A stretch of DNA of 64,000 bases from Dokdonia pacifica (GTDB lineage Bacteria > Bacteroidota > Bacteroidia > Flavobacteriales > Flavobacteriaceae), in the NCBI RefSeq assembly GCF_900188275.1, contig NZ_FZNY01000003.1, forward strand, positions 62,001 to 126,000, in the 5' to 3' direction. This document shows, in pieces, positions 1-64,000 of the stretch. How positions within the stretch are numbered: the stretch's first letter is position 1; the number at the start of each line of letters is the position of its first letter. A program made the position numbers and the translations under genes. The notes beneath the pieces are model-generated. The model was given only the letters and a program-made list of their open reading frames with translations. It had not been told where the DNA came from and did no database searches.

Positions 1-14
1 CCCGTTTTAATGCC

Positions 15-716
15 TTAACCTTCACACGCTTCCCAAACGACATCATCTTTAGGTACAGGAGCTACAAATGTCATTTCTTCTTTTTGTACGGGATGTACAA
101 ACGTAAGTTTACGTGCATGTAAACTAATACTTCCGTCTTTATTAGAACGATCAAAACCATATTTCAAATCTCCCCGTATGGGACTTCCTATAGCTGTCAG
201 TTGACTTCGTATTTGATGATGTCTTCCAGTGTGTAAATCAATTTCAAGAAGCGTAAAAGTTTTTAGTTTTTTGAGCACTCGATAGGTAAGACTTGCTTCT
301 TTTGAATCTGGCACCGCTTTCGCGAAAGCGTAACTTTTATTCTGCTTTGTATTGCGTTTTAAATAATGAGTCAGCGTTGCTTTTTCAGGCGAAGGGTGCT
401 TTTTGACCAATGCCCAATAGGTTTTTTGTGTCTTTCGTTCGGAGAATAATTTATTGAGACGTGTGAGTGCTTTACTGGTGCGAGCAAACACCACAATTCC
501 ACTCGTAGGACGATCTAACCGATGTACAACTCCTAAAAAAACAGCGCCAGGTTTGTTATATTTTTTGGCAATATATTGCTTGACAACCTCGCTTAATGGT
601 GCATCACCCGTTTTGTCACCTTGTACAATATCTCCCGCTCGTTTATTAATCACAATCAGATGATTGTCTTCATAAATCACTTGTAAATTTGTAGGTGTAG
701 AATGCGTATGTGTCAT
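15..716 (-). CDS. RluA-family RNA pseudouridine synthase
   Basis: It is a 233-residue enzyme expected to isomerise uridine to pseudouridine in rRNA or tRNA. The family motif HRLDRPTSG lies at residues 65-73 and holds the catalytic Asp68. A C-terminal HTGRHHQIR motif is also typical of RluA/RluC/RluD proteins. There is no N-terminal S4 domain, so it resembles the short RluA-like subgroup and the exact target base cannot be told. The ATG at 714-716 lies 6 nt after the stop of the MarR gene, so the two are probably co-transcribed. An AFAKA pentapeptide at about residues 130-134 is encoded by a copy of the window-wide palindrome, in what looks like a variable insertion of the fold. Confidence 0.93.
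   Translation of the reverse strand: MTHTHSTPTNLQVIYEDNHLIVINKRAGDIVQGDKTGDAPLSEVVKQYIAKKYNKPGAVFLGVVHRLDRPTSGIVVFARTSKALTRLNKLFSERKTQKTYWALVKKHPSPEKATLTHYLKRNTKQNKSYAFAKAVPDSKEASLTYRVLKKLKTFTLLEIDLHTGRHHQIRSQLTAIGSPIRGDLKYGFDRSNKDGSISLHARKLTFVHPVQKEEMTFVAPVPKDDVVWEACEG
316..329. repeat. GCTTTCGCGAAAGC palindrome inside the RluA-like gene
   Basis: Perfect core, extended by C/G on both sides to 16 bp, read as AFAKA. Confidence 0.9.
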
Positions 717-722
717 AAAGTA

Positions 723-1340
723 TTAAACTGAGGTTCCTGTAGGTTTTACTTCATATTCAGGACAATCTAAACGAATTTCGTGATGTTCTAGAGGCTGTTT
801 TAGATAGTTACAATAATGCCCCTTTCCTTTTTTCTCATAAAAAGCACAGCTATGGCAATTACGTTGTACACTAAGAATCCCCGTTTTATTAAGTCCGTAA
901 ATTAATTTGGTAATGGTATGGTACAGTTGTTTTACCTCATCCTCATCTATATGCTCTAGTTGATGCTTAACAGGAAGTGCAAAATTTTCTATTTGCAGGA
1001 GTAGTTCGTTTCCTTTTTTAGTGAGCGCAATGGCATAACTTCTACTATCTGTAGAGGCCGTTTTCTTTTGAATGAGCTCCTTTTTGAGTAAGGCTTTTAC
1101 GGCATCACTCACTGTAGGTTTTGTAATATTAAACTCTTGCGCAAGATAACTTACGGTACACATCTCTAACTTGTGATGTGCGACAAACAGTACGATTTGT
1201 ATTTGAATAGGGCTTAAGCCTACTACTTTTGCGTGTTCCCAAAGCAATACTTTAAATGCTTCAGAAATACGTTCTAATCCTACCACGACCTTATTAGCAA
1301 TGTCGTCTTGATATGCGGTGTTAAATATTGTTTTTTTCAT
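723..1340 (-). CDS. MarR-family regulator with C-terminal Cys cluster
   Basis: It is a winged-helix transcription factor. The helix-turn-helix is around residues 65-100, with the recognition segment ITKPTVSDAVKALLKK. The ATG at 1338-1340 is preferred over an upstream TTG in the same frame. Beyond the normal MarR length there is a tail of about 45 residues with four cysteines (CHSC, then YC, then DCPEY). This spacing suggests a metal or redox-sensing site and is an inference. A perfect inverted repeat lies immediately upstream (1349-1381) and is a probable autoregulatory operator. The neighbours (mini-thioredoxin, DUF2024, lipoprotein) suggest a thiol or metal stress regulon. Confidence 0.88.
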   Translation of the reverse strand: MKKTIFNTAYQDDIANKVVVGLERISEAFKVLLWEHAKVVGLSPIQIQIVLFVAHHKLEMCTVSYLAQEFNITKPTVSDAVKALLKKELIQKKTASTDSRSYAIALTKKGNELLLQIENFALPVKHQLEHIDEDEVKQLYHTITKLIYGLNKTGILSVQRNCHSCAFYEKKGKGHYCNYLKQPLEHHEIRLDCPEYEVKPTGTSV

Positions 1341-1348
1341 AAGCAAAC

Positions 1349-1381
1349 TTTGCCTATAATGATGTATGTGTTATAGGCAAA
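1349..1381. promoter_or_regulatory. Inverted repeat, probable MarR operator
   Basis: TTTGCCTATAA at 1349-1359 is repeated in perfect inverted form (TTATAGGCAAA) at 1371-1379/1381, with an 11-nt spacer. It lies 8 bp upstream of the MarR start codon. MarR dimers usually bind such dyads and repress their own gene. Binding is inferred. Confidence 0.6.
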
Positions 1382-1410
1382 GTTAGTAATCCTAATTATA
1401 TGATGCGATA

Positions 1411-1674
1411 TTAATCACAATTTTGTAATTCTATAATGTGATATCCCTTTTCTTGAATAGAAGTGATCACTTGAGGCGGTGCTGTTTCCATATGACATAA
1501 ACGACACTCTGAAGCACTCAATGATTGGATATGCACATTTTTGTCACTTAGATAGTCATCACCATATTGGAAGACGGTATCTTCTTCTGAGGTTTCTATG
1601 GGAACCAGAATATCAAAATGCATTAAGGTTCCATTTTTTTTAAGGACATAGGTATCCCAAACGTTTACTTTCAT
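1411..1674 (-). CDS. DUF2024 family protein
   Basis: It is an 87-residue cytosolic protein matching the DUF2024 family as I know it. Visible hallmarks are the start MKVNVWDTYVLKK, the MHFDILVP segment, and a conserved ECRLCHME motif with a CxxC pair near residues 57-60. The function of the family is not established. It sits 4 nt after the lipoprotein stop, so the two genes are almost certainly one transcript. The association with a CxxC thioredoxin-like gene and a Cys-containing MarR protein hints at a thiol or metal role. Confidence 0.85.
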   Translation of the reverse strand: MKVNVWDTYVLKKNGTLMHFDILVPIETSEEDTVFQYGDDYLSDKNVHIQSLSASECRLCHMETAPPQVITSIQEKGYHIIELQNCD

Positions 1675-1678
1675 ACGA

Positions 1679-2407
1679 TTAATTTTGAGTTACTTTATAA
1701 GGTAAAGAGAGATCTCCGCTGGCGACACCATATACTTCATATACCCCTAATAAAGGTTTGTCTTCTATACTGGTGTTTACCTTCATAAGGGAAGTAACGC
1801 CATCATATGAAAATGTAGTAGTACCGATTCTATAATCAGGAATCATTACTTTGATGGTATTTCCGGTAGTGATTACTTGATAGCCTGGCGAATCCATATA
1901 CATAGGCATTCCTGGATTGGTAAGAGGGAGGATCACACTCGTATCTCCTTTTTTAAATTGTTTTACAGCGAGACCACCTTCTACACGATCGTCTGGAACT
2001 AAGACTACCCAATGTGGATGCCATATAATTCCGTCATTATCAAAAATTTTATCTTTATTTTCATCCCATAAAGGGGTGTCATCAAAATCAGGATGTGAGG
2101 TAAGACCTAGTGCTACAATCCCTTCGGTGTCATTAAAACCAACATCAGTTGGCTTTAATGTAGTAGGAAATACATAGGCTAATACAGGAGCTCCGTCCAA
2201 TTGTCCCACAGGAATAGGAGTGGTATGCCCAGCTTTTCCTTTTACCGTAATTTCCCATACAGTCATTTGTAAATCGGTATGATGTGTGACAGCTACGTTA
2301 GTAATTGCAAAATCATCATTTTTATAAGGTTCTTTTTTATCTGTACATGCAAATACAGATATGCCGACAAAGAATAAGGCAATACATACTGAAGTTGTTG
2401 TTTTCAT
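1679..2407 (-). CDS. Lipoprotein of unknown function
   Basis: It is a 242-residue protein with an N-terminal signal and a lipobox ending at Cys21 (SVFAC), so it is probably lipidated and held in the periplasm or outer membrane. I do not recognise the family. The mature part is soluble and rich in Asp, with a WHPHW His/Trp motif near the middle and a MPMYMDSPGY stretch that could bind metal; this is speculation. It precedes the DUF2024 gene by 4 nt. A 13-bp inverted repeat (2422-2457) lies just upstream and carries the same palindrome as the thioredoxin-like promoter. Confidence 0.8.
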   Translation of the reverse strand: MKTTTSVCIALFFVGISVFACTDKKEPYKNDDFAITNVAVTHHTDLQMTVWEITVKGKAGHTTPIPVGQLDGAPVLAYVFPTTLKPTDVGFNDTEGIVALGLTSHPDFDDTPLWDENKDKIFDNDGIIWHPHWVVLVPDDRVEGGLAVKQFKKGDTSVILPLTNPGMPMYMDSPGYQVITTGNTIKVMIPDYRIGTTTFSYDGVTSLMKVNTSIEDKPLLGVYEVYGVASGDLSLPYKVTQN

Positions 2408-2421
2408 AATGATACATATTC

Positions 2422-2457
2422 ATAGTTAGGATTCTTTTAGGTAGGAATCCTAACTAT
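2422..2457. promoter_or_regulatory. 13-bp inverted repeat upstream of lipoprotein gene
   Basis: ATAGTTAGGATTC (2422-2434) is repeated in perfect inverted form at 2445-2457, with a 10-nt spacer. Within it, TAGGAATCCTA (2442-2452) is itself a palindrome and matches the site upstream of the next gene. It may be an operator, or a terminator of the mini-thioredoxin gene, but there is no clear T-run. Confidence 0.55.
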
Positions 2458-2469
2458 ATAGTTTAAAAA

Positions 2470-2703
2470 TTAACCAATTACATCGGCCATAGAAGCACCA
2501 AAATTGATGTGTAATACATTTCCATTAGAAGTTACTAATGCAGGTACAGACTGTACACCTGCGGTTTCTGCTTCTGGAATTCTACTTCTGTCTTGAGCGA
2601 TATCTACAATATTTAGATTTTCTTCTCCAATTAAGTTAATAACATCGCTCTCTGCACTAACGCATACAGAACATCCTGCGTGATAAAAAGTGGCTTTACT
2701 CAT
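2470..2703 (-). CDS. Small thioredoxin/glutaredoxin-like protein
   Basis: It is a 77-residue single-domain thioredoxin fold. The redox motif CSVC is at residues 11-14, directly after the first beta strand, and there is a cis-Pro-type VPAL segment near residue 53. It lacks a signal peptide, so it should act in the cytosol as a disulfide reductase or thiol-transfer protein. A good TAnnTTTG box (2735-2742) and a TTAGGATTCCTAA palindrome precede it, which suggests that it is the first gene of a regulated unit with the lipoprotein and DUF2024 genes. Confidence 0.85.
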   Translation of the reverse strand: MSKATFYHAGCSVCVSAESDVINLIGEENLNIVDIAQDRSRIPEAETAGVQSVPALVTSNGNVLHINFGASMADVIG

Positions 2704-2734
2704 TTGTATTTTAGTTTTATAATTAATAATGGTA

Positions 2735-2742
2735 CAAAGATA
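2735..2742 (-). promoter_or_regulatory. Bacteroidota -7 promoter box
   Basis: On the minus strand this reads TATCTTTG, an exact match to the TAnnTTTG -7 element of Bacteroidota primary sigma promoters. It lies 32-39 bp upstream of the mini-thioredoxin start codon. Confidence 0.55.
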
Positions 2743-2752
2743 TATTATTTAA

Positions 2753-2765
2753 TTAGGATTCCTAA
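2753..2765. promoter_or_regulatory. TTAGGATTCCTAA operator-like palindrome
   Basis: This is a perfect 6-bp inverted repeat around one central base, placed just upstream of the -7 box where a repressor would block RNA polymerase. The core TAGGAWTCCTA recurs at 2442-2452, and a half-site (AATCCTAAT) occurs near 1388-1397. Confidence 0.5.
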
Positions 2766-2789
2766 CTAAATGATATAAAAAATAAGATA

Positions 2790-3128
2790 TTAATAAGATT
2801 TTATATACACCCAGGCTTCTTTTCCTGAGTGTAATGTTGTTTTTATGCGCTTATAATCAGCTACTTCATACGTATCTGCATGCTCAAGTTCTTGTACAGA
2901 TATTTTAAAACAAAGACCATGGATAAGATCTTTTTTAGTTCCTGTAGGTATTGCAATAGGGTGATAAGGTTCATTACTTAGAGCAACAACGTTAGGATCT
3001 TTAATCAGTACTTTTTCTAATCGAAACCCTACGAGTGCATCTTCAGTTCCGTGTAATAATCTCCCAAACGTTTCTAATTGGACCTGTTCTTTTTGAAGGG
3101 TTCCGTAAGAAAATAGATAGTGATTCAT
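2790..3128 (-). CDS. Gamma-glutamylcyclotransferase-like (AIG2/GGCT) protein
   Basis: It is a 112-residue protein of the GGCT-like fold. The phosphate/substrate loop motif SYGTLQ is at residues 7-12. A DTYEVADYKR segment near residue 88 carries the conserved acidic and aromatic residues of the family. Such enzymes release 5-oxoproline from gamma-glutamyl compounds, but many short bacterial members are uncharacterised, so the substrate is uncertain. It is a minus-strand gene about 70 nt downstream of panB. Confidence 0.82.
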   Translation of the reverse strand: MNHYLFSYGTLQKEQVQLETFGRLLHGTEDALVGFRLEKVLIKDPNVVALSNEPYHPIAIPTGTKKDLIHGLCFKISVQELEHADTYEVADYKRIKTTLHSGKEAWVYIKSY

Positions 3129-3199
3129 AAGTAATTATAAATACTCTTGGTTCTTGCATCTTTTGAATCTTGTTTCTTTTTCGCGTAAGCGGAAAAAAA

Positions 3200-4018
3200 T
3201 CAATATTGTTCAGATTCATTAGGGAAGTCTTGCGACTTGACATCGGTAGCATATTGTTTGAAAGCCTTTGTCATTTCTGCATGCATGTCTAAGTATCTTC
3301 TTAAAAAACGAGGATTAAATTCGTGAGTCATTCCAAGCATATCATGCGTAACAAGTACTTGTCCATCTACACCACCACCAGCACCTATTCCTATAATAGG
3401 AATGGTTAAACTTTCTGCAACTTCTTTTGCAAGTTTTGCAGGCACCTTTTCAAGTACAATAGCAAAACATCCTGCTTTTTCAAGCATTAAGGCATCTTCT
3501 TTCAATTTTGCAGCTTCAGCCTCTTCTTTTGCACGAACGGTATAGGTTCCAAACTTATAAATAGATTGCGGCGTTAATCCTAGATGTCCCATTACAGGAA
3601 TCCCAGCATGTAAAATACGCTTTACACTTTCTTTAATTTCTTTACCTCCTTCTACTTTGATAGCATGACCACCACTTTCTTTCATAATACGTATAGCAGA
3701 GCGTAATGCTTCTTTCGGATCACTTTGATAACTACCAAAAGGAAGATCTACAACCACCAGCGCACGATCTATAGCACGTATTACAGATGAAGCATGATAA
3801 ATCATTTGATCTAGTGTAATAGGAAGCGTAGTTTCATGACCTGCCATTACATTAGACGCACTGTCACCCACGAGTATGACATCAATTCCAGCACCATCTA
3901 CAATCTTTGCCATGGTATAATCATAGGCAGTAAGCATGGATATCTTTTCCCCACGATTTTTCATCTCTGTAAGAGATTTAACAGTAATACGTTTATATTC
4001 TTTTTTTGCGACAGACAT
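3200..4018 (-). CDS. panB: 3-methyl-2-oxobutanoate hydroxymethyltransferase (pantothenate synthesis)
   Basis: It is a 272-residue PanB, which makes ketopantoate from ketoisovalerate and methylene-tetrahydrofolate in the first step of vitamin B5/CoA synthesis. It is full length. Visible hallmarks are [16 protein letters not shown] near the N terminus, the metal-binding [15 protein letters not shown] loop, the GHLGLTPQS motif and the catalytic-Glu segment LEKVPA. The C terminus is slightly extended. It is on its own on the minus strand and divergent from a small secreted protein gene. A near-consensus TAnnTTTG box (4038-4045) precedes it. Confidence 0.97.
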
Positions 4019-4037
4019 TTAGTTATGTTTTATCCTA

Positions 4038-4045
4038 CAAAAGTA
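4038..4045 (-). promoter_or_regulatory. Possible -7 promoter box of panB
   Basis: The minus strand reads TACTTTTG, matching TAnnTTTG, about 20 bp before the panB start. I could not identify a matching -33 TTTG at the usual distance. Confidence 0.4.
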
Positions 4046-4078
4046 GTAAATTACATAGCTATATTAATCATGATTCTT

Positions 4079-4585
4079 ATGAGGGGGAAATATATTATTG
4101 GAGGAATGATTTTTGGGCTTGTTTTTTTCGCTTTCGCGAAAATTACCATAGCGCAAAATCAATCACTTACAACAGAAGAGACAAAAGTAAAACATCTGGT
4201 AGAACGTTTTTTTGAAGGTTTTCATAAACAAGACTCTATTATTATTAAAAGTGTCGTTCATGAAAAAATACTTATGCAATCTATTGGAAAGAATAGAACT
4301 GGCGAAGTTGTATTAAGCAAACAAGACTTTAGTGGCTTCTTAGCATCTATCTGTTCTATTCCAGATGAAACTCAATTTGAAGAGCGTATTAAAAGTTACA
4401 AAGTGCAAATTGACGATAATATGGCCATGGCAAATGTATGGACACCCTATTCCTTTTACGTAAATGGAGAATTAAGCCATTGTGGGACCAATAGTTTTCA
4501 GCTTTTTAAACGAGATGGCGTTTGGAAGATCTTTTATATCGTAGATACAAGAGATCGGGAAGGCTGTGGTATTAAACGTGGCTAA
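4079..4585 (+). CDS. Secreted SnoaL/NTF2-like protein
   Basis: It is a protein of about 168 residues with a signal peptide (hydrophobic stretch ending AFAKITIAQ). The mature part begins with a helical KVKHLVERFFEGFHKQD segment and ends with FQLFKRDGVWKIFYIVDTR, the pattern of SnoaL-like/DUF4440-type NTF2 folds. The active site and substrate are unknown. An ATG at 4070 is an alternative start; the frame is open further upstream but would overlap panB on the other strand. The signal peptide contains a partial copy of the window-wide palindrome, read as AFAK. Confidence 0.75.
   Translation: MRGKYIIGGMIFGLVFFAFAKITIAQNQSLTTEETKVKHLVERFFEGFHKQDSIIIKSVVHEKILMQSIGKNRTGEVVLSKQDFSGFLASICSIPDETQFEERIKSYKVQIDDNMAMANVWTPYSFYVNGELSHCGTNSFQLFKRDGVWKIFYIVDTRDREGCGIKRG
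4130..4141. repeat. GCTTTCGCGAAA, 12-bp form inside the SnoaL-like signal peptide
   Basis: Read as AFAK, contributing hydrophobic residues to the signal peptide. Confidence 0.75.
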
Positions 4586-4991
4586 AACATCACTTTTTCT
4601 TATTCTTGTATATAGATTATCTATAAAATTGACGTTGCTGTTTTAATTTCTGTAAGATAGCTTACACAACTTCATGAAGCTTTTACACCTTTAAATTGTT
4701 AAAATGTGTTAAATTTTTATTTTAAAAATGTCAATACGTCATTTCTTAATGACTTCATTTTATTTTTCATTTAATTGTAAACACTTGGTTATTAGTATTT
4801 TATATAAATTTTAAACTGATCTAATCTCATAAATAGTATTTTTTCATTTTTTGATACCGTAAGTAGGAAAATCTTCTTAACACTAATTTAAGAGCAAGAG
4901 ACAAACGTTTTCTTGTGAATGTTTTATAGTAGTTCTGGCCAAATTTTACTGTAAAATAAATCAACAAATCAAAAATTAAAATACTAAGAAA
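4586..4991. other. AT-rich intergenic stretch
   Basis: About 400 bases lie between the SnoaL-like gene and the lactonase-like gene. They are very AT-rich, and I see no convincing gene, strong hairpin or repeat. The downstream part should contain the promoter of the lactonase-like gene, but no clean -7/-33 pair could be assigned. Confidence 0.5.
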
Positions 4992-6395
4992 ATGAAAAAG
5001 ATCAATATAATGCTTATTGCATTTTTAGCACTATCTATCACTTTTGTTTCATGTAATTCTGACGATGATAATACTCCTATTGTTATTGGAGAAGATGATA
5101 ATGATGATGACAATGATGATACAGCAAACTTTGTAGGAGCCGTCTATGCAATGACTAATGGTGATGGGCAAGTAGCAGGAAATGTACAAGGCCCTAATAC
5201 AATTATAGCCTATGGAAGAGCAGATGATGGTTCGCTTACACCTATTGGACCCTTTGCTACAGGAGGTAATGGAGGTGATTATGATGGAGGGGAAGGACTC
5301 GATCCATTAATTTCTGCTTATGCACTTACCAAAACAGATGATAATGAAAATTTACTTGCTGTAAATGCAGGGAGTAACACAATTACTTCTTTTAATATCG
5401 CAGCCGATTTTTCTTTAGAAGCAGCAGGCGATCCTTTAGATACGGGAGCTATAGGACCTAATAGTATTGCAACAACAGGACAAGTAACAGTTGCGGGAAC
5501 CAAAGGACTCGTGTATGTTTCTAATATTACACGTCCAGAGTTTTTAGCTGGAGGAGAACCTATGCATCAAGGTACTGTAACTGGATATTGGTTATTAGAA
5601 GATGGATCATTACAAGCGATACCAGGATCGACTAGAGATCTTCCTGTACGCCCATCTGCAGTTCAGTTTTCACCAGATGGACAATGGTTATTAGTAGCGG
5701 CGATCAACTCAGGAGCTTCAGCCTTAGGATCAGGAAGTGAAGATGAATTAACAGTATACAGTGTAGGAGGAGATGGAACATTAAGTGCATCTTCGGTAGC
5801 GACAGCTACTTCTACATTACGAAATAATACAGAAGGTAGAAATTTACCATCTGCTATTGGGTTCCAAATCGTAGGAAACAATTATGTGGTAGTTACAGAA
5901 GCAAGAGAGTTTCAACCAGATGGAACACCACCTGCATTCCCAGCATTACAAGATGGCTCAGTATCTACCTGGCAAATACAAGGTGATGGTAGCTTAACAC
6001 CTATAAGTCTTGATGTAGCATCTGGAGAAAATAATACAGGAAGAACTGCTTGTTGGTTAGACTTTACAGCCGATGGAAATACGTTCTTTGTATCTAATGC
6101 GATTGAAGCAGGTCTAGCAGCATATAGTTTTGATAATGGAGTAGTGACGTTACTAGATCAAACGGCAGCACAAGGAACAGGAACTGGAGGAGCAGATAAT
6201 GGCCCAGATGCATTTGCAGTTACAGAAGGATGGATTGATATGTGGATTTCTGATGATGGACAGTTCTTATACCAACTCTACGGATTAGATGGAACCATTG
6301 GAATCTATAGAATTAATGGGCAATCGTTAGAACTTATATCAGAAGAGTCAAACAATTTGCCTGATACAAATACACAAGGTATTGTAGCAATATAA
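4992..6395 (+). CDS. Lactonase-like beta-propeller lipoprotein
   Basis: It is a 467-residue protein with a lipoprotein signal (lipobox FVSC, Cys21) followed by a low-complexity Asp-rich linker (residues about 24-43). The rest shows repeated propeller-like blades with motifs such as NTIIAYGRADDGSLTPIG and VQFSPDGQWLLVA, as in the 7-bladed lactonase family (PF10282, 6-phosphogluconolactonase-like). Surface exposure is likely because Asp/Ser-rich linkers follow the lipid Cys in many Bacteroidota surface lipoproteins. The substrate is unknown. It is a single gene, ending at a bidirectional terminator. Confidence 0.85.
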   Translation: MKKINIMLIAFLALSITFVSCNSDDDNTPIVIGEDDNDDDNDDTANFVGAVYAMTNGDGQVAGNVQGPNTIIAYGRADDGSLTPIGPFATGGNGGDYDGGEGLDPLISAYALTKTDDNENLLAVNAGSNTITSFNIAADFSLEAAGDPLDTGAIGPNSIATTGQVTVAGTKGLVYVSNITRPEFLAGGEPMHQGTVTGYWLLEDGSLQAIPGSTRDLPVRPSAVQFSPDGQWLLVAAINSGASALGSGSEDELTVYSVGGDGTLSASSVATATSTLRNNTEGRNLPSAIGFQIVGNNYVVVTEAREFQPDGTPPAFPALQDGSVSTWQIQGDGSLTPISLDVASGENNTGRTACWLDFTADGNTFFVSNAIEAGLAAYSFDNGVVTLLDQTAAQGTGTGGADNGPDAFAVTEGWIDMWISDDGQFLYQLYGLDGTIGIYRINGQSLELISEESNNLPDTNTQGIVAI

Positions 6396-6423
6396 TATTT
6401 TGAAGTTTGTTTGATTTTGATAG

Positions 6424-6453
6424 AAAGCTAAGGAGTGTATATTCCTTAGCTTT
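6424..6453. terminator. Bidirectional intrinsic terminator
   Basis: AAAGCTAAGGA (6424-6434) and its inverse complement (6443-6453) form an 11-bp stem with an 8-nt loop between two converging genes. T-runs occur on both sides. Confidence 0.75.
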
Positions 6454-7192
6454 TGTCTTTTTTACGCGTTGTAAAGTATAGTCTAAATGAGAGATGAACT
6501 TCTGCGCCTACAGATACGCCTTCTTTAAGAAAATATGGAGTTACAAAGCTATCAGAATCATTAGATTGGGGATTCAAGATATTCGAATATTGATTGTCTT
6601 TTATACGTATCCCAATACCTGCACTAGAGCGTAATCCTATCCTATCTGAAAATCGAATATAATCCCCGTAGTTTATGGTGAATCCATATTTTATTCTTCT
6701 ATAATCTGCTTGATCAAAACCAATAGTATTTTCATCAAAACTTGGACCTATACCTATAAGTGGAAAATCACTTTCAGGTCTAAACCTACTATTCTCTCTA
6801 GTTTCTGTATGGTTAATGTAAAAGAGTTCTAAAGAGAAAAATGCTTTAACACGCGTACCTCTTTTTAAGTGATAAATAAGTTGAGGTCGTATTTCCCATA
6901 AGCGATAATCATCTTTTCTAACCTCACTATAAATAGAAAATTGCTTTGCTCCGTACCCTACAGAAGTACCAATACGCCATCGGTCAGATTTTGAAATGGG
7001 CATAAAATACCCCACATTAAGCCTAGGTAAGGGAACAGGAACAAAGGTATTTATAGGGTCAAATGTAAAATAAGCATCGGGATACGTAAATTTACTAGAA
7101 GTGTCTTTTGTATCTTCAATATCTTCTGTTTGAGCAATTAATGAGTTACTCAATAGGATGGTGAGTACAATGGTGAAAAATGTAGTTTTCAA
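6446..7192 (-). CDS. Outer-membrane beta-barrel-like protein, unknown
   Basis: It is a 248-residue protein with a signal peptide ending near SLIAQ. The mature part has alternating hydrophobic and polar strands rich in Tyr, Arg and Phe (for example LNVGYFMPI, GFTINYGDYIRF, and a final strand VHLSFRLYFTTRKK), as in small outer-membrane barrels. I do not recognise a named family. It stands alone between converging and co-directional neighbours, and its stop codon overlaps the shared terminator. Confidence 0.7.
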   Translation of the reverse strand: MKTTFFTIVLTILLSNSLIAQTEDIEDTKDTSSKFTYPDAYFTFDPINTFVPVPLPRLNVGYFMPISKSDRWRIGTSVGYGAKQFSIYSEVRKDDYRLWEIRPQLIYHLKRGTRVKAFFSLELFYINHTETRENSRFRPESDFPLIGIGPSFDENTIGFDQADYRRIKYGFTINYGDYIRFSDRIGLRSSAGIGIRIKDNQYSNILNPQSNDSDSFVTPYFLKEGVSVGAEVHLSFRLYFTTRKKDKS

Positions 7193-7259
7193 ATGGTGTG
7201 TTTATCTCTAGATGTCGAATAGATAAATGGGTTGCGCCATCTAGATATAAATTAACAAT

Positions 7260-8696
7260 TTAGCAATCTGCCATTCCTACATTAATAGCAAGTCCTCCTT
7301 CACTAGTTTCTTTATATTTTGTATTCATATCCTGTGCAGTTTGCCACATAGTTTCTATGACTTTATCAAGAGGTACTTTAGCATTGGCAGCATCTGTATC
7401 TAATGCCATTTCACAGGCATTAATCGCTTTAATAGCTCCCATGGCATTACGTTCTATACAAGGTATTTGTACAAGACCTCCTATAGGATCACAGGTAAGA
7501 CCTAAGTGATGTTCCATGGCAATTTCTGCAGCCATGAGTACTTGCTCTGGTGTTCCTCCCATCAATTCTGTAAGCGCTCCTGCTGCCATAGCACTAGAAA
7601 CGCCTATTTCTGCTTGACATCCACCCATAGCGGCAGAGATGGTAGCTCCTTTTTTAAAGAGACTTCCTATTTCTCCAGCAACAAGTAAAAACTTACGAAT
7701 GTCTTCAAAGTTGGCATCGTGATTTTCAATCACCATATAATACATCATTACAGCTGGAATAACACCTGCACTTCCATTGGTAGGCGCTGTGACAACACGT
7801 CCTAAGGAGGCGTTTACCTCATTTACAGCTAAAGCAAAGCAAGACACCCATTTTAAAATTTCGCGAAAGCGTACTTCTGTACCACGAATGGCTTCGATCC
7901 ATTCATATTTATCAGTATATGAAATACCTTTTTGTAATTTTTGATGACTGTCATAAGCGCGACGGCGTACATTGAGTCCGCCTGGAAGGGTTCCTTCTGT
8001 ATGACATCCTGTATACATAGAATCTAACATTACATCCCATATCTGTTTGAGACGTTCGTTAATTTCTTCTTCGGTGTTGAGATATAATTCGTTTTCAAAA
8101 ACAATTTCTGAAATCGATTTGTTTTCATTTTTACAATAAGCGAGAAGATCTGTTGCTAGCTCGACAGGTCTGGGAAAGCATTGGAATTGATGTGTTTTTA
8201 ATTCGGAACGTTTTCGTTCTTCTTGTACAACAAAACCACCTCCAATAGAGTAAAAAGTCTCTTCTATGATTTGTGTTCCTATATATGCTTTAAATGTAAT
8301 TCCATTGGGATGAAATGGTAAAAATTCACGATTGAATTTTATAGATTCAGAGGGATCAAAAGGAATGACGTGTTCTCCATTAAAAGCAATTTCTTTTGTG
8401 GTCTTGATGTTCTCAATCGTTGTAGGAATGGCATCAATAGCACACGTTTGCGGGTCGGTTCCCAGAAGCCCCATCATTACCGCAACATCTGTGGCGTGTC
8501 CTTTTCCTGTTAAGGACAAAGACCCATATAAATCTATATGTAAACGATCTACACTGTCAAACAGTTGCTCTTCCTTGAGCTTTTTTATAAAGCGACGTCC
8601 TGCACGCCAAGGGCCTAATGTATGAGAACTGGAAGGACCTACGCCTATTTTTAGCATATCAAATACAGAGATACACTCTATTTCTTTTTCTTTCAT
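7260..8696 (-). CDS. sdaA: L-serine ammonia-lyase (iron-sulfur, single chain)
   Basis: It is a 478-residue L-serine dehydratase that turns serine into pyruvate and ammonia using a [4Fe-4S] cluster. The beta domain begins with the GVGPSSSHT signature. The alpha domain carries the cluster cysteines in [16 protein letters not shown] and IPCIERN. The protein ends in Cys (GMADC), the C-terminal cysteine known to occupy the active site in related type 2 enzymes. Its ATG overlaps the stop of the GNAT gene (ATGA), so the two are translationally coupled. A 12-bp form of the palindrome is read here as RFREI. Confidence 0.97.
7859..7870. repeat. TTTCGCGAAAGC, 12-bp form inside sdaA
   Basis: Read on the minus strand in the FRE frame (VRFREIL). 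Confidence 0.75.
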
Positions 8697-9205
8697 GTAA
8701 GATCATATTGCATGATGTAATCTGTCTGAATTTCGGCAATCATATCATATTGATGTGTGCCAGTGATCTTAAAACCACACCTTTTATAAAATCGAATTGC
8801 ATCTGGGTTTTCTTCCCAAACGCCTAACCAAATGTAGTTTTTTTCCAGTTTAAGTGCTTCAGAAATCGAAAAATCTATTGCTTTTTTTCCAAATCCCTTA
8901 CTTATGTATGGAGAATCTATATAAATACGTTCAATTTCAAGTCCGTTTTTATCCTGAAATTCTGTTTGTGCATTCCCTACATTTAGTTTGAGATAGCCAA
9001 CAATCGTATCTTTTTGTTTCAAAAAATACCAATAAGAATCTGGTGCTAAAAGTTGTTTTTCTAAATGCGCTTTCGCGAAAGCGTATACCACATATTTCTC
9101 TAACACACCAGGTTTGTTTTTATGAGCAAAAGCGTCTGTATATGTACGTATAGCTAATGAACGTAGGGTATCAATATCTTGTAAATGGATAGCGTGAAAT
9201 TGCAT
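8693..9205 (-). CDS. GNAT-family N-acetyltransferase
   Basis: It is an enzyme of about 170 residues of the GNAT fold. Motif A is visible as IERIYIDSPYISKGFGKKAIDF (acetyl-CoA pyrophosphate loop), and motif B as NPDAIRFYKRCGF near the C terminus. The start at 9205 (MQFHAIHLQD) is chosen because the upstream in-frame ATG would overlap the preceding gene. It starts 2 nt after the CPBP gene stop and overlaps sdaA by 4 nt, so all three are one operon. A full palindrome copy is read as YAFAKAH in a helix before motif A. The acceptor substrate is unknown. Confidence 0.88.
   Translation of the reverse strand: MQFHAIHLQDIDTLRSLAIRTYTDAFAHKNKPGVLEKYVVYAFAKAHLEKQLLAPDSYWYFLKQKDTIVGYLKLNVGNAQTEFQDKNGLEIERIYIDSPYISKGFGKKAIDFSISEALKLEKNYIWLGVWEENPDAIRFYKRCGFKITGTHQYDMIAEIQTDYIMQYDLT
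9068..9083. repeat. 16-bp palindrome inside the GNAT gene
   Basis: Perfect core with C/G extensions, read as AFAKA. Confidence 0.9.
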
Positions 9206-9206
9206 C

Positions 9207-9911
9207 TTATAAAGATAAGGCAACCTGAGATAATAGACTTGTTTTTTCACTTGCCCATATCCCGATTCCTACTACAAAGGCATTGTTCATAAAATGGAGC
9301 CCCATAGACCAAATGAGTCCTTGATTCTTAATCTTGATCCAACCCATCATAAATCCTGAAATGATACGTGGTACAATAAGAACAAATAAGGCTAGATCAA
9401 TCACAAAAGTGTCTACATAATTATTAATATGTACAAGCCCAAAAATGATAGAGACAAACACTAACATGACGGTTAGGTGTTTATGAAGAAAATTACGTAA
9501 TCGTACTGTTTTTTGCTCTGTAATCAGGTGTTTTAAAATATAGTATATCGTAAAGAGAAGTACGGCCCCAAAGGCAAGTATGATTCCCCAATGGATATCT
9601 TTAGGAAGAAAACGAAGTCCTATAAAAACGGGCCACGAGCTTATAAATAATATAAGATCTGTATGCGTAGGTTTAATGAGTGTGCGGAACATCATTTCTT
9701 CTACGATGGGCGCAAAAATACAGGCCAACACAAAAAGTTTAAAAGGGTTGTTTTGTAAAAGATCATTTAGGGTTGAATCTTCATAAGTATCTGTTTTGAG
9801 CTCAGGAATCCAAAAGCTACATACGCCAATAATGATAAAAAAGAGGATGTATAATCCCCACATTTTTAAAAATGTTTTAAAAAGAAGACGTGTTTTTTGG
9901 CTAGAGGTCAT
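9207..9911 (-). CDS. CPBP-family intramembrane glutamic protease
   Basis: It is a 234-residue membrane protein with about six hydrophobic helices. The CPBP (Abi/Rce1-like) motifs are present in order: EExxxR as VEEMMFR (near residue 70), FGLVHINN, and HFMNNAF near the C terminus. These provide the catalytic Glu and His residues. The family ranges from prenyl-protein proteases to bacteriocin self-immunity, and the role here is unknown. It is the first gene of the CPBP-GNAT-sdaA operon and diverges from the umuDC-like operon. Confidence 0.88.
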   Translation of the reverse strand: MTSSQKTRLLFKTFLKMWGLYILFFIIIGVCSFWIPELKTDTYEDSTLNDLLQNNPFKLFVLACIFAPIVEEMMFRTLIKPTHTDLILFISSWPVFIGLRFLPKDIHWGIILAFGAVLLFTIYYILKHLITEQKTVRLRNFLHKHLTVMLVFVSIIFGLVHINNYVDTFVIDLALFVLIVPRIISGFMMGWIKIKNQGLIWSMGLHFMNNAFVVGIGIWASEKTSLLSQVALSL

Positions 9912-10007
9912 ATAGTTACTTTGATTGTAGCATTAGTATACGAAAGTATCAAAATGTTACTAATGGAATTATTCTTTATTATTGGAAAATTTCCATATTT
10001 TTACATC

Positions 10008-10376
10008 ATGGAAATTGGAGCATCAGGAAAAGTTAAGCCTACGAAAGATCGTCATGAGGCAGAAGTGTCAAAACAGACAGGATTTCCTAGTGCAGCTACT
10101 CATTATATGGAAGCTCCTATTGATCTTAATGAAGAACTTTCTATTCATAAAGATGCAACATTTTATGTACGTGTACGTGGAGATGCTTGGAAAACGTTTT
10201 CCATTTTAGATAAAGATGTACTTATTATAGATAGATCATTACTACCCAATTTTGATGATTTGGCATTAGTTGTACAAGACGGAGGGTTTAAGGTGATACG
10301 TATTCCTTTTGATAAAACACAAGAGACGTTTGTTTTATGGGGTGTCATCACGTATATAATACATCATGTACGATGA
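10008..10376 (+). CDS. UmuD/S24-like protein lacking the catalytic dyad
   Basis: It is a 122-residue homologue of UmuD, the DNA polymerase V accessory subunit. Aligned with E. coli UmuD without gaps over residues 24-97, the cleavage region is kept (Thr24-Gly25 followed by FPSAA). The nucleophile Ser60 is Ala (GDAW instead of GDSM), and Lys97 is Ile (FKVI instead of FTVK). Self-cleavage by the known mechanism therefore looks impossible. The C terminus is shorter but keeps the WGVITYII strand. The start at 10008 is chosen because the upstream frame has no family similarity. It overlaps umuC by 4 nt (ATGA). Ser24-family DNA-binding regulators are an alternative, but there is no helix-turn-helix. 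Confidence 0.82.
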   Translation: MEIGASGKVKPTKDRHEAEVSKQTGFPSAATHYMEAPIDLNEELSIHKDATFYVRVRGDAWKTFSILDKDVLIIDRSLLPNFDDLALVVQDGGFKVIRIPFDKTQETFVLWGVITYIIHHVR

Positions 10377-11641
10377 TAGCGATGGTAGATTGTAATAGCT
10401 TTTATGCTTCATGTGAGCAGGTGTTTAGGCCTGATTTATGGGGAAAACCAGTCGTTGTATTAAGTAATAATGACGGGTGTATTATTGCAGCAAATAAAGA
10501 GGCAAAACAACTGGCTCATATTCCTATGTTTGAAGCCGTTTATAAAATCAAACATATTCTCATAGAAAATAAGGTAACTTTTTTTTCTTCCAATTATACC
10601 TTGTATGGAGAAATGTCACAACGAGTCATGAATATATTAGAGACATTTTCTCCTTCTGTAGAGGTCTATAGTATTGATGAGGCTTTTCTGGATGTAAAAG
10701 GATTATCATATATAGATATGCGTATGTATGGATTTGAGATTAAAGAGCGTATCTATAGGTATACTGGTTTGCCGGTAGGTGTAGGGATTGCTCCTACCAA
10801 AGTATTAGCTAAACTGGCCAATCGTATGGCAAAAAAAATTCCTAAACATGAGCATGTGTATGTTATGGATACCGATGCTAAACGTATAGCAGCATTGGAG
10901 TGGGCAGATATAGGTGATATATGGGGAATTGGAAGAAAACATGTAAAACGATTGCAAGCCATAGGTGTTTTTAAAGCGATAGATTTTGTCAAATTACCAC
11001 TAGCTTGGGTACGTAAAGAAATGACTGTAGTTGGAGAACGGTTATGGAAAGAGCTAAGAGGGGAGTCCTGTTTGGAGTTTATGGCAGTTCCTAATCCTAA
11101 AAAAGCGATTGGCACCGCAAAGTCCTTTGGTCAAAAATTGCCTGATTTAGGAAGAATAGAAGAGGCGTGTGCGTATTATATCACAGAAGTAGCAGAAGTA
11201 TTACGAGCACAAAAATCATGCGCTACCTATATACATGTAGCTGTGTATACAAATTATCATAGTACTATAGATAAGCAATATTCTAATCGTATCACAGTAA
11301 CGATGCCTATTCCTACTAATGATACATTTGCACTGATTGCACAAGCACGTAAGGCATTACATCATATTTACAAACCAGGATTTCGATATAAAAAAGTTGC
11401 TGTAAACTTGACAGGATTAATTCCAGAACATTATGTACAGGGAAATCTTTTTGAAAAGCGTTCTAAGATTTCAGACAGTAATCTGATGCATACGCTAGAT
11501 GTATTGAATAGAAAATTTGGGAAGACAACGGTTTCTTCTGCCATGATTGGAACCCGTGTCGAAGAGTGGGAACTGATTAAAAAGGAGCGAAGTCCTAGAT
11601 ATACGACACAGTGGCGAGAACTGATGAAAATAGGCGTATAA
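10373..11641 (+). CDS. umuC: Y-family DNA polymerase, UmuC type
   Basis: It is a 422-residue translesion DNA polymerase. The start MIAMVDCNSFYASCE supplies the first catalytic Asp (Asp6) and the steric-gate region. The second metal motif SIDEAF is at residues 100-105. The thumb HhH segment (WADIGDIWGIGRK) and the UmuC-type C-terminal region (NLFEKRSK) follow. The start overlaps the UmuD-like stop, so the pair is translationally coupled as in classical SOS operons. The polymerase looks intact while its partner lacks protease residues. Confidence 0.95.
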   Translation: MIAMVDCNSFYASCEQVFRPDLWGKPVVVLSNNDGCIIAANKEAKQLAHIPMFEAVYKIKHILIENKVTFFSSNYTLYGEMSQRVMNILETFSPSVEVYSIDEAFLDVKGLSYIDMRMYGFEIKERIYRYTGLPVGVGIAPTKVLAKLANRMAKKIPKHEHVYVMDTDAKRIAALEWADIGDIWGIGRKHVKRLQAIGVFKAIDFVKLPLAWVRKEMTVVGERLWKELRGESCLEFMAVPNPKKAIGTAKSFGQKLPDLGRIEEACAYYITEVAEVLRAQKSCATYIHVAVYTNYHSTIDKQYSNRITVTMPIPTNDTFALIAQARKALHHIYKPGFRYKKVAVNLTGLIPEHYVQGNLFEKRSKISDSNLMHTLDVLNRKFGKTTVSSAMIGTRVEEWELIKKERSPRYTTQWRELMKIGV

Positions 11642-11674
11642 AGGGATAAAACGATTTTTAAGATTGTTTTTTCT

Positions 11675-11688
11675 GCTTTCGCGAAAGC
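11675..11688. repeat. GCTTTCGCGAAAGC palindrome (intergenic)
   Basis: A perfect 14-bp core lies between umuC and dnaK, flanked by T-rich and A-rich sequence. It could also form a terminator-like hairpin for umuC. Confidence 0.9.
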
Positions 11689-11784
11689 AAAAAATGACAG
11701 CTTGTCAGCTTATAAGCAGTGGCATAATGATTGACTATTGTGTAGTGTAGAAAAATTTAAATAACACTTAAACACTATAATATA

Positions 11785-13704
11785 ATGAGTAAAATCATAG
11801 GAATTGACTTAGGAACTACCAATTCGTGCGTCGCTGTTATGGAAGGTAACGAGCCTACAGTGATCCCTAATGCTGAGGGTAAACGTACGACACCATCTGT
11901 AATTGCGTTTGTAGAAGGAGGAGAAATTAAAGTAGGAGATCCAGCAAAAAGACAAGCTGTAACAAACCCAACAAAAACCATCGCTTCTATCAAGCGTTTT
12001 ATGGGAAATAAATACAGTGAAAGCTCAAAAGAAGCAGAACGTTCTGCTTATAAAGTAGTAAAAGGAGATAACGATACACCTAGAGTAGATATAGATGGTC
12101 GTTTATATACACCACAAGAATTGTCTGCAATGACACTTCAGAAAATGAAGAAAACTGCAGAAGATTACTTAGGACAAGATGTAACACGTGCCGTAATTAC
12201 AGTACCAGCTTACTTTAATGACAGTCAACGTCAAGCAACAAAAGAAGCTGGAGAGATTGCAGGTCTTAAAGTAGAGCGTATTATTAACGAGCCTACAGCA
12301 GCAGCACTAGCATATGGACTTGATAAAAAAGATAGCGATCAAAAGATTGTAGTATTTGACTTTGGAGGAGGAACACATGATGTATCTATTCTAGAATTAG
12401 GAGATGGTGTATTTGAAGTACTTGCTACCGATGGAGATACACACTTAGGAGGAGATGATGTAGATCAAAAAATCATTAATTGGTTAGCAGAAGAGTTTAA
12501 AGCAGATGAAAGTATGGACCTACGTGAAGACCCAATGGCTTTACAACGTCTTAAAGAAGCTGCTGAGAAAGCAAAAATTGAACTTTCTTCTTCTACACAA
12601 ACAGAGATTAATTTACCATACGTAACAGCTACGGCAAGCGGGCCAAAGCACTTAGTACGTACATTAAGCCGTGCAAAGTTTGAAGCACTTATTGATGATT
12701 TAGTAAAAAGAACCATAGAGCCTTGCCAAACAGCACTTAAAGCGGCAGGATTAAGTACAGGAGATATTGATGAGATCATTCTAGTAGGAGGATCTACTCG
12801 TATCCCAGCAGTACAAGAAGCTGTAGAAAAATTCTTTGGAAAAGCACCTTCAAAAGGAGTAAACCCAGATGAGGTTGTAGCGGTAGGAGCTGCTATACAA
12901 GGGGGAGTACTTACAGGAGATGTGAAAGATGTATTACTTCTTGATGTAACACCACTTTCATTAGGTATTGAGACAATGGGGAATGTATTTACAAAACTTA
13001 TTGAAGCAAATACAACGATTCCTACTAAGAAATCACAAGTATTCTCAACAGCAGCAGATAATCAGCCATCAGTAGAGATCCATGTATTACAAGGAGAACG
13101 CGCTATGGCAGCAGATAATAAAACTATTGGACGTTTTCACCTTGATGGAATTCCACCAGCACAACGTGGTACACCACAAATTGAAGTAACATTTGATATT
13201 GATGCAAACGGAATTATCAAAGTAAGTGCTACAGATAAAGCGACAAACAAGTCTCAGGATATTCGTATTGAAGCATCATCAGGACTTACTGAAGATGAAA
13301 TCGCTAAGATGAAAGCAGAGGCTGAAGCAAATGCCGATGCAGATGCAAAAGCAAAAGAAACTGCAGATAAGATCAATGAAGCTGATGGAATGATTTTCCA
13401 AACAGAAAAGCAGTTAAAAGAATTTGGTGATAAATTATCTGATGATAAGAAAAAACCAATTGAAGATGCTCTTGCTGAATTAAAAACAGCTTTTGAAACA
13501 AAAGATGTAGATACTATTCAACCAAAGCTAGATGCTATCAATGAAGCATGGAAAGCAGCTTCTGAAGAAATGTATAAAGCACAAGCAGAAGCGCAAGGAG
13601 GAGATCAAGCGCAACCAGGACCTGATGCACAAGCAGGAGGAAATGCTGGAGCAGGAGATGAATCTAGCGATGTAGAAGATGTAGATTTTGAAGAAGTGAA
13701 GTAA
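11785..13704 (+). CDS. dnaK: Hsp70 chaperone DnaK
   Basis: It is a 639-residue ATP-dependent protein-folding chaperone. The nucleotide-binding domain shows [16 protein letters not shown], the [16 protein letters not shown] phosphate loop and [11 protein letters not shown]. The substrate-binding domain has [14 protein letters not shown] helical lid follows, and the protein ends in the acidic [11 protein letters not shown] tail. No dnaJ or grpE lies in the window. The 3' side has an unusual series of hairpins and two intrinsic terminators. Confidence 0.98.
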
Positions 13705-13713
13705 GTAGAGAAC

Positions 13714-13736
13714 CACTTTCGCTTTAAGCGAAAGTG
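13714..13736. repeat. 11-bp inverted repeat with CGCTTTAAGCG centre
   Basis: CACTTTCGCTT and its inverse complement flank a single T. It is the first palindrome of the duplicated post-dnaK unit. The same centre recurs at 13827-13845. Confidence 0.75.
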
Positions 13737-13748
13737 TGTGAATCACTT

Positions 13749-13768
13749 ATACCCACGTAGGTGGGTAT
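13749..13768. repeat. ATACCCAC/GTGGGTAT hairpin
   Basis: Perfect 8-bp arms lie around a GTAG tetraloop. It corresponds in position to the weaker CCCATGTGTGGG hairpin of the second unit (13861-13872). Confidence 0.7.
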
Positions 13769-13791
13769 CTTCACAGATTATGTATATAAAG

Positions 13792-13830
13792 CCTCTAGGT
13801 AGTATTAAACTATCTGGAGGTTTTTGTTTT
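13792..13830 (+). terminator. Intrinsic terminator 1 after dnaK
   Basis: CCTCTAGGTAGT (13792-13803) pairs, with two G-U pairs, with 13809-13820 and is followed by TTTTTGTTTT. Confidence 0.8.
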
Positions 13831-13845
13831 CGCTTTAAGCGAAAA
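13827..13845. repeat. TTTTCGCTT-T-AAGCGAAAA inverted repeat
   Basis: Perfect 9-bp arms surround one T. It starts the second post-dnaK unit and partly overlaps the T-run of terminator 1. Confidence 0.75.
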
Positions 13846-13890
13846 TAAATGAATTGATCTCCCATGTGTGGGCTGATCTTTGTAAGCTAT

Positions 13891-13927
13891 AATACCTCTA
13901 GGAAATATTTTTCTGGAGGTATTTTTT
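13891..13927 (+). terminator. Intrinsic terminator 2 after dnaK
   Basis: AATACCTCTAGGAAA (13891-13905) pairs with 13909-13923 through 15 pairs including two G-U, followed by a T-run. The stem shares CCTCTAGG/TCTGGAGG with terminator 1. Confidence 0.82.
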
Positions 13928-13934
13928 GTTTTCA

Positions 13935-13946
13935 GCTTTCGCGAAA
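13935..13946. repeat. GCTTTCGCGAAA palindrome, 12-bp form
   Basis: It matches 12 of the 14 core bases, immediately after terminator 2. Confidence 0.75.
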
Positions 13947-14173
13947 TGGTATACTTTGATTTTACCTCTCTAGAGTGACAATGTGCTTCTTTATTTTCGC
14001 GCTAAGCAAAATTCTTTTTTATCAAAAAAACTTTGTGTAAATATCTAGCGTTTTTTATTTTTTTTATTAATTTAACTGTCTAGTTTGCTGATAACTAATC
14101 CTACTAAATAAAATTATGAAAGTACATGATTTGGAAGTTTAATCATGGAAATATGATTTAATAGGATAGATTT

Positions 14174-15931
14174 ATGAAGTATTCTTACACTACTTTTTTA
14201 TTTTGTTTGTTATCGTCTTTATTCGGATATAGTCAAGTACTTTTTGAGGAGGTTTCGGAAGATGTAAATTTTAATTTTTCAAATGCTGTCTTTTTTGGAA
14301 CTGGAGTTTCTTTTTGTGATTTTGATAATGATGGATGGGATGATATCACAGTATCTGGAGATAATGGAGATTCTATAGGTTTTTTCAAAAATATAAATGG
14401 AATCTTTGAAGAAGTTACCTATGAATTAGATCAGCTCCCTATGTCTTTAAAACAAGCTGTTTGGATTGATTTTGATAATGACGGAGATAAAGATCTTTTT
14501 GTAGCTAGTGAAGAATATAAAAATAGACTCTACAGAAATGATGATTTTATCTTTACCGATATTACAGTAACGGCAGGCCTTCCTGATGTTGTTCTTCAAA
14601 CAAATAGCGGTTCTTGGGGGGACTATGATAATGATGGTGATTTGGATCTTTTTTTGAGTAATAGAGATTTAGATCAGGTCATACCAAATATGTTATTTAG
14701 AAATAATGGAGATGAAACCTTTGAAAATGTCAATGGACTATCTGGAATTGGAGATGTAAGTATGATTACGTTTCAAGGGACATTTTTTGATTATAATAAT
14801 GATGGATGGTTAGATATTTTCCTTATAAATGACAGAAAAGTTACTCCTAATATTTTATATCATAATAATGGTGATGGAACATTTACAGATATGACCCTAC
14901 AGGCAGAAGCAGGATATGTAATGGATGCTATGTCTGTAGGATTAGACGATTATAATGCAGATGGCTTTATAGATGTATATATAACGAATACTGCTTATGA
15001 TTCTAATTTTCCTGTTCCTGCAAATGCATTGATGAAGAATGACGGTGATGGTTCTTTTTCAGAAATAGCAACTTCATCGGGGGTAAGTTTTGATAGAATA
15101 TCTTGGGGAGCAAGTTTTATAGATATGGATAATAATGGAAGGCTTGATTTATATGTAAGTGGTGTTGATGATACAAATGACAATGGAGAGGTGTCAGCTG
15201 CTTTTTATTATCAAAATGAAAGTGAGTTATTTACAAGAGTCTTAAGCTATGGTTTTGAAACAGATTTAGCGCATTCTTTTGGAAATGCTTCAGGCGATTA
15301 TAATAATGATGGATATTTAGATCTTGTGGTAGCTAATAGAGAACCGTATACGTTTGACTTATGGAATAATAGGTATCATGAACTGGTACCTAATAATTGG
15401 TTAAAAGTACATCTTGAAGGAGTAGAGAGTAATCGTGATGGGTATGGATCTAGAATCGAGATTAGTGTAAATGGAGAAAAACAATATAGAGTCACTGCTA
15501 GTGTAGAAAGCTATTTAAGTCAAAATTCAGATACAGAGTCTTTTGGTGTGGAAGAGGCTAGTGTTATTGATTATGTAAAAATCACATGGTTAAGTGGTCA
15601 TGTAGATTTTATAGAAGATGTAGAGGTAAATCAAACACTTACGATTACAGAAGGAGAGTTTCCTTTGTCTTTAGAAGACCTAGAAAATAATTTTAAATTA
15701 CAAGTATATCCGAATCCTACAAGTGATATGGTTACTATAAAAGTTCCTAAAATTATTGGAGATCGTGATGAGATTAAAGTATATAATATCCTTGGGCAAT
15801 TAATAGCATCATACCCTATACAAAGTAATGAGATACAAGTATCTACTGACAACTTATATAAAGGGACTTACTTTGTATCCTACTTCACTAATAATCAACT
15901 TACGCAAACTACAAAGTTGATTAAATTATAA
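14174..15931 (+). CDS. Secreted CRTAC1/FG-GAP protein with T9SS sorting domain
   Basis: It is a 585-residue protein with a signal peptide (ends near FGYSQ). Residues about 40-400 hold repeated calcium-binding DxDNDGxxD motifs (FG-GAP/VCBS propeller, for example FDNDGWDDI and YDNDGDLDLF). Residues about 410-490 match the ASPIC/UnbV domain (NGEKQYR, TESFGVEE). Residues about 510-585 form a type A T9SS C-terminal domain with the motif VYPNPTSD. It should be exported by the Por system and be surface bound or released. It is close in sequence to the gene at 21851, so the two are paralogues. The substrate or partner is unknown. Confidence 0.9.
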   Translation: MKYSYTTFLFCLLSSLFGYSQVLFEEVSEDVNFNFSNAVFFGTGVSFCDFDNDGWDDITVSGDNGDSIGFFKNINGIFEEVTYELDQLPMSLKQAVWIDFDNDGDKDLFVASEEYKNRLYRNDDFIFTDITVTAGLPDVVLQTNSGSWGDYDNDGDLDLFLSNRDLDQVIPNMLFRNNGDETFENVNGLSGIGDVSMITFQGTFFDYNNDGWLDIFLINDRKVTPNILYHNNGDGTFTDMTLQAEAGYVMDAMSVGLDDYNADGFIDVYITNTAYDSNFPVPANALMKNDGDGSFSEIATSSGVSFDRISWGASFIDMDNNGRLDLYVSGVDDTNDNGEVSAAFYYQNESELFTRVLSYGFETDLAHSFGNASGDYNNDGYLDLVVANREPYTFDLWNNRYHELVPNNWLKVHLEGVESNRDGYGSRIEISVNGEKQYRVTASVESYLSQNSDTESFGVEEASVIDYVKITWLSGHVDFIEDVEVNQTLTITEGEFPLSLEDLENNFKLQVYPNPTSDMVTIKVPKIIGDRDEIKVYNILGQLIASYPIQSNEIQVSTDNLYKGTYFVSYFTNNQLTQTTKLIKL

Positions 15932-15979
15932 TGAATTATACACTATACTAGCCCCATGAATACATACTAATACGTATAT

Positions 15980-15999
15980 AATACGTGCTAGTACGTATT
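15980..15999. promoter_or_regulatory. AATACGT...TACGTATT imperfect palindrome
   Basis: It is a 20-bp dyad about 80 bp upstream of the P-domain lipoprotein gene, with an extra AATACGTAT half-site at 15969-15977. It matches 17 of 20 bases of the core of the perfect palindrome at 18330-18357, so it may be an operator shared by the two genes. Confidence 0.5.
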
Positions 16000-16080
16000 T
16001 CGAATAAAATAAATGCAGAGTAATTTTACAGTTTGAAAATATGTCATCAAAATACATATTTAACAACAAACTAATAAATT

Positions 16081-18252
16081 ATGAAATTAGCTAAATTTTT
16101 TACATCTCTCTTTTTATTGGGAGTACTTTTTTCTTGCTCAAAGGAAGAGTTAGTAGTTGAAGATTCTTTGATAAATGAAAATACAGATCTTGCAACAGAT
16201 TTTGGTAGATATCAAGGAACATCTTTAGGAATGTATAAAGGAGTTTTTTCCACTTCTGATAGTGAAGAACGTGGTGTCGTTGAGATTAAAATTATAAATT
16301 CTCAATATGCAAAAGCTACCTTAGAAAAAATAGATGGAACTGTAGAGGAATACAAAGGTATTATTCATGGGACAAGAGCATTAGGAGGAATGGATATCTC
16401 TTTTTCTTCTGATCATTCTTCATTTAATTTTAGGGTTGATGAAGATGGAAGTAACCCTATAATAACAGATGCCATTGATGAGGACAAAGCAGCACTTATT
16501 AAAGTAGTAAAAGAAGATGTTAGAGGAGCAGTAGTTCCTCTCACTGGAAGTTTTACTTCTGCAATAGGAGGATCAGGTACTTGGAGTATTATTTTTAATA
16601 CAGGTGATGGATCAGGAAATGATACAGACATTACGACACAGTCTATATTTGATACTGTAGATTATGGATCTGCAACGGGTAATGAGCAAAGCGGATGTAA
16701 TACAGTAGATGATGTAACTACTTGTACAATAGGAGGTGCATATATGTCACAAGGAGTTGCTATTACTTGGACAGGATCTCATACGTATTTAGATATTTCA
16801 AATTGTTCTGCTGCATCTGGAACTTGGACGGCAGGAGTATCTTCTGGAACATGGACAACAGATAATGTATGTACGACTCCGGGGGATTACATACAAACAG
16901 CAATTCCTATTACACCAACAGCAGAAGGAACAGCTGCGAATTGTATTTCGCCAAATTTCACACTAGATATTTCGGAATTTACAGATAGTGGTCTTACTGG
17001 AGACACAACGTGTTCTTCAACGACAACAGTAAGAGATGTTTTCTATAGTTGGACAGCAACTTCTGATGCTTTAGTATTTAGAGCTGAGCAAATAAGTAAC
17101 GAAGCCAATGAAGATATCATTATTAGAGATAGTACAGGAGCATTTATTGCATGTGCAGAAGGAAGTTTCTTTGGAGGAACAACCCTTTCAGGATGGTCAA
17201 TAGGAGATGACTTAATTATCCAAATTATCAATAATATTTTTGATGAAAGTACAGGTTTCTGTCTTGCAGAAGCTTCTGTACCGACTGTTCCTGGAAATGA
17301 TTTATGTGAAAATGCATTTGCTATAACTTGTGGTGAATCCGTTTCAGGAAATACATTATTAGCTACAGATACCACAATGAATGATGGACCTGATGTATTC
17401 TATACATTTACAGGAACTGTAGAAGGTCAAGCAGTAACAGTTTCTACGTGTGGTTCTGGATTTGATACTCGTATACGAATTTTTGATTCTTGTGACGGTG
17501 CAGAAATTACTCAAAATGATGACAACGCTGCTGCATGTGGACCAGGAGGGAACTCACAACTTATATTTATAGCATCATTGGGAGTAGAATATATTATCTT
17601 AATAGAAGGATTTTCTGATGATGATTTAGGACCCTTTGAGCTTGCTGTTTCCTGTGTAGATCCCGCACCAGTATGTGGTGGTACAATAACCGATTTTGCT
17701 GGAGCATCAGGTGATGTAGGTAATTGCCCAACAGGGAATGACTTTGTGGCTACATCTACGGCAACAGGTACTATAGGAACAGATGCAGATATTGATAATG
17801 TGAGTGTTGTATATATAGAAAGTGCTTTTTCTAGCCCTTCTGTAAATATAACATTAACATCACCAGAAGGTACTTCTTTACAACTAGCTAGCGCTGCAGA
17901 TGCGTCCAATGGAATTAATGCTGTATTTCGTGACGGAGGAGATCCAATAAATGTAAATGCTCTCGAAACACAGCCTTTTGGTGGTACATTTGCAGCTGCT
18001 TTTGACGGAGAAACGGTGACTGGTGACTGGACACTTTCTATTTGTGATGAGAATAATACGGCTGGTAGCTTAAATTCATGGTCTATTGGTTTCTGTGATG
18101 GAGATATTCCGCCTCCTACATTTATGCCAGTATCAAATGATGCCGCTACTAGAAGCAGCATTATTAGTGATGAAAGAAATCTTCGTATGTTGAAAAAAGA
18201 ACGTTTATATGAAAAACGTAAACGCAGATGGATAGAAGAGAATGAAAAATAA
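16081..18252 (+). CDS. Lipoprotein with PPC-like and P/Homo B domains
   Basis: It is a 723-residue protein with lipobox LFSC (Cys19). Residues about 45-290 form an N-terminal module with MYKGVFSTSD and SGTWT segments that is clearly related to the lipoprotein at 35326-36831. A PPC-like region follows (NDLCENAFAITCG to GPFELAVSC). Residues about 570-690 resemble the proprotein-convertase P/Homo B domain (NVSVVYIESAFSSPSVNITL, GDWTLSICDENNTAGSLNSW). No protease domain is present. The C terminus is an unusual, strongly basic tail (KKERLYEKRKRRWIEENEK) after a Ser/Thr linker, and no T9SS sorting domain is seen. The function may be adhesion or scaffolding, which is inferred. Confidence 0.82.
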   Translation: MKLAKFFTSLFLLGVLFSCSKEELVVEDSLINENTDLATDFGRYQGTSLGMYKGVFSTSDSEERGVVEIKIINSQYAKATLEKIDGTVEEYKGIIHGTRALGGMDISFSSDHSSFNFRVDEDGSNPIITDAIDEDKAALIKVVKEDVRGAVVPLTGSFTSAIGGSGTWSIIFNTGDGSGNDTDITTQSIFDTVDYGSATGNEQSGCNTVDDVTTCTIGGAYMSQGVAITWTGSHTYLDISNCSAASGTWTAGVSSGTWTTDNVCTTPGDYIQTAIPITPTAEGTAANCISPNFTLDISEFTDSGLTGDTTCSSTTTVRDVFYSWTATSDALVFRAEQISNEANEDIIIRDSTGAFIACAEGSFFGGTTLSGWSIGDDLIIQIINNIFDESTGFCLAEASVPTVPGNDLCENAFAITCGESVSGNTLLATDTTMNDGPDVFYTFTGTVEGQAVTVSTCGSGFDTRIRIFDSCDGAEITQNDDNAAACGPGGNSQLIFIASLGVEYIILIEGFSDDDLGPFELAVSCVDPAPVCGGTITDFAGASGDVGNCPTGNDFVATSTATGTIGTDADIDNVSVVYIESAFSSPSVNITLTSPEGTSLQLASAADASNGINAVFRDGGDPINVNALETQPFGGTFAAAFDGETVTGDWTLSICDENNTAGSLNSWSIGFCDGDIPPPTFMPVSNDAATRSSIISDERNLRMLKKERLYEKRKRRWIEENEK

Positions 18253-18276
18253 TAATTAAGGTAATGATGAAATTTA

Positions 18277-18305
18277 AGCCTTGGCATATATGTCAAGGCT
18301 TTTTC
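18277..18305 (+). terminator. Intrinsic terminator
   Basis: AGCCTTGGCA (18277-18286) pairs with TGTCAAGGCT (18291-18300) across a TATA loop, followed by TTTTC. It is 24 nt after the lipoprotein stop. Confidence 0.8.
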
Positions 18306-18329
18306 TATTTATTATACGTGTTATTACTT

Positions 18330-18357
18330 ATAGAATACGTAGTACTACGTATTCTAT
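18330..18357. promoter_or_regulatory. Perfect 28-bp palindrome
   Basis: The arm ATAGAATACGTAGT is followed directly by its inverse complement with no spacer. It lies 90 bp upstream of the chosen start of the FG-GAP lipoprotein gene. With no loop and no T-run it is a better operator than terminator. Confidence 0.65.
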
Positions 18358-18447
18358 CCTATGTTAAAAACAGAGTACTTTTATTATTATAAAATCGCTA
18401 GGATATTTAAAGATAATCCTTCACAATACAAAATAAATATCTTTCAT

Positions 18448-21400
18448 ATGAAATGTAAAAATGTAATTATTCTGTTATGTGGTCTGTTTCTGATAGTATC
18501 TTGTTCAGAAAACCAAAGTGCTGTCCTTAAGGATGGTACATATACAGATGGAGCAAAGACGTTATATACTAAAGTAGAAACAACTACGAGTAACATATCT
18601 TTTAAAAATATAATAAGAGAAGATTTAGGATATAACTTTTTAAACTACCCATATTTATATACTGGAGCGGGTGTCGCAGTAGGAGATGTAGATAATGATG
18701 GCTTAGATGATATTTATTTAACTGCAAATTTTGGACCTAATAAATTATATAAAAATAAAGGGAATTTTCAATTTGAAGATATTACAAGTCATGCGCAATT
18801 AACAGATGAAATGGGATTTACTACAGGGGCAACCATGTTGGATATTAATAATGATGGCTGGTTAGATATTTATGTGTCAAAAGCAGGTTCCCTTGACAAT
18901 GATGATGCAAGAAGAAATAAACTCTATGTAAATCAAGGAAATGGAATCTTTAAAGAAGAAGCAAGCAAATGGGGAGTTGATGATCCTGGTTATAGCACGC
19001 AAGCCTATTCCTTAGATTATGATAATGATGGAGATCTAGATTTATATGTTTTAAATTATAGATATGATTTTAAGAATAATGTAGCAATCAGTGGAGCGAT
19101 TCAAAGAGCCAAAGAAGAGATTACTAGTGATCAATTATATCGTAATGATGGAACTCACTTTATAAAAGTTACCCACCAAGCAGGGATTTATAATAAAACA
19201 TGGGGCCTCTCTGGTGCTGTAGGAGATTTTAATAACGATGGTTGGGATGATATTTATGTGTCTAATGATTATTTAGAGCCTGATATGATGTACATCAATC
19301 AAAAGGATGGAACATTTAAGAATGAAGCGACTATAAGAGTAAATCATATTTCTTTTAATAGTATGGGATCAGATTATGCCGATTTAAATAATGATGGTTT
19401 TGAAGATCTTGTAACTGTTGATATGCTTGCCGAAAACTATGCAAGAAGTAAAGAGAATATGAAGTCTATGAGTACTGAAAATTTTAATACGCTAGTTCGT
19501 GTCGGCTATCATCATGCCTATATGGCTAATATGCTTCATTTTAATGAAGGAAATGGGAAATTTAAAGAAACAGGACAATTAAGTGGTGTTGTAAAAACAG
19601 ATTGGAGTTGGGCTCCATTACTCGCCGATTTTGATAATGATGGCCTGAAAGATATTTTTGTGTCTAATGGTGTCTATAAAGATTATCATAATCAGGATTT
19701 TAGAAATCAGTTAGAGGCATTAGACCAAGAAGGAAAACCAGTGTCTTTACAATCAGTCTTAGATATGATGCCTTCTGAAAAGTTGGACAATTATATTTAT
19801 AAGAATAATGGAGATCTTACATTCCAAAAAGTGATTAAAGAATGGGGATTAGAAGATCCAAATTTTTCAAACGGAGCGGCTTATGCCGATTTTGATAATG
19901 ATGGGGATTTAGATCTTATCGTTAATAATATAAATGATGAGATAGGTCTTTATAGAAATAATGCCAATGTAAATGCAATCCAAATTATATTAGATGGACC
20001 AGCTACAAATAAGCAAGGAATAGGAGCTGAGGTATACGTGAAAAATGGTGAGCGTGTACAGCATCAAAAAAAATACATCACTAGAGGATTTCAATCTTCA
20101 GTGACCCCAACCTTGCATTTTGGTTTGGATGATTATACTATAGTAGATGAGATTGTAGTACAATGGCCAGATGGTAAAAAAACAACCTTGAATCAGGTAG
20201 ATGCCAATAAAAAAATTACAATTGCATATGCAGGTGCGATTCTTGATGATGCTCCCTTAAAGCAATATGAGTCTATTACTGCAAAAAAAGATGCTTCCTC
20301 ATTAGGACTTAATTACAAACACATTGAAAATAATTTTAACGACTACGATAAACAGTTGTTACTTCCTCAAAAACAATCAACAAAAGGTACTGGAATTGCC
20401 AAAGGAGATATTAATAATGACGGATTAGAAGACGTGTTTGTGGGAAATGCACTAGGAGCAGAAGCTGCTCTTTTTGTGCAAAATAATAATGGCACTTTCG
20501 TGAAAACAAACCAAGCCTTATGGCAAAAAGAAGCAAGGTATGAAGATGCTAATGCACTTTTTGTAGATATAGATGGAGATCAAGATCAAGATTTGTATGT
20601 AGTAAGTGCTGGGTATGAGTTATCAGAAAATAGTCCCTTATTACAAGACCGTTTGTATATTAATGACGGGAACGGAAACTTTAAAAAAAATTCGCAAGCC
20701 TTACCTACAATGCGTACTTCTGGTAAAAGTATTATTGCAGGTGATTATGACAATGATGGAGATCAAGATTTATTTGTAGGAGGAAATGTTATTCCAGGGA
20801 AATATCCTGTATCTCCAGAGTCATATCTTCTTAAAAATACCAATGGGAAATTTACAAAAGACGCAAATGCAAGTATTGCTTTGTCTGAAATAGGAATGGT
20901 GTCTGAAGCTATTTTTACAGATTATGACAATGATCAAGATTTAGATTTACTTGTTGCAGGAGAATGGATGCAACCTACATTCTTTACAAATAATAACGGC
21001 AATTTTGATAAAGACATAACCATAGATGGGTTAGAAAATACTGAAGGTTGGTGGTTTAGTGTTGTAGCAAACGATTTTGATAATGACGGAGATCAAGATT
21101 ATGTACTTGGTAATATTGGGAAGAACAATAAATTTCACCCTAGTTCTAAAAAACCGATCACGATTTATGGAAAAGATTTTGATGATAATGGAAGCTTTGA
21201 TGTAGCACTTAGTAAAATAGCAAATGGTAAAGTAGTTCCTGTACGAGGAAAAGAATGTAGTTCAGAACAAAACCCTTTTTTATTAGAGAAAATAGGGAGT
21301 TACAAAGAATTTGCAAATTTAGGAATCAAAGATATATATGGAGAAGATAGACTCAAAGGAGCATATGAATTAAAAGCTCATATATTTGAATCTGTTTATC

Positions 21401-21741
21401 TTCAAAATAATGGGAATGGGTATTTTGATGTAAAAGTACTACCTAACCAAGCTCAAGTTGGACCTACATTATCTATGCTAAGTAAAGATTTCAATAACGA
21501 TGGATTTCTAGATATTATAGGAGTAGGTGCTATTTATGATGCAGAGGTAGAAACCATACGTTATGATAGTAACTATGGCTATGTATTATTAGGTGATGGA
21601 AAAGGAAATTTTAAACATACCAAAAAGTATGATCCTTTTATAGATAGAGATTCTAAGGACATTGAAACTGTTATAATAAATGGTAAAGAGCATTATATCG
21701 TTGTAAGTAATAATGCATCGCTTGATGTATTTACTTTCTAA
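18448..21741 (+). CDS. Large FG-GAP/VCBS-ASPIC lipoprotein
   Basis: It is a protein of about 1097 residues. The start at 18448 is chosen because it gives a clean lipoprotein signal (lipobox IVSC); the longer frame from 18361 would put 29 charged and aromatic residues before it. The first FG-GAP propeller has many DxDNDGxxD calcium motifs (residues about 60-530). An ASPIC/UnbV domain follows (about 535-610, QGIGAEVYV and LHFGLDDY). A second FG-GAP propeller (about 640-1090) completes it. Proteins of this size and layout are common in flavobacterial surface systems, but their ligand is not established. It ends at a strong terminator. Confidence 0.88.
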   Translation: MKCKNVIILLCGLFLIVSCSENQSAVLKDGTYTDGAKTLYTKVETTTSNISFKNIIREDLGYNFLNYPYLYTGAGVAVGDVDNDGLDDIYLTANFGPNKLYKNKGNFQFEDITSHAQLTDEMGFTTGATMLDINNDGWLDIYVSKAGSLDNDDARRNKLYVNQGNGIFKEEASKWGVDDPGYSTQAYSLDYDNDGDLDLYVLNYRYDFKNNVAISGAIQRAKEEITSDQLYRNDGTHFIKVTHQAGIYNKTWGLSGAVGDFNNDGWDDIYVSNDYLEPDMMYINQKDGTFKNEATIRVNHISFNSMGSDYADLNNDGFEDLVTVDMLAENYARSKENMKSMSTENFNTLVRVGYHHAYMANMLHFNEGNGKFKETGQLSGVVKTDWSWAPLLADFDNDGLKDIFVSNGVYKDYHNQDFRNQLEALDQEGKPVSLQSVLDMMPSEKLDNYIYKNNGDLTFQKVIKEWGLEDPNFSNGAAYADFDNDGDLDLIVNNINDEIGLYRNNANVNAIQIILDGPATNKQGIGAEVYVKNGERVQHQKKYITRGFQSSVTPTLHFGLDDYTIVDEIVVQWPDGKKTTLNQVDANKKITIAYAGAILDDAPLKQYESITAKKDASSLGLNYKHIENNFNDYDKQLLLPQKQSTKGTGIAKGDINNDGLEDVFVGNALGAEAALFVQNNNGTFVKTNQALWQKEARYEDANALFVDIDGDQDQDLYVVSAGYELSENSPLLQDRLYINDGNGNFKKNSQALPTMRTSGKSIIAGDYDNDGDQDLFVGGNVIPGKYPVSPESYLLKNTNGKFTKDANASIALSEIGMVSEAIFTDYDNDQDLDLLVAGEWMQPTFFTNNNGNFDKDITIDGLENTEGWWFSVVANDFDNDGDQDYVLGNIGKNNKFHPSSKKPITIYGKDFDDNGSFDVALSKIANGKVVPVRGKECSSEQNPFLLEKIGSYKEFANLGIKDIYGEDRLKGAYELKAHIFESVYLQNNGNGYFDVKVLPNQAQVGPTLSMLSKDFNNDGFLDIIGVGAIYDAEVETIRYDSNYGYVLLGDGKGNFKHTKKYDPFIDRDSKDIETVIINGKEHYIVVSNNASLDVFTF

Positions 21742-21762
21742 AGAAAACAATAGTTAAGAACT

Positions 21763-21795
21763 AAAAAGGCTATCACCATTTGTGATAGCCTTTTT
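21763..21795 (+). terminator. Intrinsic terminator
   Basis: AAAAAGGCTATCAC (21763-21776) and its exact inverse (21782-21795) leave a 5-nt loop. The stem core GGCTATCA recurs in the terminator at 35275. Confidence 0.85.
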
Positions 21796-21850
21796 GATGT
21801 TATATAACGCAACCTTTTTTTATTTTAGAGACATAAAGGTGTATTCATTT

Positions 21851-23644
21851 ATGAAATCAAAACATCTTTTTATGAGAACAACTACTACCTATCTATCGTA
21901 TGTGCTTCTAGCTTTATTTGTATTAATTCCTTTGTCTAATAAAGCGCAAAGTGTTTTTATAAAAAGAGAATCAACACTCATTACGGGTGATGGTGCTATT
22001 TATGGAGATGATACTACCTATGGTGCTGGAATATCTTTTTATGATTTTGATAACGATGGTTGGGATGATATTACACTACCAGCATCAACCAATAAAGATT
22101 TTCAGTTTTTTAGAAATATAAATGGAATCTTTACTGCTATTGAATTACCTATTACGAGTAATGGTATCCCTGCAAAGCAAGCTATTTGGGTAGACTTTGA
22201 TAATGATAATGACGCAGATTTTTTTGGAGTCAGTGAGGAAGGTGCTATTTGGTTTTATAGGAATGATGGAAATTTCAATTTTACGAATATTATAAATACT
22301 GCTGGTTTTACTGGAGTTGCACAAGAAGGATTATGGAGCTCTTCTTGGGGGGATTATGATAATGATGGCTTTTTAGATGTATTTCTTAGTATGATGAGCA
22401 GTACATTACCCAGTATGTTATTTCATAATAATGGAGATGGAACGTTTACTGATGTGAGTATGGAAGCAGGTCTAGAAACAGAAGGCTATAATACGTTTTG
22501 TGCTTCTTTTTTTGACTATGATAATGATGGGGATCTGGATATTTATTTAGCAAATAATTTTTGCCCCTGGGAAAATATTCTTTATAGTAATGATGGTGAT
22601 GGATCATTCATAAATGTTAGTAATGAAGCGGGTGTAGCTTTAGAAATGCTAGCTATGTCTACAACCATTGATGACTATAATGATGATGGCTATTTAGATA
22701 TTTTTGTTACTAATTGGAATGGAACCTGTGAAGGATATAATACGGTGCCAGGGAGTGCTTTTTTGACTAATAATGGGAATAATACTTTTAATGAAGTTTC
22801 GGTAGAAAAAGGAGTGAGTTTTCAAGGGGTAAGTTGGGGAGCTACTTTTTTAGATGCTGATAATGATGGGGATAAAGATTTATTTGTAGCATCTAATGGA
22901 ACTCTTTCTAACAGTTCTCAAATCACTACATATTATGAACAAAATACAAATGGTTCTTATTCTATTCCTAGTGATACAGGCTTAGAAAATGATCAAGAAT
23001 GGAGTTATGGTAATGCTATAGGAGATATTAATAATGACGGTTATCCAGATGTAATTGTTCTTAATGCAGTAAATGATCCTATTTATTTGTTACAAAATAT
23101 AGTTGCTAATGATAATTCTTGGCTTAAGGTTAAATTACAAGGGACAGTGAGTAATACCATGGGAATTGGCGCCGTAATTAAAGTGACTGCAAATGGTGAG
23201 GAGCATTATAATTATACGCTTTGTGGAGAAGGATATATAAGCCAAAATAGTGGTACAGAGTTTTTTGGATTGGGAAGCGCTACAAATATTGATGCAGTAG
23301 AAGTGTATTGGCCAAGTGGTATTATTGATCGTGTTGAGAATATAACTATTAATCAGGCTATCGAGATAGAAGAAGGACAACATCCTTTAGCAATAGAAGA
23401 AGAATCTATTTCCCATATAAAAGCGTACCCTAATCCAGTAGATGATTATCTTAAAGTTTCTAATATGCAAGAATTTATAAATGGGAAGTATGAACTATTT
23501 GATAGTTCAGGAAGACTTATACACAAAGACATTATTAATACGATACATATAGATATTAATTTCTCATCATTTGAGTCTGGGTTATATTTTGTAAAATTTA
23601 CTAATGGAAGTAGTCAATTTGTTCAAAAAGTTATAAAAAGTTAA
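21851..23644 (+). CDS. Secreted CRTAC1/FG-GAP protein with T9SS sorting domain (paralogue)
   Basis: It is a protein of about 597 residues if started at 21851; an ATG at 21875 gives a shorter signal peptide and is equally possible. The frame from 21782 overlaps the preceding terminator and is unlikely. Signal peptide ends near SNKAQS. FG-GAP repeats with DFDNDGWDDI-type motifs, an ASPIC/UnbV domain (TEFFGLGSAT) and a type A T9SS sorting domain (KAYPNPVDD) follow in the same order as in the 14174 gene. The FFRNINGIF segment is nearly identical in both. The two probably arose by duplication and are now separated by two other surface-protein genes. Confidence 0.9.
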   Translation: MKSKHLFMRTTTTYLSYVLLALFVLIPLSNKAQSVFIKRESTLITGDGAIYGDDTTYGAGISFYDFDNDGWDDITLPASTNKDFQFFRNINGIFTAIELPITSNGIPAKQAIWVDFDNDNDADFFGVSEEGAIWFYRNDGNFNFTNIINTAGFTGVAQEGLWSSSWGDYDNDGFLDVFLSMMSSTLPSMLFHNNGDGTFTDVSMEAGLETEGYNTFCASFFDYDNDGDLDIYLANNFCPWENILYSNDGDGSFINVSNEAGVALEMLAMSTTIDDYNDDGYLDIFVTNWNGTCEGYNTVPGSAFLTNNGNNTFNEVSVEKGVSFQGVSWGATFLDADNDGDKDLFVASNGTLSNSSQITTYYEQNTNGSYSIPSDTGLENDQEWSYGNAIGDINNDGYPDVIVLNAVNDPIYLLQNIVANDNSWLKVKLQGTVSNTMGIGAVIKVTANGEEHYNYTLCGEGYISQNSGTEFFGLGSATNIDAVEVYWPSGIIDRVENITINQAIEIEEGQHPLAIEEESISHIKAYPNPVDDYLKVSNMQEFINGKYELFDSSGRLIHKDIINTIHIDINFSSFESGLYFVKFTNGSSQFVQKVIKS

Positions 23645-23653
23645 GGTGCATTT

Positions 23654-24298
23654 TTAAAAATTAGAGTTTATAAACGTTTCATTCACTTCATGTATCCCAT
23701 CAAAAACTTCCACTTGAAGTCTATCTCCAAAAAGTGCAGTTCCTTTTAATTGTTGTTCTGTTTTACGAGCCTCATTGATATATTCATCTTTATCTCCATA
23801 GAGATACGTAACCGTAGCAGTAGGAGAGAGGTATTCAAAATCTGATGGTATTAATTCATGTGGAATCGCACCAGAGTGTAACAAAAGATGTTTACAATCT
23901 ATATTTCTACTACTAGCCCATCGTGTGACAATAGAAACTCCTTGAGAGTATCCCATAAGGATGAGGTTTACTGCTTGTCCTTCCCACTTTTTAGATTCAG
24001 CTTCCCAAACCGCATCTATATAATTGAGAATATTTTCTTTTTCTAGTGCTGTATTTTCTTTGGTGAGCCAGCTAGCACCTACATATTTAAAACGCTTGTC
24101 TTGGTAGTATTTGCTAGGTGCCTGGGGAGCAATTATATAATTCTCTTCTTTATCCAGACCTTCAAAATGTTTTATAAAATACTTGGTAAGATATCCCATG
24201 CCATGAAAAACCAACCAAACATTTTTGGTTGCGGCCGTAAAGGAGTTAAGTGTTGTGTACGTGTTTGTATGTGTGTATGAAATTTGATTTTCTGTCAT
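23654..24298 (-). CDS. Alpha/beta hydrolase (phospholipase/carboxylesterase-like)
   Basis: It is a 214-residue cytosolic serine hydrolase. The nucleophile elbow GYSQG is near residue 115, the acid is probably the Asp in YGDKDEY, and the catalytic His is in GIHEV near the C terminus. An early HGMGYLT segment supplies the oxyanion region. The short size fits the carboxylesterase/dienelactone hydrolase-like group. The substrate is unknown. It converges on the CRTAC1 gene with a 9-nt gap. Confidence 0.85.
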   Translation of the reverse strand: MTENQISYTHTNTYTTLNSFTAATKNVWLVFHGMGYLTKYFIKHFEGLDKEENYIIAPQAPSKYYQDKRFKYVGASWLTKENTALEKENILNYIDAVWEAESKKWEGQAVNLILMGYSQGVSIVTRWASSRNIDCKHLLLHSGAIPHELIPSDFEYLSPTATVTYLYGDKDEYINEARKTEQQLKGTALFGDRLQVEVFDGIHEVNETFINSNF

Positions 24299-24309
24299 TC
24301 TGTATACAT

Positions 24310-24321
24310 TTTCGCGAAAGC
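24310..24321. repeat. TTTCGCGAAAGC palindrome, 12-bp form
   Basis: A partial copy lies between the esterase and GNAT genes, 12 bp upstream of the esterase start codon. Confidence 0.75.
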
Positions 24322-24354
24322 GAATAAACCATTATAAATAGTATATATAAAGGC

Positions 24355-24936
24355 TTATTTTTTCTTAATATCTTTAAAAATAGTGTCTTTGATAGTAGGC
24401 CATTCCTCCCGTAAAATCCCATAACAAGCAGAACTACGCCTAAAATCTTCTTTTGTAATAATATTCTTGCGTAAGATGCCTTCCAGAACACCTCCTATTT
24501 TTTCGACAGCACGCCTAGAGCGTGTGTTACGTTCATCAATTCGGAATTCTACCTTTTCATAATATAGTTTTTCAAAGGCATAATGAAGCATTAAATATTT
24601 GATATGATGGTTTAAACCGCTTCCGCGAAAATCGTCTCCCAACCACGTCCATCCTATATGTAATACTTTGTTCTTTTTATCTACATTTCCAAAACGAGTA
24701 CTGCCTGCAAAACGTTCAAGCTTTTTATCATATATAATAAAAGGTAACGCAAGTCCTTGTTCCTTTTTATCAAAGGCTTCCTTCATATATTTTTTTAATT
24801 TTTTGGGCGTAGAAATATCTGATGATCCAAATTGGTATAAATCTACTTCTTTAGAAAGAGGGAGCAAATCTCTATAATGAAAAGGTTCAAGAGGGAGTAA
24901 TTTTGCACGCGTATTTTCTAAGGTCTTTGCTTTCAT
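24355..24936 (-). CDS. GNAT acetyltransferase, RimJ/RimL-like
   Basis: It is a protein of about 193 residues. GNAT features are the GWTWLGDDFRGSGLNHHIKYL segment (acetyl-CoA loop) and ERNTRSRRAVEKIGGVLEG, which is characteristic of RimJ/RimL-type enzymes that acetylate protein N termini or small amines. The start at 24936 (MKAKTLENTR) is chosen over the in-frame ATG at 24969, which would overlap the divergent thioesterase start. It heads a probable unit with the esterase. Confidence 0.86.
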   Translation of the reverse strand: MKAKTLENTRAKLLPLEPFHYRDLLPLSKEVDLYQFGSSDISTPKKLKKYMKEAFDKKEQGLALPFIIYDKKLERFAGSTRFGNVDKKNKVLHIGWTWLGDDFRGSGLNHHIKYLMLHYAFEKLYYEKVEFRIDERNTRSRRAVEKIGGVLEGILRKNIITKEDFRRSSACYGILREEWPTIKDTIFKDIKKK

Positions 24937-24968
24937 ATATCGTATCTTCGTTGTATAAAAATACGGCA

Positions 24969-25391
24969 ATGAATTTGACTAAAGAACAAATACTTGAAAG
25001 ACTTGCTCAAAGTTGTAAAAACACGTTGATGGAAACACTAGAAATCAAGTATATTGATTTTGGTGAAGACTATCTTGTAGCACAAATGCCTGTTACTCCT
25101 AGAGTACATCAGCCAGATGGGGTATTACATGGCGGTGCTATGGTTGCACTGGCAGAAAGTGTAGGTAGTGCCGCAAGCTTTATGTTTTTAGATGGAGAAA
25201 ATATGTATGTAAGAGGTATTGAAATTTCTGCAAATCATGTAAAAAGTAAGCGAGATGGGATGGTATATGCCAAGGCTACCTTTATTCATAAAGGGCGTAC
25301 AACACAGGTATGGAATATAGATGTTGTAGATGAAAATGAGACCTTAATTTCTAAAGTAAAACTTACTACAATTGCATTACCTAAAAAATAA
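24969..25391 (+). CDS. Hotdog-fold acyl-CoA thioesterase (MenI candidate)
   Basis: It is a 140-residue PaaI/YbdB-type thioesterase. The hotdog motif HQPDGVLHGGAMVALAES holds the conserved HGG and the catalytic acidic residue. Because its stop overlaps the menF start by one base (TAATG) and menD follows, it may be the 1,4-dihydroxy-2-naphthoyl-CoA thioesterase of menaquinone synthesis. This is inferred from context. The start at 24969 is chosen because the upstream in-frame sequence is antisense to the GNAT gene. Confidence 0.88.
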   Translation: MNLTKEQILERLAQSCKNTLMETLEIKYIDFGEDYLVAQMPVTPRVHQPDGVLHGGAMVALAESVGSAASFMFLDGENMYVRGIEISANHVKSKRDGMVYAKATFIHKGRTTQVWNIDVVDENETLISKVKLTTIALPKK

Positions 25392-26512
25392 TGACGGACG
25401 TTTCTTTTTTTGAACATATTACACAACAATTTGATGATGCGCTTCCTTTTGTAGCTTATAGAAAGCCTAATAGCAAACAATTACGAGCTTTCTATCAAGA
25501 AGAAAATAGCATACATTACAACAAAGATTTTACCGAAAGTGGTTTTGTATTTGCTCCTTTTGATAACACCCAAAAAAGTATCATTATTCCCGATACGCAT
25601 AGCATAGATTGTAACTTTAGTACAGTTGGAGTCACGCATAATTTATCAGAAGTGATACTTCCAGATGAAGATACTCTTGAGAAGGAGAAGCATCTTGAAT
25701 TAGTTCAAAAAGGAATATTAAAAATAAATGAAGGGGGTTTAAAGAAGGTTGTGCTTTCGCGAAAGCGTACTTTTCCAGATACCTTGACAAATCCTATTAC
25801 AATTTTTAAAAAACTATTACAAAGATATACCACCGCTTTTGTCTATATATGGTATCACCCTAGTATTGGATTATGGTTAGGCGCTACTCCAGAAACTTTA
25901 TTGGAAATAAAGAATAGAACTTTGTATACAATGTCTCTTGCAGGCACGCAACGATATACTCAGGATGATAAAATCATTTGGGGAGCAAAAGAAAAAGAAG
26001 AGCAGCAACTAGTAACAGATACAATCGTTACTCGATTACAGCCACTTACCAAGAATCTTTCGGTTGGAGCTGTAGAAAATCACAAAGCTGGTAACTTATT
26101 ACATTTAAAGACTCCTATTTCTGCAACATTAGATGAGACAGAAGTATCTTTAAAAGAAGTGATCAATGCATTACATCCTACGCCTGCTGTATGCGGACTT
26201 CCCGTAGAAAAAGCAAAAGCGTTTATTATAGATCATGAAAACTATGACCGTTCTTATTATACAGGTTTTTTAGGTGAACTTAATTTAAAAAACGAAACTC
26301 ATCGTTCTACATCTAGACGTAATGTAGAAAATCTAGCCTATAGAAGTGTCAAAAAAGGCACTCATCTTTTTGTGAATTTGCGTTGTATGGAACAAACGGT
26401 AAAAGGAATGCAAGTCTATATAGGAGGTGGTATTACGAGTGCTAGCATCCCGGAAGCAGAGTGGGAAGAAACTAGACACAAACTGGAAACCATGGGGAGT
26501 GTGTTGTTTTAA
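25391..26512 (+). CDS. menF: Isochorismate synthase
   Basis: It is a 373-residue chorismate-utilising enzyme that converts chorismate to isochorismate, the first committed step to menaquinone. Visible family motifs are GGLKKVVLSRKR, WLGATPETLLE, TMSLAGT, HLKTPISATL, HPTPAVCGLP and the C-terminal YIGGGI. It is slightly shorter at the N terminus than E. coli MenF. It is coupled to the thioesterase and followed by menD. A full palindrome copy falls exactly on the conserved LSRKR segment, in a different reading frame from the usual AFAKA. Confidence 0.93.
   Translation: MTDVSFFEHITQQFDDALPFVAYRKPNSKQLRAFYQEENSIHYNKDFTESGFVFAPFDNTQKSIIIPDTHSIDCNFSTVGVTHNLSEVILPDEDTLEKEKHLELVQKGILKINEGGLKKVVLSRKRTFPDTLTNPITIFKKLLQRYTTAFVYIWYHPSIGLWLGATPETLLEIKNRTLYTMSLAGTQRYTQDDKIIWGAKEKEEQQLVTDTIVTRLQPLTKNLSVGAVENHKAGNLLHLKTPISATLDETEVSLKEVINALHPTPAVCGLPVEKAKAFIIDHENYDRSYYTGFLGELNLKNETHRSTSRRNVENLAYRSVKKGTHLFVNLRCMEQTVKGMQVYIGGGITSASIPEAEWEETRHKLETMGSVLF
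25753..25766. repeat. Palindrome inside menF
   Basis: Perfect core read in the LSRKR frame, on a conserved enzyme motif. Confidence 0.9.
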
Positions 26513-26560
26513 CATATTATGTTGAATTATCACTAGAGAGTCGTATTTTTACAATACCAA

Positions 26561-28279
26561 ATGAAGCACTCTAAAATACCAGTTGCACAATCTATTGTTA
26601 GTCTTTGCTTAAGTAAAGGAATAACACAAGTTGTGATCTCTCCAGGATCACGTAATGCTCCATTAACAATAGAGTTTACTAAAAATCCAGCTATAAAAGC
26701 ATATAGCATTGTTGATGAGCGTTGTGCTGCTTTTTTCGGATTAGGGATTGCACAACAAATACAAAAACCTGTAGCTCTTGTATGTACTTCAGGAAGTGCA
26801 TTACTTAACTATTATCCCGCAATAGCCGAAGCTTTTTATAGTGATATCCCATTAGTAGTAATAAGTGCAGATAGGCCTGTAGAGCGCATTGATATAGGCG
26901 ATGGACAAACAATACGCCAAAAGAATGTGTTTGAAAATCACATTATGTATTCGGCAAATTTATACTCTGAAATTGTTCCTGTGGAGACAATTACTGACAA
27001 ACACCTCAAACAGAAAATAGTAGAGAGTAGACGTCATAATGAACAAGAGATTAATAAAGCGCTCAATATGGCAATAGCGTATAATGGTCCCGTACATATT
27101 AATGTGCCTTTTTATGAGCCATTATATGAAATGGTTGCAGAAAAAACAGTAACTCCGATACAAGTAGCGCCACGACCAGTTGAGCAAGAAATCAACGAAG
27201 CAGCATTAGAACCTTTTGCAGATATTTGGAATAAAGCAGCGCGTAAAATAGTTTTAGTAGGCGTTAATCCACCTCATGTATTAGATCAAGAAATTATCAA
27301 TTGGTTAGGAGCAGATCCTTCTGTAATTGTTTTTACAGAAACAACCTCAAATATTGAACATCCTGATTTTGTTACACGTATAGATAATATGATAGGATCT
27401 TTGGATGATGAAGGTTTTAAACAATTGCAACCAGATATTTTACTTACGTTTGGAGGGATGGTTATTTCAAAAAAGATAAAAGCCTTTTTACGAAATTATC
27501 AACCAAAACACCACTGGCATGTAGATGTTAAAAAAGCATACGACACTTATTTTTGTTTGAATAAACATTTTGAATTCTCTCCAAATACTTTTTTTTCGTG
27601 TATTATTCCCAAATTAAAACAAGGAGTTAGTGATTATAAAAAGCACTGGTTATCTATACGTACTAAGCGTAATAAATTACACATATCATATATAGAACAA
27701 ATGCCATGGTGCGATTTTAAAGCATTTGATCATATACTTACAGCAATTCCTAATAACTCTATGTTGCAAATAGGAAATAGTAGTGCTGTACGTTATGCGC
27801 AATTATTTGATGTAAATAAGACCCTCTCTATATATTGTAACAGAGGTACAAGCGGCATAGATGGAAGCACTAGTACAGCTATTGGAGCTGCTGTAGCTAC
27901 GCAACAACCTACTACATTTATCACAGGAGATTTGAGCTTCTTTTACGATAGTAATGCGTTATGGAATGATTATATCCCTAAAGATTTTAAAATTATAGTC
28001 ATTAATAATAGTGGTGGAGGTATTTTTAGAATTCTACCTAATAGAGATAAAAACACTGATAATTTTGATGCATTTTTTGAGACAACACATCAATTAACGG
28101 CAAAAGAATTGTGTAAGATGTATGGATTTAACTACCTAACAGCTAATAATGAAGCAGAATGCCTTATAGCTAAAGATAAATTATATGCATTGAATGATCA
28201 ACCTTCACTGCTGGAAATCTTTACACCGCGCAAAATCAACGATGAAGTGCTTTTAAATTACTTTAAACACATCAAATAA
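26561..28279 (+). CDS. menD: SEPHCHC synthase (menaquinone synthesis)
   Basis: It is a 572-residue thiamine-diphosphate enzyme that joins isochorismate and 2-oxoglutarate. The N-terminal domain has VISPGSRNAPLTIEF and the ThDP-activating Glu region DERCAAFFGLGIA. The C-terminal domain shows NRGTSGIDGSTSTAIGAA and the Mg/ThDP motif GDLSFFYDSNALW...INNSGGGIF. It lies 48 nt after menF on the same strand. Confidence 0.96.
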   Translation: MKHSKIPVAQSIVSLCLSKGITQVVISPGSRNAPLTIEFTKNPAIKAYSIVDERCAAFFGLGIAQQIQKPVALVCTSGSALLNYYPAIAEAFYSDIPLVVISADRPVERIDIGDGQTIRQKNVFENHIMYSANLYSEIVPVETITDKHLKQKIVESRRHNEQEINKALNMAIAYNGPVHINVPFYEPLYEMVAEKTVTPIQVAPRPVEQEINEAALEPFADIWNKAARKIVLVGVNPPHVLDQEIINWLGADPSVIVFTETTSNIEHPDFVTRIDNMIGSLDDEGFKQLQPDILLTFGGMVISKKIKAFLRNYQPKHHWHVDVKKAYDTYFCLNKHFEFSPNTFFSCIIPKLKQGVSDYKKHWLSIRTKRNKLHISYIEQMPWCDFKAFDHILTAIPNNSMLQIGNSSAVRYAQLFDVNKTLSIYCNRGTSGIDGSTSTAIGAAVATQQPTTFITGDLSFFYDSNALWNDYIPKDFKIIVINNSGGGIFRILPNRDKNTDNFDAFFETTHQLTAKELCKMYGFNYLTANNEAECLIAKDKLYALNDQPSLLEIFTPRKINDEVLLNYFKHIK

Positions 28280-28359
28280 AAAAATATTCGTTAAGTATTA
28301 GAAAATATTTTATCTTTAAGAACAATAAATTTTTAAACCAAATAAGTAACTTTATCATT

Positions 28360-28701
28360 ATGAGCAAAAGAGACGATCTCATCGCAAAATATGCAGATGA
28401 CTTAAAAAACAAGTGTGGAATGACTCCTGACATGGATCTTCTTACAAAAGTAACTATCGGTTGTGGACCATCTATTTATAACGCTGATGCAGCAACTGTA
28501 TCTGGAAGTGATGAGAGTGAACTCGCTACGGTAAAAAATAATTTTTTAGTAAAAAAATTAGGACTTAGTGACGGACCAGAATTAGATAGTGCTATTGCTA
28601 GTGTACTTGAAACTTACGGAAAATCTAACCGCAATAAATACCGTGCAGTTGTATATTACATGCTAACAAAGCATTTCAAAAAAGAATCAGCATATAATTA
28701 A
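28360..28701 (+). CDS. DUF2853 family protein
   Basis: It is a 113-residue cytosolic helical protein that matches DUF2853 as I recall it: the YADDLKNKCG start, the IGCGPSIYNADAATVSGSD centre and the NKYRAVVYYMLTKHF end. The role is unknown. It is a single-gene unit between menD and the RNA-binding gene, and ends at a clear terminator. Confidence 0.8.
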   Translation: MSKRDDLIAKYADDLKNKCGMTPDMDLLTKVTIGCGPSIYNADAATVSGSDESELATVKNNFLVKKLGLSDGPELDSAIASVLETYGKSNRNKYRAVVYYMLTKHFKKESAYN

Positions 28702-28731
28702 TATATAGGCTACTTAACTAACCAATCATTT

Positions 28732-28770
28732 AAACGCTTTAACTATAATACTTAGTTAAAGCGTTTTTTT
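28732..28770 (+). terminator. Intrinsic terminator after DUF2853 gene
   Basis: AAACGCTTTAACT (28732-28744) pairs perfectly with 28754-28766, with a 9-nt loop and a T7 tail. Confidence 0.88.
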
Positions 28771-28810
28771 GGTATAAGTAATTGTATTTTTGCAACTTTA
28801 TATATAGCGT

Positions 28811-29644
28811 ATGTTAGAAATTGGAAAATATCATAAAATGAGAATAGATAGAGAGACAGAACCAGGTCTCTTTTTATCTAATGAAGCTGGAGACGATGTG
28901 TTATTACCTAATAAATATGTCCCGTCTGAATATAAGATATGGGATGAATTAGATGTATACGTATATCTAGATCACGAAGAACGTCCAGTCGCAACAACCT
29001 TAAAACCATATATTGAATTAAATAGTTTTGGGTATTTGCGATGTACTACAGTTTCAAAAATAGGTGCTTTTTTAGATTGGGGGTTAGAAAAAGAACTCTT
29101 TGTTCCTTTTGCTCAACAGGCTAGACCTATGAAAGTTGGGAGCTGGTATATTGTATACATGTACCTAGATGAAAAAACAAATAGATTAGCAGCAACAAGT
29201 AAGACTATAAAGTATTTGTCTAATGAGGGAATAGAAGTTAAAAAGTACGACAAAGTAGATTTACTGATCTCTCATATTACAGACCGTGGAGCAAATGCTA
29301 TTGTGAATTCTAAACATAAGGGACTTATTTATAAAGAAGATATTTTTGAAGATATACGAACAGGAGATCAATTAGAAGGCTGGGTAAAAAAAATTCGTCC
29401 TGATGGTAAAATTGATATAGTACTTCAGGAAGAAGGATATAAGAGTATAGAACCTAATGCACAGTATATTTATGAAGAATTAACTGCAAATGACGGGTTT
29501 TTACCATTACATGATAAATCCGACCCAGATGATATCCAATCACAATTAGGTCTTAGTAAAAAGAGTTTCAAAAAGGCAATAGGTACTTTATATAGAGATC
29601 GTAAAATTCTTATCAAAGAAGATGGTATCTATACCATAGCTTAA
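28811..29644 (+). CDS. S1-domain RNA-binding protein, CvfB-like
   Basis: It is a 277-residue protein with the architecture of the CvfB/YitL family: tandem S1-like OB domains (for example SKIGAFLDWGLEKELFVPF and a later VDLLISHITDRGANAIVN) and a C-terminal winged helix (LGLSKKSFKKAIGTLYRDRK). Members bind RNA and influence virulence or stress gene expression in Firmicutes. The role in Bacteroidota is not settled. It is full length. Confidence 0.88.
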   Translation: MLEIGKYHKMRIDRETEPGLFLSNEAGDDVLLPNKYVPSEYKIWDELDVYVYLDHEERPVATTLKPYIELNSFGYLRCTTVSKIGAFLDWGLEKELFVPFAQQARPMKVGSWYIVYMYLDEKTNRLAATSKTIKYLSNEGIEVKKYDKVDLLISHITDRGANAIVNSKHKGLIYKEDIFEDIRTGDQLEGWVKKIRPDGKIDIVLQEEGYKSIEPNAQYIYEELTANDGFLPLHDKSDPDDIQSQLGLSKKSFKKAIGTLYRDRKILIKEDGIYTIA

Positions 29645-29652
29645 ATAAAATA

Positions 29653-30078
29653 CTAATTTCGAGCATTATTAGCCGCATAAACACCTGCACAATATGTAGA
29701 AAAAATATTACCTCCATTAGAAGGTTTATACGCTATATTTTTTACTGCAGTACCATTATCTCCAAATGCATATTGATTATTTTCACTTAATGGAGCTATA
29801 GTTATTACTGGGTTTTTAACATTAGTCGTTATAAAATTACTCCGTACTACATCATAGATAAATGATTGACTTGCATTATAGATTTCTTGTCTAGAACGAG
29901 TGTCAAACTTTTTAATTCTGGTAGGAATTTGTTCATTTTCAAGATCATATGAAAGTAAAGCTCTAGTTCTATTTGTAAGTGTTACAGCTTTAATTTCAAA
30001 ACTAATGGTCTCAAAATCTAATCCCTGAGCAAAACCTGCTATTGGAAGAAAAAGCAATAAAAAAAGTATTTTTTTCAT
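29653..30078 (-). CDS. Small secreted protein, unknown
   Basis: It is a protein of about 141 residues. A signal peptide (MKKILFLLLFLPIAGFAQG) is obvious and decides the start at 30078 rather than the upstream in-frame ATG. The mature part has no recognised domain. It contains one Cys and a Gly/Asn-rich C terminus (YKPSNGGNIFSTYCAGVYAANNARN-like end). It converges with the CvfB-like gene, with only 8 nt between stops. Confidence 0.65.
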   Translation of the reverse strand: MKKILFLLLFLPIAGFAQGLDFETISFEIKAVTLTNRTRALLSYDLENEQIPTRIKKFDTRSRQEIYNASQSFIYDVVRSNFITTNVKNPVITIAPLSENNQYAFGDNGTAVKNIAYKPSNGGNIFSTYCAGVYAANNARN

Positions 30079-30198
30079 AGGATGTAGTTTTATTAGCAAT
30101 CTAATAAATTACATCAAAAATCACACCATCTTTAACATGCTTTTGTAAAAGATAAAAGCAATGTATGGATTTCTATTTTAAATTAGAAACTAGTTACA

Positions 30199-30612
30199 TT
30201 AGGATATACTTACTAAGCGACCCGTAAGATGATTAATTGCTTTGTCTAAAGAGTCACATAAGAAAGCTTGGCAGTTATACACTTTTTTCTCAAACATAAA
30301 TGTGTTTTTGCCTTCATCATCATAAGTAACGACAGCCGTCGGATATATTTTTTGAGTCAAAGATTTTGTCCTCATAAAATCTGTCACTTTTACAGTGTAT
30401 TTATGAACCCTATTGGAAATATAGCCAAACGATTTTTTGTTTTCACTATAAGAATTAAGATAATGATAAAGCTGTACAAAACAATCAAAATCTATAATGG
30501 CATCTTCTTTAAATTCAGAAACCAAAAAATCATCAAAAACATAAATAGTGCCATTTGGAAGTTTATGGACTTTTTTCACTTCTCTGTTTATAGTCGAATT
30601 TTCTAAATACAT
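30199..30612 (-). CDS. Conserved-looking cytosolic protein, unknown
   Basis: It is a protein of about 137 residues without a signal peptide. The start at 30612 (MYLENSTINREVKK) is chosen; an in-frame ATG at 30636 is possible. The pattern of alternating strands and helices (KVHKLPNGTIYVFDDFLVSEF, then DSLDKAINHLTGRLVSI) is compatible with a small SpoIIAA/STAS-like fold, but I cannot assign a family. A perfect 32-bp palindrome lies 37 bp upstream and may control it. Confidence 0.65.
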   Translation of the reverse strand: MYLENSTINREVKKVHKLPNGTIYVFDDFLVSEFKEDAIIDFDCFVQLYHYLNSYSENKKSFGYISNRVHKYTVKVTDFMRTKSLTQKIYPTAVVTYDDEGKNTFMFEKKVYNCQAFLCDSLDKAINHLTGRLVSIS

Positions 30613-30648
30613 ACCCCAATATTTATTAGGATACAAAGGTACTATCTA

Positions 30649-30680
30649 TTTATTTTATTATGCGCGCATAATAAAATAAA
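30649..30680. promoter_or_regulatory. Perfect 32-bp palindrome
   Basis: The half TTTATTTTATTATGCG is followed directly by its inverse complement, centred on GCGCGC. It lies upstream of the 30199-30612 gene and downstream of the C1 peptidase. No loop and no T-run follow the stem, so an operator or cruciform is more likely than a terminator. Confidence 0.65.
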
Positions 30681-30753
30681 AACACCAAAATCGACAAAAA
30701 GCATTATATATCGATAAAATGCTTAAAATCAATATATTTTTTAGCAGGTTGTA

Positions 30754-31887
30754 TTATTTTCTAATTTTTTTAGAAATATTTTTAGGCAAACCATCTCTAT
30801 GCATAAGGACTGAAATAGCTTTTAATCGTATGTACGAAACACTCATATATACATAGCCATCATACGCAGTACGATCTGGGTTTGTTCCCCAAGAATTTTT
30901 TACTTTATAATAGACAGTCCCATTTTGATCTTTTGCTTTTCCTGTAATATGCATTAAATGATCATCGGTGGTATTATAATTTTCAAATTCGTCCTGACGG
31001 TATTGTTGTGTAATTACCTTTTCTTTTTCAGGGCCTAATACAGCTAGTTTTGCATTTTCTTTCTGGTCAGGAATAACAGCAACTCCTTGTTTTGAAGAAA
31101 ATGATAACTCGCTCACATCGCAATCTAATGTAATTGTAAAACCATTTTCTAATGCATGGTCTATACTTTGAATAAACTCATCAAGAGAAACATTATAAAA
31201 AGAACCGTTTGAAAAATTGTCGGGTATATTTAAAATAAACGAACTGTAGCGTGGAGCATGTGTAAAGGAGGTAAGTGAGATATATTCACTAGGATGAATA
31301 CGCATGGCCTTTGCAAATTCTTTTGGGGTATATTCATTATTTTCAAATGAAAAGCGTGTTACTTGCGCTCCTAAATAAGTGTCAAGTACAGCATTTACTG
31401 CAGGTTTCCATTTTTTACTTAACCTACGTCCAGGATTATCTATATAGGTGTTAAGCATAGCTTCTATAACAGCTACCATTTCTGCGTGATTATGCGTATT
31501 TTCTGTAGGTGCTAGTCCAGTATATGCATCTAAAGGTACAAGACCATATCTAGCCACACTATTGATTACATCATGCGCAAGTCCGCCTTCACTAAATTGT
31601 GCTTTCCCTTGTCGCATCACATAATTTTCAGCTTTCATAGGATACGTATTCCGTACTGTATACATTTCAGAAAGGTCTACTTTTTTACCAGTAATTCGTG
31701 TAATCTCACTCTCTAAAAATGATGAGGTAGAAAAACTCCAACATGTTCCTGTATTTCCTTGACTTATTACCGGAGTAGTTTCTAGATCAATGAGATCCGT
31801 AAAAATATATGAGGCATTTGTTTCCTGTGCTAATACCGCTTTCGCGAAAGCAAAAACAAGAATAATACTAAAGGTGAACTTTTTCAT
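30754..31887 (-). CDS. Secreted C1 cysteine peptidase (bleomycin hydrolase/PepC-like)
   Basis: It is a 377-residue papain-type protease. The signal peptide ends near AVLAQ. The catalytic Cys is in GNTGTCWSFSTSS (near residue 49), the His in DDHLMHITGKA and the Asn in VKNSWGTN, in the order typical of the C1B/bleomycin hydrolase group. It is shorter than cytosolic PepC and exported, so its role is probably periplasmic or extracellular peptide breakdown. A palindrome copy encodes the FAFAKAV core of the signal peptide. It is divergent from menB. Confidence 0.92.
   Translation of the reverse strand: MKKFTFSIILVFAFAKAVLAQETNASYIFTDLIDLETTPVISQGNTGTCWSFSTSSFLESEITRITGKKVDLSEMYTVRNTYPMKAENYVMRQGKAQFSEGGLAHDVINSVARYGLVPLDAYTGLAPTENTHNHAEMVAVIEAMLNTYIDNPGRRLSKKWKPAVNAVLDTYLGAQVTRFSFENNEYTPKEFAKAMRIHPSEYISLTSFTHAPRYSSFILNIPDNFSNGSFYNVSLDEFIQSIDHALENGFTITLDCDVSELSFSSKQGVAVIPDQKENAKLAVLGPEKEKVITQQYRQDEFENYNTTDDHLMHITGKAKDQNGTVYYKVKNSWGTNPDRTAYDGYVYMSVSYIRLKAISVLMHRDGLPKNISKKIRK
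31838..31851. repeat. Palindrome inside the C1 peptidase signal peptide
   Basis: Perfect core read as AFAKA within the hydrophobic core of the signal. Confidence 0.9.
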
Positions 31888-31934
31888 TTCTATGAATACG
31901 AATAAAGGGTTATTTTTACGCTAAAATAAGGTTT

Positions 31935-32774
31935 ATGACACACCCTGAATGGAAAACTGCCAAAGAATATACAGATATAACGTATAAAAAAAGTAACGGA
32001 GTTGCTAGAATCGCTTTTAATAGGCCTAATGTGCGTAATGCATTTAGACCCAAAACCACGAGCGAATTATATGATGCATTTTATGATGCCAATGAAGATA
32101 CTTCCATAGGAGTTGTATTACTTTCTGCAGAAGGTCCTTCTACAAAAGATGGTGTATATAGTTTCTGTAGTGGGGGCGATCAAAATGCCAGAGGTAAAGA
32201 AGGTTATGTCGGAGAAGATGGTTATCATAGACTTAATATACTAGAAGTGCAACGCTTAATACGTTTTATGCCTAAGGCAGTAATTGCTGTGGTACCTGGT
32301 TGGGCAGTAGGCGGAGGACACAGTTTACACGTAGTGTGTGATTTGACTCTTGCAAGTAAAGAACATGCTATTTTTAAACAAACAGATGCAGATGTAACGA
32401 GCTTTGATGGAGGTTATGGATCGGCATATTTAGCAAAAATGGTAGGGCAGAAAAAAGCGAGAGAAATATTCTTTTTAGGTCGTAATTATTCTGCACAAGA
32501 TGCCTACGAAATGGGAATGGTCAATGCCGTAATTCCTCATGATGAATTAGAAGCTACGGCTTATGAATGGGCACAAGAAATATTAGCCAAATCTCCTATT
32601 TCTATTAAAATGCTCAAATTTGCCATGAATCTTACTGATGATGGAATGGTGGGACAACAGGTATTTGCTGGAGAAGCGACACGACTAGCCTATATGACTG
32701 ATGAAGCAAAAGAAGGAAGGAATGCATTTTTAGAGAAACGTGCTCCAAACTTTGATAAAAAATGGATTCCTTGA
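31935..32774 (+). CDS. menB: 1,4-dihydroxy-2-naphthoyl-CoA synthase
   Basis: It is a 279-residue crotonase-fold enzyme that cyclises O-succinylbenzoyl-CoA in menaquinone synthesis. Visible motifs are FNRPNVRNAFRPKT, the oxyanion segment FCSGGDQNARG, VPGWAVGGGHSLHVVCDLTLAS and SFDGGYGSAYLAKMVGQKKARE, all typical of MenB rather than of other crotonases. It lies 3.7 kb downstream of menD with five unrelated genes between. The menA, menC and menE genes are not in the window. Confidence 0.96.
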   Translation: MTHPEWKTAKEYTDITYKKSNGVARIAFNRPNVRNAFRPKTTSELYDAFYDANEDTSIGVVLLSAEGPSTKDGVYSFCSGGDQNARGKEGYVGEDGYHRLNILEVQRLIRFMPKAVIAVVPGWAVGGGHSLHVVCDLTLASKEHAIFKQTDADVTSFDGGYGSAYLAKMVGQKKAREIFFLGRNYSAQDAYEMGMVNAVIPHDELEATAYEWAQEILAKSPISIKMLKFAMNLTDDGMVGQQVFAGEATRLAYMTDEAKEGRNAFLEKRAPNFDKKWIP

Positions 32775-32794
32775 TTGGTACCGCCAAAGGGTTT

Positions 32795-32820
32795 AATACT
32801 TCGAGGCTTGCTCCGAAGTA
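32795..32820. repeat. TACTTCG/CGAAGTA hairpin between convergent genes
   Basis: TACTTCG (32797-32803) and CGAAGTA (32814-32820) form a 7-bp stem around AGGCTTGCTC. It resembles short GC-richer intergenic repeats seen in flavobacteria and could act as a terminator for both flanking genes. There is only one copy here. Confidence 0.45.
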
Positions 32821-32825
32821 GTTTA

Positions 32826-33755
32826 CTATTCTAGCTCTTCTAGTATGGTATTAAGACGCTTGGTAAATTTTTCAGCACCTTGAGGACTTAAGTGGTTATG
32901 ATCTCTATGATCTTTTAGCATATAATCATTAGCTGAATTGGCATCGACATAATGCACGTTATATGTTGATCTAATCATAGTCAAGATACTATCTTTTCTA
33001 CGAAGCACTTCCGGGATTCTATGCTCTTTAAAACGTGTTGTAGTAGGTGTTTCTAATAGAATTACTCGATATTTTTGTTGTCCACAAAATGCTAATATAT
33101 CTTCTAATTTTTGGATGTTTTCTATGATATATTCTGGGTGAGGAATCGTAGGTGTAATATGTACTGGTTGTTTGCTTATTGTCAAGCTATCATAGTCAAA
33201 TGTGTAAAAAAGTGCTTTTTCTATATTTCTATTATAGCCATATTCATTACAATCAAGATGTAGTAATCCTTTTTTTTGCTCGTTGATCTTTACGGAATAA
33301 TAATCTGGAAAGCTTATGTATAAGAAATTATCTTTAAAATAGGTAAACTTATCTGAGACGGTGGTTCCAAAGTAATGTCTATACATACTATTTTTCCAAG
33401 TATCTTTTTGATTTGGAGCTGTTTCAAAATGCCCATATGAAATAGGTATAATAACAGTCTTTAATAGTGGTAGCGTAGGCCCTACTTGTTCTAATAATTT
33501 AGAACTTACGTAATAATCTTGATCTGGATATGCAAGATTGAGAGCTTTGTGAGAAAGAAATTCAGGATTAATAGCATCTCTGTTTTGGGAAGCTCCTAAT
33601 ACTAAAACTTCAATATCCTGTATATTGTTTTTATAAAATTCAGATTTTATTTTTGGTGTAAGTGGCAAGTTGCGACTATAATTCTCAACAATAGCATACC
33701 CTATGATTACTGGAATCAAAAAAATACATACGTGTATGAGAAATTTTTTAATCAT
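32826..33755 (-). CDS. SGNH-type, membrane-anchored acyl-transfer partner
   Basis: It is a 309-residue protein with one N-terminal membrane helix (MIKKFLIHVCIFLIPVIIGYA) and a periplasmic domain. The block LGASQNRDAINP resembles the first SGNH/GDSL block with its Ser, and DHNHLSPQGA near the C terminus supplies an Asp/His pair. Its start codon overlaps the stop of the MBOAT gene by one base. This matches known MBOAT-SGNH pairs that O-acetylate or acylate a polysaccharide. The target here is unknown, because no polysaccharide genes are nearby. Confidence 0.75.
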   Translation of the reverse strand: MIKKFLIHVCIFLIPVIIGYAIVENYSRNLPLTPKIKSEFYKNNIQDIEVLVLGASQNRDAINPEFLSHKALNLAYPDQDYYVSSKLLEQVGPTLPLLKTVIIPISYGHFETAPNQKDTWKNSMYRHYFGTTVSDKFTYFKDNFLYISFPDYYSVKINEQKKGLLHLDCNEYGYNRNIEKALFYTFDYDSLTISKQPVHITPTIPHPEYIIENIQKLEDILAFCGQQKYRVILLETPTTTRFKEHRIPEVLRRKDSILTMIRSTYNVHYVDANSANDYMLKDHRDHNHLSPQGAEKFTKRLNTILEELE

Positions 33756-35194
33756 TAAAATTGAAAATAAATAAATGCTTCTTGAGGCCTTCCATATCTA
33801 ATAATAGCAAATATCAAGAAATAATAAATACCCCATCGAACTACTTTTGGCAATATACCTTCTAAGTTCATAAAAGGGTGTGTGTATCGTTTTCTCCATA
33901 CTTCTGCAATAATCATAATTACTAGAAATCCTATTTTTCTACCAATAATAAGATCAAAATTATAGAATGCAATATTTTGAGTAACAATTTCCTTAAGCAT
34001 GATAACAGCTTTATCTAATGTACTTGCGCGAAAAAAGATCAAGGACACCACTAGAAATGTTACCGTATAAAATTTTGACCAAAACACACCTGTTTCTAAC
34101 CACTGGTGTAATTTCATTTTCTTGCCCTTACTAGTCATAGTAGTTCCTTCTATGACTATTAGAACTCCGTGCAATAAACCAAAAGCAAGATACGTCCAAT
34201 TTGCTCCATGCCATAAGCCAATTAATCCCATGGTAATGAGAAGACTTATTGCCTTTCTTGATGACTTAGAAAAAAAGCCTAATGCTTTTCCTCTAGCTAG
34301 TGGTACATATACATAATCTTGAAACCATTTTGATAAGGTAATATGCCACCTACGCCAGAAGCCAGTAACGCTATTTGCAAGGTATGGGAGTTTAAAGTTT
34401 GTACTTAAATCAAATCCGAATAGCTTGGCAGTTCCTATAGCAATATCTGAATATCCAGAAAAATCTGCATATAATTGAAATAAGAATAAAAAAGCTCCAT
34501 AGATAATGGTAAGAGAGCCATACTCTTCGGGATGATTATATATGGCAAATACAGCAACCCCAATATTGTCTGCAACGACTATTTTCTTAAAAAGTCCCCA
34601 GAGTAATTGACGTAATCCATCTTTTGCTTTATCATAGGTAAAAGAACGTTCCCTGCTAAATTGAGGTAATAATTTACTTGCTCGCTCTATAGGGCCCGCT
34701 ACGAGTTGTGGAAAGAAACTCACAAAACATAAGAATTTTAGGATGTCTTGAGTTGGCTCAATTTTTTTGCGATACACATCTATCGTATATCCTATTGTTT
34801 GAAAAGTGTAAAAACTGAGACCTACAGGAATAATAATATCTAGTGTTGTAAAAGTATTTTCTGGAAGCTCAAATAGTGTTTTTAAGTTTTCTAGAAAGAA
34901 ATTGTAATACTTAAAGACAAATAAGACTCCGAGATTCCAACTAAGACTGCTATATAACCAGAGTCGTCTTTTTTGTTGTGTTTTGGCTTTACTGATATAT
35001 TTTCCAGCATAAAAATCTACAAGAGAGCTTGCAATGATAAGTAGTAAGAAACGCCAATCCCAAACACCATAAAAAAAATAGCTAGCTATTAATAATATTG
35101 CATTTTGACCTTGTATGCGTTTACGGCCTACTATCCAATAGAGAATAAAGACAATAGGTAAAAACAATCCAAAATCAAAGGAATTAAATAACAC
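33755..35194 (-). CDS. MBOAT-family O-acyltransferase (AlgI-like)
   Basis: It is a 479-residue polytopic membrane protein of the AlgI/DltB type. It starts MLFNSFDFGLFLPIVFILYW and shows the family segments SFYTFQTIGYTIDVYR, FLCFVSFFPQLVAGPIERA, the YADFSGYSDIAIGTAKLFGF motif, SVTGFWRRWHITLSKWFQDYVYVPL and the catalytic-His region GLWHGANWTYLAFGLLHG. It carries acyl groups across the inner membrane to a periplasmic partner, here probably the SGNH protein encoded next in the same operon. Confidence 0.95.
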   Translation of the reverse strand: MLFNSFDFGLFLPIVFILYWIVGRKRIQGQNAILLIASYFFYGVWDWRFLLLIIASSLVDFYAGKYISKAKTQQKRRLWLYSSLSWNLGVLFVFKYYNFFLENLKTLFELPENTFTTLDIIIPVGLSFYTFQTIGYTIDVYRKKIEPTQDILKFLCFVSFFPQLVAGPIERASKLLPQFSRERSFTYDKAKDGLRQLLWGLFKKIVVADNIGVAVFAIYNHPEEYGSLTIIYGAFLFLFQLYADFSGYSDIAIGTAKLFGFDLSTNFKLPYLANSVTGFWRRWHITLSKWFQDYVYVPLARGKALGFFSKSSRKAISLLITMGLIGLWHGANWTYLAFGLLHGVLIVIEGTTMTSKGKKMKLHQWLETGVFWSKFYTVTFLVVSLIFFRASTLDKAVIMLKEIVTQNIAFYNFDLIIGRKIGFLVIMIIAEVWRKRYTHPFMNLEGILPKVVRWGIYYFLIFAIIRYGRPQEAFIYFQF

Positions 35195-35274
35195 AGGGGT
35201 TGTTTGAGTTTACAGGCGAAGATAAAAAATAGAATGCTAATGTCTATTTCTTATGTGAATAGTAATGACAAAAA

Positions 35275-35306
35275 ATAAAGGCTATCAAATTTTTGATAGC
35301 CTTTAT
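35275..35306. terminator. Bidirectional terminator, 15-bp stem
   Basis: ATAAAGGCTATCAAA (35275-35289) pairs perfectly with 35292-35306. It is 20 nt after the lipoprotein stop on the minus strand. Stem core GGCTATCA is shared with the terminator at 21763. Confidence 0.82.
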
Positions 35307-35325
35307 ACATTTATAAATTATATGA

Positions 35326-36831
35326 TTAGTTTCCAAATATTGTCAAACTATCTATAGCAATATCTTCTTCATTACTCGTTAATGCTTCAAAAATAACGCG
35401 CACACTTATGGTGTTAATACTACTTACATCTACATCAATAGAGGTATACTCTGTAAAGGAATTTGTGATTATTGCCCCATCTCCAACACCATCAAATGGA
35501 GAAGAATCTATTTGAGGAGCTGTATTAGAACCAGAAGATTCAATAGCTAAAATAGTAATCCAATTCACATTATCTGTAGAATATTCAATACGTGCAGAGC
35601 TTGTTGGGTCCCAAGTTTCTCCAGCTCCATTACTCTCTGCAAAAAATGCAGATACATTCATGGTTGATATCGAAGATACATCACGATTAAGCCAATTAAT
35701 AGATTGATTATCAAAACCTGTACCATTTGGATTATCAAAACCAGGTTGGTTACTCTGATCAGGATCCTGTACTCCAAAGAAACGGGCACCTTGTATATTG
35801 TTAAAGAAGATAGGAGTAGCACTAGAATCATCACCATCAAGTTCGGCTAACGATACTCTACCAAAATAATCTGCAGAAGCACCAGGTCTATTAATATTAA
35901 CTTCTACAGCACTAGTGTTCTCACTTTCATTACGTACTGTATATCCAGTAATAGGTGTAGTGCCTATGGCATTATTAAAATCTTCAAATAAAATTGTAGT
36001 AGGAGGAGGAGGGCAATCATTCATTGCATCACTAATAAATGAACCACCTACAGTACCTATTGTACTAGACGCCCATTGCCATGTACCTGACATCGTTGAG
36101 CAATCATTTGCTCCTGAAGGGCCATTGTCAAATGTATGAGTTCCGCTCCAAGTAACGTCTCCGCCACCAGGATTAAAAGCTACACCAGTTACTCCAAGCA
36201 TAGTACCACTATTTAGATTACAAGTTGTTTGATCTCCACTTGCTACACATCCCGATTGTGTTGCCACTCCTGCATACATAGTTCCGTTTAATGTAGTTTG
36301 AGATGTCACACTAGTATCGTTTCCACCAGCGTTTGTAAACATAAGATTGAATGATTGTGTAGACATATTGTCTAAAGGTGCTGGACACATTGTACACGTA
36401 AAAGTTCCTGTAACTGTAGTTAAAGGAGCTCTATCTGTATTTCTTCCTGCTATAATAGAACTTTCAGAACCTCTAAAGTTTACAGCATCTATTTGCATTG
36501 TTTCTCCTTCTTGTCCAGTAGTCATGGTAAAAGAAAGATCATTTGATGTAAAAGTCATCTCTTTTACATTTCCTAAATCTGTTACTTGATCAGTAAAAAT
36601 GTCTATGACTTCTCCAGTAGCTAATCTAAGACTTCCAATAGCAGAGCTATTATCTTCAGAAAGAGTTACTTCAAGTGTTCCTCTGTTTTGCCCGTCTAGA
36701 GTTGTAAATATCCCTTTGTAATTTTCTAGAACTACTTCAAGGTTTGTCCCTTCGTCGAGTGTTGTTTCTTCCTCTACACTACATGCTATAAATAGCATAA
36801 GAATAAAAGCAAATACGGATAATTTTTTCAT
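35326..36831 (-). CDS. Lipoprotein with module shared with the 16081 gene
   Basis: It is a 501-residue protein with lipobox FIAC (Cys17) and a short acidic/Thr linker. Residues about 30-270 are related to the N-terminal module of the lipoprotein at 16081: NYKGIFTTLDGQNRG matches MYKGVFSTSDSEERG, and TGTFTC...SGTHTF...SGTWQW matches TGSFTS...TGSHTY...SGTWTA. The C-terminal part (ILFEDFNNAIG to SLTIFGN) looks like a beta-sandwich of the kind that follows in Bacteroidota surface proteins. Cys pairs in the module may form disulfides. The function is unknown. Confidence 0.78.
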   Translation of the reverse strand: MKKLSVFAFILMLFIACSVEEETTLDEGTNLEVVLENYKGIFTTLDGQNRGTLEVTLSEDNSSAIGSLRLATGEVIDIFTDQVTDLGNVKEMTFTSNDLSFTMTTGQEGETMQIDAVNFRGSESSIIAGRNTDRAPLTTVTGTFTCTMCPAPLDNMSTQSFNLMFTNAGGNDTSVTSQTTLNGTMYAGVATQSGCVASGDQTTCNLNSGTMLGVTGVAFNPGGGDVTWSGTHTFDNGPSGANDCSTMSGTWQWASSTIGTVGGSFISDAMNDCPPPPTTILFEDFNNAIGTTPITGYTVRNESENTSAVEVNINRPGASADYFGRVSLAELDGDDSSATPIFFNNIQGARFFGVQDPDQSNQPGFDNPNGTGFDNQSINWLNRDVSSISTMNVSAFFAESNGAGETWDPTSSARIEYSTDNVNWITILAIESSGSNTAPQIDSSPFDGVGDGAIITNSFTEYTSIDVDVSSINTISVRVIFEALTSNEEDIAIDSLTIFGN

Positions 36832-36930
36832 GGTGAATTAAAAATAGGTTAATAGTTAAGCGCTAATGTACTTTTTTTTATTTATATATCATATTTTCAG
36901 TATTTTATAGTTCGTTGTTTCTTGTGTTTT

Positions 36931-36960
36931 TTGAAAAAACTAGCTATAAATTGAAAAAAC
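36931..36960. repeat. TTGAAAAAAC direct repeat
   Basis: Two identical 10-mers at 36931-36940 and 36951-36960 have starts 20 bp apart, about 100-130 bp upstream of the lipoprotein start. This could be promoter-proximal regulation or simple AT-rich chance. Confidence 0.35.
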
Positions 36961-37061
36961 ATATAGTTGTAGTATATAAGAAGTGAAGAATTAGGGTATA
37001 CGTATAAACCTCCCCCAAGGATTACACATTCCTATTACTGTAGCAAAAATAGAAAGGGAAT

Positions 37062-37093
37062 ACCAAAAAAAAACAGGTAGAAATACCTGTTTT
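37062..37093 (-). terminator. Terminator of the mutB operon
   Basis: AAAACAGGTA (37070-37079) pairs with 37084-37093 around GAAA. Read on the minus strand it ends in a T8 run, 12 nt after the mutB stop. Confidence 0.85.
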
Positions 37094-37104
37094 GTGATGT
37101 GTGT

Positions 37105-39240
37105 TTATGATATGTGTTTTATCATAATATCTAATAGTCCGATGGCGGCTTCGCTTATTTTAGTACCTGGTCCAAAAACAGCAACGGCTCCTGCATCAAA
37201 TAAAAACTGATAATCCTGTTGAGGAATTACACCTCCTACAATCACCATGATATCAGGGCGTCCTAGTTTCGTCAATTCTTCGATAACTTTTGGAACAAGT
37301 GTTTTGTGACCTGCAGCTAATGAAGAAACTCCTAAAATATGGACATCATTTTCCATGGCTTGTTTGGCAGCTTCTTTTGGGGTTTGAAATAAAGGACCAA
37401 TATCTACATCAAAACCTATATCTGCATATCCTGTTGCGACTACTTTTGCACCACGGTCATGTCCGTCTTGCCCCATTTTTGCAATCATAATACGAGGACG
37501 ACGACCATCTAATTCTGCAAATTGGTTTGCTAGTTGTTGCGCTTTCGCGAAAGCGGGATCTTTTTTAATTTCTTTACTATACACGCCACTAAATGATTTT
37601 ATCGTCGCTTTATGCCTCCCGTACACTTTTTCTAGGGCATCAGAAATTTCACCTAGTGTAGCACGTTCACGGGCAGCGATTACAGCCAAAGCTAATAAAT
37701 TATTTTTACCAGACCGAGCAGCTTCAGTGAGATCTGAAAGTGCTTTCGTTACCTTTTTTGTATCTCGTTTTTTCTTAATACTTTTTAACCTTTCTAATTG
37801 ACCATCTCGAACTTTTGTGTTATCTACTTCAAGAATATCAAGAAACTCCTCTTCTGTAGGGCGATATTTATTGACGCCTACAATAATGTCCTGACCGCTA
37901 TCAATACGAGCTTGTTTACGAGCGGCAGCTTCTTCTATACGTAATTTAGGAATACCTGCTTCTATGGCTTTGGTCATGCCTCCTAAATTTTCTACCTCTT
38001 GTATTAATTCCCAAGCTTTATGAGCAATAGCATCCGTAAGAGATTCTACATAATAACTACCAGCCCAGGGATCGACAGTACGTGTGATTTCGGTTTCTGT
38101 TTGTAGGTATATTTGTGTATTACGTGCAATACGAGCAGAAAAATCTGTAGGTAATGCAATAGCTTCATCTAATGCATTGGTGTGTAAACTTTGTGTGCCA
38201 CCAAAAGCAGCCGCTGTCGCTTCTATACACGTACGAGCCACATTATTAAATGGATCTTGTTCTGTAAGACTCCATCCACTAGTTTGACAATGCGTTCGTA
38301 GTGCTAATGATTTTGGATTTTTAGGATTGAATTGAGCTACTAACTTTGACCATAACATACGAGCAGCACGCATTTTTGCTACTTCCATAAAATGATTCAT
38401 TCCTATGGCCCAGAAAAAAGATAAACGAGGTGCAAATGTGTCTATGTCCATTCCTGCTTTTAGACCCGTACGAATATACTCAAGTCCATCGGCTAGGGTA
38501 TAGGCGAGTTCTATATCACAGGTAGCTCCTGCTTCTTGCATATGGTAACCAGAGATAGAGATAGAATTAAATTTAGGCATCTCTTTAGAAGTATACTCAA
38601 AAATATCTGAGATAATACGCATGGAAGGTGTAGGAGGATAGATATAGGTGTTACGTACCATAAACTCCTTAAGGATGTCATTTTGTATGGTGCCAGATAG
38701 TGTTGAAGGTGCTACGCCTTGTTCTTCGGCAGCAACAATGTAAAATGCCATAATCGGAAGTACTGCTCCATTCATAGTCATAGAGACAGACATTTGATTT
38801 AATGGTATTTGATCAAATAGCATTTTCATGTCTTCTACAGAATCTATAGCCACACCAGCTTTTCCTACATCGCCTACTACACGTTCATGATCACTATCAT
38901 ATCCTCTGTGTGTAGCAAGATCAAAAGCTACAGAAAGCCCTTTTTGCCCAGCAGCAAGATTACGACGGTAAAAAGCATTACTTTCTTCGGCAGTAGAAAA
39001 TCCAGCATATTGCCTTACTGTCCATGGTCTTCGTACATACATAGTACTGTAAGGACCTCTCAAGTTGGGTGCAATACCAGCTACAAAATCTAGATGTTCT
39101 AGGTTTTCAATATCTTCTTTGCTATATCGCTTTTTAAGGTCAATAGTTTCTGCTGTAGGCATTGTTTCTTTAGCTACTTCATGATTTGATGAAGTGGCTA
39201 AAGCATCTAAAGTAATATGGTCTAGTTTTTTTCTAGTCAT
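37105..39240 (-). CDS. mutB: Methylmalonyl-CoA mutase, large (catalytic) subunit
   Basis: It is a 711-residue adenosylcobalamin enzyme interconverting methylmalonyl-CoA and succinyl-CoA. The catalytic barrel shows [37 protein letters not shown] and [16 protein letters not shown]. The C-terminal B12 domain has the DxHxxG cobalt-ligand motif (DGHDRG) with [13 protein letters not shown] and [10 protein letters not shown] palindrome copy encodes [10 protein letters not shown] in the linker before the B12 domain. Its start overlaps the lipoprotein stop by one base. Confidence 0.97.
37541..37554. repeat. Palindrome inside mutB
   Basis: Perfect core, 16 bp with flanks, read as AFAKA before the B12 domain. 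Confidence 0.9.
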
Positions 39241-39818
39241 TAGTACGTCGGTAAATCTTGAGGCATTATATTTACAATCTGTTGGTAATATCCTTCCAGT
39301 CCTATAAATAAAGCTAGGTAACGATCTCTATCTGCATTACGTCCAAAATTTCGGAATCTTGAGGTAAATAACTTTGGATTCATCGTCTTAGAATCAACAA
39401 GTGCTTTGATTGCAATTCTTAACTCTTCATCATTAATATTATCTACGATGCATTGTACTGCAGGGTGGTCATAATTAAGATGACTAGGTGCTTTATCTTT
39501 AATGAGAATATTTTCTTCGATAAGCATTTTTACGATAGGATACGTATTGGAAGTCATGATGCTTTCATATTTAGCAGATCCATCCATACCTCTATATATA
39601 AAGGCTCCGTATGCTTTTACATTGCTGTTATTAATAGAGTCGTATTTAGTATATAAATCGTTTTCAAAACTATATAATGCTTCATTTAATAAGGCGTTAT
39701 TATTCCCAGAACAAGAAATTACTTGTTCCTTATTTGAAAATTTAAAATCGAATTTAGCTTCTTGTCCACAACTGGTAATGAGTATTGCTGTTAGAATTAA
39801 AAAAACAATTTTTTTCAT
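39240..39818 (-). CDS. Lipoprotein lodged between mutA and mutB
   Basis: It is a protein of about 192 residues with a lipobox (LITSC). The start at 39818 ([13 protein letters not shown]) fits the signal better than the in-frame ATG at 39827. The mature part has no known domain and several helix-like stretches ([28 protein letters not shown]). Its stop overlaps the mutB start, and mutA ends 25 nt upstream, so all three are co-transcribed. An exported protein inside a cytosolic enzyme operon is odd, and its link to propionate metabolism is unknown. Confidence 0.75.
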
Positions 39819-39843
39819 GATATGCATTTTAGATTTTAATAAA

Positions 39844-41211
39844 TTAAGCTTCTGTTTTAAGGCGTTCTTGTTCCATCTTTTCAGATAGACGTTGTTTTAT
39901 GATAGGTTCAATAAGTGTTTTCCTAGGTTTGATCTTTACAAATGGGTATAACTCTAATGAGTCTTTCATACGATCACTTGGATTGGGATGTTTATTGGTT
40001 CCTAAAAGGATTTTTTCTTGTGTGTCAAATTGGGTTTGTTCTTTTTGAGCACTTTCTTTGATTTTACGTTGTATGGTTCCTTCTTTGAGTTGCTTTAGAA
40101 ATCCGCCTTGTTGTTCTATATCTTTAAAAAGTGCTAATGCTTTTTCGGCTAATTGTTTTGTAATGGCTTCTATATAATAAGTTCCATCAGAAGGATTACT
40201 TACAGCATCAAAGTAGCTTTCTTTTTTAAGAATGATTAATTGGTTACGAGAAATACGTTGCCCAAAATCATTGGTTTTGTGATAAATGTAATCATAAGGC
40301 ATATTAATTACTGTATCTGCTCCTCCTAATACAGCGCTCATAGCTTCGGTTGTAGTACGAAGCATATTGGTATTGTAATCATAGATGGTTTTATTACGGC
40401 GTGTTGGTCTGGCAATAATATGAGTGGTGGCCGCTTTCGCGAAAGCGTACTCATCTTTTAAAACAGTTATCAATTGACGTAAAGCGCGAAGCTTAGCGAT
40501 TTCAAAGAAGTAATTAGATCCAATGGCTACTTGAAATGTAATGGAAGGTATTGAAACCTCCATCTCATTGAGATGAAGAAGGTATTCATTTGCATGCGCC
40601 AATCCATAGGCAAGCTGCTGTACCATGGTAGCTCCTGCATTTTGGTACAGGTCTATATCTATAGATATTGTATGTGTTTCTTTTTGTAAAATATTATCTA
40701 GCATACGGTGATCTTCTGCGAGGTTGTGATACCAGTTACCTTCTTCTGCTAGATGATGGATGAGGTCTATATTTAAATATACAGTACGATCTCCCGCTTC
40801 TTTAATGATTTCTTGATAGAAATTTTCATCAAGAAAATGTAATTTAAAATAAATTGGAGCGTAGGTTTTATCAAGTGTATTAAAAAATAGTCGCGCATCA
40901 AAAGGAGCATCTGCACTAAAATAAAGTGCTTCTGCACCTGAGGCGATATAGTTATTTGCTGTTTGAACTGCTAAACTAGTGTCGTGTATGAAAATATCTT
41001 CTCCTATATGCCAAGTAGCTGGGAGTCCAGGTACTTCTGGGAAATGTGTCGTTTCGTCTCTGTGATAGAAAGGCTTAATGTCAATACCTTCATTGGTATT
41101 CCATACCAAGGTATCATTATAGGAAGCGCCTTTAAGATCAAACTGTATTTTCTGTTTGAATGCTTTAGAAGACACAGGGTCAAAATTGGAAAAGAGTTTA
41201 TTCTTTGTCAT
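39844..41211 (-). CDS. mutA: Methylmalonyl-CoA mutase, small subunit
   Basis: It is a 455-residue homologue of the mutase barrel without the B12 domain. It starts MTKNKLFSNFDPVSSKAFKQ and keeps family segments such as NMLRTTTEAMSAVLGGADTV and DPSDGTYYIEAITKQLAEKA-like sequence, but lacks DxHxxG. It forms a structural heterodimer with MutB. A palindrome copy encodes DEYAFAKAATTH. It overlaps the FtsB/DivIC-like stop by 14 nt, so it follows that gene in one operon. Confidence 0.94.
   Translation of the reverse strand: MTKNKLFSNFDPVSSKAFKQKIQFDLKGASYNDTLVWNTNEGIDIKPFYHRDETTHFPEVPGLPATWHIGEDIFIHDTSLAVQTANNYIASGAEALYFSADAPFDARLFFNTLDKTYAPIYFKLHFLDENFYQEIIKEAGDRTVYLNIDLIHHLAEEGNWYHNLAEDHRMLDNILQKETHTISIDIDLYQNAGATMVQQLAYGLAHANEYLLHLNEMEVSIPSITFQVAIGSNYFFEIAKLRALRQLITVLKDEYAFAKAATTHIIARPTRRNKTIYDYNTNMLRTTTEAMSAVLGGADTVINMPYDYIYHKTNDFGQRISRNQLIILKKESYFDAVSNPSDGTYYIEAITKQLAEKALALFKDIEQQGGFLKQLKEGTIQRKIKESAQKEQTQFDTQEKILLGTNKHPNPSDRMKDSLELYPFVKIKPRKTLIEPIIKQRLSEKMEQERLKTEA
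40433..40446. repeat. Palindrome inside mutA
   Basis: Perfect core, 16 bp with flanks, read as AFAKA. Confidence 0.9.
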
Positions 41212-41557
41212 TCTTCGGGATACTATCTTCGTATTCTATGATATAAATTTCTTCGTCAGGCTTTTTCATTAAATACTCTTCACGGGCAAAACGTTCAAGG
41301 CCAGCGCTGTCTTCAAGTTTTTTGATTTGTTCTTGATCTTCTCTTATTTTGGTTTCAAAATGCTCTTGGTTGCCTTTCAATTTTTTGATATCTCCATTGA
41401 GTTCATTGTGAATAAGCCAAGAGTTGCCATCAAAAAAAAGCATCCAAATAATAAAAATAAGAAGGATAAGTACATATGGGCTAATGGCTACTAATAGTAT
41501 TCCACCTAGTAACGCATTTTTCTTTTTTATTTTTTCAAAATAATGCTTCAATCCCAT
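41198..41557 (-). CDS. FtsB/DivIC-like septum formation initiator
   Basis: It is a protein of about 119 residues. A short cytoplasmic basic N terminus and one transmembrane helix (residues about 18-45) are followed by a coiled coil (NGDIKKLKGNQEHFETKIREDQEQIKKLE) and the RFAREEYLMKKPDEEIYII motif characteristic of DivIC/FtsB proteins. It acts at the division septum with FtsL-type partners. An in-frame ATG at 41596 would overlap udk; the 41557 start is chosen. It is sandwiched between udk and mutA, as in several flavobacteria. Confidence 0.88.
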   Translation of the reverse strand: MGLKHYFEKIKKKNALLGGILLVAISPYVLILLIFIIWMLFFDGNSWLIHNELNGDIKKLKGNQEHFETKIREDQEQIKKLEDSAGLERFAREEYLMKKPDEEIYIIEYEDSIPKNDKE

Positions 41558-41579
41558 AATTACGAAGATACTAAAACCC

Positions 41580-42188
41580 TTACGATAAGCGCTCATTTAT
41601 TATTGTGCGTACAATGTCTACTGCTACAGTATTATAACGATTATTTGGGATAATCATATCTGCATATTCTTTTGTAGGCTCAATAAATTGTTGATGCATG
41701 GGTTTAAGTGTACTTTGATATCGGTTTAAGACTTCTTCAAGGTCACGCCCACGCTCTGCTATATCTCGCTTTAAGCGACGTATTAAACGTTCATCACTAT
41801 CTGCGTGTACAAATATTTTAATGTCAAATAAATCACGTATTGCAGGGTCAGTAAGAATTAAAATACCTTCTACAACAATTACTTTTTTAGGATGAGTAGT
41901 TACTGTTTCATCGGTTCTGTTATGCTCTACAAAAGAGTATACAGGTTGTTCTATAGATTTGCCTTCGCGTAATTGTGCTAGGTGACTACATAGTAGTTTA
42001 AAATCTATAGAGTTAGGATGATCAAAGTTTACTTTAGTTCTTGATTCATAATCTAGATGTGAAAGATCTTTGTAGTATGAATCTTGAGAGATAATAGCAA
42101 CTTCACTTTGAGGGTTTTCAGAAATGATCTGATTTACAACTGTTGTTTTTCCACTTCCAGTACCGCCTCCAATTCCTATAATAAGCAT
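41580..42188 (-). CDS. udk: Uridine kinase
   Basis: It is a 202-residue nucleoside kinase of pyrimidine salvage. It has the P-loop GIGGGTGSGKTTV (residues 5-17), the QDSYYKDLSHLDYE substrate loop, NFDHPNSIDF, and RRLKRDIAERGRDLEEVLNRY of the lid region. It is full length. It is probably the first gene of the udk-ftsB-mutA-lipoprotein-mutB operon. Confidence 0.96.
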   Translation of the reverse strand: MLIIGIGGGTGSGKTTVVNQIISENPQSEVAIISQDSYYKDLSHLDYESRTKVNFDHPNSIDFKLLCSHLAQLREGKSIEQPVYSFVEHNRTDETVTTHPKKVIVVEGILILTDPAIRDLFDIKIFVHADSDERLIRRLKRDIAERGRDLEEVLNRYQSTLKPMHQQFIEPTKEYADMIIPNNRYNTVAVDIVRTIINERLS

Positions 42189-42327
42189 GAATGAGATTAT
42201 TTTGTATCAAAGGTAGAAAAAACAAATGCAGTCGTCAATAAGGACGTGTTTATTATTTTCTTTTTGTAATGCTTAAACAACAGCATTGATTTGTCTAACC
42301 TAATTATCTAGTTAGATCATAACGCAA

Positions 42328-43221
42328 TCACTCAATAACAATTGTATTTTGAAATTCTTGTACAATGGCAAAATACCCCAATGCAAAACTATTAGGTCTA
42401 TCTACATTGTCAAATATATTAATGTTATCAATTCCTTCTGCATTAAGAATATTACCTCTTACGGTAGACACAGGTACTTGAAAAGGTCCGTTATCTGTAA
42501 GATCGCTTTGAATAATAAGCTGTTCCATATAGGTGTATAGGTCTTCGTCTGCTCCTAAAATGCTAATATTAACTTCTTGACCTGGTTCTAATGTAAAGTC
42601 GTCTCCTTCATAAAAATATGAAAACTCAAACTCTTGCCCTTCAAAGAAGGTATCTTCTACCGTTAGGAACTCTCCAAAGTCAAAATCAAAAATATAAAAG
42701 TCTTCTCTATCGGGTTGATCTGTAAATGAGATGATTATTTCGGTATCATCTTCATCAAAGAGGGTATCTTCTCCTTGCACAATATTATCTATTGGTGTTG
42801 TGGGAACAAAAGAGGTTCTTGCTAAGTAGAGTTCATCTTGAAAAGTAACGCTTAAAATATATACAGGCTCTGGGTTAGTTAAAAAACTTGTCAAAATTTT
42901 ATTATCTATTACGGGCGATACGGTTGTTGGAAACGGGCGATATAATCCAGGTTCGCCAGGAACGGGTTCATAAGGCACAAAGCTTCCATCTTCTTCATTT
43001 TGAATTTGCATGCTTTCTATCTCAGCAGGTTGTATGGCATCAAAAAATGGTGATGTAACTGATATTCTAATATTGGCTTCCGTTAAATCTTCAGAAGTGT
43101 CTACGCGTATTAATGCATCTACAACTAAGCGTGGCGGTTCAGAATTAAGGTCTACATCTACGACATCTTCACAGCTGGCAAATGCGCTTATGATTAGTAA
43201 ATATAAAAGTGTCTTTTTCAT
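42328..43221 (-). CDS. DUF4249 lipoprotein, copy 2
   Basis: It is a 297-residue DUF4249 lipoprotein. The lipobox FASC is followed by EDVVDVDL. The rest is beta-rich and acidic, with motifs QDELYLARTSFVPTTPIDN and DNVDRPNSFALGYFA shared with the adjacent copy. DUF4249 proteins usually sit next to a particular type of TonB-dependent receptor and may cap or feed it; the ligand is unknown. It is the last gene of the receptor operon. Confidence 0.85.
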   Translation of the reverse strand: MKKTLLYLLIISAFASCEDVVDVDLNSEPPRLVVDALIRVDTSEDLTEANIRISVTSPFFDAIQPAEIESMQIQNEEDGSFVPYEPVPGEPGLYRPFPTTVSPVIDNKILTSFLTNPEPVYILSVTFQDELYLARTSFVPTTPIDNIVQGEDTLFDEDDTEIIISFTDQPDREDFYIFDFDFGEFLTVEDTFFEGQEFEFSYFYEGDDFTLEPGQEVNISILGADEDLYTYMEQLIIQSDLTDNGPFQVPVSTVRGNILNAEGIDNINIFDNVDRPNSFALGYFAIVQEFQNTIVIE

Positions 43222-43236
43222 AGGTATGCTTGTTTT

Positions 43237-43258
43237 ATACGCTTTCGCGAAAGCGTAT
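43237..43258. repeat. GCTTTCGCGAAAGC palindrome extended to 22 bp
   Basis: ATACGCTTTCG and its exact inverse complement make a 22-bp perfect palindrome in the 45-bp gap between the two DUF4249 genes. It is the longest copy in the window. Confidence 0.92.
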
Positions 43259-43266
43259 GTATATAA

Positions 43267-44154
43267 CTATTCTATTGTAATACTGGTTTTGAACTCTTGA
43301 GATACTGCAAAATATCCAAGCACAAATTCTTGAGGTCTTCCTACATTATCAAAAATATTAATATTGTCTACGCCTTCTGCTTTTAAAATATTTCCGCGCA
43401 CGGTGGTGACAGGAACTTGAAAAGGCCCATTATCTGTGAGATCACTTTGTTCTATAAGCAATCCCATATAGTTGTAAAATGTTTCATCTGCTCCTAAAAT
43501 GCTAATATTAGCAACATCTCCAGCTTCTAAATCGGCATCATAGAAATAAGAAAAGTCAAATTGTTGATCTTGGAAAAAACGATCTTCAACGGTGAGGTAT
43601 TCAGAAAAGTCAAAATCGAACACATAAAAATTGTCTTGTTCTGGGATATCGGTAAATGTGACAATCACTTCGGTGTCATCTTCATCAAATAAAGTTCCAT
43701 CTCCCTGAACCACAGATTCTATAGGAGGCGCAGGAACAAAGCGTGTTTCGGCAAGATAGAGTTCATCTTCAAATCTAAATGTGAGGATGAGTCTTCCTTC
43801 TAAGAAGAAGCTATTATTTACAAGGCCGCTTGGGTCTGGACCCGCTTCATCAGATCCAGGAACATATTCATTAGGATTGTCTGGATCTTGCGTAAGGAAA
43901 ACAACTCCCGCAATGGTGGTAATATCTTCGTTTTGAAGTTGCATACTTGTGAGCGGAGTAGGGGTAATTTCATCAAAAAAAGCTCCAGTAGTGGTTACCT
44001 TAATGCGCAATGGAGATGCTTCTTCTTCCAGATTAAGACGTATAAGTGCATCTACAACGAGCTTTGGTTGTTCTGGCGGTAGATCTACATCTACTACATC
44101 TTCACAACTAATGAATAGGATGAACAAAAGCAATATGTAGCTTAGCTGTTTCAC
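43267..44154 (-). CDS. DUF4249 lipoprotein, copy 1 (GTG start)
   Basis: It is a 295-residue DUF4249 lipoprotein with lipobox FISC and the same EDVVDVDL start as the downstream copy. The start codon is GTG at 44152-44154, immediately after the TAA stop of the TonB receptor; no ATG lies before the lipobox, so GTG is accepted. Motifs DELYLAETRFVPAPPIES and DNVGRPQEFVLGYFA align with copy 2, so this is a tandem duplication. It probably forms an outer-membrane complex with the receptor. Confidence 0.86.
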   Translation of the reverse strand: MKQLSYILLLFILFISCEDVVDVDLPPEQPKLVVDALIRLNLEEEASPLRIKVTTTGAFFDEITPTPLTSMQLQNEDITTIAGVVFLTQDPDNPNEYVPGSDEAGPDPSGLVNNSFFLEGRLILTFRFEDELYLAETRFVPAPPIESVVQGDGTLFDEDDTEVIVTFTDIPEQDNFYVFDFDFSEYLTVEDRFFQDQQFDFSYFYDADLEAGDVANISILGADETFYNYMGLLIEQSDLTDNGPFQVPVTTVRGNILKAEGVDNINIFDNVGRPQEFVLGYFAVSQEFKTSITIE

Positions 44155-46530
44155 TTAGAATTTGAAATTATATGTTACTGAAGGAATAGCGCCAAAAATA
44201 GAAGTACGGATGGCTTCATTCATTCTAGTATCTTGATTTTGTCTAAAATTAATAGAAGCTGCATTTCGTCTACTATATACATTATAAACACTAAATACCC
44301 ATTCTGATTGCCATTTTCTACCTTTATTTTTCTTTGGTGTAAAGGTGGCAGATAGATCTATACGATGGAAATCAGGTAAGCGTTGCTCGTTTCTAAAACC
44401 ATAGGTAGGGATCACGATTCCTTGAAATTCAAATTGCCCTACAGGGAAATTGGTAGGTTGTCCTGTTTGGTAAATAAAGTTACCGCCAAAACGCCATCTG
44501 TCATTAAGTTCATAACTTGCATTTACAGATATGTCATGGGTTTTATCATAAGGAGTGTTGTACCATTGCCCTAGGTTAATACCTACTTCATTTTCATTTC
44601 TACCTGGTGTGCGTTGTTCTGATTTTGATAGAGTATAGGCTAACCAACCTGTGAGTTTCCCTTCATTTTTACGAAATAAAAACTCAAGTCCGTAGGCTCT
44701 GGCTTCACCATTTAAAATTACTTGTTCTATTGCATCGTTTGCAATGAGATCTGCTCCGTCTATATAATCTATACGATTATCGATGGCTTTGAAAAAGGCT
44801 TCTGTTTCTATAGTATATGTGCCTTCTTTTAAATTCTTAAAAAAACCAATGGCATATTGATCTGATAATTGGGGATCTACAAATTGACCACTAGGTGTCC
44901 AGACATCTAGCGGTGTAGGCGAACTGGTATTAGATAGTAAATGGATATACTGCGCTAGGTAGGTATAACTCGCTTTTATTGACGTGTCATCATCAAAGGC
45001 ATAGGATAATGCAAATCTTGGTTCTAGTGTATTAAATGTAGCGAGTCTATCACTACGACTAAATGAAGTATCTACATTATTAATTTCTGCTCCTTGATAG
45101 AGTAGGAGAAAAGGATCAAAAACTACAGGGTTGTCATCTACATATACGTTTACTTCATCTTGTCCTAAACGGATAAAATTACTCCAGCGCAATCCGTACT
45201 GTAGGTTTAATTTATCAGTAATCTTATGCTCTACATCTATATAGGCAGCAAATTCATTGGCAAATTGTTTAGTAAGTTGATCTTCTACAATACCGGACTC
45301 TTCGCTATTAGGCTCTATTTTTCCTGGATTAAAGGCATAATAGACATTGTTTATACCATAATTTACTTGAATTTTATCATTGATATAATGTTTTAAATCG
45401 TACTTGAGGTTTACATTGGTAATACCAGAATCCCATGTGAAACCTACAAAGTCAAGATCAAGACCATAAAAGTAGTCGCTATAAATGATAGAAAGGTTAG
45501 AGAATAGCTTGTCTGAAAAAAGATGGGTCCACCTAAAATTTCCAACGGCATTTCCATAATTATTTGAAAAGCTATCGCTAATGCTAAAATCATCTCTTCC
45601 AAAATACCCAGATAAGTAAATACTGTTATTGTCGTTTATCTTATAATTGAGTTTTGTGTTGAGGTCAAAAAAGGAAGCTCTATTGTCTATATCAAAAAGT
45701 GGTAAAAATAAATTGGCATAGGAAGAACGTCCTCCTACAAGGAAAGCGCCTTTTTCTTTTTTAATAGGCCCTTCTAGAAGTAATCTACTGGAAATAAGTC
45801 CTAAACCTCCATTAGCTTTAAATTTTTTGCTATTCCCTTCTTTTTGATAAATATCTAAAACAGAAGATACTCTACCTCCAAATCGAGCAGGAATTCCTCC
45901 TTTGTAAAGTTTTAAATCTTTAATAGCATCGGGATTAAATACAGAGAACAATCCAAATAAATGGGAAGAGTTAAAAATAATAGCTTCATCTAGGAGTATC
46001 AAGTTTTGGTCGGCAGCACCACCACGTACATTAAATCCTGAAGCAGCTTCTCCGGCACTAGTAACCCCTGGTAATAAAAGAATAGACTTTATAACATCTG
46101 CCTCACCAAGTACAACAGGAATTCGTTTAATAGTTTCTGCAGAGAGCGAGTTGACACTCATTTGTGGTTTTCTAATATTTACTCGTTCTACTTTTTCTTC
46201 AATGACTACTTCATCCAGTGATTCTGTAGCGAGTGTAAGCTGGATGTCTTTTCGGATATCCTTATCTAATACAATAGTCTCTGTGATTTCTTTATAGCCT
46301 AGGTAACTTACAATAATTTGATAGGTACCCTTGGGAAGTGTGATTGAATAAAAACCGTATGAGTTTGTAGCTGCACCATTGGAAAGTTCTGGAAATAAGA
46401 CATTCACCCCTATGAGTGTTTCGTTACTTGAATTATCAGATATTGTACCGCTAAGTGTGAATTTTTCTTGACCGAAAGTAGTATTTATAACCAAATAGAA
46501 TAGGAAAGCAAAGAGTAAACTTTTTTTCAT
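44155..46530 (-). CDS. TonB-dependent outer-membrane receptor
   Basis: It is a 791-residue receptor. After the signal peptide comes a carboxypeptidase-regulatory-like domain (residues about 22-100, FTLSGTISDNSSNETLIGVNV). A plug domain follows (LPGVTSAGEAASGFNVRGG, then RFGGRVSSVLDI), and then a 22-strand-type barrel ending in the aromatic FGAIPSVTYNFKF. It is shorter than SusC-type receptors and is followed by DUF4249 lipoproteins rather than a SusD partner. The transported substrate is unknown. It is divergent from a LytS-type sensor kinase, which may control it. Confidence 0.93.
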   Translation of the reverse strand: MKKSLLFAFLFYLVINTTFGQEKFTLSGTISDNSSNETLIGVNVLFPELSNGAATNSYGFYSITLPKGTYQIIVSYLGYKEITETIVLDKDIRKDIQLTLATESLDEVVIEEKVERVNIRKPQMSVNSLSAETIKRIPVVLGEADVIKSILLLPGVTSAGEAASGFNVRGGAADQNLILLDEAIIFNSSHLFGLFSVFNPDAIKDLKLYKGGIPARFGGRVSSVLDIYQKEGNSKKFKANGGLGLISSRLLLEGPIKKEKGAFLVGGRSSYANLFLPLFDIDNRASFFDLNTKLNYKINDNNSIYLSGYFGRDDFSISDSFSNNYGNAVGNFRWTHLFSDKLFSNLSIIYSDYFYGLDLDFVGFTWDSGITNVNLKYDLKHYINDKIQVNYGINNVYYAFNPGKIEPNSEESGIVEDQLTKQFANEFAAYIDVEHKITDKLNLQYGLRWSNFIRLGQDEVNVYVDDNPVVFDPFLLLYQGAEINNVDTSFSRSDRLATFNTLEPRFALSYAFDDDTSIKASYTYLAQYIHLLSNTSSPTPLDVWTPSGQFVDPQLSDQYAIGFFKNLKEGTYTIETEAFFKAIDNRIDYIDGADLIANDAIEQVILNGEARAYGLEFLFRKNEGKLTGWLAYTLSKSEQRTPGRNENEVGINLGQWYNTPYDKTHDISVNASYELNDRWRFGGNFIYQTGQPTNFPVGQFEFQGIVIPTYGFRNEQRLPDFHRIDLSATFTPKKNKGRKWQSEWVFSVYNVYSRRNAASINFRQNQDTRMNEAIRTSIFGAIPSVTYNFKF

Positions 46531-46681
46531 AAAAAAGGATTTGTAGTAAATCTAACATCAATTTTTGAGACGGTATGTTAAAAAAACGAAAAGATTATTT
46601 GAGGTGATTATTTTTTAATTTTTCATAATATTTACGGTAAAAGCATCATTTTTTGATAAAAATTATAATTGTGAGATATAC

Positions 46682-46695
46682 GCTTTCGCGAAAGC
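46682..46695. repeat. GCTTTCGCGAAAGC palindrome (divergent promoter region)
   Basis: A perfect core lies between the TonB receptor and the sensor kinase genes, 7 bp before the first direct repeat of the putative LytTR site. Confidence 0.9.
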
Positions 46696-46702
46696 TATCA
46701 AA

Positions 46703-46731
46703 TTCTCATTCGAATCCATCAAATTCTCATT
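46703..46731. promoter_or_regulatory. 21-bp-spaced TTCTCATT direct repeat (putative LytTR site)
   Basis: TTCTCATT at 46703-46710 and 46724-46731, within longer identical ATCAAATTCTCATT blocks, have starts exactly 21 bp apart. LytTR regulators such as AgrA bind direct repeats with this two-turn spacing. It lies 55 bp upstream of the sensor kinase start and between that operon and the TonB receptor. A related site occurs at 49517-49545. Confidence 0.62.
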
Positions 46732-46785
46732 GATACCCTATTAATAGAATACTAAATAGTACATTCGTTACGCAAGCCATCGCAC

Positions 46786-48747
46786 ATGAAATTAAAACTA
46801 CTTCTATACATTCTATTTTTTGTACCTGTAATTGTGTTTAGCCAAACCACAGTACTAGATAGTCTAAAAGGACAATTAGAAAAAGCAGTAACTACCTCTG
46901 AAAAAGTAAGGTTATATAACGATATTTCCAATGAACTTAAATATAGTGACCCTAATCAAATGCTTGATTTTGGGAACAAAGCACTAGAACTTTCTCAGCG
47001 TACTTCTAATGCGTTAGGAGAAGGAAATGCATATCTAAATATTGGAACTGCTTATATCATTTTAGGGAATTATGAAAAAGCATTGGACCATTTTGTATGG
47101 GCAAAAACTATTTTTGAAGGTATCGAGCCTGCGGAAGCTACTAATGAAGTAGTGGGTCAAGGCATTGCTAGGACTTACGGAAGTATGGGCATTGTATTTT
47201 CAGAACAAAGTAATTATGCAAAAGCATTAGAGTATTATTTGAAATCTGCTACAATTTATGAAGAGCTACAAGATGAGAATCAAAGCTCAAAAATCTATAA
47301 TAATATTGGAGTAGCTTATAAGTCACAATCTCTAGATGAAAAAGCATTGACTTATTTTTTAAAATCTTTAGAGATTCAGGAGAAGTTAAAGAATCCTAAT
47401 ATTGGTATTACACAAACAAATATTGCAAACATCTATTTTAAGCAACAACAGTTAGATCAGGCTTTTGCTTATTATACAGATGCAAAAAAGAGTATTGATA
47501 CCTCTCCAAATCCTAGAGCATTAGGAGAGTGGTATAATAATATCGGCGCATATTATAATTCTAGAAATTATAAGGACTTAGCATTAGAAAATTGGGAAAA
47601 AGCAATTGTTGCTTTTGAAAGTATTAATGATAAGTTTGGACTAGCAGATACCTATCTTTATTTAGGACAGTTTTATTTACAAGATCTTAAAGAAACAAAA
47701 GCCTTACGAATGGCAAATAATGCATTGCGTCTTTCTAAAGAAATCAATGTTTTAGAACAGCAGTTAAATGCAGAAAAACTCTTGAGTGATATCTATGAAA
47801 AAAGTGGTAAAACCACATTGGCATTAAATCACTATAAATTTTATACAGCTATTAAAGATAGTTTGTTAAGAGAAAATGATATTCGAAAATCTGTAGAGGC
47901 TTCTATGAATTATGAGTTTGAAAAGAAAGAACTCATACAAAAAGAAGAAAATAAAAAGAGAGAATTGCTTTTAAAGGAAGAGGCAAAAAGCTCACGCATG
48001 AAATTGATTTTTGGAGCATTGATAGGTCTTTTATTAGTAGGAATAGGATTCTTGATTTACAATAGAAATCATCTTAAAAAAACATTGACCCTCCAAAAAG
48101 AACTTGCTGAATACGAGCAAAAAGCACTGCATTTGCAAATGAATCCTCATTTTGTTTTTAATTGTTTGGGATCTATTTCAAGCTTTATAGTTCAGAATGG
48201 AACAGACTCGGCTATCAAATACTTATCTAAGTTTTCTAAACTCATGCGATTAACGCTAGAGTATTCTAAAGAATCTCTGATTCCTATTGATAAGGAAATA
48301 GAAAGTTTAGAAAATTATTTACAACTAGAACAACTTCGTTTTAATGATAAGTTTAGTTTTTCGATATCTAAGAGTAATGATATAGAAGATGACGTTGCAT
48401 TGCCACCTTTATTGATACAGCCATTTATAGAAAATGCCATCATACATGGAGTTATTCCTAAAAAAGAGAAAGGTGCTATTACAATAGATTTTTCTTTAAA
48501 AGATGAATCTTTGATTTGTATTATATTAGATGATGGGATAGGTATTAATACCTCAAAACTTAATAAAGAAAACTCAGTATTGGCCCATAAATCTATGGCG
48601 TTAGATATTATTAGAAAGCGGTTAGAAATGATTACAGCATCTACGTCAAAAAAAGCAACCATTGAGATAGAAGAACTAGGAGATGACACGAAGTCTAAAG
48701 GGACTAGAGTAACATTACAACTTCCATTGCGATATGTAAACGAGTAA
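46786..48747 (+). CDS. TPR-containing LytS/YehU-type histidine kinase
   Basis: It is a 653-residue sensor. A signal peptide and a periplasmic TPR array (residues about 25-370, with typical ALEYYLKSATIYEEL and EKALTYFLKSLEI units) are followed by a transmembrane helix near residue 410. The His_kinase domain (PF06580) has the phospho-acceptor in LQMNPHFVFNCLGSI. A HATPase region with ENAIIHGVIPKKEKG and DDGIGINTSKL follows. It forms an operon with the LytTR regulator, with 3 nt between them. Signal unknown. Confidence 0.92.
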   Translation: MKLKLLLYILFFVPVIVFSQTTVLDSLKGQLEKAVTTSEKVRLYNDISNELKYSDPNQMLDFGNKALELSQRTSNALGEGNAYLNIGTAYIILGNYEKALDHFVWAKTIFEGIEPAEATNEVVGQGIARTYGSMGIVFSEQSNYAKALEYYLKSATIYEELQDENQSSKIYNNIGVAYKSQSLDEKALTYFLKSLEIQEKLKNPNIGITQTNIANIYFKQQQLDQAFAYYTDAKKSIDTSPNPRALGEWYNNIGAYYNSRNYKDLALENWEKAIVAFESINDKFGLADTYLYLGQFYLQDLKETKALRMANNALRLSKEINVLEQQLNAEKLLSDIYEKSGKTTLALNHYKFYTAIKDSLLRENDIRKSVEASMNYEFEKKELIQKEENKKRELLLKEEAKSSRMKLIFGALIGLLLVGIGFLIYNRNHLKKTLTLQKELAEYEQKALHLQMNPHFVFNCLGSISSFIVQNGTDSAIKYLSKFSKLMRLTLEYSKESLIPIDKEIESLENYLQLEQLRFNDKFSFSISKSNDIEDDVALPPLLIQPFIENAIIHGVIPKKEKGAITIDFSLKDESLICIILDDGIGINTSKLNKENSVLAHKSMALDIIRKRLEMITASTSKKATIEIEELGDDTKSKGTRVTLQLPLRYVNE

Positions 48748-48750
48748 TAT

Positions 48751-49512
48751 ATGATAAAAGCTATTTTAATAGACGATGATAAAAACCTTCGGGAAGGGAT
48801 GAAAGGATTGCTGGCCCGATTTGCTCCTACTATTAAAATTATAGGAGAAGCAGATAGTGTTGCTACAGGTATTGAGGTAATGGATACGTTAGAACCTCAA
48901 GTTGTCTTCTTGGATATTCAACTTAATGACGGGACTGGTTTTGATATTTTAGAAAAATTAGCAGAACGTAATAAAACAATTACATCTAATGTAGTTTTTA
49001 TTACAGCACATGAGCAATATGCGATCAAAGCATTTCGATTTAGTGCCTTAGATTTTTTATTAAAACCGGTAGACCCTGAAGAATTACAAATCGTTATTGA
49101 AAAAATAGAAGCAGTCTTAGAAAGGAAAAATGATTATTCGCACATCGATTTATTACTTGAAAATATTAGAAAGAATGTAGATAACTTTAAGCGTATCGCG
49201 CTCTCTACTTCAGATGGTATTCATCTATTTGATATCAGTGATATTATACGATGTGAAAGTGCCGATAATTATACAAAGTTTTACATAAGAAATAATAAGC
49301 CTATTTTGATATCTAAGACATTAAAAGAGTATGAAGAGCTTCTTAAAGAACATAATTTTGAACGTATTCATCAGTCGCATCTTATCAATTTAAGTTATTT
49401 AAAATCCTATATAAAAAAAGATGGAGGTTATGTGGTGATGACTGATGAAAGTCGTTTGCCCATTTCTCAAAGAAAAAGAGAAAGATTACAAGAAGTTTTA
49501 AAATCTATGTAA
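48751..49512 (+). CDS. LytTR-family response regulator
   Basis: It is a 253-residue regulator with a receiver domain (acidic pocket IDDDKN, phospho-Asp in VVFLDIQLNDGTG, Lys in LLKPVDPEELQ) and a LytTR DNA-binding domain (residues about 145-253, including IIRCESADNYTKFYI and FERIHQSHLINLSYL). It is the partner of the upstream LytS-type kinase. Direct repeats upstream of the operon and of the next gene have the spacing expected for LytTR binding. Confidence 0.95.
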   Translation: MIKAILIDDDKNLREGMKGLLARFAPTIKIIGEADSVATGIEVMDTLEPQVVFLDIQLNDGTGFDILEKLAERNKTITSNVVFITAHEQYAIKAFRFSALDFLLKPVDPEELQIVIEKIEAVLERKNDYSHIDLLLENIRKNVDNFKRIALSTSDGIHLFDISDIIRCESADNYTKFYIRNNKPILISKTLKEYEELLKEHNFERIHQSHLINLSYLKSYIKKDGGYVVMTDESRLPISQRKRERLQEVLKSM

Positions 49513-49516
49513 CGAA

Positions 49517-49545
49517 TTCTAATTCGAATCCATCACTTACTCATT
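49517..49545 (+). promoter_or_regulatory. Second 21-bp-spaced direct repeat (putative LytTR site)
   Basis: TTCTAATT (49517-49524) and TACTCATT (49538-49545) are 21 bp apart and embedded in ATTCGAATCCATCA...CTCATTGA, which closely matches the block upstream of the kinase. It lies 54 bp before the T9SS cargo gene start, the same distance as at the kinase gene. Confidence 0.6.
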
Positions 49546-49598
49546 GACCCCTTAAAAAATGATAAATCAATAGTAAGTTTATTTAAAATTACAATACG

Positions 49599-51653
49599 AT
49601 GAAAAAAATTACACTCTTATTACTGTTTATCACTAGCATAGCAAGCTCCCAAATAGTAAATATTCCTGATGCTAATTTTAAAAATAGATTAATTACTATA
49701 GGTGTTGATACAAATACCGATGGTGAAATTCAAGTTTCGGAAGCGATAGCAGTAACTGGTGTGCTTGATTTAGCTGGAAATAGCATTACAGATTTGACAG
49801 GAATAGAAGCATTTGTTAATATCACAATTCTGAATTGTAATCAAAATATGTTAACGTCACTCGATGTGTCTTCAAATACAGCATTACAGGAGTTACGATG
49901 TGCTCAAAACCAAATCACAACCTTAAACATATCTAATAATCTAAATTTAGAAGTATTATGGACATGGGTGAATCCTTTAGACGATTTAGATTTGTCGAAT
50001 TGTCCTGCGCTACAAGAACTGGTGTTATCAGATACAAATCTTTTAACATTAGATTGTAGTAATAATATAAACTTAACAGCGATGTTTATAGCAGGAAATC
50101 AATTTTTAGAAACCGTTTTTATAAAGAATGGGAGTGATGAAAGTAGCGGAAATATAGATAGTGGAAGTTGGCAAGAAAATTGGGATTTTGGAAATAACCC
50201 AAACTTAGTTTATGTATGTGCAGATGCAGATCAGGTTGTAGAGATTCAGGGATTCGCAGGAACGAATTATGTCGTAAACTCCTATTGTAGTTTTCAACCA
50301 GGTGGAGATTTTAATACAATCACAGGGGTTGCACAATTTGACCTTGATGATGATGGGTGTGATGCGGGAGATTCTGTTATTCCATTTATGAGTTTTAATG
50401 TAGGCTTAGATCCAGATCCTGCAGACTCTTCTATATATACAGGGTCAATGGGTGATTATAGTTTATATGTAGGAGAAGTGGGTACCTATTCAATATTAGC
50501 AAATTTAGAAAATCCATCATACTTTACTGTAAGTCCCTCATCTGCAAATGTGGTAATTCCTGTCATAGACAATAGTACTACCATTCAAGATTTTTGTGTC
50601 ACTGCAAATGGAGTTGTTGCAGATGCAGAGGTTGTGATTGCTCCTATTTTTCCAGCAAGACCTGGATTTGATGCAACGTATCAACTGGTATATAAAAATA
50701 AAGGAAATCAAATGCTATCAGGAACTGTAGATTTTGAATATGATGATACCGTGTTAGATTTTATTTCTGCGACTACAACACCAGACGGACAAAGCACAGG
50801 ATTATTATCTTTTGACTTTACAGATTTGCAGCCCTTTGAAAGTAGATTTGTGGATATTACATTAAATGTAAATAGTCCTACAGAAACACCTCCTGTAAAT
50901 ATTGATGATATATTAGAGTTTACTAGTGTGATTACAATAGATCAAACGGAAGAAACACCAGAAGATAATGCATTTGATTATAGGGAGGTTGTGGTAGGTG
51001 CTTTTGATCCCAATGATATTACTTGCTTACAAGGAGATGTGGCACCATCTACTCATATCGGAGATTACCTACATTATGTTATAAATTTTGAGAATACAGG
51101 GAATGCACCAGCACAGAATGTAGTGGTTACTGCTCAAATTGATCCTACAGATTTTGATGTAAATACATTACAAGTTTTAAATGCTTCTCATGGGATGTCT
51201 CTTAGTGTTACTAATGATCTGGTTGAGTTTGTATTTGAGAATATTAATCTCTCTTCTGGAGGACATGGTAATATCTTATTAAAGATCAAAACAAATGCAA
51301 ATTTATTGACGACAGATTTTGTAGCAGCAGAAGCAGATATTTACTTTGATTTTAATTTTCCAATTACTACCAATACCGCCAATACAACTTTTGAAACATT
51401 ATCTGTAGATGAGTTTTCAGTAGAACAACAAATAATAGTATATCCAAATCCAAGTGATACGGTTGTAACAGTAGATGCTAATTCAACTATAGAATCTATA
51501 ACCGTATATGATATGCAGGGAAGGGTTGTATTATCTAAAGAAGCAAATCATCAAACCGCTTCTATAGATATCTCTCCATACGCAAAAGGGATGTACTTTA
51601 TAACCGTAGAGACTACTGTCGGAGAAGTAACAAAAAGAATACTTAAGAAGTAA
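49599..51653 (+). CDS. Secreted LRR-like/DUF11-type protein with T9SS sorting domain
   Basis: It is a 684-residue protein with a signal peptide (ends ASSQ). Residues about 45-190 have short leucine-rich-repeat-like units (LTSLDVSSNTALQELRC, LTTLNISNNLNLEVL). The middle has Ig-like/DUF11-type beta domains (YLHYVINFENTGNAPAQNVVVT). The C-terminal 75 residues form a type A T9SS domain (VYPNPSDTV ... GMYFITVETT). It lies directly after the LytTR operon with a matching upstream repeat, so it may be a target of that system. Likely an adhesin or surface-associated protein. Confidence 0.87.
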   Translation: MKKITLLLLFITSIASSQIVNIPDANFKNRLITIGVDTNTDGEIQVSEAIAVTGVLDLAGNSITDLTGIEAFVNITILNCNQNMLTSLDVSSNTALQELRCAQNQITTLNISNNLNLEVLWTWVNPLDDLDLSNCPALQELVLSDTNLLTLDCSNNINLTAMFIAGNQFLETVFIKNGSDESSGNIDSGSWQENWDFGNNPNLVYVCADADQVVEIQGFAGTNYVVNSYCSFQPGGDFNTITGVAQFDLDDDGCDAGDSVIPFMSFNVGLDPDPADSSIYTGSMGDYSLYVGEVGTYSILANLENPSYFTVSPSSANVVIPVIDNSTTIQDFCVTANGVVADAEVVIAPIFPARPGFDATYQLVYKNKGNQMLSGTVDFEYDDTVLDFISATTTPDGQSTGLLSFDFTDLQPFESRFVDITLNVNSPTETPPVNIDDILEFTSVITIDQTEETPEDNAFDYREVVVGAFDPNDITCLQGDVAPSTHIGDYLHYVINFENTGNAPAQNVVVTAQIDPTDFDVNTLQVLNASHGMSLSVTNDLVEFVFENINLSSGGHGNILLKIKTNANLLTTDFVAAEADIYFDFNFPITTNTANTTFETLSVDEFSVEQQIIVYPNPSDTVVTVDANSTIESITVYDMQGRVVLSKEANHQTASIDISPYAKGMYFITVETTVGEVTKRILKK

Positions 51654-51682
51654 AGATTTTTTAGTAGGTTAGGTTTACATGT

Positions 51683-51717
51683 AAAAAACGAGTGCTGTTA
51701 TGGCACTCGTTTTTTTT
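51683..51717. terminator. Intrinsic terminator
   Basis: AAAAAACGAGTGC (51683-51695) pairs exactly with 51703-51715, 7-nt loop, T8 tail on the plus strand and T6 on the minus strand. Confidence 0.88.
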
Positions 51718-51739
51718 ATGAAGTATGATTGTTGCTTTA

Positions 51740-51759
51740 TACGCTTTCGCGAAAGCGTA
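51740..51759. repeat. GCTTTCGCGAAAGC palindrome extended to 20 bp
   Basis: TACGCTTTCG plus inverse, ending one base before the icd stop codon. It lies between convergent genes. Confidence 0.92.
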
Positions 51760-54344
<2,585 letters not shown>

Positions 54345-56666
54345 TTATCTAATGATTAATTTCTTAGTAATCGTATTGTTATTTCCAATAATGTGCAGGA
54401 AGTAAACCCCTTTAGCTAATTCATTTGTTTGGATGTTTTGTGAGCTGCTAAAATTTTTCAAATCAACTGTTTTAACAATTTTTCCGTTCATGTCTACAAT
54501 AGAGAGTTGCTGTAATATAGATTTACCCGTATACCTTAACATTACCTGATCTGTTGCAGGGTTAGGGTATATGTTTACGCTTTCGCGAAAGCTAACTTCG
54601 TCTATCCCTAGTGGGTCACGTTCTTCAAATAGAACCGTAAATCGTTCGGGCTGTATTCCTTTGTTGGCGGTAAATGTGTATGTGTTTTCCTTTAGGTTTA
54701 TACTTGCGTTTGTAAGATGGTCTATTAAGAAAATAGGAGTGTTTTCTAAATGTACACCTTCTAAATGATCAATTCCGATAGTATATGCAACAGTCTCTTC
54801 TATAGTAGTAGAAAAACCAAGCTGTAATTCTATCTCAGAATTAAAAGATTCTCTACCTTGAATACCAAGGTATTCTCCATCTAAATTTGTAAATAAGGAC
54901 AGGAAGGTTCCTAGACGTTTTGAATCATACCCTTGATCAAAACCTGCAGTTGCATTTGGGGTAAACCCAATGGCAGTTTGAGCAATTGCTTCATCATACG
55001 TTGAGGTCGTAAGATTTAACCAAAGCTTCTCTATTTCTGATGTTGTTTCTGAAGATCTAAAATCAGTATTGTTTCCTGTAACTCGTTGACTATTTGAAAA
55101 TATAACTGGCGAATTGTTAACCATTTCTGATTGATCAGCCTTGATTCCAAATCCTTGTCCTGATGCCATGAAAGGGCCTGGCGCCGTACCTCCATTAACA
55201 GCAGCCAGTCCCATCATCACATTACGCATTGAGATATCATTCATTGAAAAGTTGCTTGTTCCGAAGCCGGGTAAATCTGCTACAGGATTTGTTATGTGAT
55301 CCCAATAATAGACCTCATTTACAGCAATGTTAGCATTAAGAAAAGCAGTGACATCTATAGCAGATGCGTAAGGATTACCTAGTAGATTATAGTTATTTGT
55401 TGTTTCGGGACCGTTATAATTAATTGGTACAGAGATGATTCCTGAGTTTAAAGTTCCTTGTGTAAACTCAAAAGTATAAGAAGAAGTGGGTGAATCATGA
55501 GATGGGGAAGGGAATACAAGATTTCCAATTCCTGAATCTGGCAGGGTTCTATTTCCTATATATGGATCTAGATAATCCCCATCATCATCTAGGAAGTTTT
55601 CAGCATTAGTAAACTCAGGAAATGTAACTAAATCAATACTATAGGGGGCAAAATTGCTAGGGATAATACCAAAAACAGCTCTAGAAGTTCCATAAACTCC
55701 ATCTCTAGTTTCTGCACTCATAGGACTACTCATTGCAAAAAAGTTACGAGCAGCTATAGAAGGGGTTACTTTTTGTACTATAATATCCCCGTTATTTATT
55801 GTTACTGCATCTTCTTGAACTTGTACAAGACTACTTTCCGAACTTACAAATAATGAACCAGTTGGGTTTACAGTAATATTGTTTTCTATAGAAATATAAG
55901 AGTTATTCACAATTGATACAGGGCCATTTATGATGAGTTCACAAGCAGAGAAGGAGCTTAGAATTGGTCCGCCTACTATAGCACTTGTATTAATAATAGC
56001 TGTCATAGTAGCATCAGGAGTTCCATTATCCCAAGAATCATTTTCCCAAGTTGTAATTTCTCCTGAGCATGCTGGTTCTGGAATAGCAGCACCCGAGCAA
56101 TCAAAAGAGTCATCTGTTATTTGTACTCCGGGAAAAGTGAAACAATCGGCACCAAAGGCACCACCACAGGCCGTATAGTTTAGATCTGTAAAATTGTCAC
56201 TTGATTCAAAACAAATCATAGGATCGATGTCCACTTGACCAGGAGCATTATATCTTATTTTCAAGTGAGTAAGTACAGTTGGAGTTGTTGTGACTGCTCC
56301 ATTACCAGACGCTATATAAGCAGATTCTGGTGCAATTTGCACATAACTTAGAGAAAGTCTAGAACCAGTATTATCTGTAAAAACAGTTGTCCAAAATCCC
56401 GCAGATAGAATATGTGTACCTTCTTCAAAAATAGCATTCCCAGAAGCTTGTGCTGCTGTACCAAATGCATCTGTGTTGTAATTAATATAAAATTGTCCTG
56501 TCCCAAGATAAAAATTGGAGGTAGAAGAAACAACAATGTCTACCTCATAATAATCATCATTACCATCATTTGTGATTTGGGCATTTTCTAATGTAAATGA
56601 GATGTCTTGCTGTGCATAGGAGATACTCATACTTAATAGAAAAAGTATATATATAATTTTTTTCAT
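54345..56666 (-). CDS. Large secreted protein with T9SS sorting domain
   Basis: It is a 773-residue protein with a signal peptide (ends ISYAQ). The N-terminal part is a beta domain of the cohesin/choice-of-anchor kind (ISFTLENAQITNDGNDDYYEVDIVV). The middle lacks recognised domains but has the repeated-in-family TNNYNLLGNPYASAIDVTAFL segment found in many flavobacterial T9SS proteins. The C-terminal 80 residues form a type A sorting domain (VNIYPNPATDQ). A palindrome copy is read as SFRES directly before that domain. It lies 48 nt downstream of the CSLREA gene in one operon. Confidence 0.85.
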   Translation of the reverse strand: MKKIIYILFLLSMSISYAQQDISFTLENAQITNDGNDDYYEVDIVVSSTSNFYLGTGQFYINYNTDAFGTAAQASGNAIFEEGTHILSAGFWTTVFTDNTGSRLSLSYVQIAPESAYIASGNGAVTTTPTVLTHLKIRYNAPGQVDIDPMICFESSDNFTDLNYTACGGAFGADCFTFPGVQITDDSFDCSGAAIPEPACSGEITTWENDSWDNGTPDATMTAIINTSAIVGGPILSSFSACELIINGPVSIVNNSYISIENNITVNPTGSLFVSSESSLVQVQEDAVTINNGDIIVQKVTPSIAARNFFAMSSPMSAETRDGVYGTSRAVFGIIPSNFAPYSIDLVTFPEFTNAENFLDDDGDYLDPYIGNRTLPDSGIGNLVFPSPSHDSPTSSYTFEFTQGTLNSGIISVPINYNGPETTNNYNLLGNPYASAIDVTAFLNANIAVNEVYYWDHITNPVADLPGFGTSNFSMNDISMRNVMMGLAAVNGGTAPGPFMASGQGFGIKADQSEMVNNSPVIFSNSQRVTGNNTDFRSSETTSEIEKLWLNLTTSTYDEAIAQTAIGFTPNATAGFDQGYDSKRLGTFLSLFTNLDGEYLGIQGRESFNSEIELQLGFSTTIEETVAYTIGIDHLEGVHLENTPIFLIDHLTNASINLKENTYTFTANKGIQPERFTVLFEERDPLGIDEVSFRESVNIYPNPATDQVMLRYTGKSILQQLSIVDMNGKIVKTVDLKNFSSSQNIQTNELAKGVYFLHIIGNNNTITKKLIIR
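54579..54592. repeat. Palindrome inside the T9SS gene
   Basis: Perfect core read in the FRES frame, at the junction between cargo and sorting domain. Confidence 0.9.
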
Positions 56667-56714
56667 TTTTTTAATATTTCTTATTAATACATTTTTAGAT
56701 AAAAACTGAATGGA

Positions 56715-59700
56715 TTAGTCATTAAAAGCTTGACCTTTTCCTAGATTCGGAATAAGTAATGAGTTGATATCTATGGTCTGTACTTGTCCATTCATATCCA
56801 TATCTGCTTCTAGATTACTATCACTTCCAAGTAGAGAAATCACGATATTTAAATCTGTACTTTGCACTTGTCCATTCCCATCAAAATCTCCCCCATATAA
56901 TGCAAATTTTCCGTTTGCTAGTTCTATTAATGAATTTTCCTCACCTTCAACAAACGCTATTGAAAAAGAAAAATCTAAATCTAATGGCGTAGCTGAATTT
57001 TCAAATGTCAAAGGGTTACTAGACATAACACCCAAATGGTTTCGGTGATTAATAGATACATAGTAAGATCCAGCTGGGAGTGGAATGTTTATATTGGAAA
57101 TCCCATCACTATCCAATATAAAGCCATTACGCTGTATTAGCGCAGATTGACTATACAACACTACTGAGCTGTCGTTTTCATCTCTTATTTCTAACCATAC
57201 CCAATCAACAATTGATTCTGATGGATTACTAGCCTCATCAAAAACACTTTCGTTACAAGTACGTCCATCTGAATAAGGACTTGTAGTAGGAATTAAATTT
57301 GCTATACGTAAATCATCTCTCATTAAATCTTCTTCACCTGATAAAGGACTTGTTCCTGCTCCTTGTAAATAGGCTATAGTTCTCAAGGTTATTGGTTCTA
57401 AAATAACTTGCATTTCAATTGCTCCTATATCATACCCTTCATTATTAGAGTTTCTAGGATTCCCTATTTGATCTGTAATTTCTGTAGTAGCTGGATTTCC
57501 ATTGTTATAAGCAGGGCTATTGTTGTAAAAAGAATGACTTAGAGTGTTTCCACCATTATCCGCTAGTGGTAGCAGCAATGGATTATTAACGCCTATAATA
57601 TTATTATTAGTACCATCTACTATTGCAGTTGTTCCGGTACCTATAAGGTTATAACTACTTTCCAATTCAAAATCATTAGCTGCTATATCTGCTGGAATAT
57701 TACCCGAAATAATAGAATTTTGTACTGTCCATATCGTAGTATTGACTCCGCCATCATGACTTATTGCTCCTAAAGGTCCTTGTCCTTCACTTGAATTATT
57801 GGTTATGGTGCTATTAGTAATGAGCATCGTGGTTGTGCGTCCTGAATTTGTTCTTGTCTCAATGGCCGAACCTCCACTAGGCGCGGTATTTCCACTAATA
57901 GTCGAATTATTTATAATTAAAGTTTGACTTGATGACGAATTTGATGCCCAAACTTTAAGGGCTTCTGCCCCGGTATTATCGTAAACAACAGAATTATTAA
58001 TATTAAGTGTTCCTGCTTCGCTTTCTATTGCAGCACCATAATTAGCATTATTCCCTCTGAGTGTTACACCATCAAGGTTAACGGTTCCTGTCCATACGGA
58101 GATTGCCCCTCCATTAGGAGATGTACAAGAAGCTATAGTTACATTGTTAAAATCCGTTTGATTAGTACCTAACAGTAGAATACCTCCACCATACGTTGTA
58201 TAAGGCCCTTGAATAGTTGAAGAATTACCATTAATCATGGTTAAATCGTTTATTTCCAAATTGAGATGCGCAAACCCATTATAAAATATTCTGGTTGCAT
58301 CATTTCCATCAATGGTCAAAAGATCTTGACCTGGCCCTTGAATGATCAATGATCCTCCAAATCCACCAGTAGCTCCAACTTCCATCTGACCAAAAAGTAT
58401 AGCAGAATTTGTGTCATTTGGATCTGTATATTCTGGTGGATTTACAGTGATCGTCTGAGGTGAATTAAATAAGGATGAAAACTCAATAGTATCTGTCCCA
58501 GGGTTATTATTTGCAGCTATAAACGCTTCTCTAAGTGAACAATCCCCATCACAAACACCATCATTAGTGTCTTCTGTTTTTGTGACTACAAAATTACTTA
58601 CAGATTGTATTTCTATTGCGCCAATGTCACTAGTGCCCAATATACCTCTGGTATTACCTATCTGGTCTAAAGGGAGAGTCGTAAACCCAACATTTAATAC
58701 AGGGCTATTACCATAAGGAATATGACTCTGAGTATTTCCGCCATTATCGGCTAAAGGAGCCAACAATGGGTCATTGACATTTAGAATATTATTTAATCCA
58801 CTAATTTGAGTAGCACCAGTTCCAATAAGATTATAATCACTATCAACATGGAACAAATCCGTACCTATATCAGAAGGCGAGCCGTTTGCAAAGTTCCCTG
58901 AAACAATAGAATTATCTATCGTTCCATCAATTGTACCTGTTCCGCCAAAAGTAATTGCAGCACCAGCTATACCATCACTATCCGATGTATTGTTGGTAAT
59001 TGTATTACTGTTTATATTATGTATTTGCGTTCGATCTCCGTTGGTAATAAATTCAATCGCTGAAGCGCCACTTGGTGTAGTATTTCCGCTAATGGTCGAA
59101 TTTTCCATTTTAAAATCAACATCGGCAATATTAGCATGCATACGTATAGGCGAAGCTCCTGTATTGCCATAAATAGCAGAGTTCTTGATCTCGAAAATCC
59201 TTCCTTCCTCTTCGATTGCCGAACCGTATCCATCAGAATGATTGTTTCTAAGGGTTACCCCATCCAGATACATATTGCCACCGTAAGACGAGATAGCTCC
59301 GCCTCTTAGAGCTTCACAATTTTCTATGGTGACATTAATAAATCGACAATAAGAGCCTAGATCACCGCCTAGTTTCATAAAACCACCTCCCCATTGCGGG
59401 TAAGGTTGGCTGTCATTGTTGGTTCCTGGCTGATCGGGTTTTCCGTTAGCTATAGTTAAGTTATTAATCTCAACATCTATATGTCCGAACCCAGCATAAA
59501 ATACTCTATGCTGTAAATTACCATCAATAGTTAATAGATCTTGACCCGGTCCATTAATGATATAGTTTCCTCCGTGACCACCTGATGGTGGACCTATTTC
59601 TAATTGTCCTAGTAATAATGTAATCGTTTGTGGTGAATCGAACAAGGAAGAAAACTCTATAATATTATCTCCAGGAGTTTGATAAGCCACTTGTAATGCT

Positions 59701-59858
59701 TCTCTTAAAGAACAGTCTGCATCGCAAACACCATCATTAGTGTCTTCTGCTTTTGTTATTGTGAAAGTTGTTTGCGCTTGTGATTGAAAGGCAGATAGTA
59801 AAAATGCTAAGCATCCTACTATCATTTGATAGTTTAATTGTCGAATGTAGTTTTTCAT
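56715..59858 (-). CDS. CSLREA/beta-helix surface protein with dockerin-like C terminus
   Basis: It is a protein of about 1047 residues. The start at 59858 gives a signal peptide ending AFQSQAQ; an ATG at 59867 is also possible. It contains two large repeats (about 35-425 and 427-860), each with a CSLREA box (DGVCDADCSLREA and DGVCDGDCSLREA) and a right-handed beta-helix of the choice-of-anchor Q type. A 130-residue region (LQGAGTSPLSGEED) and a C-terminal dockerin-like pair of Ca motifs (GDFDGNGQVQSTDLN and ADMDMNGQVQTIDIN) follow. It lacks the T9SS domain of its neighbour. Probably an adhesin or polysaccharide-binding protein. Confidence 0.86.
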   Translation of the reverse strand: MKNYIRQLNYQMIVGCLAFLLSAFQSQAQTTFTITKAEDTNDGVCDADCSLREALQVAYQTPGDNIIEFSSLFDSPQTITLLLGQLEIGPPSGGHGGNYIINGPGQDLLTIDGNLQHRVFYAGFGHIDVEINNLTIANGKPDQPGTNNDSQPYPQWGGGFMKLGGDLGSYCRFINVTIENCEALRGGAISSYGGNMYLDGVTLRNNHSDGYGSAIEEEGRIFEIKNSAIYGNTGASPIRMHANIADVDFKMENSTISGNTTPSGASAIEFITNGDRTQIHNINSNTITNNTSDSDGIAGAAITFGGTGTIDGTIDNSIVSGNFANGSPSDIGTDLFHVDSDYNLIGTGATQISGLNNILNVNDPLLAPLADNGGNTQSHIPYGNSPVLNVGFTTLPLDQIGNTRGILGTSDIGAIEIQSVSNFVVTKTEDTNDGVCDGDCSLREAFIAANNNPGTDTIEFSSLFNSPQTITVNPPEYTDPNDTNSAILFGQMEVGATGGFGGSLIIQGPGQDLLTIDGNDATRIFYNGFAHLNLEINDLTMINGNSSTIQGPYTTYGGGILLLGTNQTDFNNVTIASCTSPNGGAISVWTGTVNLDGVTLRGNNANYGAAIESEAGTLNINNSVVYDNTGAEALKVWASNSSSSQTLIINNSTISGNTAPSGGSAIETRTNSGRTTTMLITNSTITNNSSEGQGPLGAISHDGGVNTTIWTVQNSIISGNIPADIAANDFELESSYNLIGTGTTAIVDGTNNNIIGVNNPLLLPLADNGGNTLSHSFYNNSPAYNNGNPATTEITDQIGNPRNSNNEGYDIGAIEMQVILEPITLRTIAYLQGAGTSPLSGEEDLMRDDLRIANLIPTTSPYSDGRTCNESVFDEASNPSESIVDWVWLEIRDENDSSVVLYSQSALIQRNGFILDSDGISNINIPLPAGSYYVSINHRNHLGVMSSNPLTFENSATPLDLDFSFSIAFVEGEENSLIELANGKFALYGGDFDGNGQVQSTDLNIVISLLGSDSNLEADMDMNGQVQTIDINSLLIPNLGKGQAFND

Positions 59859-59889
59859 GGAGTACATTTGTTATTGTAGTTTTAGGGTT

Positions 59890-59940
59890 AAAAAACGCTT
59901 CCTCCATTTCTTGATTTCAAGTAAAAGAATAGCGTTTTTT
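59890..59940 (-). promoter_or_regulatory. Terminator-like hairpin in the CSLREA gene leader
   Basis: AAAAAACGCT (59890-59899) and AGCGTTTTTT (59931-59940) form a 10-bp stem, with a small CTTGA/TCAAG hairpin inside. On the minus strand it lies about 30-80 nt upstream of the start codon and ends in T6, as an attenuator would. Alternatively it terminates plus-strand transcription. Confidence 0.45.
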
Positions 59941-60012
59941 TATGTCAATAATTAAAAACGAGTCAAAAGTATTGTCATAAAGAGACTAAGAGGTATTTTG
60001 ACGGTAGACTAG

Positions 60013-60053
60013 TGGTGGACACTCCTTAAAAATAAATGGACAAATGGTGGACA
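60013..60053 (-). promoter_or_regulatory. Three phased TGTCCA boxes
   Basis: TGGACA on the plus strand (TGTCCA on the minus) occurs at 60016-60021, 60037-60042 and 60048-60053, spaced 21 and 11 bp, near whole helical turns. The outer two extend to TGGTGGACA. It lies 155-195 bp upstream of the CSLREA gene start and is a possible regulator site. Confidence 0.5.
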
Positions 60054-60085
60054 AAAAAAAGGCAAATTATTATAAATGCCTTTTT
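60053..60085 (-). terminator. Terminator of the TPR-HTH gene
   Basis: AAAAAGGCA (60056-60064) pairs with TGCCTTTTT (60077-60085). On the minus strand it is followed by a T8 run. Confidence 0.75.
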
Positions 60086-60107
60086 GTTAGAAGATTATGA
60101 TGTTTTT

Positions 60108-62027
60108 TTAAAAACTCTGTAGAAACTCATCTAAATCCTGTCTTTGTGTAAGGTTTAGTTTTTTACGCAATCTATAACGACTTTTTTTTACAGAAGAAGG
60201 GTTGATATTTTGAAGTATTGCAATCTCTTTATTTTCAATATTCATTCTAATAAGAGAACATAAGCGTACTTCAGTTTTTGTTAGGTTTGGGAATTGACTA
60301 TTTAAACCTTTATAGAAACTATTACTTAATGTTTCTATACGATCTTGAAAATCATAAGATCCATCATCTACCCATATTTTGTTTTTAATTTCATTTTCTA
60401 AATCCTCTAATTCATTAGCTCTAGCTCTTCCTGTGGTCGTTTTTAATTTTTCAAGTTTTTTGACTAGTGTTTTGGCCCACTCTTGATTCTGGGAAATATT
60501 AAATGCAAAATCAGTAAGATCCTTTTTTTGATACTCAATTTCTTTATCAAGCATTTGATTTTTCATTTCGGCTAGATCTTTTTTGTTTTTATTGATTACT
60601 GCCTTTTGTTTATTTTTTTTGTTGTTAAAATAGTAAAAAGCTCCAGCCGCAAATAATGCTAGCGCAATTAAGAGCATCCATTGAAATTGAACTTTATTCT
60701 TAGTGTCTAATAATTCTACTTGAGTGTCTAATAATTCGATTTCAGATTGTTGTTGTTTAATTTCTGAATCTCGTTTTTCCATTTCATAAAGCGTCTGATA
60801 ATAGGATAGCGCCTTTACTTTTTTTGTACTCTCTATGGAGTCTTTAATAGTAATATATTCTTTTAAATAATCTAATGCTGCGGTATAATTCCCTATCTTT
60901 TCATTTGCTATAAATAGAAGTCTATTCGTTCCCATAATCCCACTATAATATGTAGACTCTTCTTGAATTTTTAACAGCTCTAATCCAGTAACTCTAGCTT
61001 GTTCATACTTTTCTTCTTTCAAATAGAGTTTTGTTAAAGCCTCTAAATACTGTCTTTTTAAAATAATATCGGGTCTATTGATATCTATCTTTTCTTTAAG
61101 TCTTTTAAGCATTGATTTTGCTAAATTCAAGCTATCAGTTTCTACGTAAGAATTTGCTAATGTTTTAAGGGCTGCAATTTCAAACATTTGAAATTGAGGA
61201 AATTCTTTAATGATTTCTAATTGTCTTTTATTGTATTTAATAGCAGCTGCGTAATTATTTTGTGCATATTGATTATTAGCTCGGTTACCTAAATTTACTA
61301 GATAGGGACCATATTCTTTCATTTGATAAGACAAGGAGTCAATAGCTTGCTGCTCTTTTTCGGCTTCATCATAAAAATCATTTTGTCCATATAATATAGA
61401 GAGTCCAATACGTACTTTTAAAATATTGACAGAGTCCTTTTTGTTAAGAAATATAGAAAGTGCTTTTTGATATTCTTGAGAAGCTTTTGCAAATTCACCT
61501 ATTTGCGATAGCGCAAATCCTTTATATCCTTTATATCTTGCATATTGTGTAGAATCTTTTGCAATTAGAGAAAATGCTTCTGCTTTTTCATACAATGAAA
61601 TAGATTCTTGTTCAAAACCGGATTCAAAGTAACTATCGGCGCCACTTCCATATAAATAGGAAAGTGCAAGCGTGTCAGTAACCGGTAAATCTTTGGCTAT
61701 AAAATTCTTAAATAATTGAAGGCCTTCTTCAGTTTGTCTTATTCTATTTACTAAATAAAAAATACGTTGCCCAGTATGTTTGGCTGCTATATTTATAGAA
61801 TCTAATTCAAAAGCTAGTGTAATTGTTTCTTTTACTATAGAGTCGTATGGAAACTCTCGTCTTTCTCTTGTTAATTCAGAAAGACTGTCTAAGAGTTTAA
61901 GTTTTTCAACACCTTTCGATTGGTGGATAATTTCTTTAAGATTGCTAACTTTTGTTGAAAGTGGATTTTCTTGTGCATTGCTTACCAAAGAAATACAAAA
62001 AATGCTATAGAATAGTAACGTTTTCAA
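60108..62027 (-). CDS. Membrane TPR sensor with C-terminal LuxR-like HTH
   Basis: It is a 639-residue protein with a signal peptide (ends VSNAQ), periplasmic TPR units (residues about 30-390, for example YQKALSIFLNKKDS), a helical stalk, and one transmembrane helix near residue 450-470 (MLLIALALFAAGAFYYF). A cytoplasmic coiled coil and a C-terminal helix-turn-helix follow (LTKTEVRLCSLIRMNIENKEIA...SSVKKSRYRLRKKL), as in LuxR/GerE proteins. It could act as a one-component membrane regulator with no kinase step. The stalk KVKALSYYQTLYEMEKRD is nearly the same in the histidine kinase at 63087. Confidence 0.88.
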   Translation of the reverse strand: MKTLLFYSIFCISLVSNAQENPLSTKVSNLKEIIHQSKGVEKLKLLDSLSELTRERREFPYDSIVKETITLAFELDSINIAAKHTGQRIFYLVNRIRQTEEGLQLFKNFIAKDLPVTDTLALSYLYGSGADSYFESGFEQESISLYEKAEAFSLIAKDSTQYARYKGYKGFALSQIGEFAKASQEYQKALSIFLNKKDSVNILKVRIGLSILYGQNDFYDEAEKEQQAIDSLSYQMKEYGPYLVNLGNRANNQYAQNNYAAAIKYNKRQLEIIKEFPQFQMFEIAALKTLANSYVETDSLNLAKSMLKRLKEKIDINRPDIILKRQYLEALTKLYLKEEKYEQARVTGLELLKIQEESTYYSGIMGTNRLLFIANEKIGNYTAALDYLKEYITIKDSIESTKKVKALSYYQTLYEMEKRDSEIKQQQSEIELLDTQVELLDTKNKVQFQWMLLIALALFAAGAFYYFNNKKNKQKAVINKNKKDLAEMKNQMLDKEIEYQKKDLTDFAFNISQNQEWAKTLVKKLEKLKTTTGRARANELEDLENEIKNKIWVDDGSYDFQDRIETLSNSFYKGLNSQFPNLTKTEVRLCSLIRMNIENKEIAILQNINPSSVKKSRYRLRKKLNLTQRQDLDEFLQSF

Positions 62028-62436
62028 AGTGAGGTTGTTTAGGGAAATGTTCTATTTAAATATAAGAAAATATATTTTGATGATTTATAGGTTTTTATTG
62101 AGTAGTTACATTGTTTGTTTATTAAGAATTATTTGTTGTGTATTACGCTTTCGCGAAAGCGTATTTTTCATTTCCCTAAATTGGTGCTATATTTTTTACC
62201 AGTATTATTAGAGATATCACTTGTTTTAGCAATACTAAATTGACAAATAAATAATACAAGAATTTAAATGGTATTTAGGGAGGTTTTCATTTTAAAGTGA
62301 TATTCATAAATATTATACCTGCAATGTAAATTGAGATCGTATATAAAAAAATAAGCGCAAACGCGTATTATATAAGAGTTAACACGTATTAAAGCAAAAG
62401 AAATTGAATTGAACATAAAAAAAGAGTTATTGACTG
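62028..62436. other. Intergenic region with palindrome and paired repeats
   Basis: No gene is seen. TTTAGGGAAATG at 62038-62049 is repeated in inverted form (CATTTCCCTAAA) at 62169-62180, flanking the 20-bp palindrome at 62144-62163. The rest is AT-rich and should contain the promoter of the TPR-HTH gene and the 3' end of the response regulator. Confidence 0.55.
62144..62163. repeat. GCTTTCGCGAAAGC palindrome extended to 20 bp
   Basis: TACGCTTTCG plus inverse, upstream of the TPR-HTH gene. It is the same 20-bp form as the copy at 51740. Confidence 0.92.
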
Positions 62437-63087
62437 CTAAAAATTTGATATAATATCTTTATTCTTTAATGCCCAATAGGTAACTGAATTTGTGACGCCT
62501 TCAATGCCTAATTTATGAACCATGTTACTTCGATGTTTTTCGATTGTTCGTATAGATACTCCTAAAGTATTAGCTAATTCAGTATTAGGTGTTTTTAGAG
62601 CAATTAATTTTAAAATAGTAATTTCAGAAGGTGTTAATAGTTTTATTTTCTTCAATTCTTCAGTAGCATTTTTTAATGAAAAATCATCAAAAGATGGACT
62701 GAAATAGACTTTGTCATTAAGTACAGCTTCTATGCATTGTTCTATTTCAAGAAAACTATCTTCTTTTAACAGATAGCCATTAATGTATAGGGATTTTGCC
62801 TTTTTTATATAATCTATTTCTCTGAGGTAGGAAAGTATGATAAATTTAGTGTCGATCCCTTTATCTTTTATCATCTTTATGACGTCAAACCCCGTTAATA
62901 ATGGCATGTTTATATCTAAGATTGCTAATTTTGGTTTTAATCTTAGTATTAACTCCAAGGCATGCATACCATCTTTGGCTTGTCCTATAACGGAATAATG
63001 GTTTTTAGTAAACTCATTATATAATCCTTTTAAAAGCATAGGATGATCATCAGCTATTACTAATGAAATATTTTCTTTTTTTATCAT
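62437..63087 (-). CDS. NarL/LuxR-type response regulator
   Basis: It is a 216-residue regulator. The receiver domain has the acidic pair in ADDHPMLL, phospho-Asp in LAILDINMPLLTGFD, and Lys in LLKEDSFLE. The C-terminal LuxR HTH is LTPSEITILKLIALKTPNTELA...IRTIEKHRSNMVHKLG. Its start overlaps the kinase stop by one base (TAATG), making a standard two-component pair. Targets are unknown; the nearby surface-protein genes are candidates. Confidence 0.95.
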   Translation of the reverse strand: MIKKENISLVIADDHPMLLKGLYNEFTKNHYSVIGQAKDGMHALELILRLKPKLAILDINMPLLTGFDVIKMIKDKGIDTKFIILSYLREIDYIKKAKSLYINGYLLKEDSFLEIEQCIEAVLNDKVYFSPSFDDFSLKNATEELKKIKLLTPSEITILKLIALKTPNTELANTLGVSIRTIEKHRSNMVHKLGIEGVTNSVTYWALKNKDIISNF

Positions 63088-64000
63088 TACGAAATGGGTG
63101 TTATGAGTTCCAAGGTTGTCCCTTTATGATCACTATTAATAAATAGTTTAGATTTAATTATTTTGGTTCGTTCTAGGAGTGTTTTCATTCCTAAGCCAGA
63201 ATTTGACTGAATTTTTTCGGTAAATTCAAAACCTATACCGTTGTCTTTTATAACAGTTTTTATAGCATCTGTCTTTTTTGTAATTAATATAGAAACTGAT
63301 TTTGCGTTCGCATGTTTTACTATATTATTTAATATTTCTTGAATGATACGATATAAATGCAAGGCATTTTGTTTAGACAATATATCATCAATATTATCAA
63401 TCTCTGAAATGAAAAATAAATCAGTATTAGCATCTACTTCAATGATCATTGATTGTATGCTGTTAGTAATGCCAAGATGTTCGAAAGTAGTGGGATATAA
63501 ACTTTTAGATATGCCTCTTAATTCCTTCATAGTGTTTTTGGCTAAATCATTAATGTCATTATTTTTAAAGGATTTTATTTTCTTGGTAAGTAACGTAAGT
63601 TTTTGTCCAACGCTATCGTGTAAGTCTCTAGCCATTTGTGTGCGTTGCTCTTCTTGAGTTTTTATTAATTCTTGAGAAAATAATTCTTGATTATGTTTTT
63701 CTTTTCTAGAGAAATTCCTCGAATGGATTAAATAAATAATTGTAAATCCAAGAGACAGGCTTAGACCTCCAAAAATCAACCACTGATTTTTGATTTTATG
63801 TTGTTGATCTAAAACCGAGATTTCTGATTGTTGTTCTGATATTTGAAAATCCCTTTTTTCTGTTTCGTATAAGGTTTGATAAAAAAGTAGTGCTTTCGTT
63901 TTTTGTACTGAACTTACAGAATCTTTTAGAGTTACATACGTTATATAATGTTTATAAGAGTTTTTAATATCCCCTAACATTTTATATATATGAGCTAATT
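63087..64000 (-). CDS. TPR-type HisKA_3 histidine kinase (partial, cut by window end)
   Basis: The reading frame is open to the window edge (upstream codons read LAHIYK before the first internal Met), so the N-terminal TPR array lies outside. The visible part has the stalk KTKALLFYQTLYETEKRD, one transmembrane helix (GGLSLSLGFTIIYLI), the HisKA_3 phospho-acceptor in MARDLHDSVGQKL and a HATPase domain (IQEILNNIVKHANA, DNGIGFEF, SGLGMKTL). It signals to the adjacent NarL-type regulator. Its stalk is paralogous to that of the TPR-HTH protein at 60108. Confidence 0.92.
   Translation of the reverse strand, partial: LAHIYKMLGDIKNSYKHYITYVTLKDSVSSVQKTKALLFYQTLYETEKRDFQISEQQSEISVLDQQHKIKNQWLIFGGLSLSLGFTIIYLIHSRNFSRKEKHNQELFSQELIKTQEEQRTQMARDLHDSVGQKLTLLTKKIKSFKNNDINDLAKNTMKELRGISKSLYPTTFEHLGITNSIQSMIIEVDANTDLFFISEIDNIDDILSKQNALHLYRIIQEILNNIVKHANAKSVSILITKKTDAIKTVIKDNGIGFEFTEKIQSNSGLGMKTLLERTKIIKSKLFINSDHKGTTLELITPIS

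Follow-up and report, generated by a model that had tools for sequence, protein, structure and literature searches.

What is a perfect 14-bp palindrome doing, again and again, inside the enzymes and between the genes of a flavobacterium? The window analysed here, a 64,000-nucleotide stretch of the Dokdonia pacifica genome, carries 12 perfect copies of GCTTTCGCGAAAGC and four 12-bp forms, 16 sites in all; dinucleotide shuffles of the same DNA yield on average 0.10 sites when up to two mismatches are allowed. All 16 lie where the preliminary description had put them, nine in ORFs and seven intergenic, and every one of the 16 occurrences of TCGCGA in the window falls within TTTCGCGAAA. Of six coding copies said to read AFAKA, five do so exactly and the sixth (4130) reads AFAKI; the FRE(S) and LSRKR readings of the other three are accurate. 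The sites, to which no strand is assigned, are the following, with G013 and G014 denoting genomes used for comparison.

316..329, perfect 14-mer in a pseudouridine synthase gene, AFAKA
4130..4143, one-arm form GCTTTCGCGAAAAT in an ORF overlapping another ORF, AFAKI
7857..7870, one-arm form AATTTCGCGAAAGC in a serine dehydratase gene, RFREI
9069..9082, perfect 14-mer in a GNAT acetyltransferase gene, AFAKA
11675..11688, perfect 14-mer, intergenic, upstream of an Hsp70 gene; retained in G014
13935..13948, one-arm form GCTTTCGCGAAATG in the intergenic DNA that follows the Hsp70 gene (downstream)
24308..24321, one-arm form ATTTTCGCGAAAGC, intergenic; retained in G014
25753..25766, perfect 14-mer in a chorismate-binding enzyme gene, LSRKR; retained in G014
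31838..31851, perfect 14-mer in a C1-type peptidase gene, AFAKA; retained in G014
37541..37554, perfect 14-mer in a methylmalonyl-CoA mutase gene, AFAKA
40433..40446, perfect 14-mer in a second mutase-subunit gene, AFAKA; present in G014, absent from G013
43241..43254, perfect 14-mer in the spacer separating two DUF4249 genes; missing from G014 (deletion), present in G013
46682..46695, perfect 14-mer, intergenic, between divergent genes; retained in G014
51743..51756, perfect 14-mer, intergenic, between convergent genes, adjoining isocitrate dehydrogenase; retained in G014
54579..54592, perfect 14-mer in a gene with a Por secretion (T9SS) tail, SFRES
62147..62160, perfect 14-mer within a 20-bp palindrome, intergenic, with a terminator-like score

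The repetition is genome-wide and belongs to a clade. The genome of the window (genus Dokdonia) contains 903 copies of the 14-mer, and 0 of the same letters reversed without complementing. Counts run from 369 to 905 in 18 of 18 Dokdonia genomes and from 288 to 857 in 23 of 23 genomes of a second genus, that is, 288–905 copies in 41 of 41 at a density of about one per 3.7–6 kb, while the 129 other genomes compared alongside Dokdonia hold 0–17 each. Among the genomes tested the motif is confined to these two genera, and a literature search found no earlier report of it. The picture of a highly iterated, orientation-free palindrome that is tolerated inside enzymes, outwardly similar to HIP1 of cyanobacteria, thus survives at the scale of whole genomes.

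The consensus is exceptionally strict. Three stretches of 440 kb contain 125, 119 and 107 perfect copies against 11, 9 and 20 with one mismatch, a ratio of 5–13 to 1, and 200 palindromes of matched composition are all absent from them. Most one-mismatch copies deviate at one of the two outermost positions of an arm (7 of 11, 6 of 9 and 14 of 20). Around the 14-bp core the palindrome extends to 20–24 bp, information falls to 0.25 bit per base or less outside about 22 bp, and TCGCGA lacking the surrounding motif shows no enrichment, at 0.45–0.85 of expectation.

A trivial origin in coding constraints, either a count no higher than a codon-aware null or a set of conserved protein motifs, had been named as what would undermine the preliminary description. 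When synonymous codons are shuffled, 40 times for each stretch, the mean number of coding copies is 0.07–0.23 and the maximum 1, where 58, 60 and 59 are observed; AFAKA itself occurs 31, 35 and 37 times against means of 0.11–0.16 for its permutations, and the genic copies, about half of the total, occupy all three frames. The copy at 37541 is found at the identical position in 16 of 17 motif-clade sequences, the second genus included; at this site all 17 clade sequences read AFAKA and none of the 79 outgroup loci does, and the 14-residue segment is free of gaps in every outgroup sequence of the alignment. At this mutase site, the one coding site for which substitution and insertion were compared against outgroups (79 loci and the 17 clade sequences), the motif arose by point substitution with replacement of amino acids. 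The outgroup alignment and the codon shuffles rule out a protein motif and an effect of codon usage, and insertion is rejected at the tested site, where residues are replaced without a gap.

Copies are spread evenly, with coefficients of variation of the spacing of 0.71, 0.52 and 0.58 in the three stretches and only 2, 2 and 3 gaps below 500 bp, where 16.5, 14.9 and 12.2 are expected. In 62 stretches of the complete G016 chromosome the mean is 5.44 copies and the variance 2.79; density is uniform, dependence on ori/ter is absent, and motif-free gaps of 16–17 kb span giant genes. Intergenic DNA holds about half of the copies and is enriched in them. Core genes contain 163 copies in 992 kb, accessory genes 7 in 117 kb and those in between 7 in 78 kb, a count that takes each orthologue once per genome, so that copies are non-independent, and in which the accessory DNA of G016 consists largely of two giant genes. 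Between G016 and G006, at 80% identity, 42 of 52 aligned genic copies are identical, against 9.7% of control windows. Indel differences affect 5 of 49 aligned intergenic copies (G016 against G008) and 3 of 58 genic ones (G008 against G016), and occur in 14.5% of intergenic control windows.

Two further observations concern the movement of DNA. G016 and G008 share tracts that are 96% identical amid a background of 77% identity; those specific to this pair hold 26 of 88 copies where 19.5 are expected (p = 0.044), a small excess with p values of 0.016–0.15 over five non-independent comparisons. These two species recombine extensively in short tracts in which the motif is weakly over-represented. 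Tract boundaries are not close to motifs, with 2 and 4 found within 50 bp in two counts, each against 4.2 expected. Six phage contigs carry 25 copies in 185 kb, a density biased upward, since the contigs were found through the motif and hand-picked among the matches listed. Four relatives from other hosts have 0 copies in the 115 kb of partial sequence compared, and two Nonlabens phages, whose host genus may not be a motif genus, have 0 in 70.7 kb. With an integrase or a Mu-type transposase in four of the six contigs, at least four motif-bearing phages are temperate as judged by gene content.

On these sequence patterns, the genomic signature of DNA-uptake signals, the USS and DUS of Pasteurellaceae and Neisseriaceae, is the best match. 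As described in part of PMC1626085, USS and DUS have a strong consensus and originate by substitution; excerpts of PMC5031613 add their association with conversion fragments and their clustering in the core, and PMC6776037 their accumulation in temperate phages and not in large, likely lytic ones. The Dokdonia motif has in common with them the hundreds of copies, a strong consensus with few copies one base off, the origin by substitution, spacers that are enriched yet leave many genic copies, the core bias and, less clearly, the temperate carriers and a weak concordance with conversion tracts. Unlike them, it lies in Bacteroidota and is a perfect palindrome of 14 bp (20–24 bp when extended); the consensus sequences of USS and DUS in PMC5031613 are non-palindromic. 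Of the roles that had been listed for the palindrome, an uptake signal is the one that fits best, on consensus, substitution, core bias, phages and the weak tract excess. By analogy, the palindrome is a candidate self-recognition tag for genetic exchange that would work like USS and DUS, a reading to which we give a probability of roughly 0.5. Fragments bearing it would be preferentially taken in, or would preferentially survive and recombine; if tagged DNA is preferentially acquired, alleles with the palindrome would spread by drive plus selection.

The putative reader would be a protein dimer of two-fold symmetry, would bind duplex DNA and may reside in a competence or uptake machine, presumably not always a type IV pilus. 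A PilB/PilT-type ATPase (PF00437) scores above cut-off in 5 of 12 Dokdonia genomes (G000, which is the window's own, G004, G013, G015 and G017); it is below cut-off or absent in G006, G008, G009 and G016, which are complete and rich in the motif, and in G027 of the second genus. Above cut-off it is missing from 8 of 13 motif genomes, a further difference from USS and DUS, and present in 0 of 11 others, so a route through a standard type IV pilus is not shared by all of them. ComEC is found in 24 of 24 genomes and, since these include outgroups, does not discriminate. Within the same class, Riemerella columbina prefers its own DNA in competition experiments (PMC7965970), although in the part of that paper concerned only AT-rich frequent k-mers are listed, with no established uptake signal.

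A more far-reaching version, a palindromic code of self-identity that would be new in kind, is tentative: a dimeric reader exclusive to the two genera would recognise the 20–24-bp palindrome on any resident DNA and decide on its admission, keeping or recombination, needing neither a type IV pilus nor methylation, and would have dictated the residue at hundreds of places in the proteome. Resident DNA here comprises the chromosome, prophages and integrated elements. We know of no earlier uptake tag in Bacteroidota, nor of any palindromic one. An uptake tag would therefore be the first of both kinds, would suggest that flavobacteria have a receptor for DNA uptake that does not belong to the type IV pilus systems and would account for the mosaicism observed, in which genomes 77% identical have 96%-identical tracts in common. 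If it is something else, some dimeric protein would recognise its hundreds of genomic sites strongly enough to override amino-acid preference. Either way, the 41 clade genomes, the phages and the close outgroups provide material for the question of drive versus selection on iterated sequences.

The main rival to the uptake tag, if an unlikely one, is a site of chromosome architecture or replicon maintenance, in which a clade-specific dimeric protein would bind about one site per 3.7–6 kb on all resident DNA (chromosome, prophages and integrated elements) and organise it, DNA without sites being disfavoured. The perfect symmetry, the even spacing and uniform coverage of G016, the retention of copies within genes and the occurrence of the motif in phages that encode an integrase or a transposase are all compatible with such a protein; the tolerated 16–17 kb gaps across giant genes are less so. 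Sites of Noc, MatP and parS are likewise two-fold symmetric, of similar length and read by dimers, but number in the tens and depend on ori/ter; the Dokdonia motif has hundreds of copies, and because its density is uniform in G016, organising sites of the ori/ter-dependent kind are disfavoured. Nor are there extra ParB paralogs (1–2 in 12 Dokdonia genomes, 1–3 in outgroups). The suggested chromosome-organising protein may thus be involved, but not in its ori/ter-dependent form or through an additional ParB. Binding sites of regulatory proteins, moreover, typically have a more relaxed consensus, according to a passage in PMC1626085.

A HIP1-like site linked to an orphan DNA methyltransferase and mismatch repair is improbable. 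HIP1 and the alternate HIPs are, in the portion of PMC4390886 that describes them, also GC-rich, iterated palindromes found genome-wide in genes and spacers, with deviations gathering at the outer bases, and the Dokdonia motif has this form in an AT-rich genome; HIP1, however, has 8 bp and occurs about once per kb, against 14–22 bp and one per 3.7–6 kb. The search for methyltransferases covered three families, none of which is consistently present: PF00145 (C5) is missing from 10 of 18 Dokdonia genomes, PF01555 (N6/N4) exceeds cut-off in 0 of 12, and PF02086 (D12) is absent from G006, G008, G009 and G027. G006 and G009, both complete and rich in the motif, lack all three, PF01555 as judged by cut-off, which speaks against the proposed methylation site, as does the lack of enrichment of TCGCGA outside the motif. 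The usual methyltransferase site is also far shorter than 14–22 bp.

It is also quite improbable that the motif acts like Chi, controlling an end-resecting nuclease and starting recombination. Chi resembles it in density and spread and recombination is extensive, but a symmetric site of this length is unsuited to single-strand recognition, and the tract boundaries, which are not close to motifs, lend no support to the repair role once proposed. A mobile or replicating REP/MITE-like element is very improbable: indels do separate species at some copies (43241 in G014 and the 5 intergenic and 3 genic cases), yet intergenic indels are frequent regardless, the outgroup-tested coding copy is a gap-free replacement and information fades past about 22 bp. 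Least credible of all are intrinsic terminators or RNA hairpins, given that about half of the copies are genic, in all three frames, and that only one of five perfect copies between 43000 and 62500 (62147) scores as terminator-like, even if the RNA of three extended copies is predicted to fold into hairpins of 8–10 bp.

The palindrome GCTTTCGCGAAAGC is real, clade-specific and strongly maintained, and as far as our searches went it has not been reported before. The preliminary description had proposed that it is highly iterated in the window, and this was confirmed site by site, with 12 perfect copies and four one-arm forms (12-bp versions with a single GC arm) against a shuffle expectation of 0.10. 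The 5.52-Mb genome of Dokdonia pacifica, in whose contig 18 the window lies, contains 903 copies of the 14-mer and none of a reversed control 14-mer. A search of 148 genomes of relatives found 369–905 copies in 18 out of 18 Dokdonia genomes, 578 in one genome of a second genus, plausibly Nonlabens, and 0–17 in the remaining 129. When the search was centred on the 578-copy genome, 288–857 copies were present in all 23 genomes of the second genus; among the other 95 genomes, seven held 1–6 copies and the rest none. In a phylum-wide sample of 296 genomes, any copy at all was found in 16, D. pacifica included, with a maximum of four outside D. pacifica. Dokdonia genomes larger than 4 Mb are not richer (570–903 copies vs 757–905 in those of 3.3–3.4 Mb), and because they hold no more copies than the small ones, the DNA added to them is suggested to be motif-poor.

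Beyond the two genera, one outgroup locus of 79 (L026) has a single copy of the 14-mer, and a plasmid search with a 100-bp piece of the window returned seven matches, all short and weak. Clusters of the motif do occur in other genera, on contigs G029:C18 (L330, L331; six per 92 kb) and G275:C1 (L332; four per 16 kb), and are likely to be elements transferred from motif-bearing hosts. A ParB_N protein in a 616-aa open frame lies near the G029 cluster, and one of equal length is encoded in D. pacifica. No earlier report of the palindrome was found in the open-licence literature on palindromes of flavobacteria, Dokdonia or Nonlabens, nor any mention of GCTTTCGCGAAAG; flavobacterial and TTTCGCG terms are absent from the accessible part of a paper on spaced motifs (PMC5217627).

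The palindrome is a DNA-level feature. The preliminary description had raised two ways in which the copies inside genes could be trivial, namely codon usage and conserved protein motifs, and neither accounts for them, the second as judged by alignment at one coding site. Three 440-kb stretches contain 58, 60 and 59 coding copies, and synonymous-codon shuffles yield at most one. The peptide AFAKA, which occurs 31, 35 and 37 times in these stretches, is motif-encoded in 31, 34 and 35 cases, and permutations of its residues average just 0.11–0.16 occurrences. At the methylmalonyl-CoA mutase gene (window copy 37541..37554), sequences from the two motif genera encode AFAKA in 17/17 cases, 16 of them with the perfect motif, vs 0/79 outgroup loci, where the first residue is S, T or N in 79/79 and the third is not A in 77/79; this alignment excludes G007, a genome without a mutase match, and G012, in which the gene is split in two. 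Since the outgroups lack AFAKA and none of the 79 loci shows a gap at this site, the motif there arose by substitutions that changed amino acids, with synonymous positions later kept.

The copies are highly uniform. In a census covering 1.24 Mb of the Dokdonia genome G016 and 440 kb each of two others, G008 and G006, the 10-bp centre TTTCGCGAAA occurs 680 times, with both GC arms in 563 cases, one in 117 and none in 0. Symmetry continues into the flanks, with C at −1 in 81–87% of perfect copies and then a preference for A, T and T. Copies with one mismatch are few (11, 9 and 20 in three 440-kb stretches), and the mismatches are mostly in the arms. Away from the motif TTCGCGAA is depleted (three in G016 vs 14.9 expected, and none in G008 and G006 vs about five each), with a milder depletion in outgroups (11 vs 17 expected).

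Placement is also non-random. Intergenic copies make up 46–54% of perfect copies (67/125 in G016, 59/119 in G008 and 49/107 in G006) in genomes with just 9–11% non-coding DNA; genes were called here with our own ORF caller, which relies on a plain hexamer score and differs from published gene finders. Copies are spaced more evenly than chance would give (CV 0.52–0.71). In G016, 62 stretches of 20 kb have a mean of 5.44 copies and a variance of 2.79, and no motif gap is seen at the GC-skew sign change among them. Core genes carry 0.155–0.172 copies per kb vs 0–0.071 in accessory genes. The longest motif-free gaps in a 440-kb G016 stretch lie over genes encoding proteins of 4431 and 5060 aa; these giant genes belong to a repeated cassette (G016:C1:287411-320307) with 318-aa neighbours that share their first 60 residues.

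Copies persist where the surrounding DNA has diverged. Between G016 and G006 (79.8% identity where aligned), 42/52 genic and 33/47 intergenic copies are identical, and control windows are so in 9.7% and 15.3% of cases; the G016/G008 pair gives 50/54 and 40/49, compared with 24.1% and 30.8%, with unaligned copies left out (6 genic and 20 intergenic for the first pair, 4 and 18 for the second). Nine copies of the window could be aligned to the examined sequence of another Dokdonia genome, G014; eight of them are kept there and one is deleted. The G016/G008 comparison is a mosaic, with identity in 500-bp windows peaking at 75–80% and 93–98%; tracts of about 96% identity against a background of 77% are seen between G016:C1:200001-640000 and G008:C1:700001-1140000. 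A four-state model assigns 22% of the DNA aligned to both partners to a class in which G016 is 96% identical to G008 and 80% to G006, as expected if genomes that differ at species level have recently exchanged much DNA. In this model the motif is slightly over-represented within the tracts (26/88 vs 19.5 expected; p=0.044, using the 88 of 125 G016 copies whose flanks align to both partners). Simpler two-state comparisons gave p=0.016–0.15 in five non-independent tests, and p=0.06 and 0.03 when no correction for alignment was applied.

The motif is also found in viral DNA. A scan of IMG/VR located it in at least 120 stretches from at least 80 loci, and 13 viral records with 1–7 copies each were picked from the listed matches for their number of copies, their flanks and a low G+C content. 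Ten of these were examined and six counted. Left out were G437, G442 and G444, which are relatives of G440, and, outside the ten, G438, which has the same sites as G445, and G446 and G447, which have one copy each. Phage genes were recognised in six of the seven non-redundant examined records.

Phage genes in the six counted IMG/VR contigs (PHROG matches)
G440: terminase, portal, head and tape measure, with an integrase
G445: terminase and portal, with a Mu-type transposase
G439: terminase and a related portal, with a Mu-type transposase
G436: terminase and portal
G435: tape measure; the terminase match is weak
G441: primase and integrase; the tail match is weak

Judged by gene content, at least four of the six are temperate. 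Across the 185 kb of the six contigs the motif occurs 25 times and is read in each of the three frames, and one motif position is common to three portal genes of 65–68% protein identity. Because these phages were found via the motif, the evidence they provide is limited to the recurrence of copies, the conservation of their positions and the difference from relatives: examined parts (115 kb) of related phages from Cellulophaga (two), Flavobacterium and Winogradskyella contain no copy, and neither do two Nonlabens phages (70.7 kb) with no integrase among their listed features. The seventh record, G443 (L327, L328; 28.4 kb), is filed as viral and has two copies; its examined proteins match DNA helicase and DNA methyltransferase families and large proteins of unknown function, a content closer to that of a defence island than to that of a phage. 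This record was left uncounted because these proteins do not show a phage; including it gives 27 copies in 213.6 kb.

By analogy, a palindromic uptake or identity tag would be the most likely role, with a probability of about one half. In the accessible parts of the papers cited, the uptake signals of Pasteurellaceae (USS) and Neisseriaceae (DUS) are sharp in consensus and originate by substitution (PMC1626085), agree in position with conversion fragments and cluster in the core genome (PMC5031613), and build up in temperate phages, not in large, likely lytic ones (PMC6776037). Natural transformation with self-preference is reported in the same class (PMC7965970). Sharp consensus, substitution origin (at the mutase site) and core bias recur here, and the conversion-tract and temperate-phage features, weakly tested, may do so too; in this the motif behaves like an uptake signal. 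Membership of the USS/DUS family is a candidate assignment, opposed by the symmetry of the palindrome itself and by a PilB/PilT ATPase missing in 8/13 motif genomes; a PilB/PilT-type ATPase scored above cut-off in 5/12 Dokdonia genomes, D. pacifica included, and in 0/11 outgroups. Profile searches of whole genomes found no reader protein. Other readings weighed were a site of chromosome architecture, a methylation target, a Chi-like site, a mobile element and a terminator. The presence of methyltransferases (PF00145, PF01555, PF02086) does not consistently match the motif, no extra ParB paralog was found, and tract boundaries do not lie at motifs, leaving no signal of a Chi-like role.

Several further observations were made along the way. 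D12-class DNA methyltransferases (PF02086) are present in 9/12 Dokdonia genomes (weakly in G004) vs 1/11 outgroups. The 79 outgroup loci, most of them some 22 kb long, gave no long iterated palindrome that passed filters. Some short strings did pass, among them related 12-mers in L027, and GCAATTGC, with six copies in L045 and five in L066 (flavobacterial outgroup loci of about 23 kb), is possibly another iterated palindrome. The window has a second iterated string, CATCATTATCAAAATC with variants (11 copies of ATTATCAAAA and related k-mers), which we guess encodes Asp/Asn-rich calcium-binding repeats near a dockerin-type match in ORF 56715-59867. Por secretion tails were seen on 3 of 20 scanned window proteins. 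A pair of neighbouring DUF4249 genes (42328-44154) adjoins a TonB-dependent receptor gene, and its cross-matches with the G014 counterpart (L005; 71–72% nucleotide identity) suggest a tandem duplication. Finally, TTCGAA is strongly avoided in the G016, G008 and G006 stretches (L119-L194, L343-L382; 0.09–0.12 of expectation) and ATCGAT less so (0.30–0.45), both being close to 1 in outgroups; restriction avoidance, or the shunning of a near-cognate site, is a possible cause.
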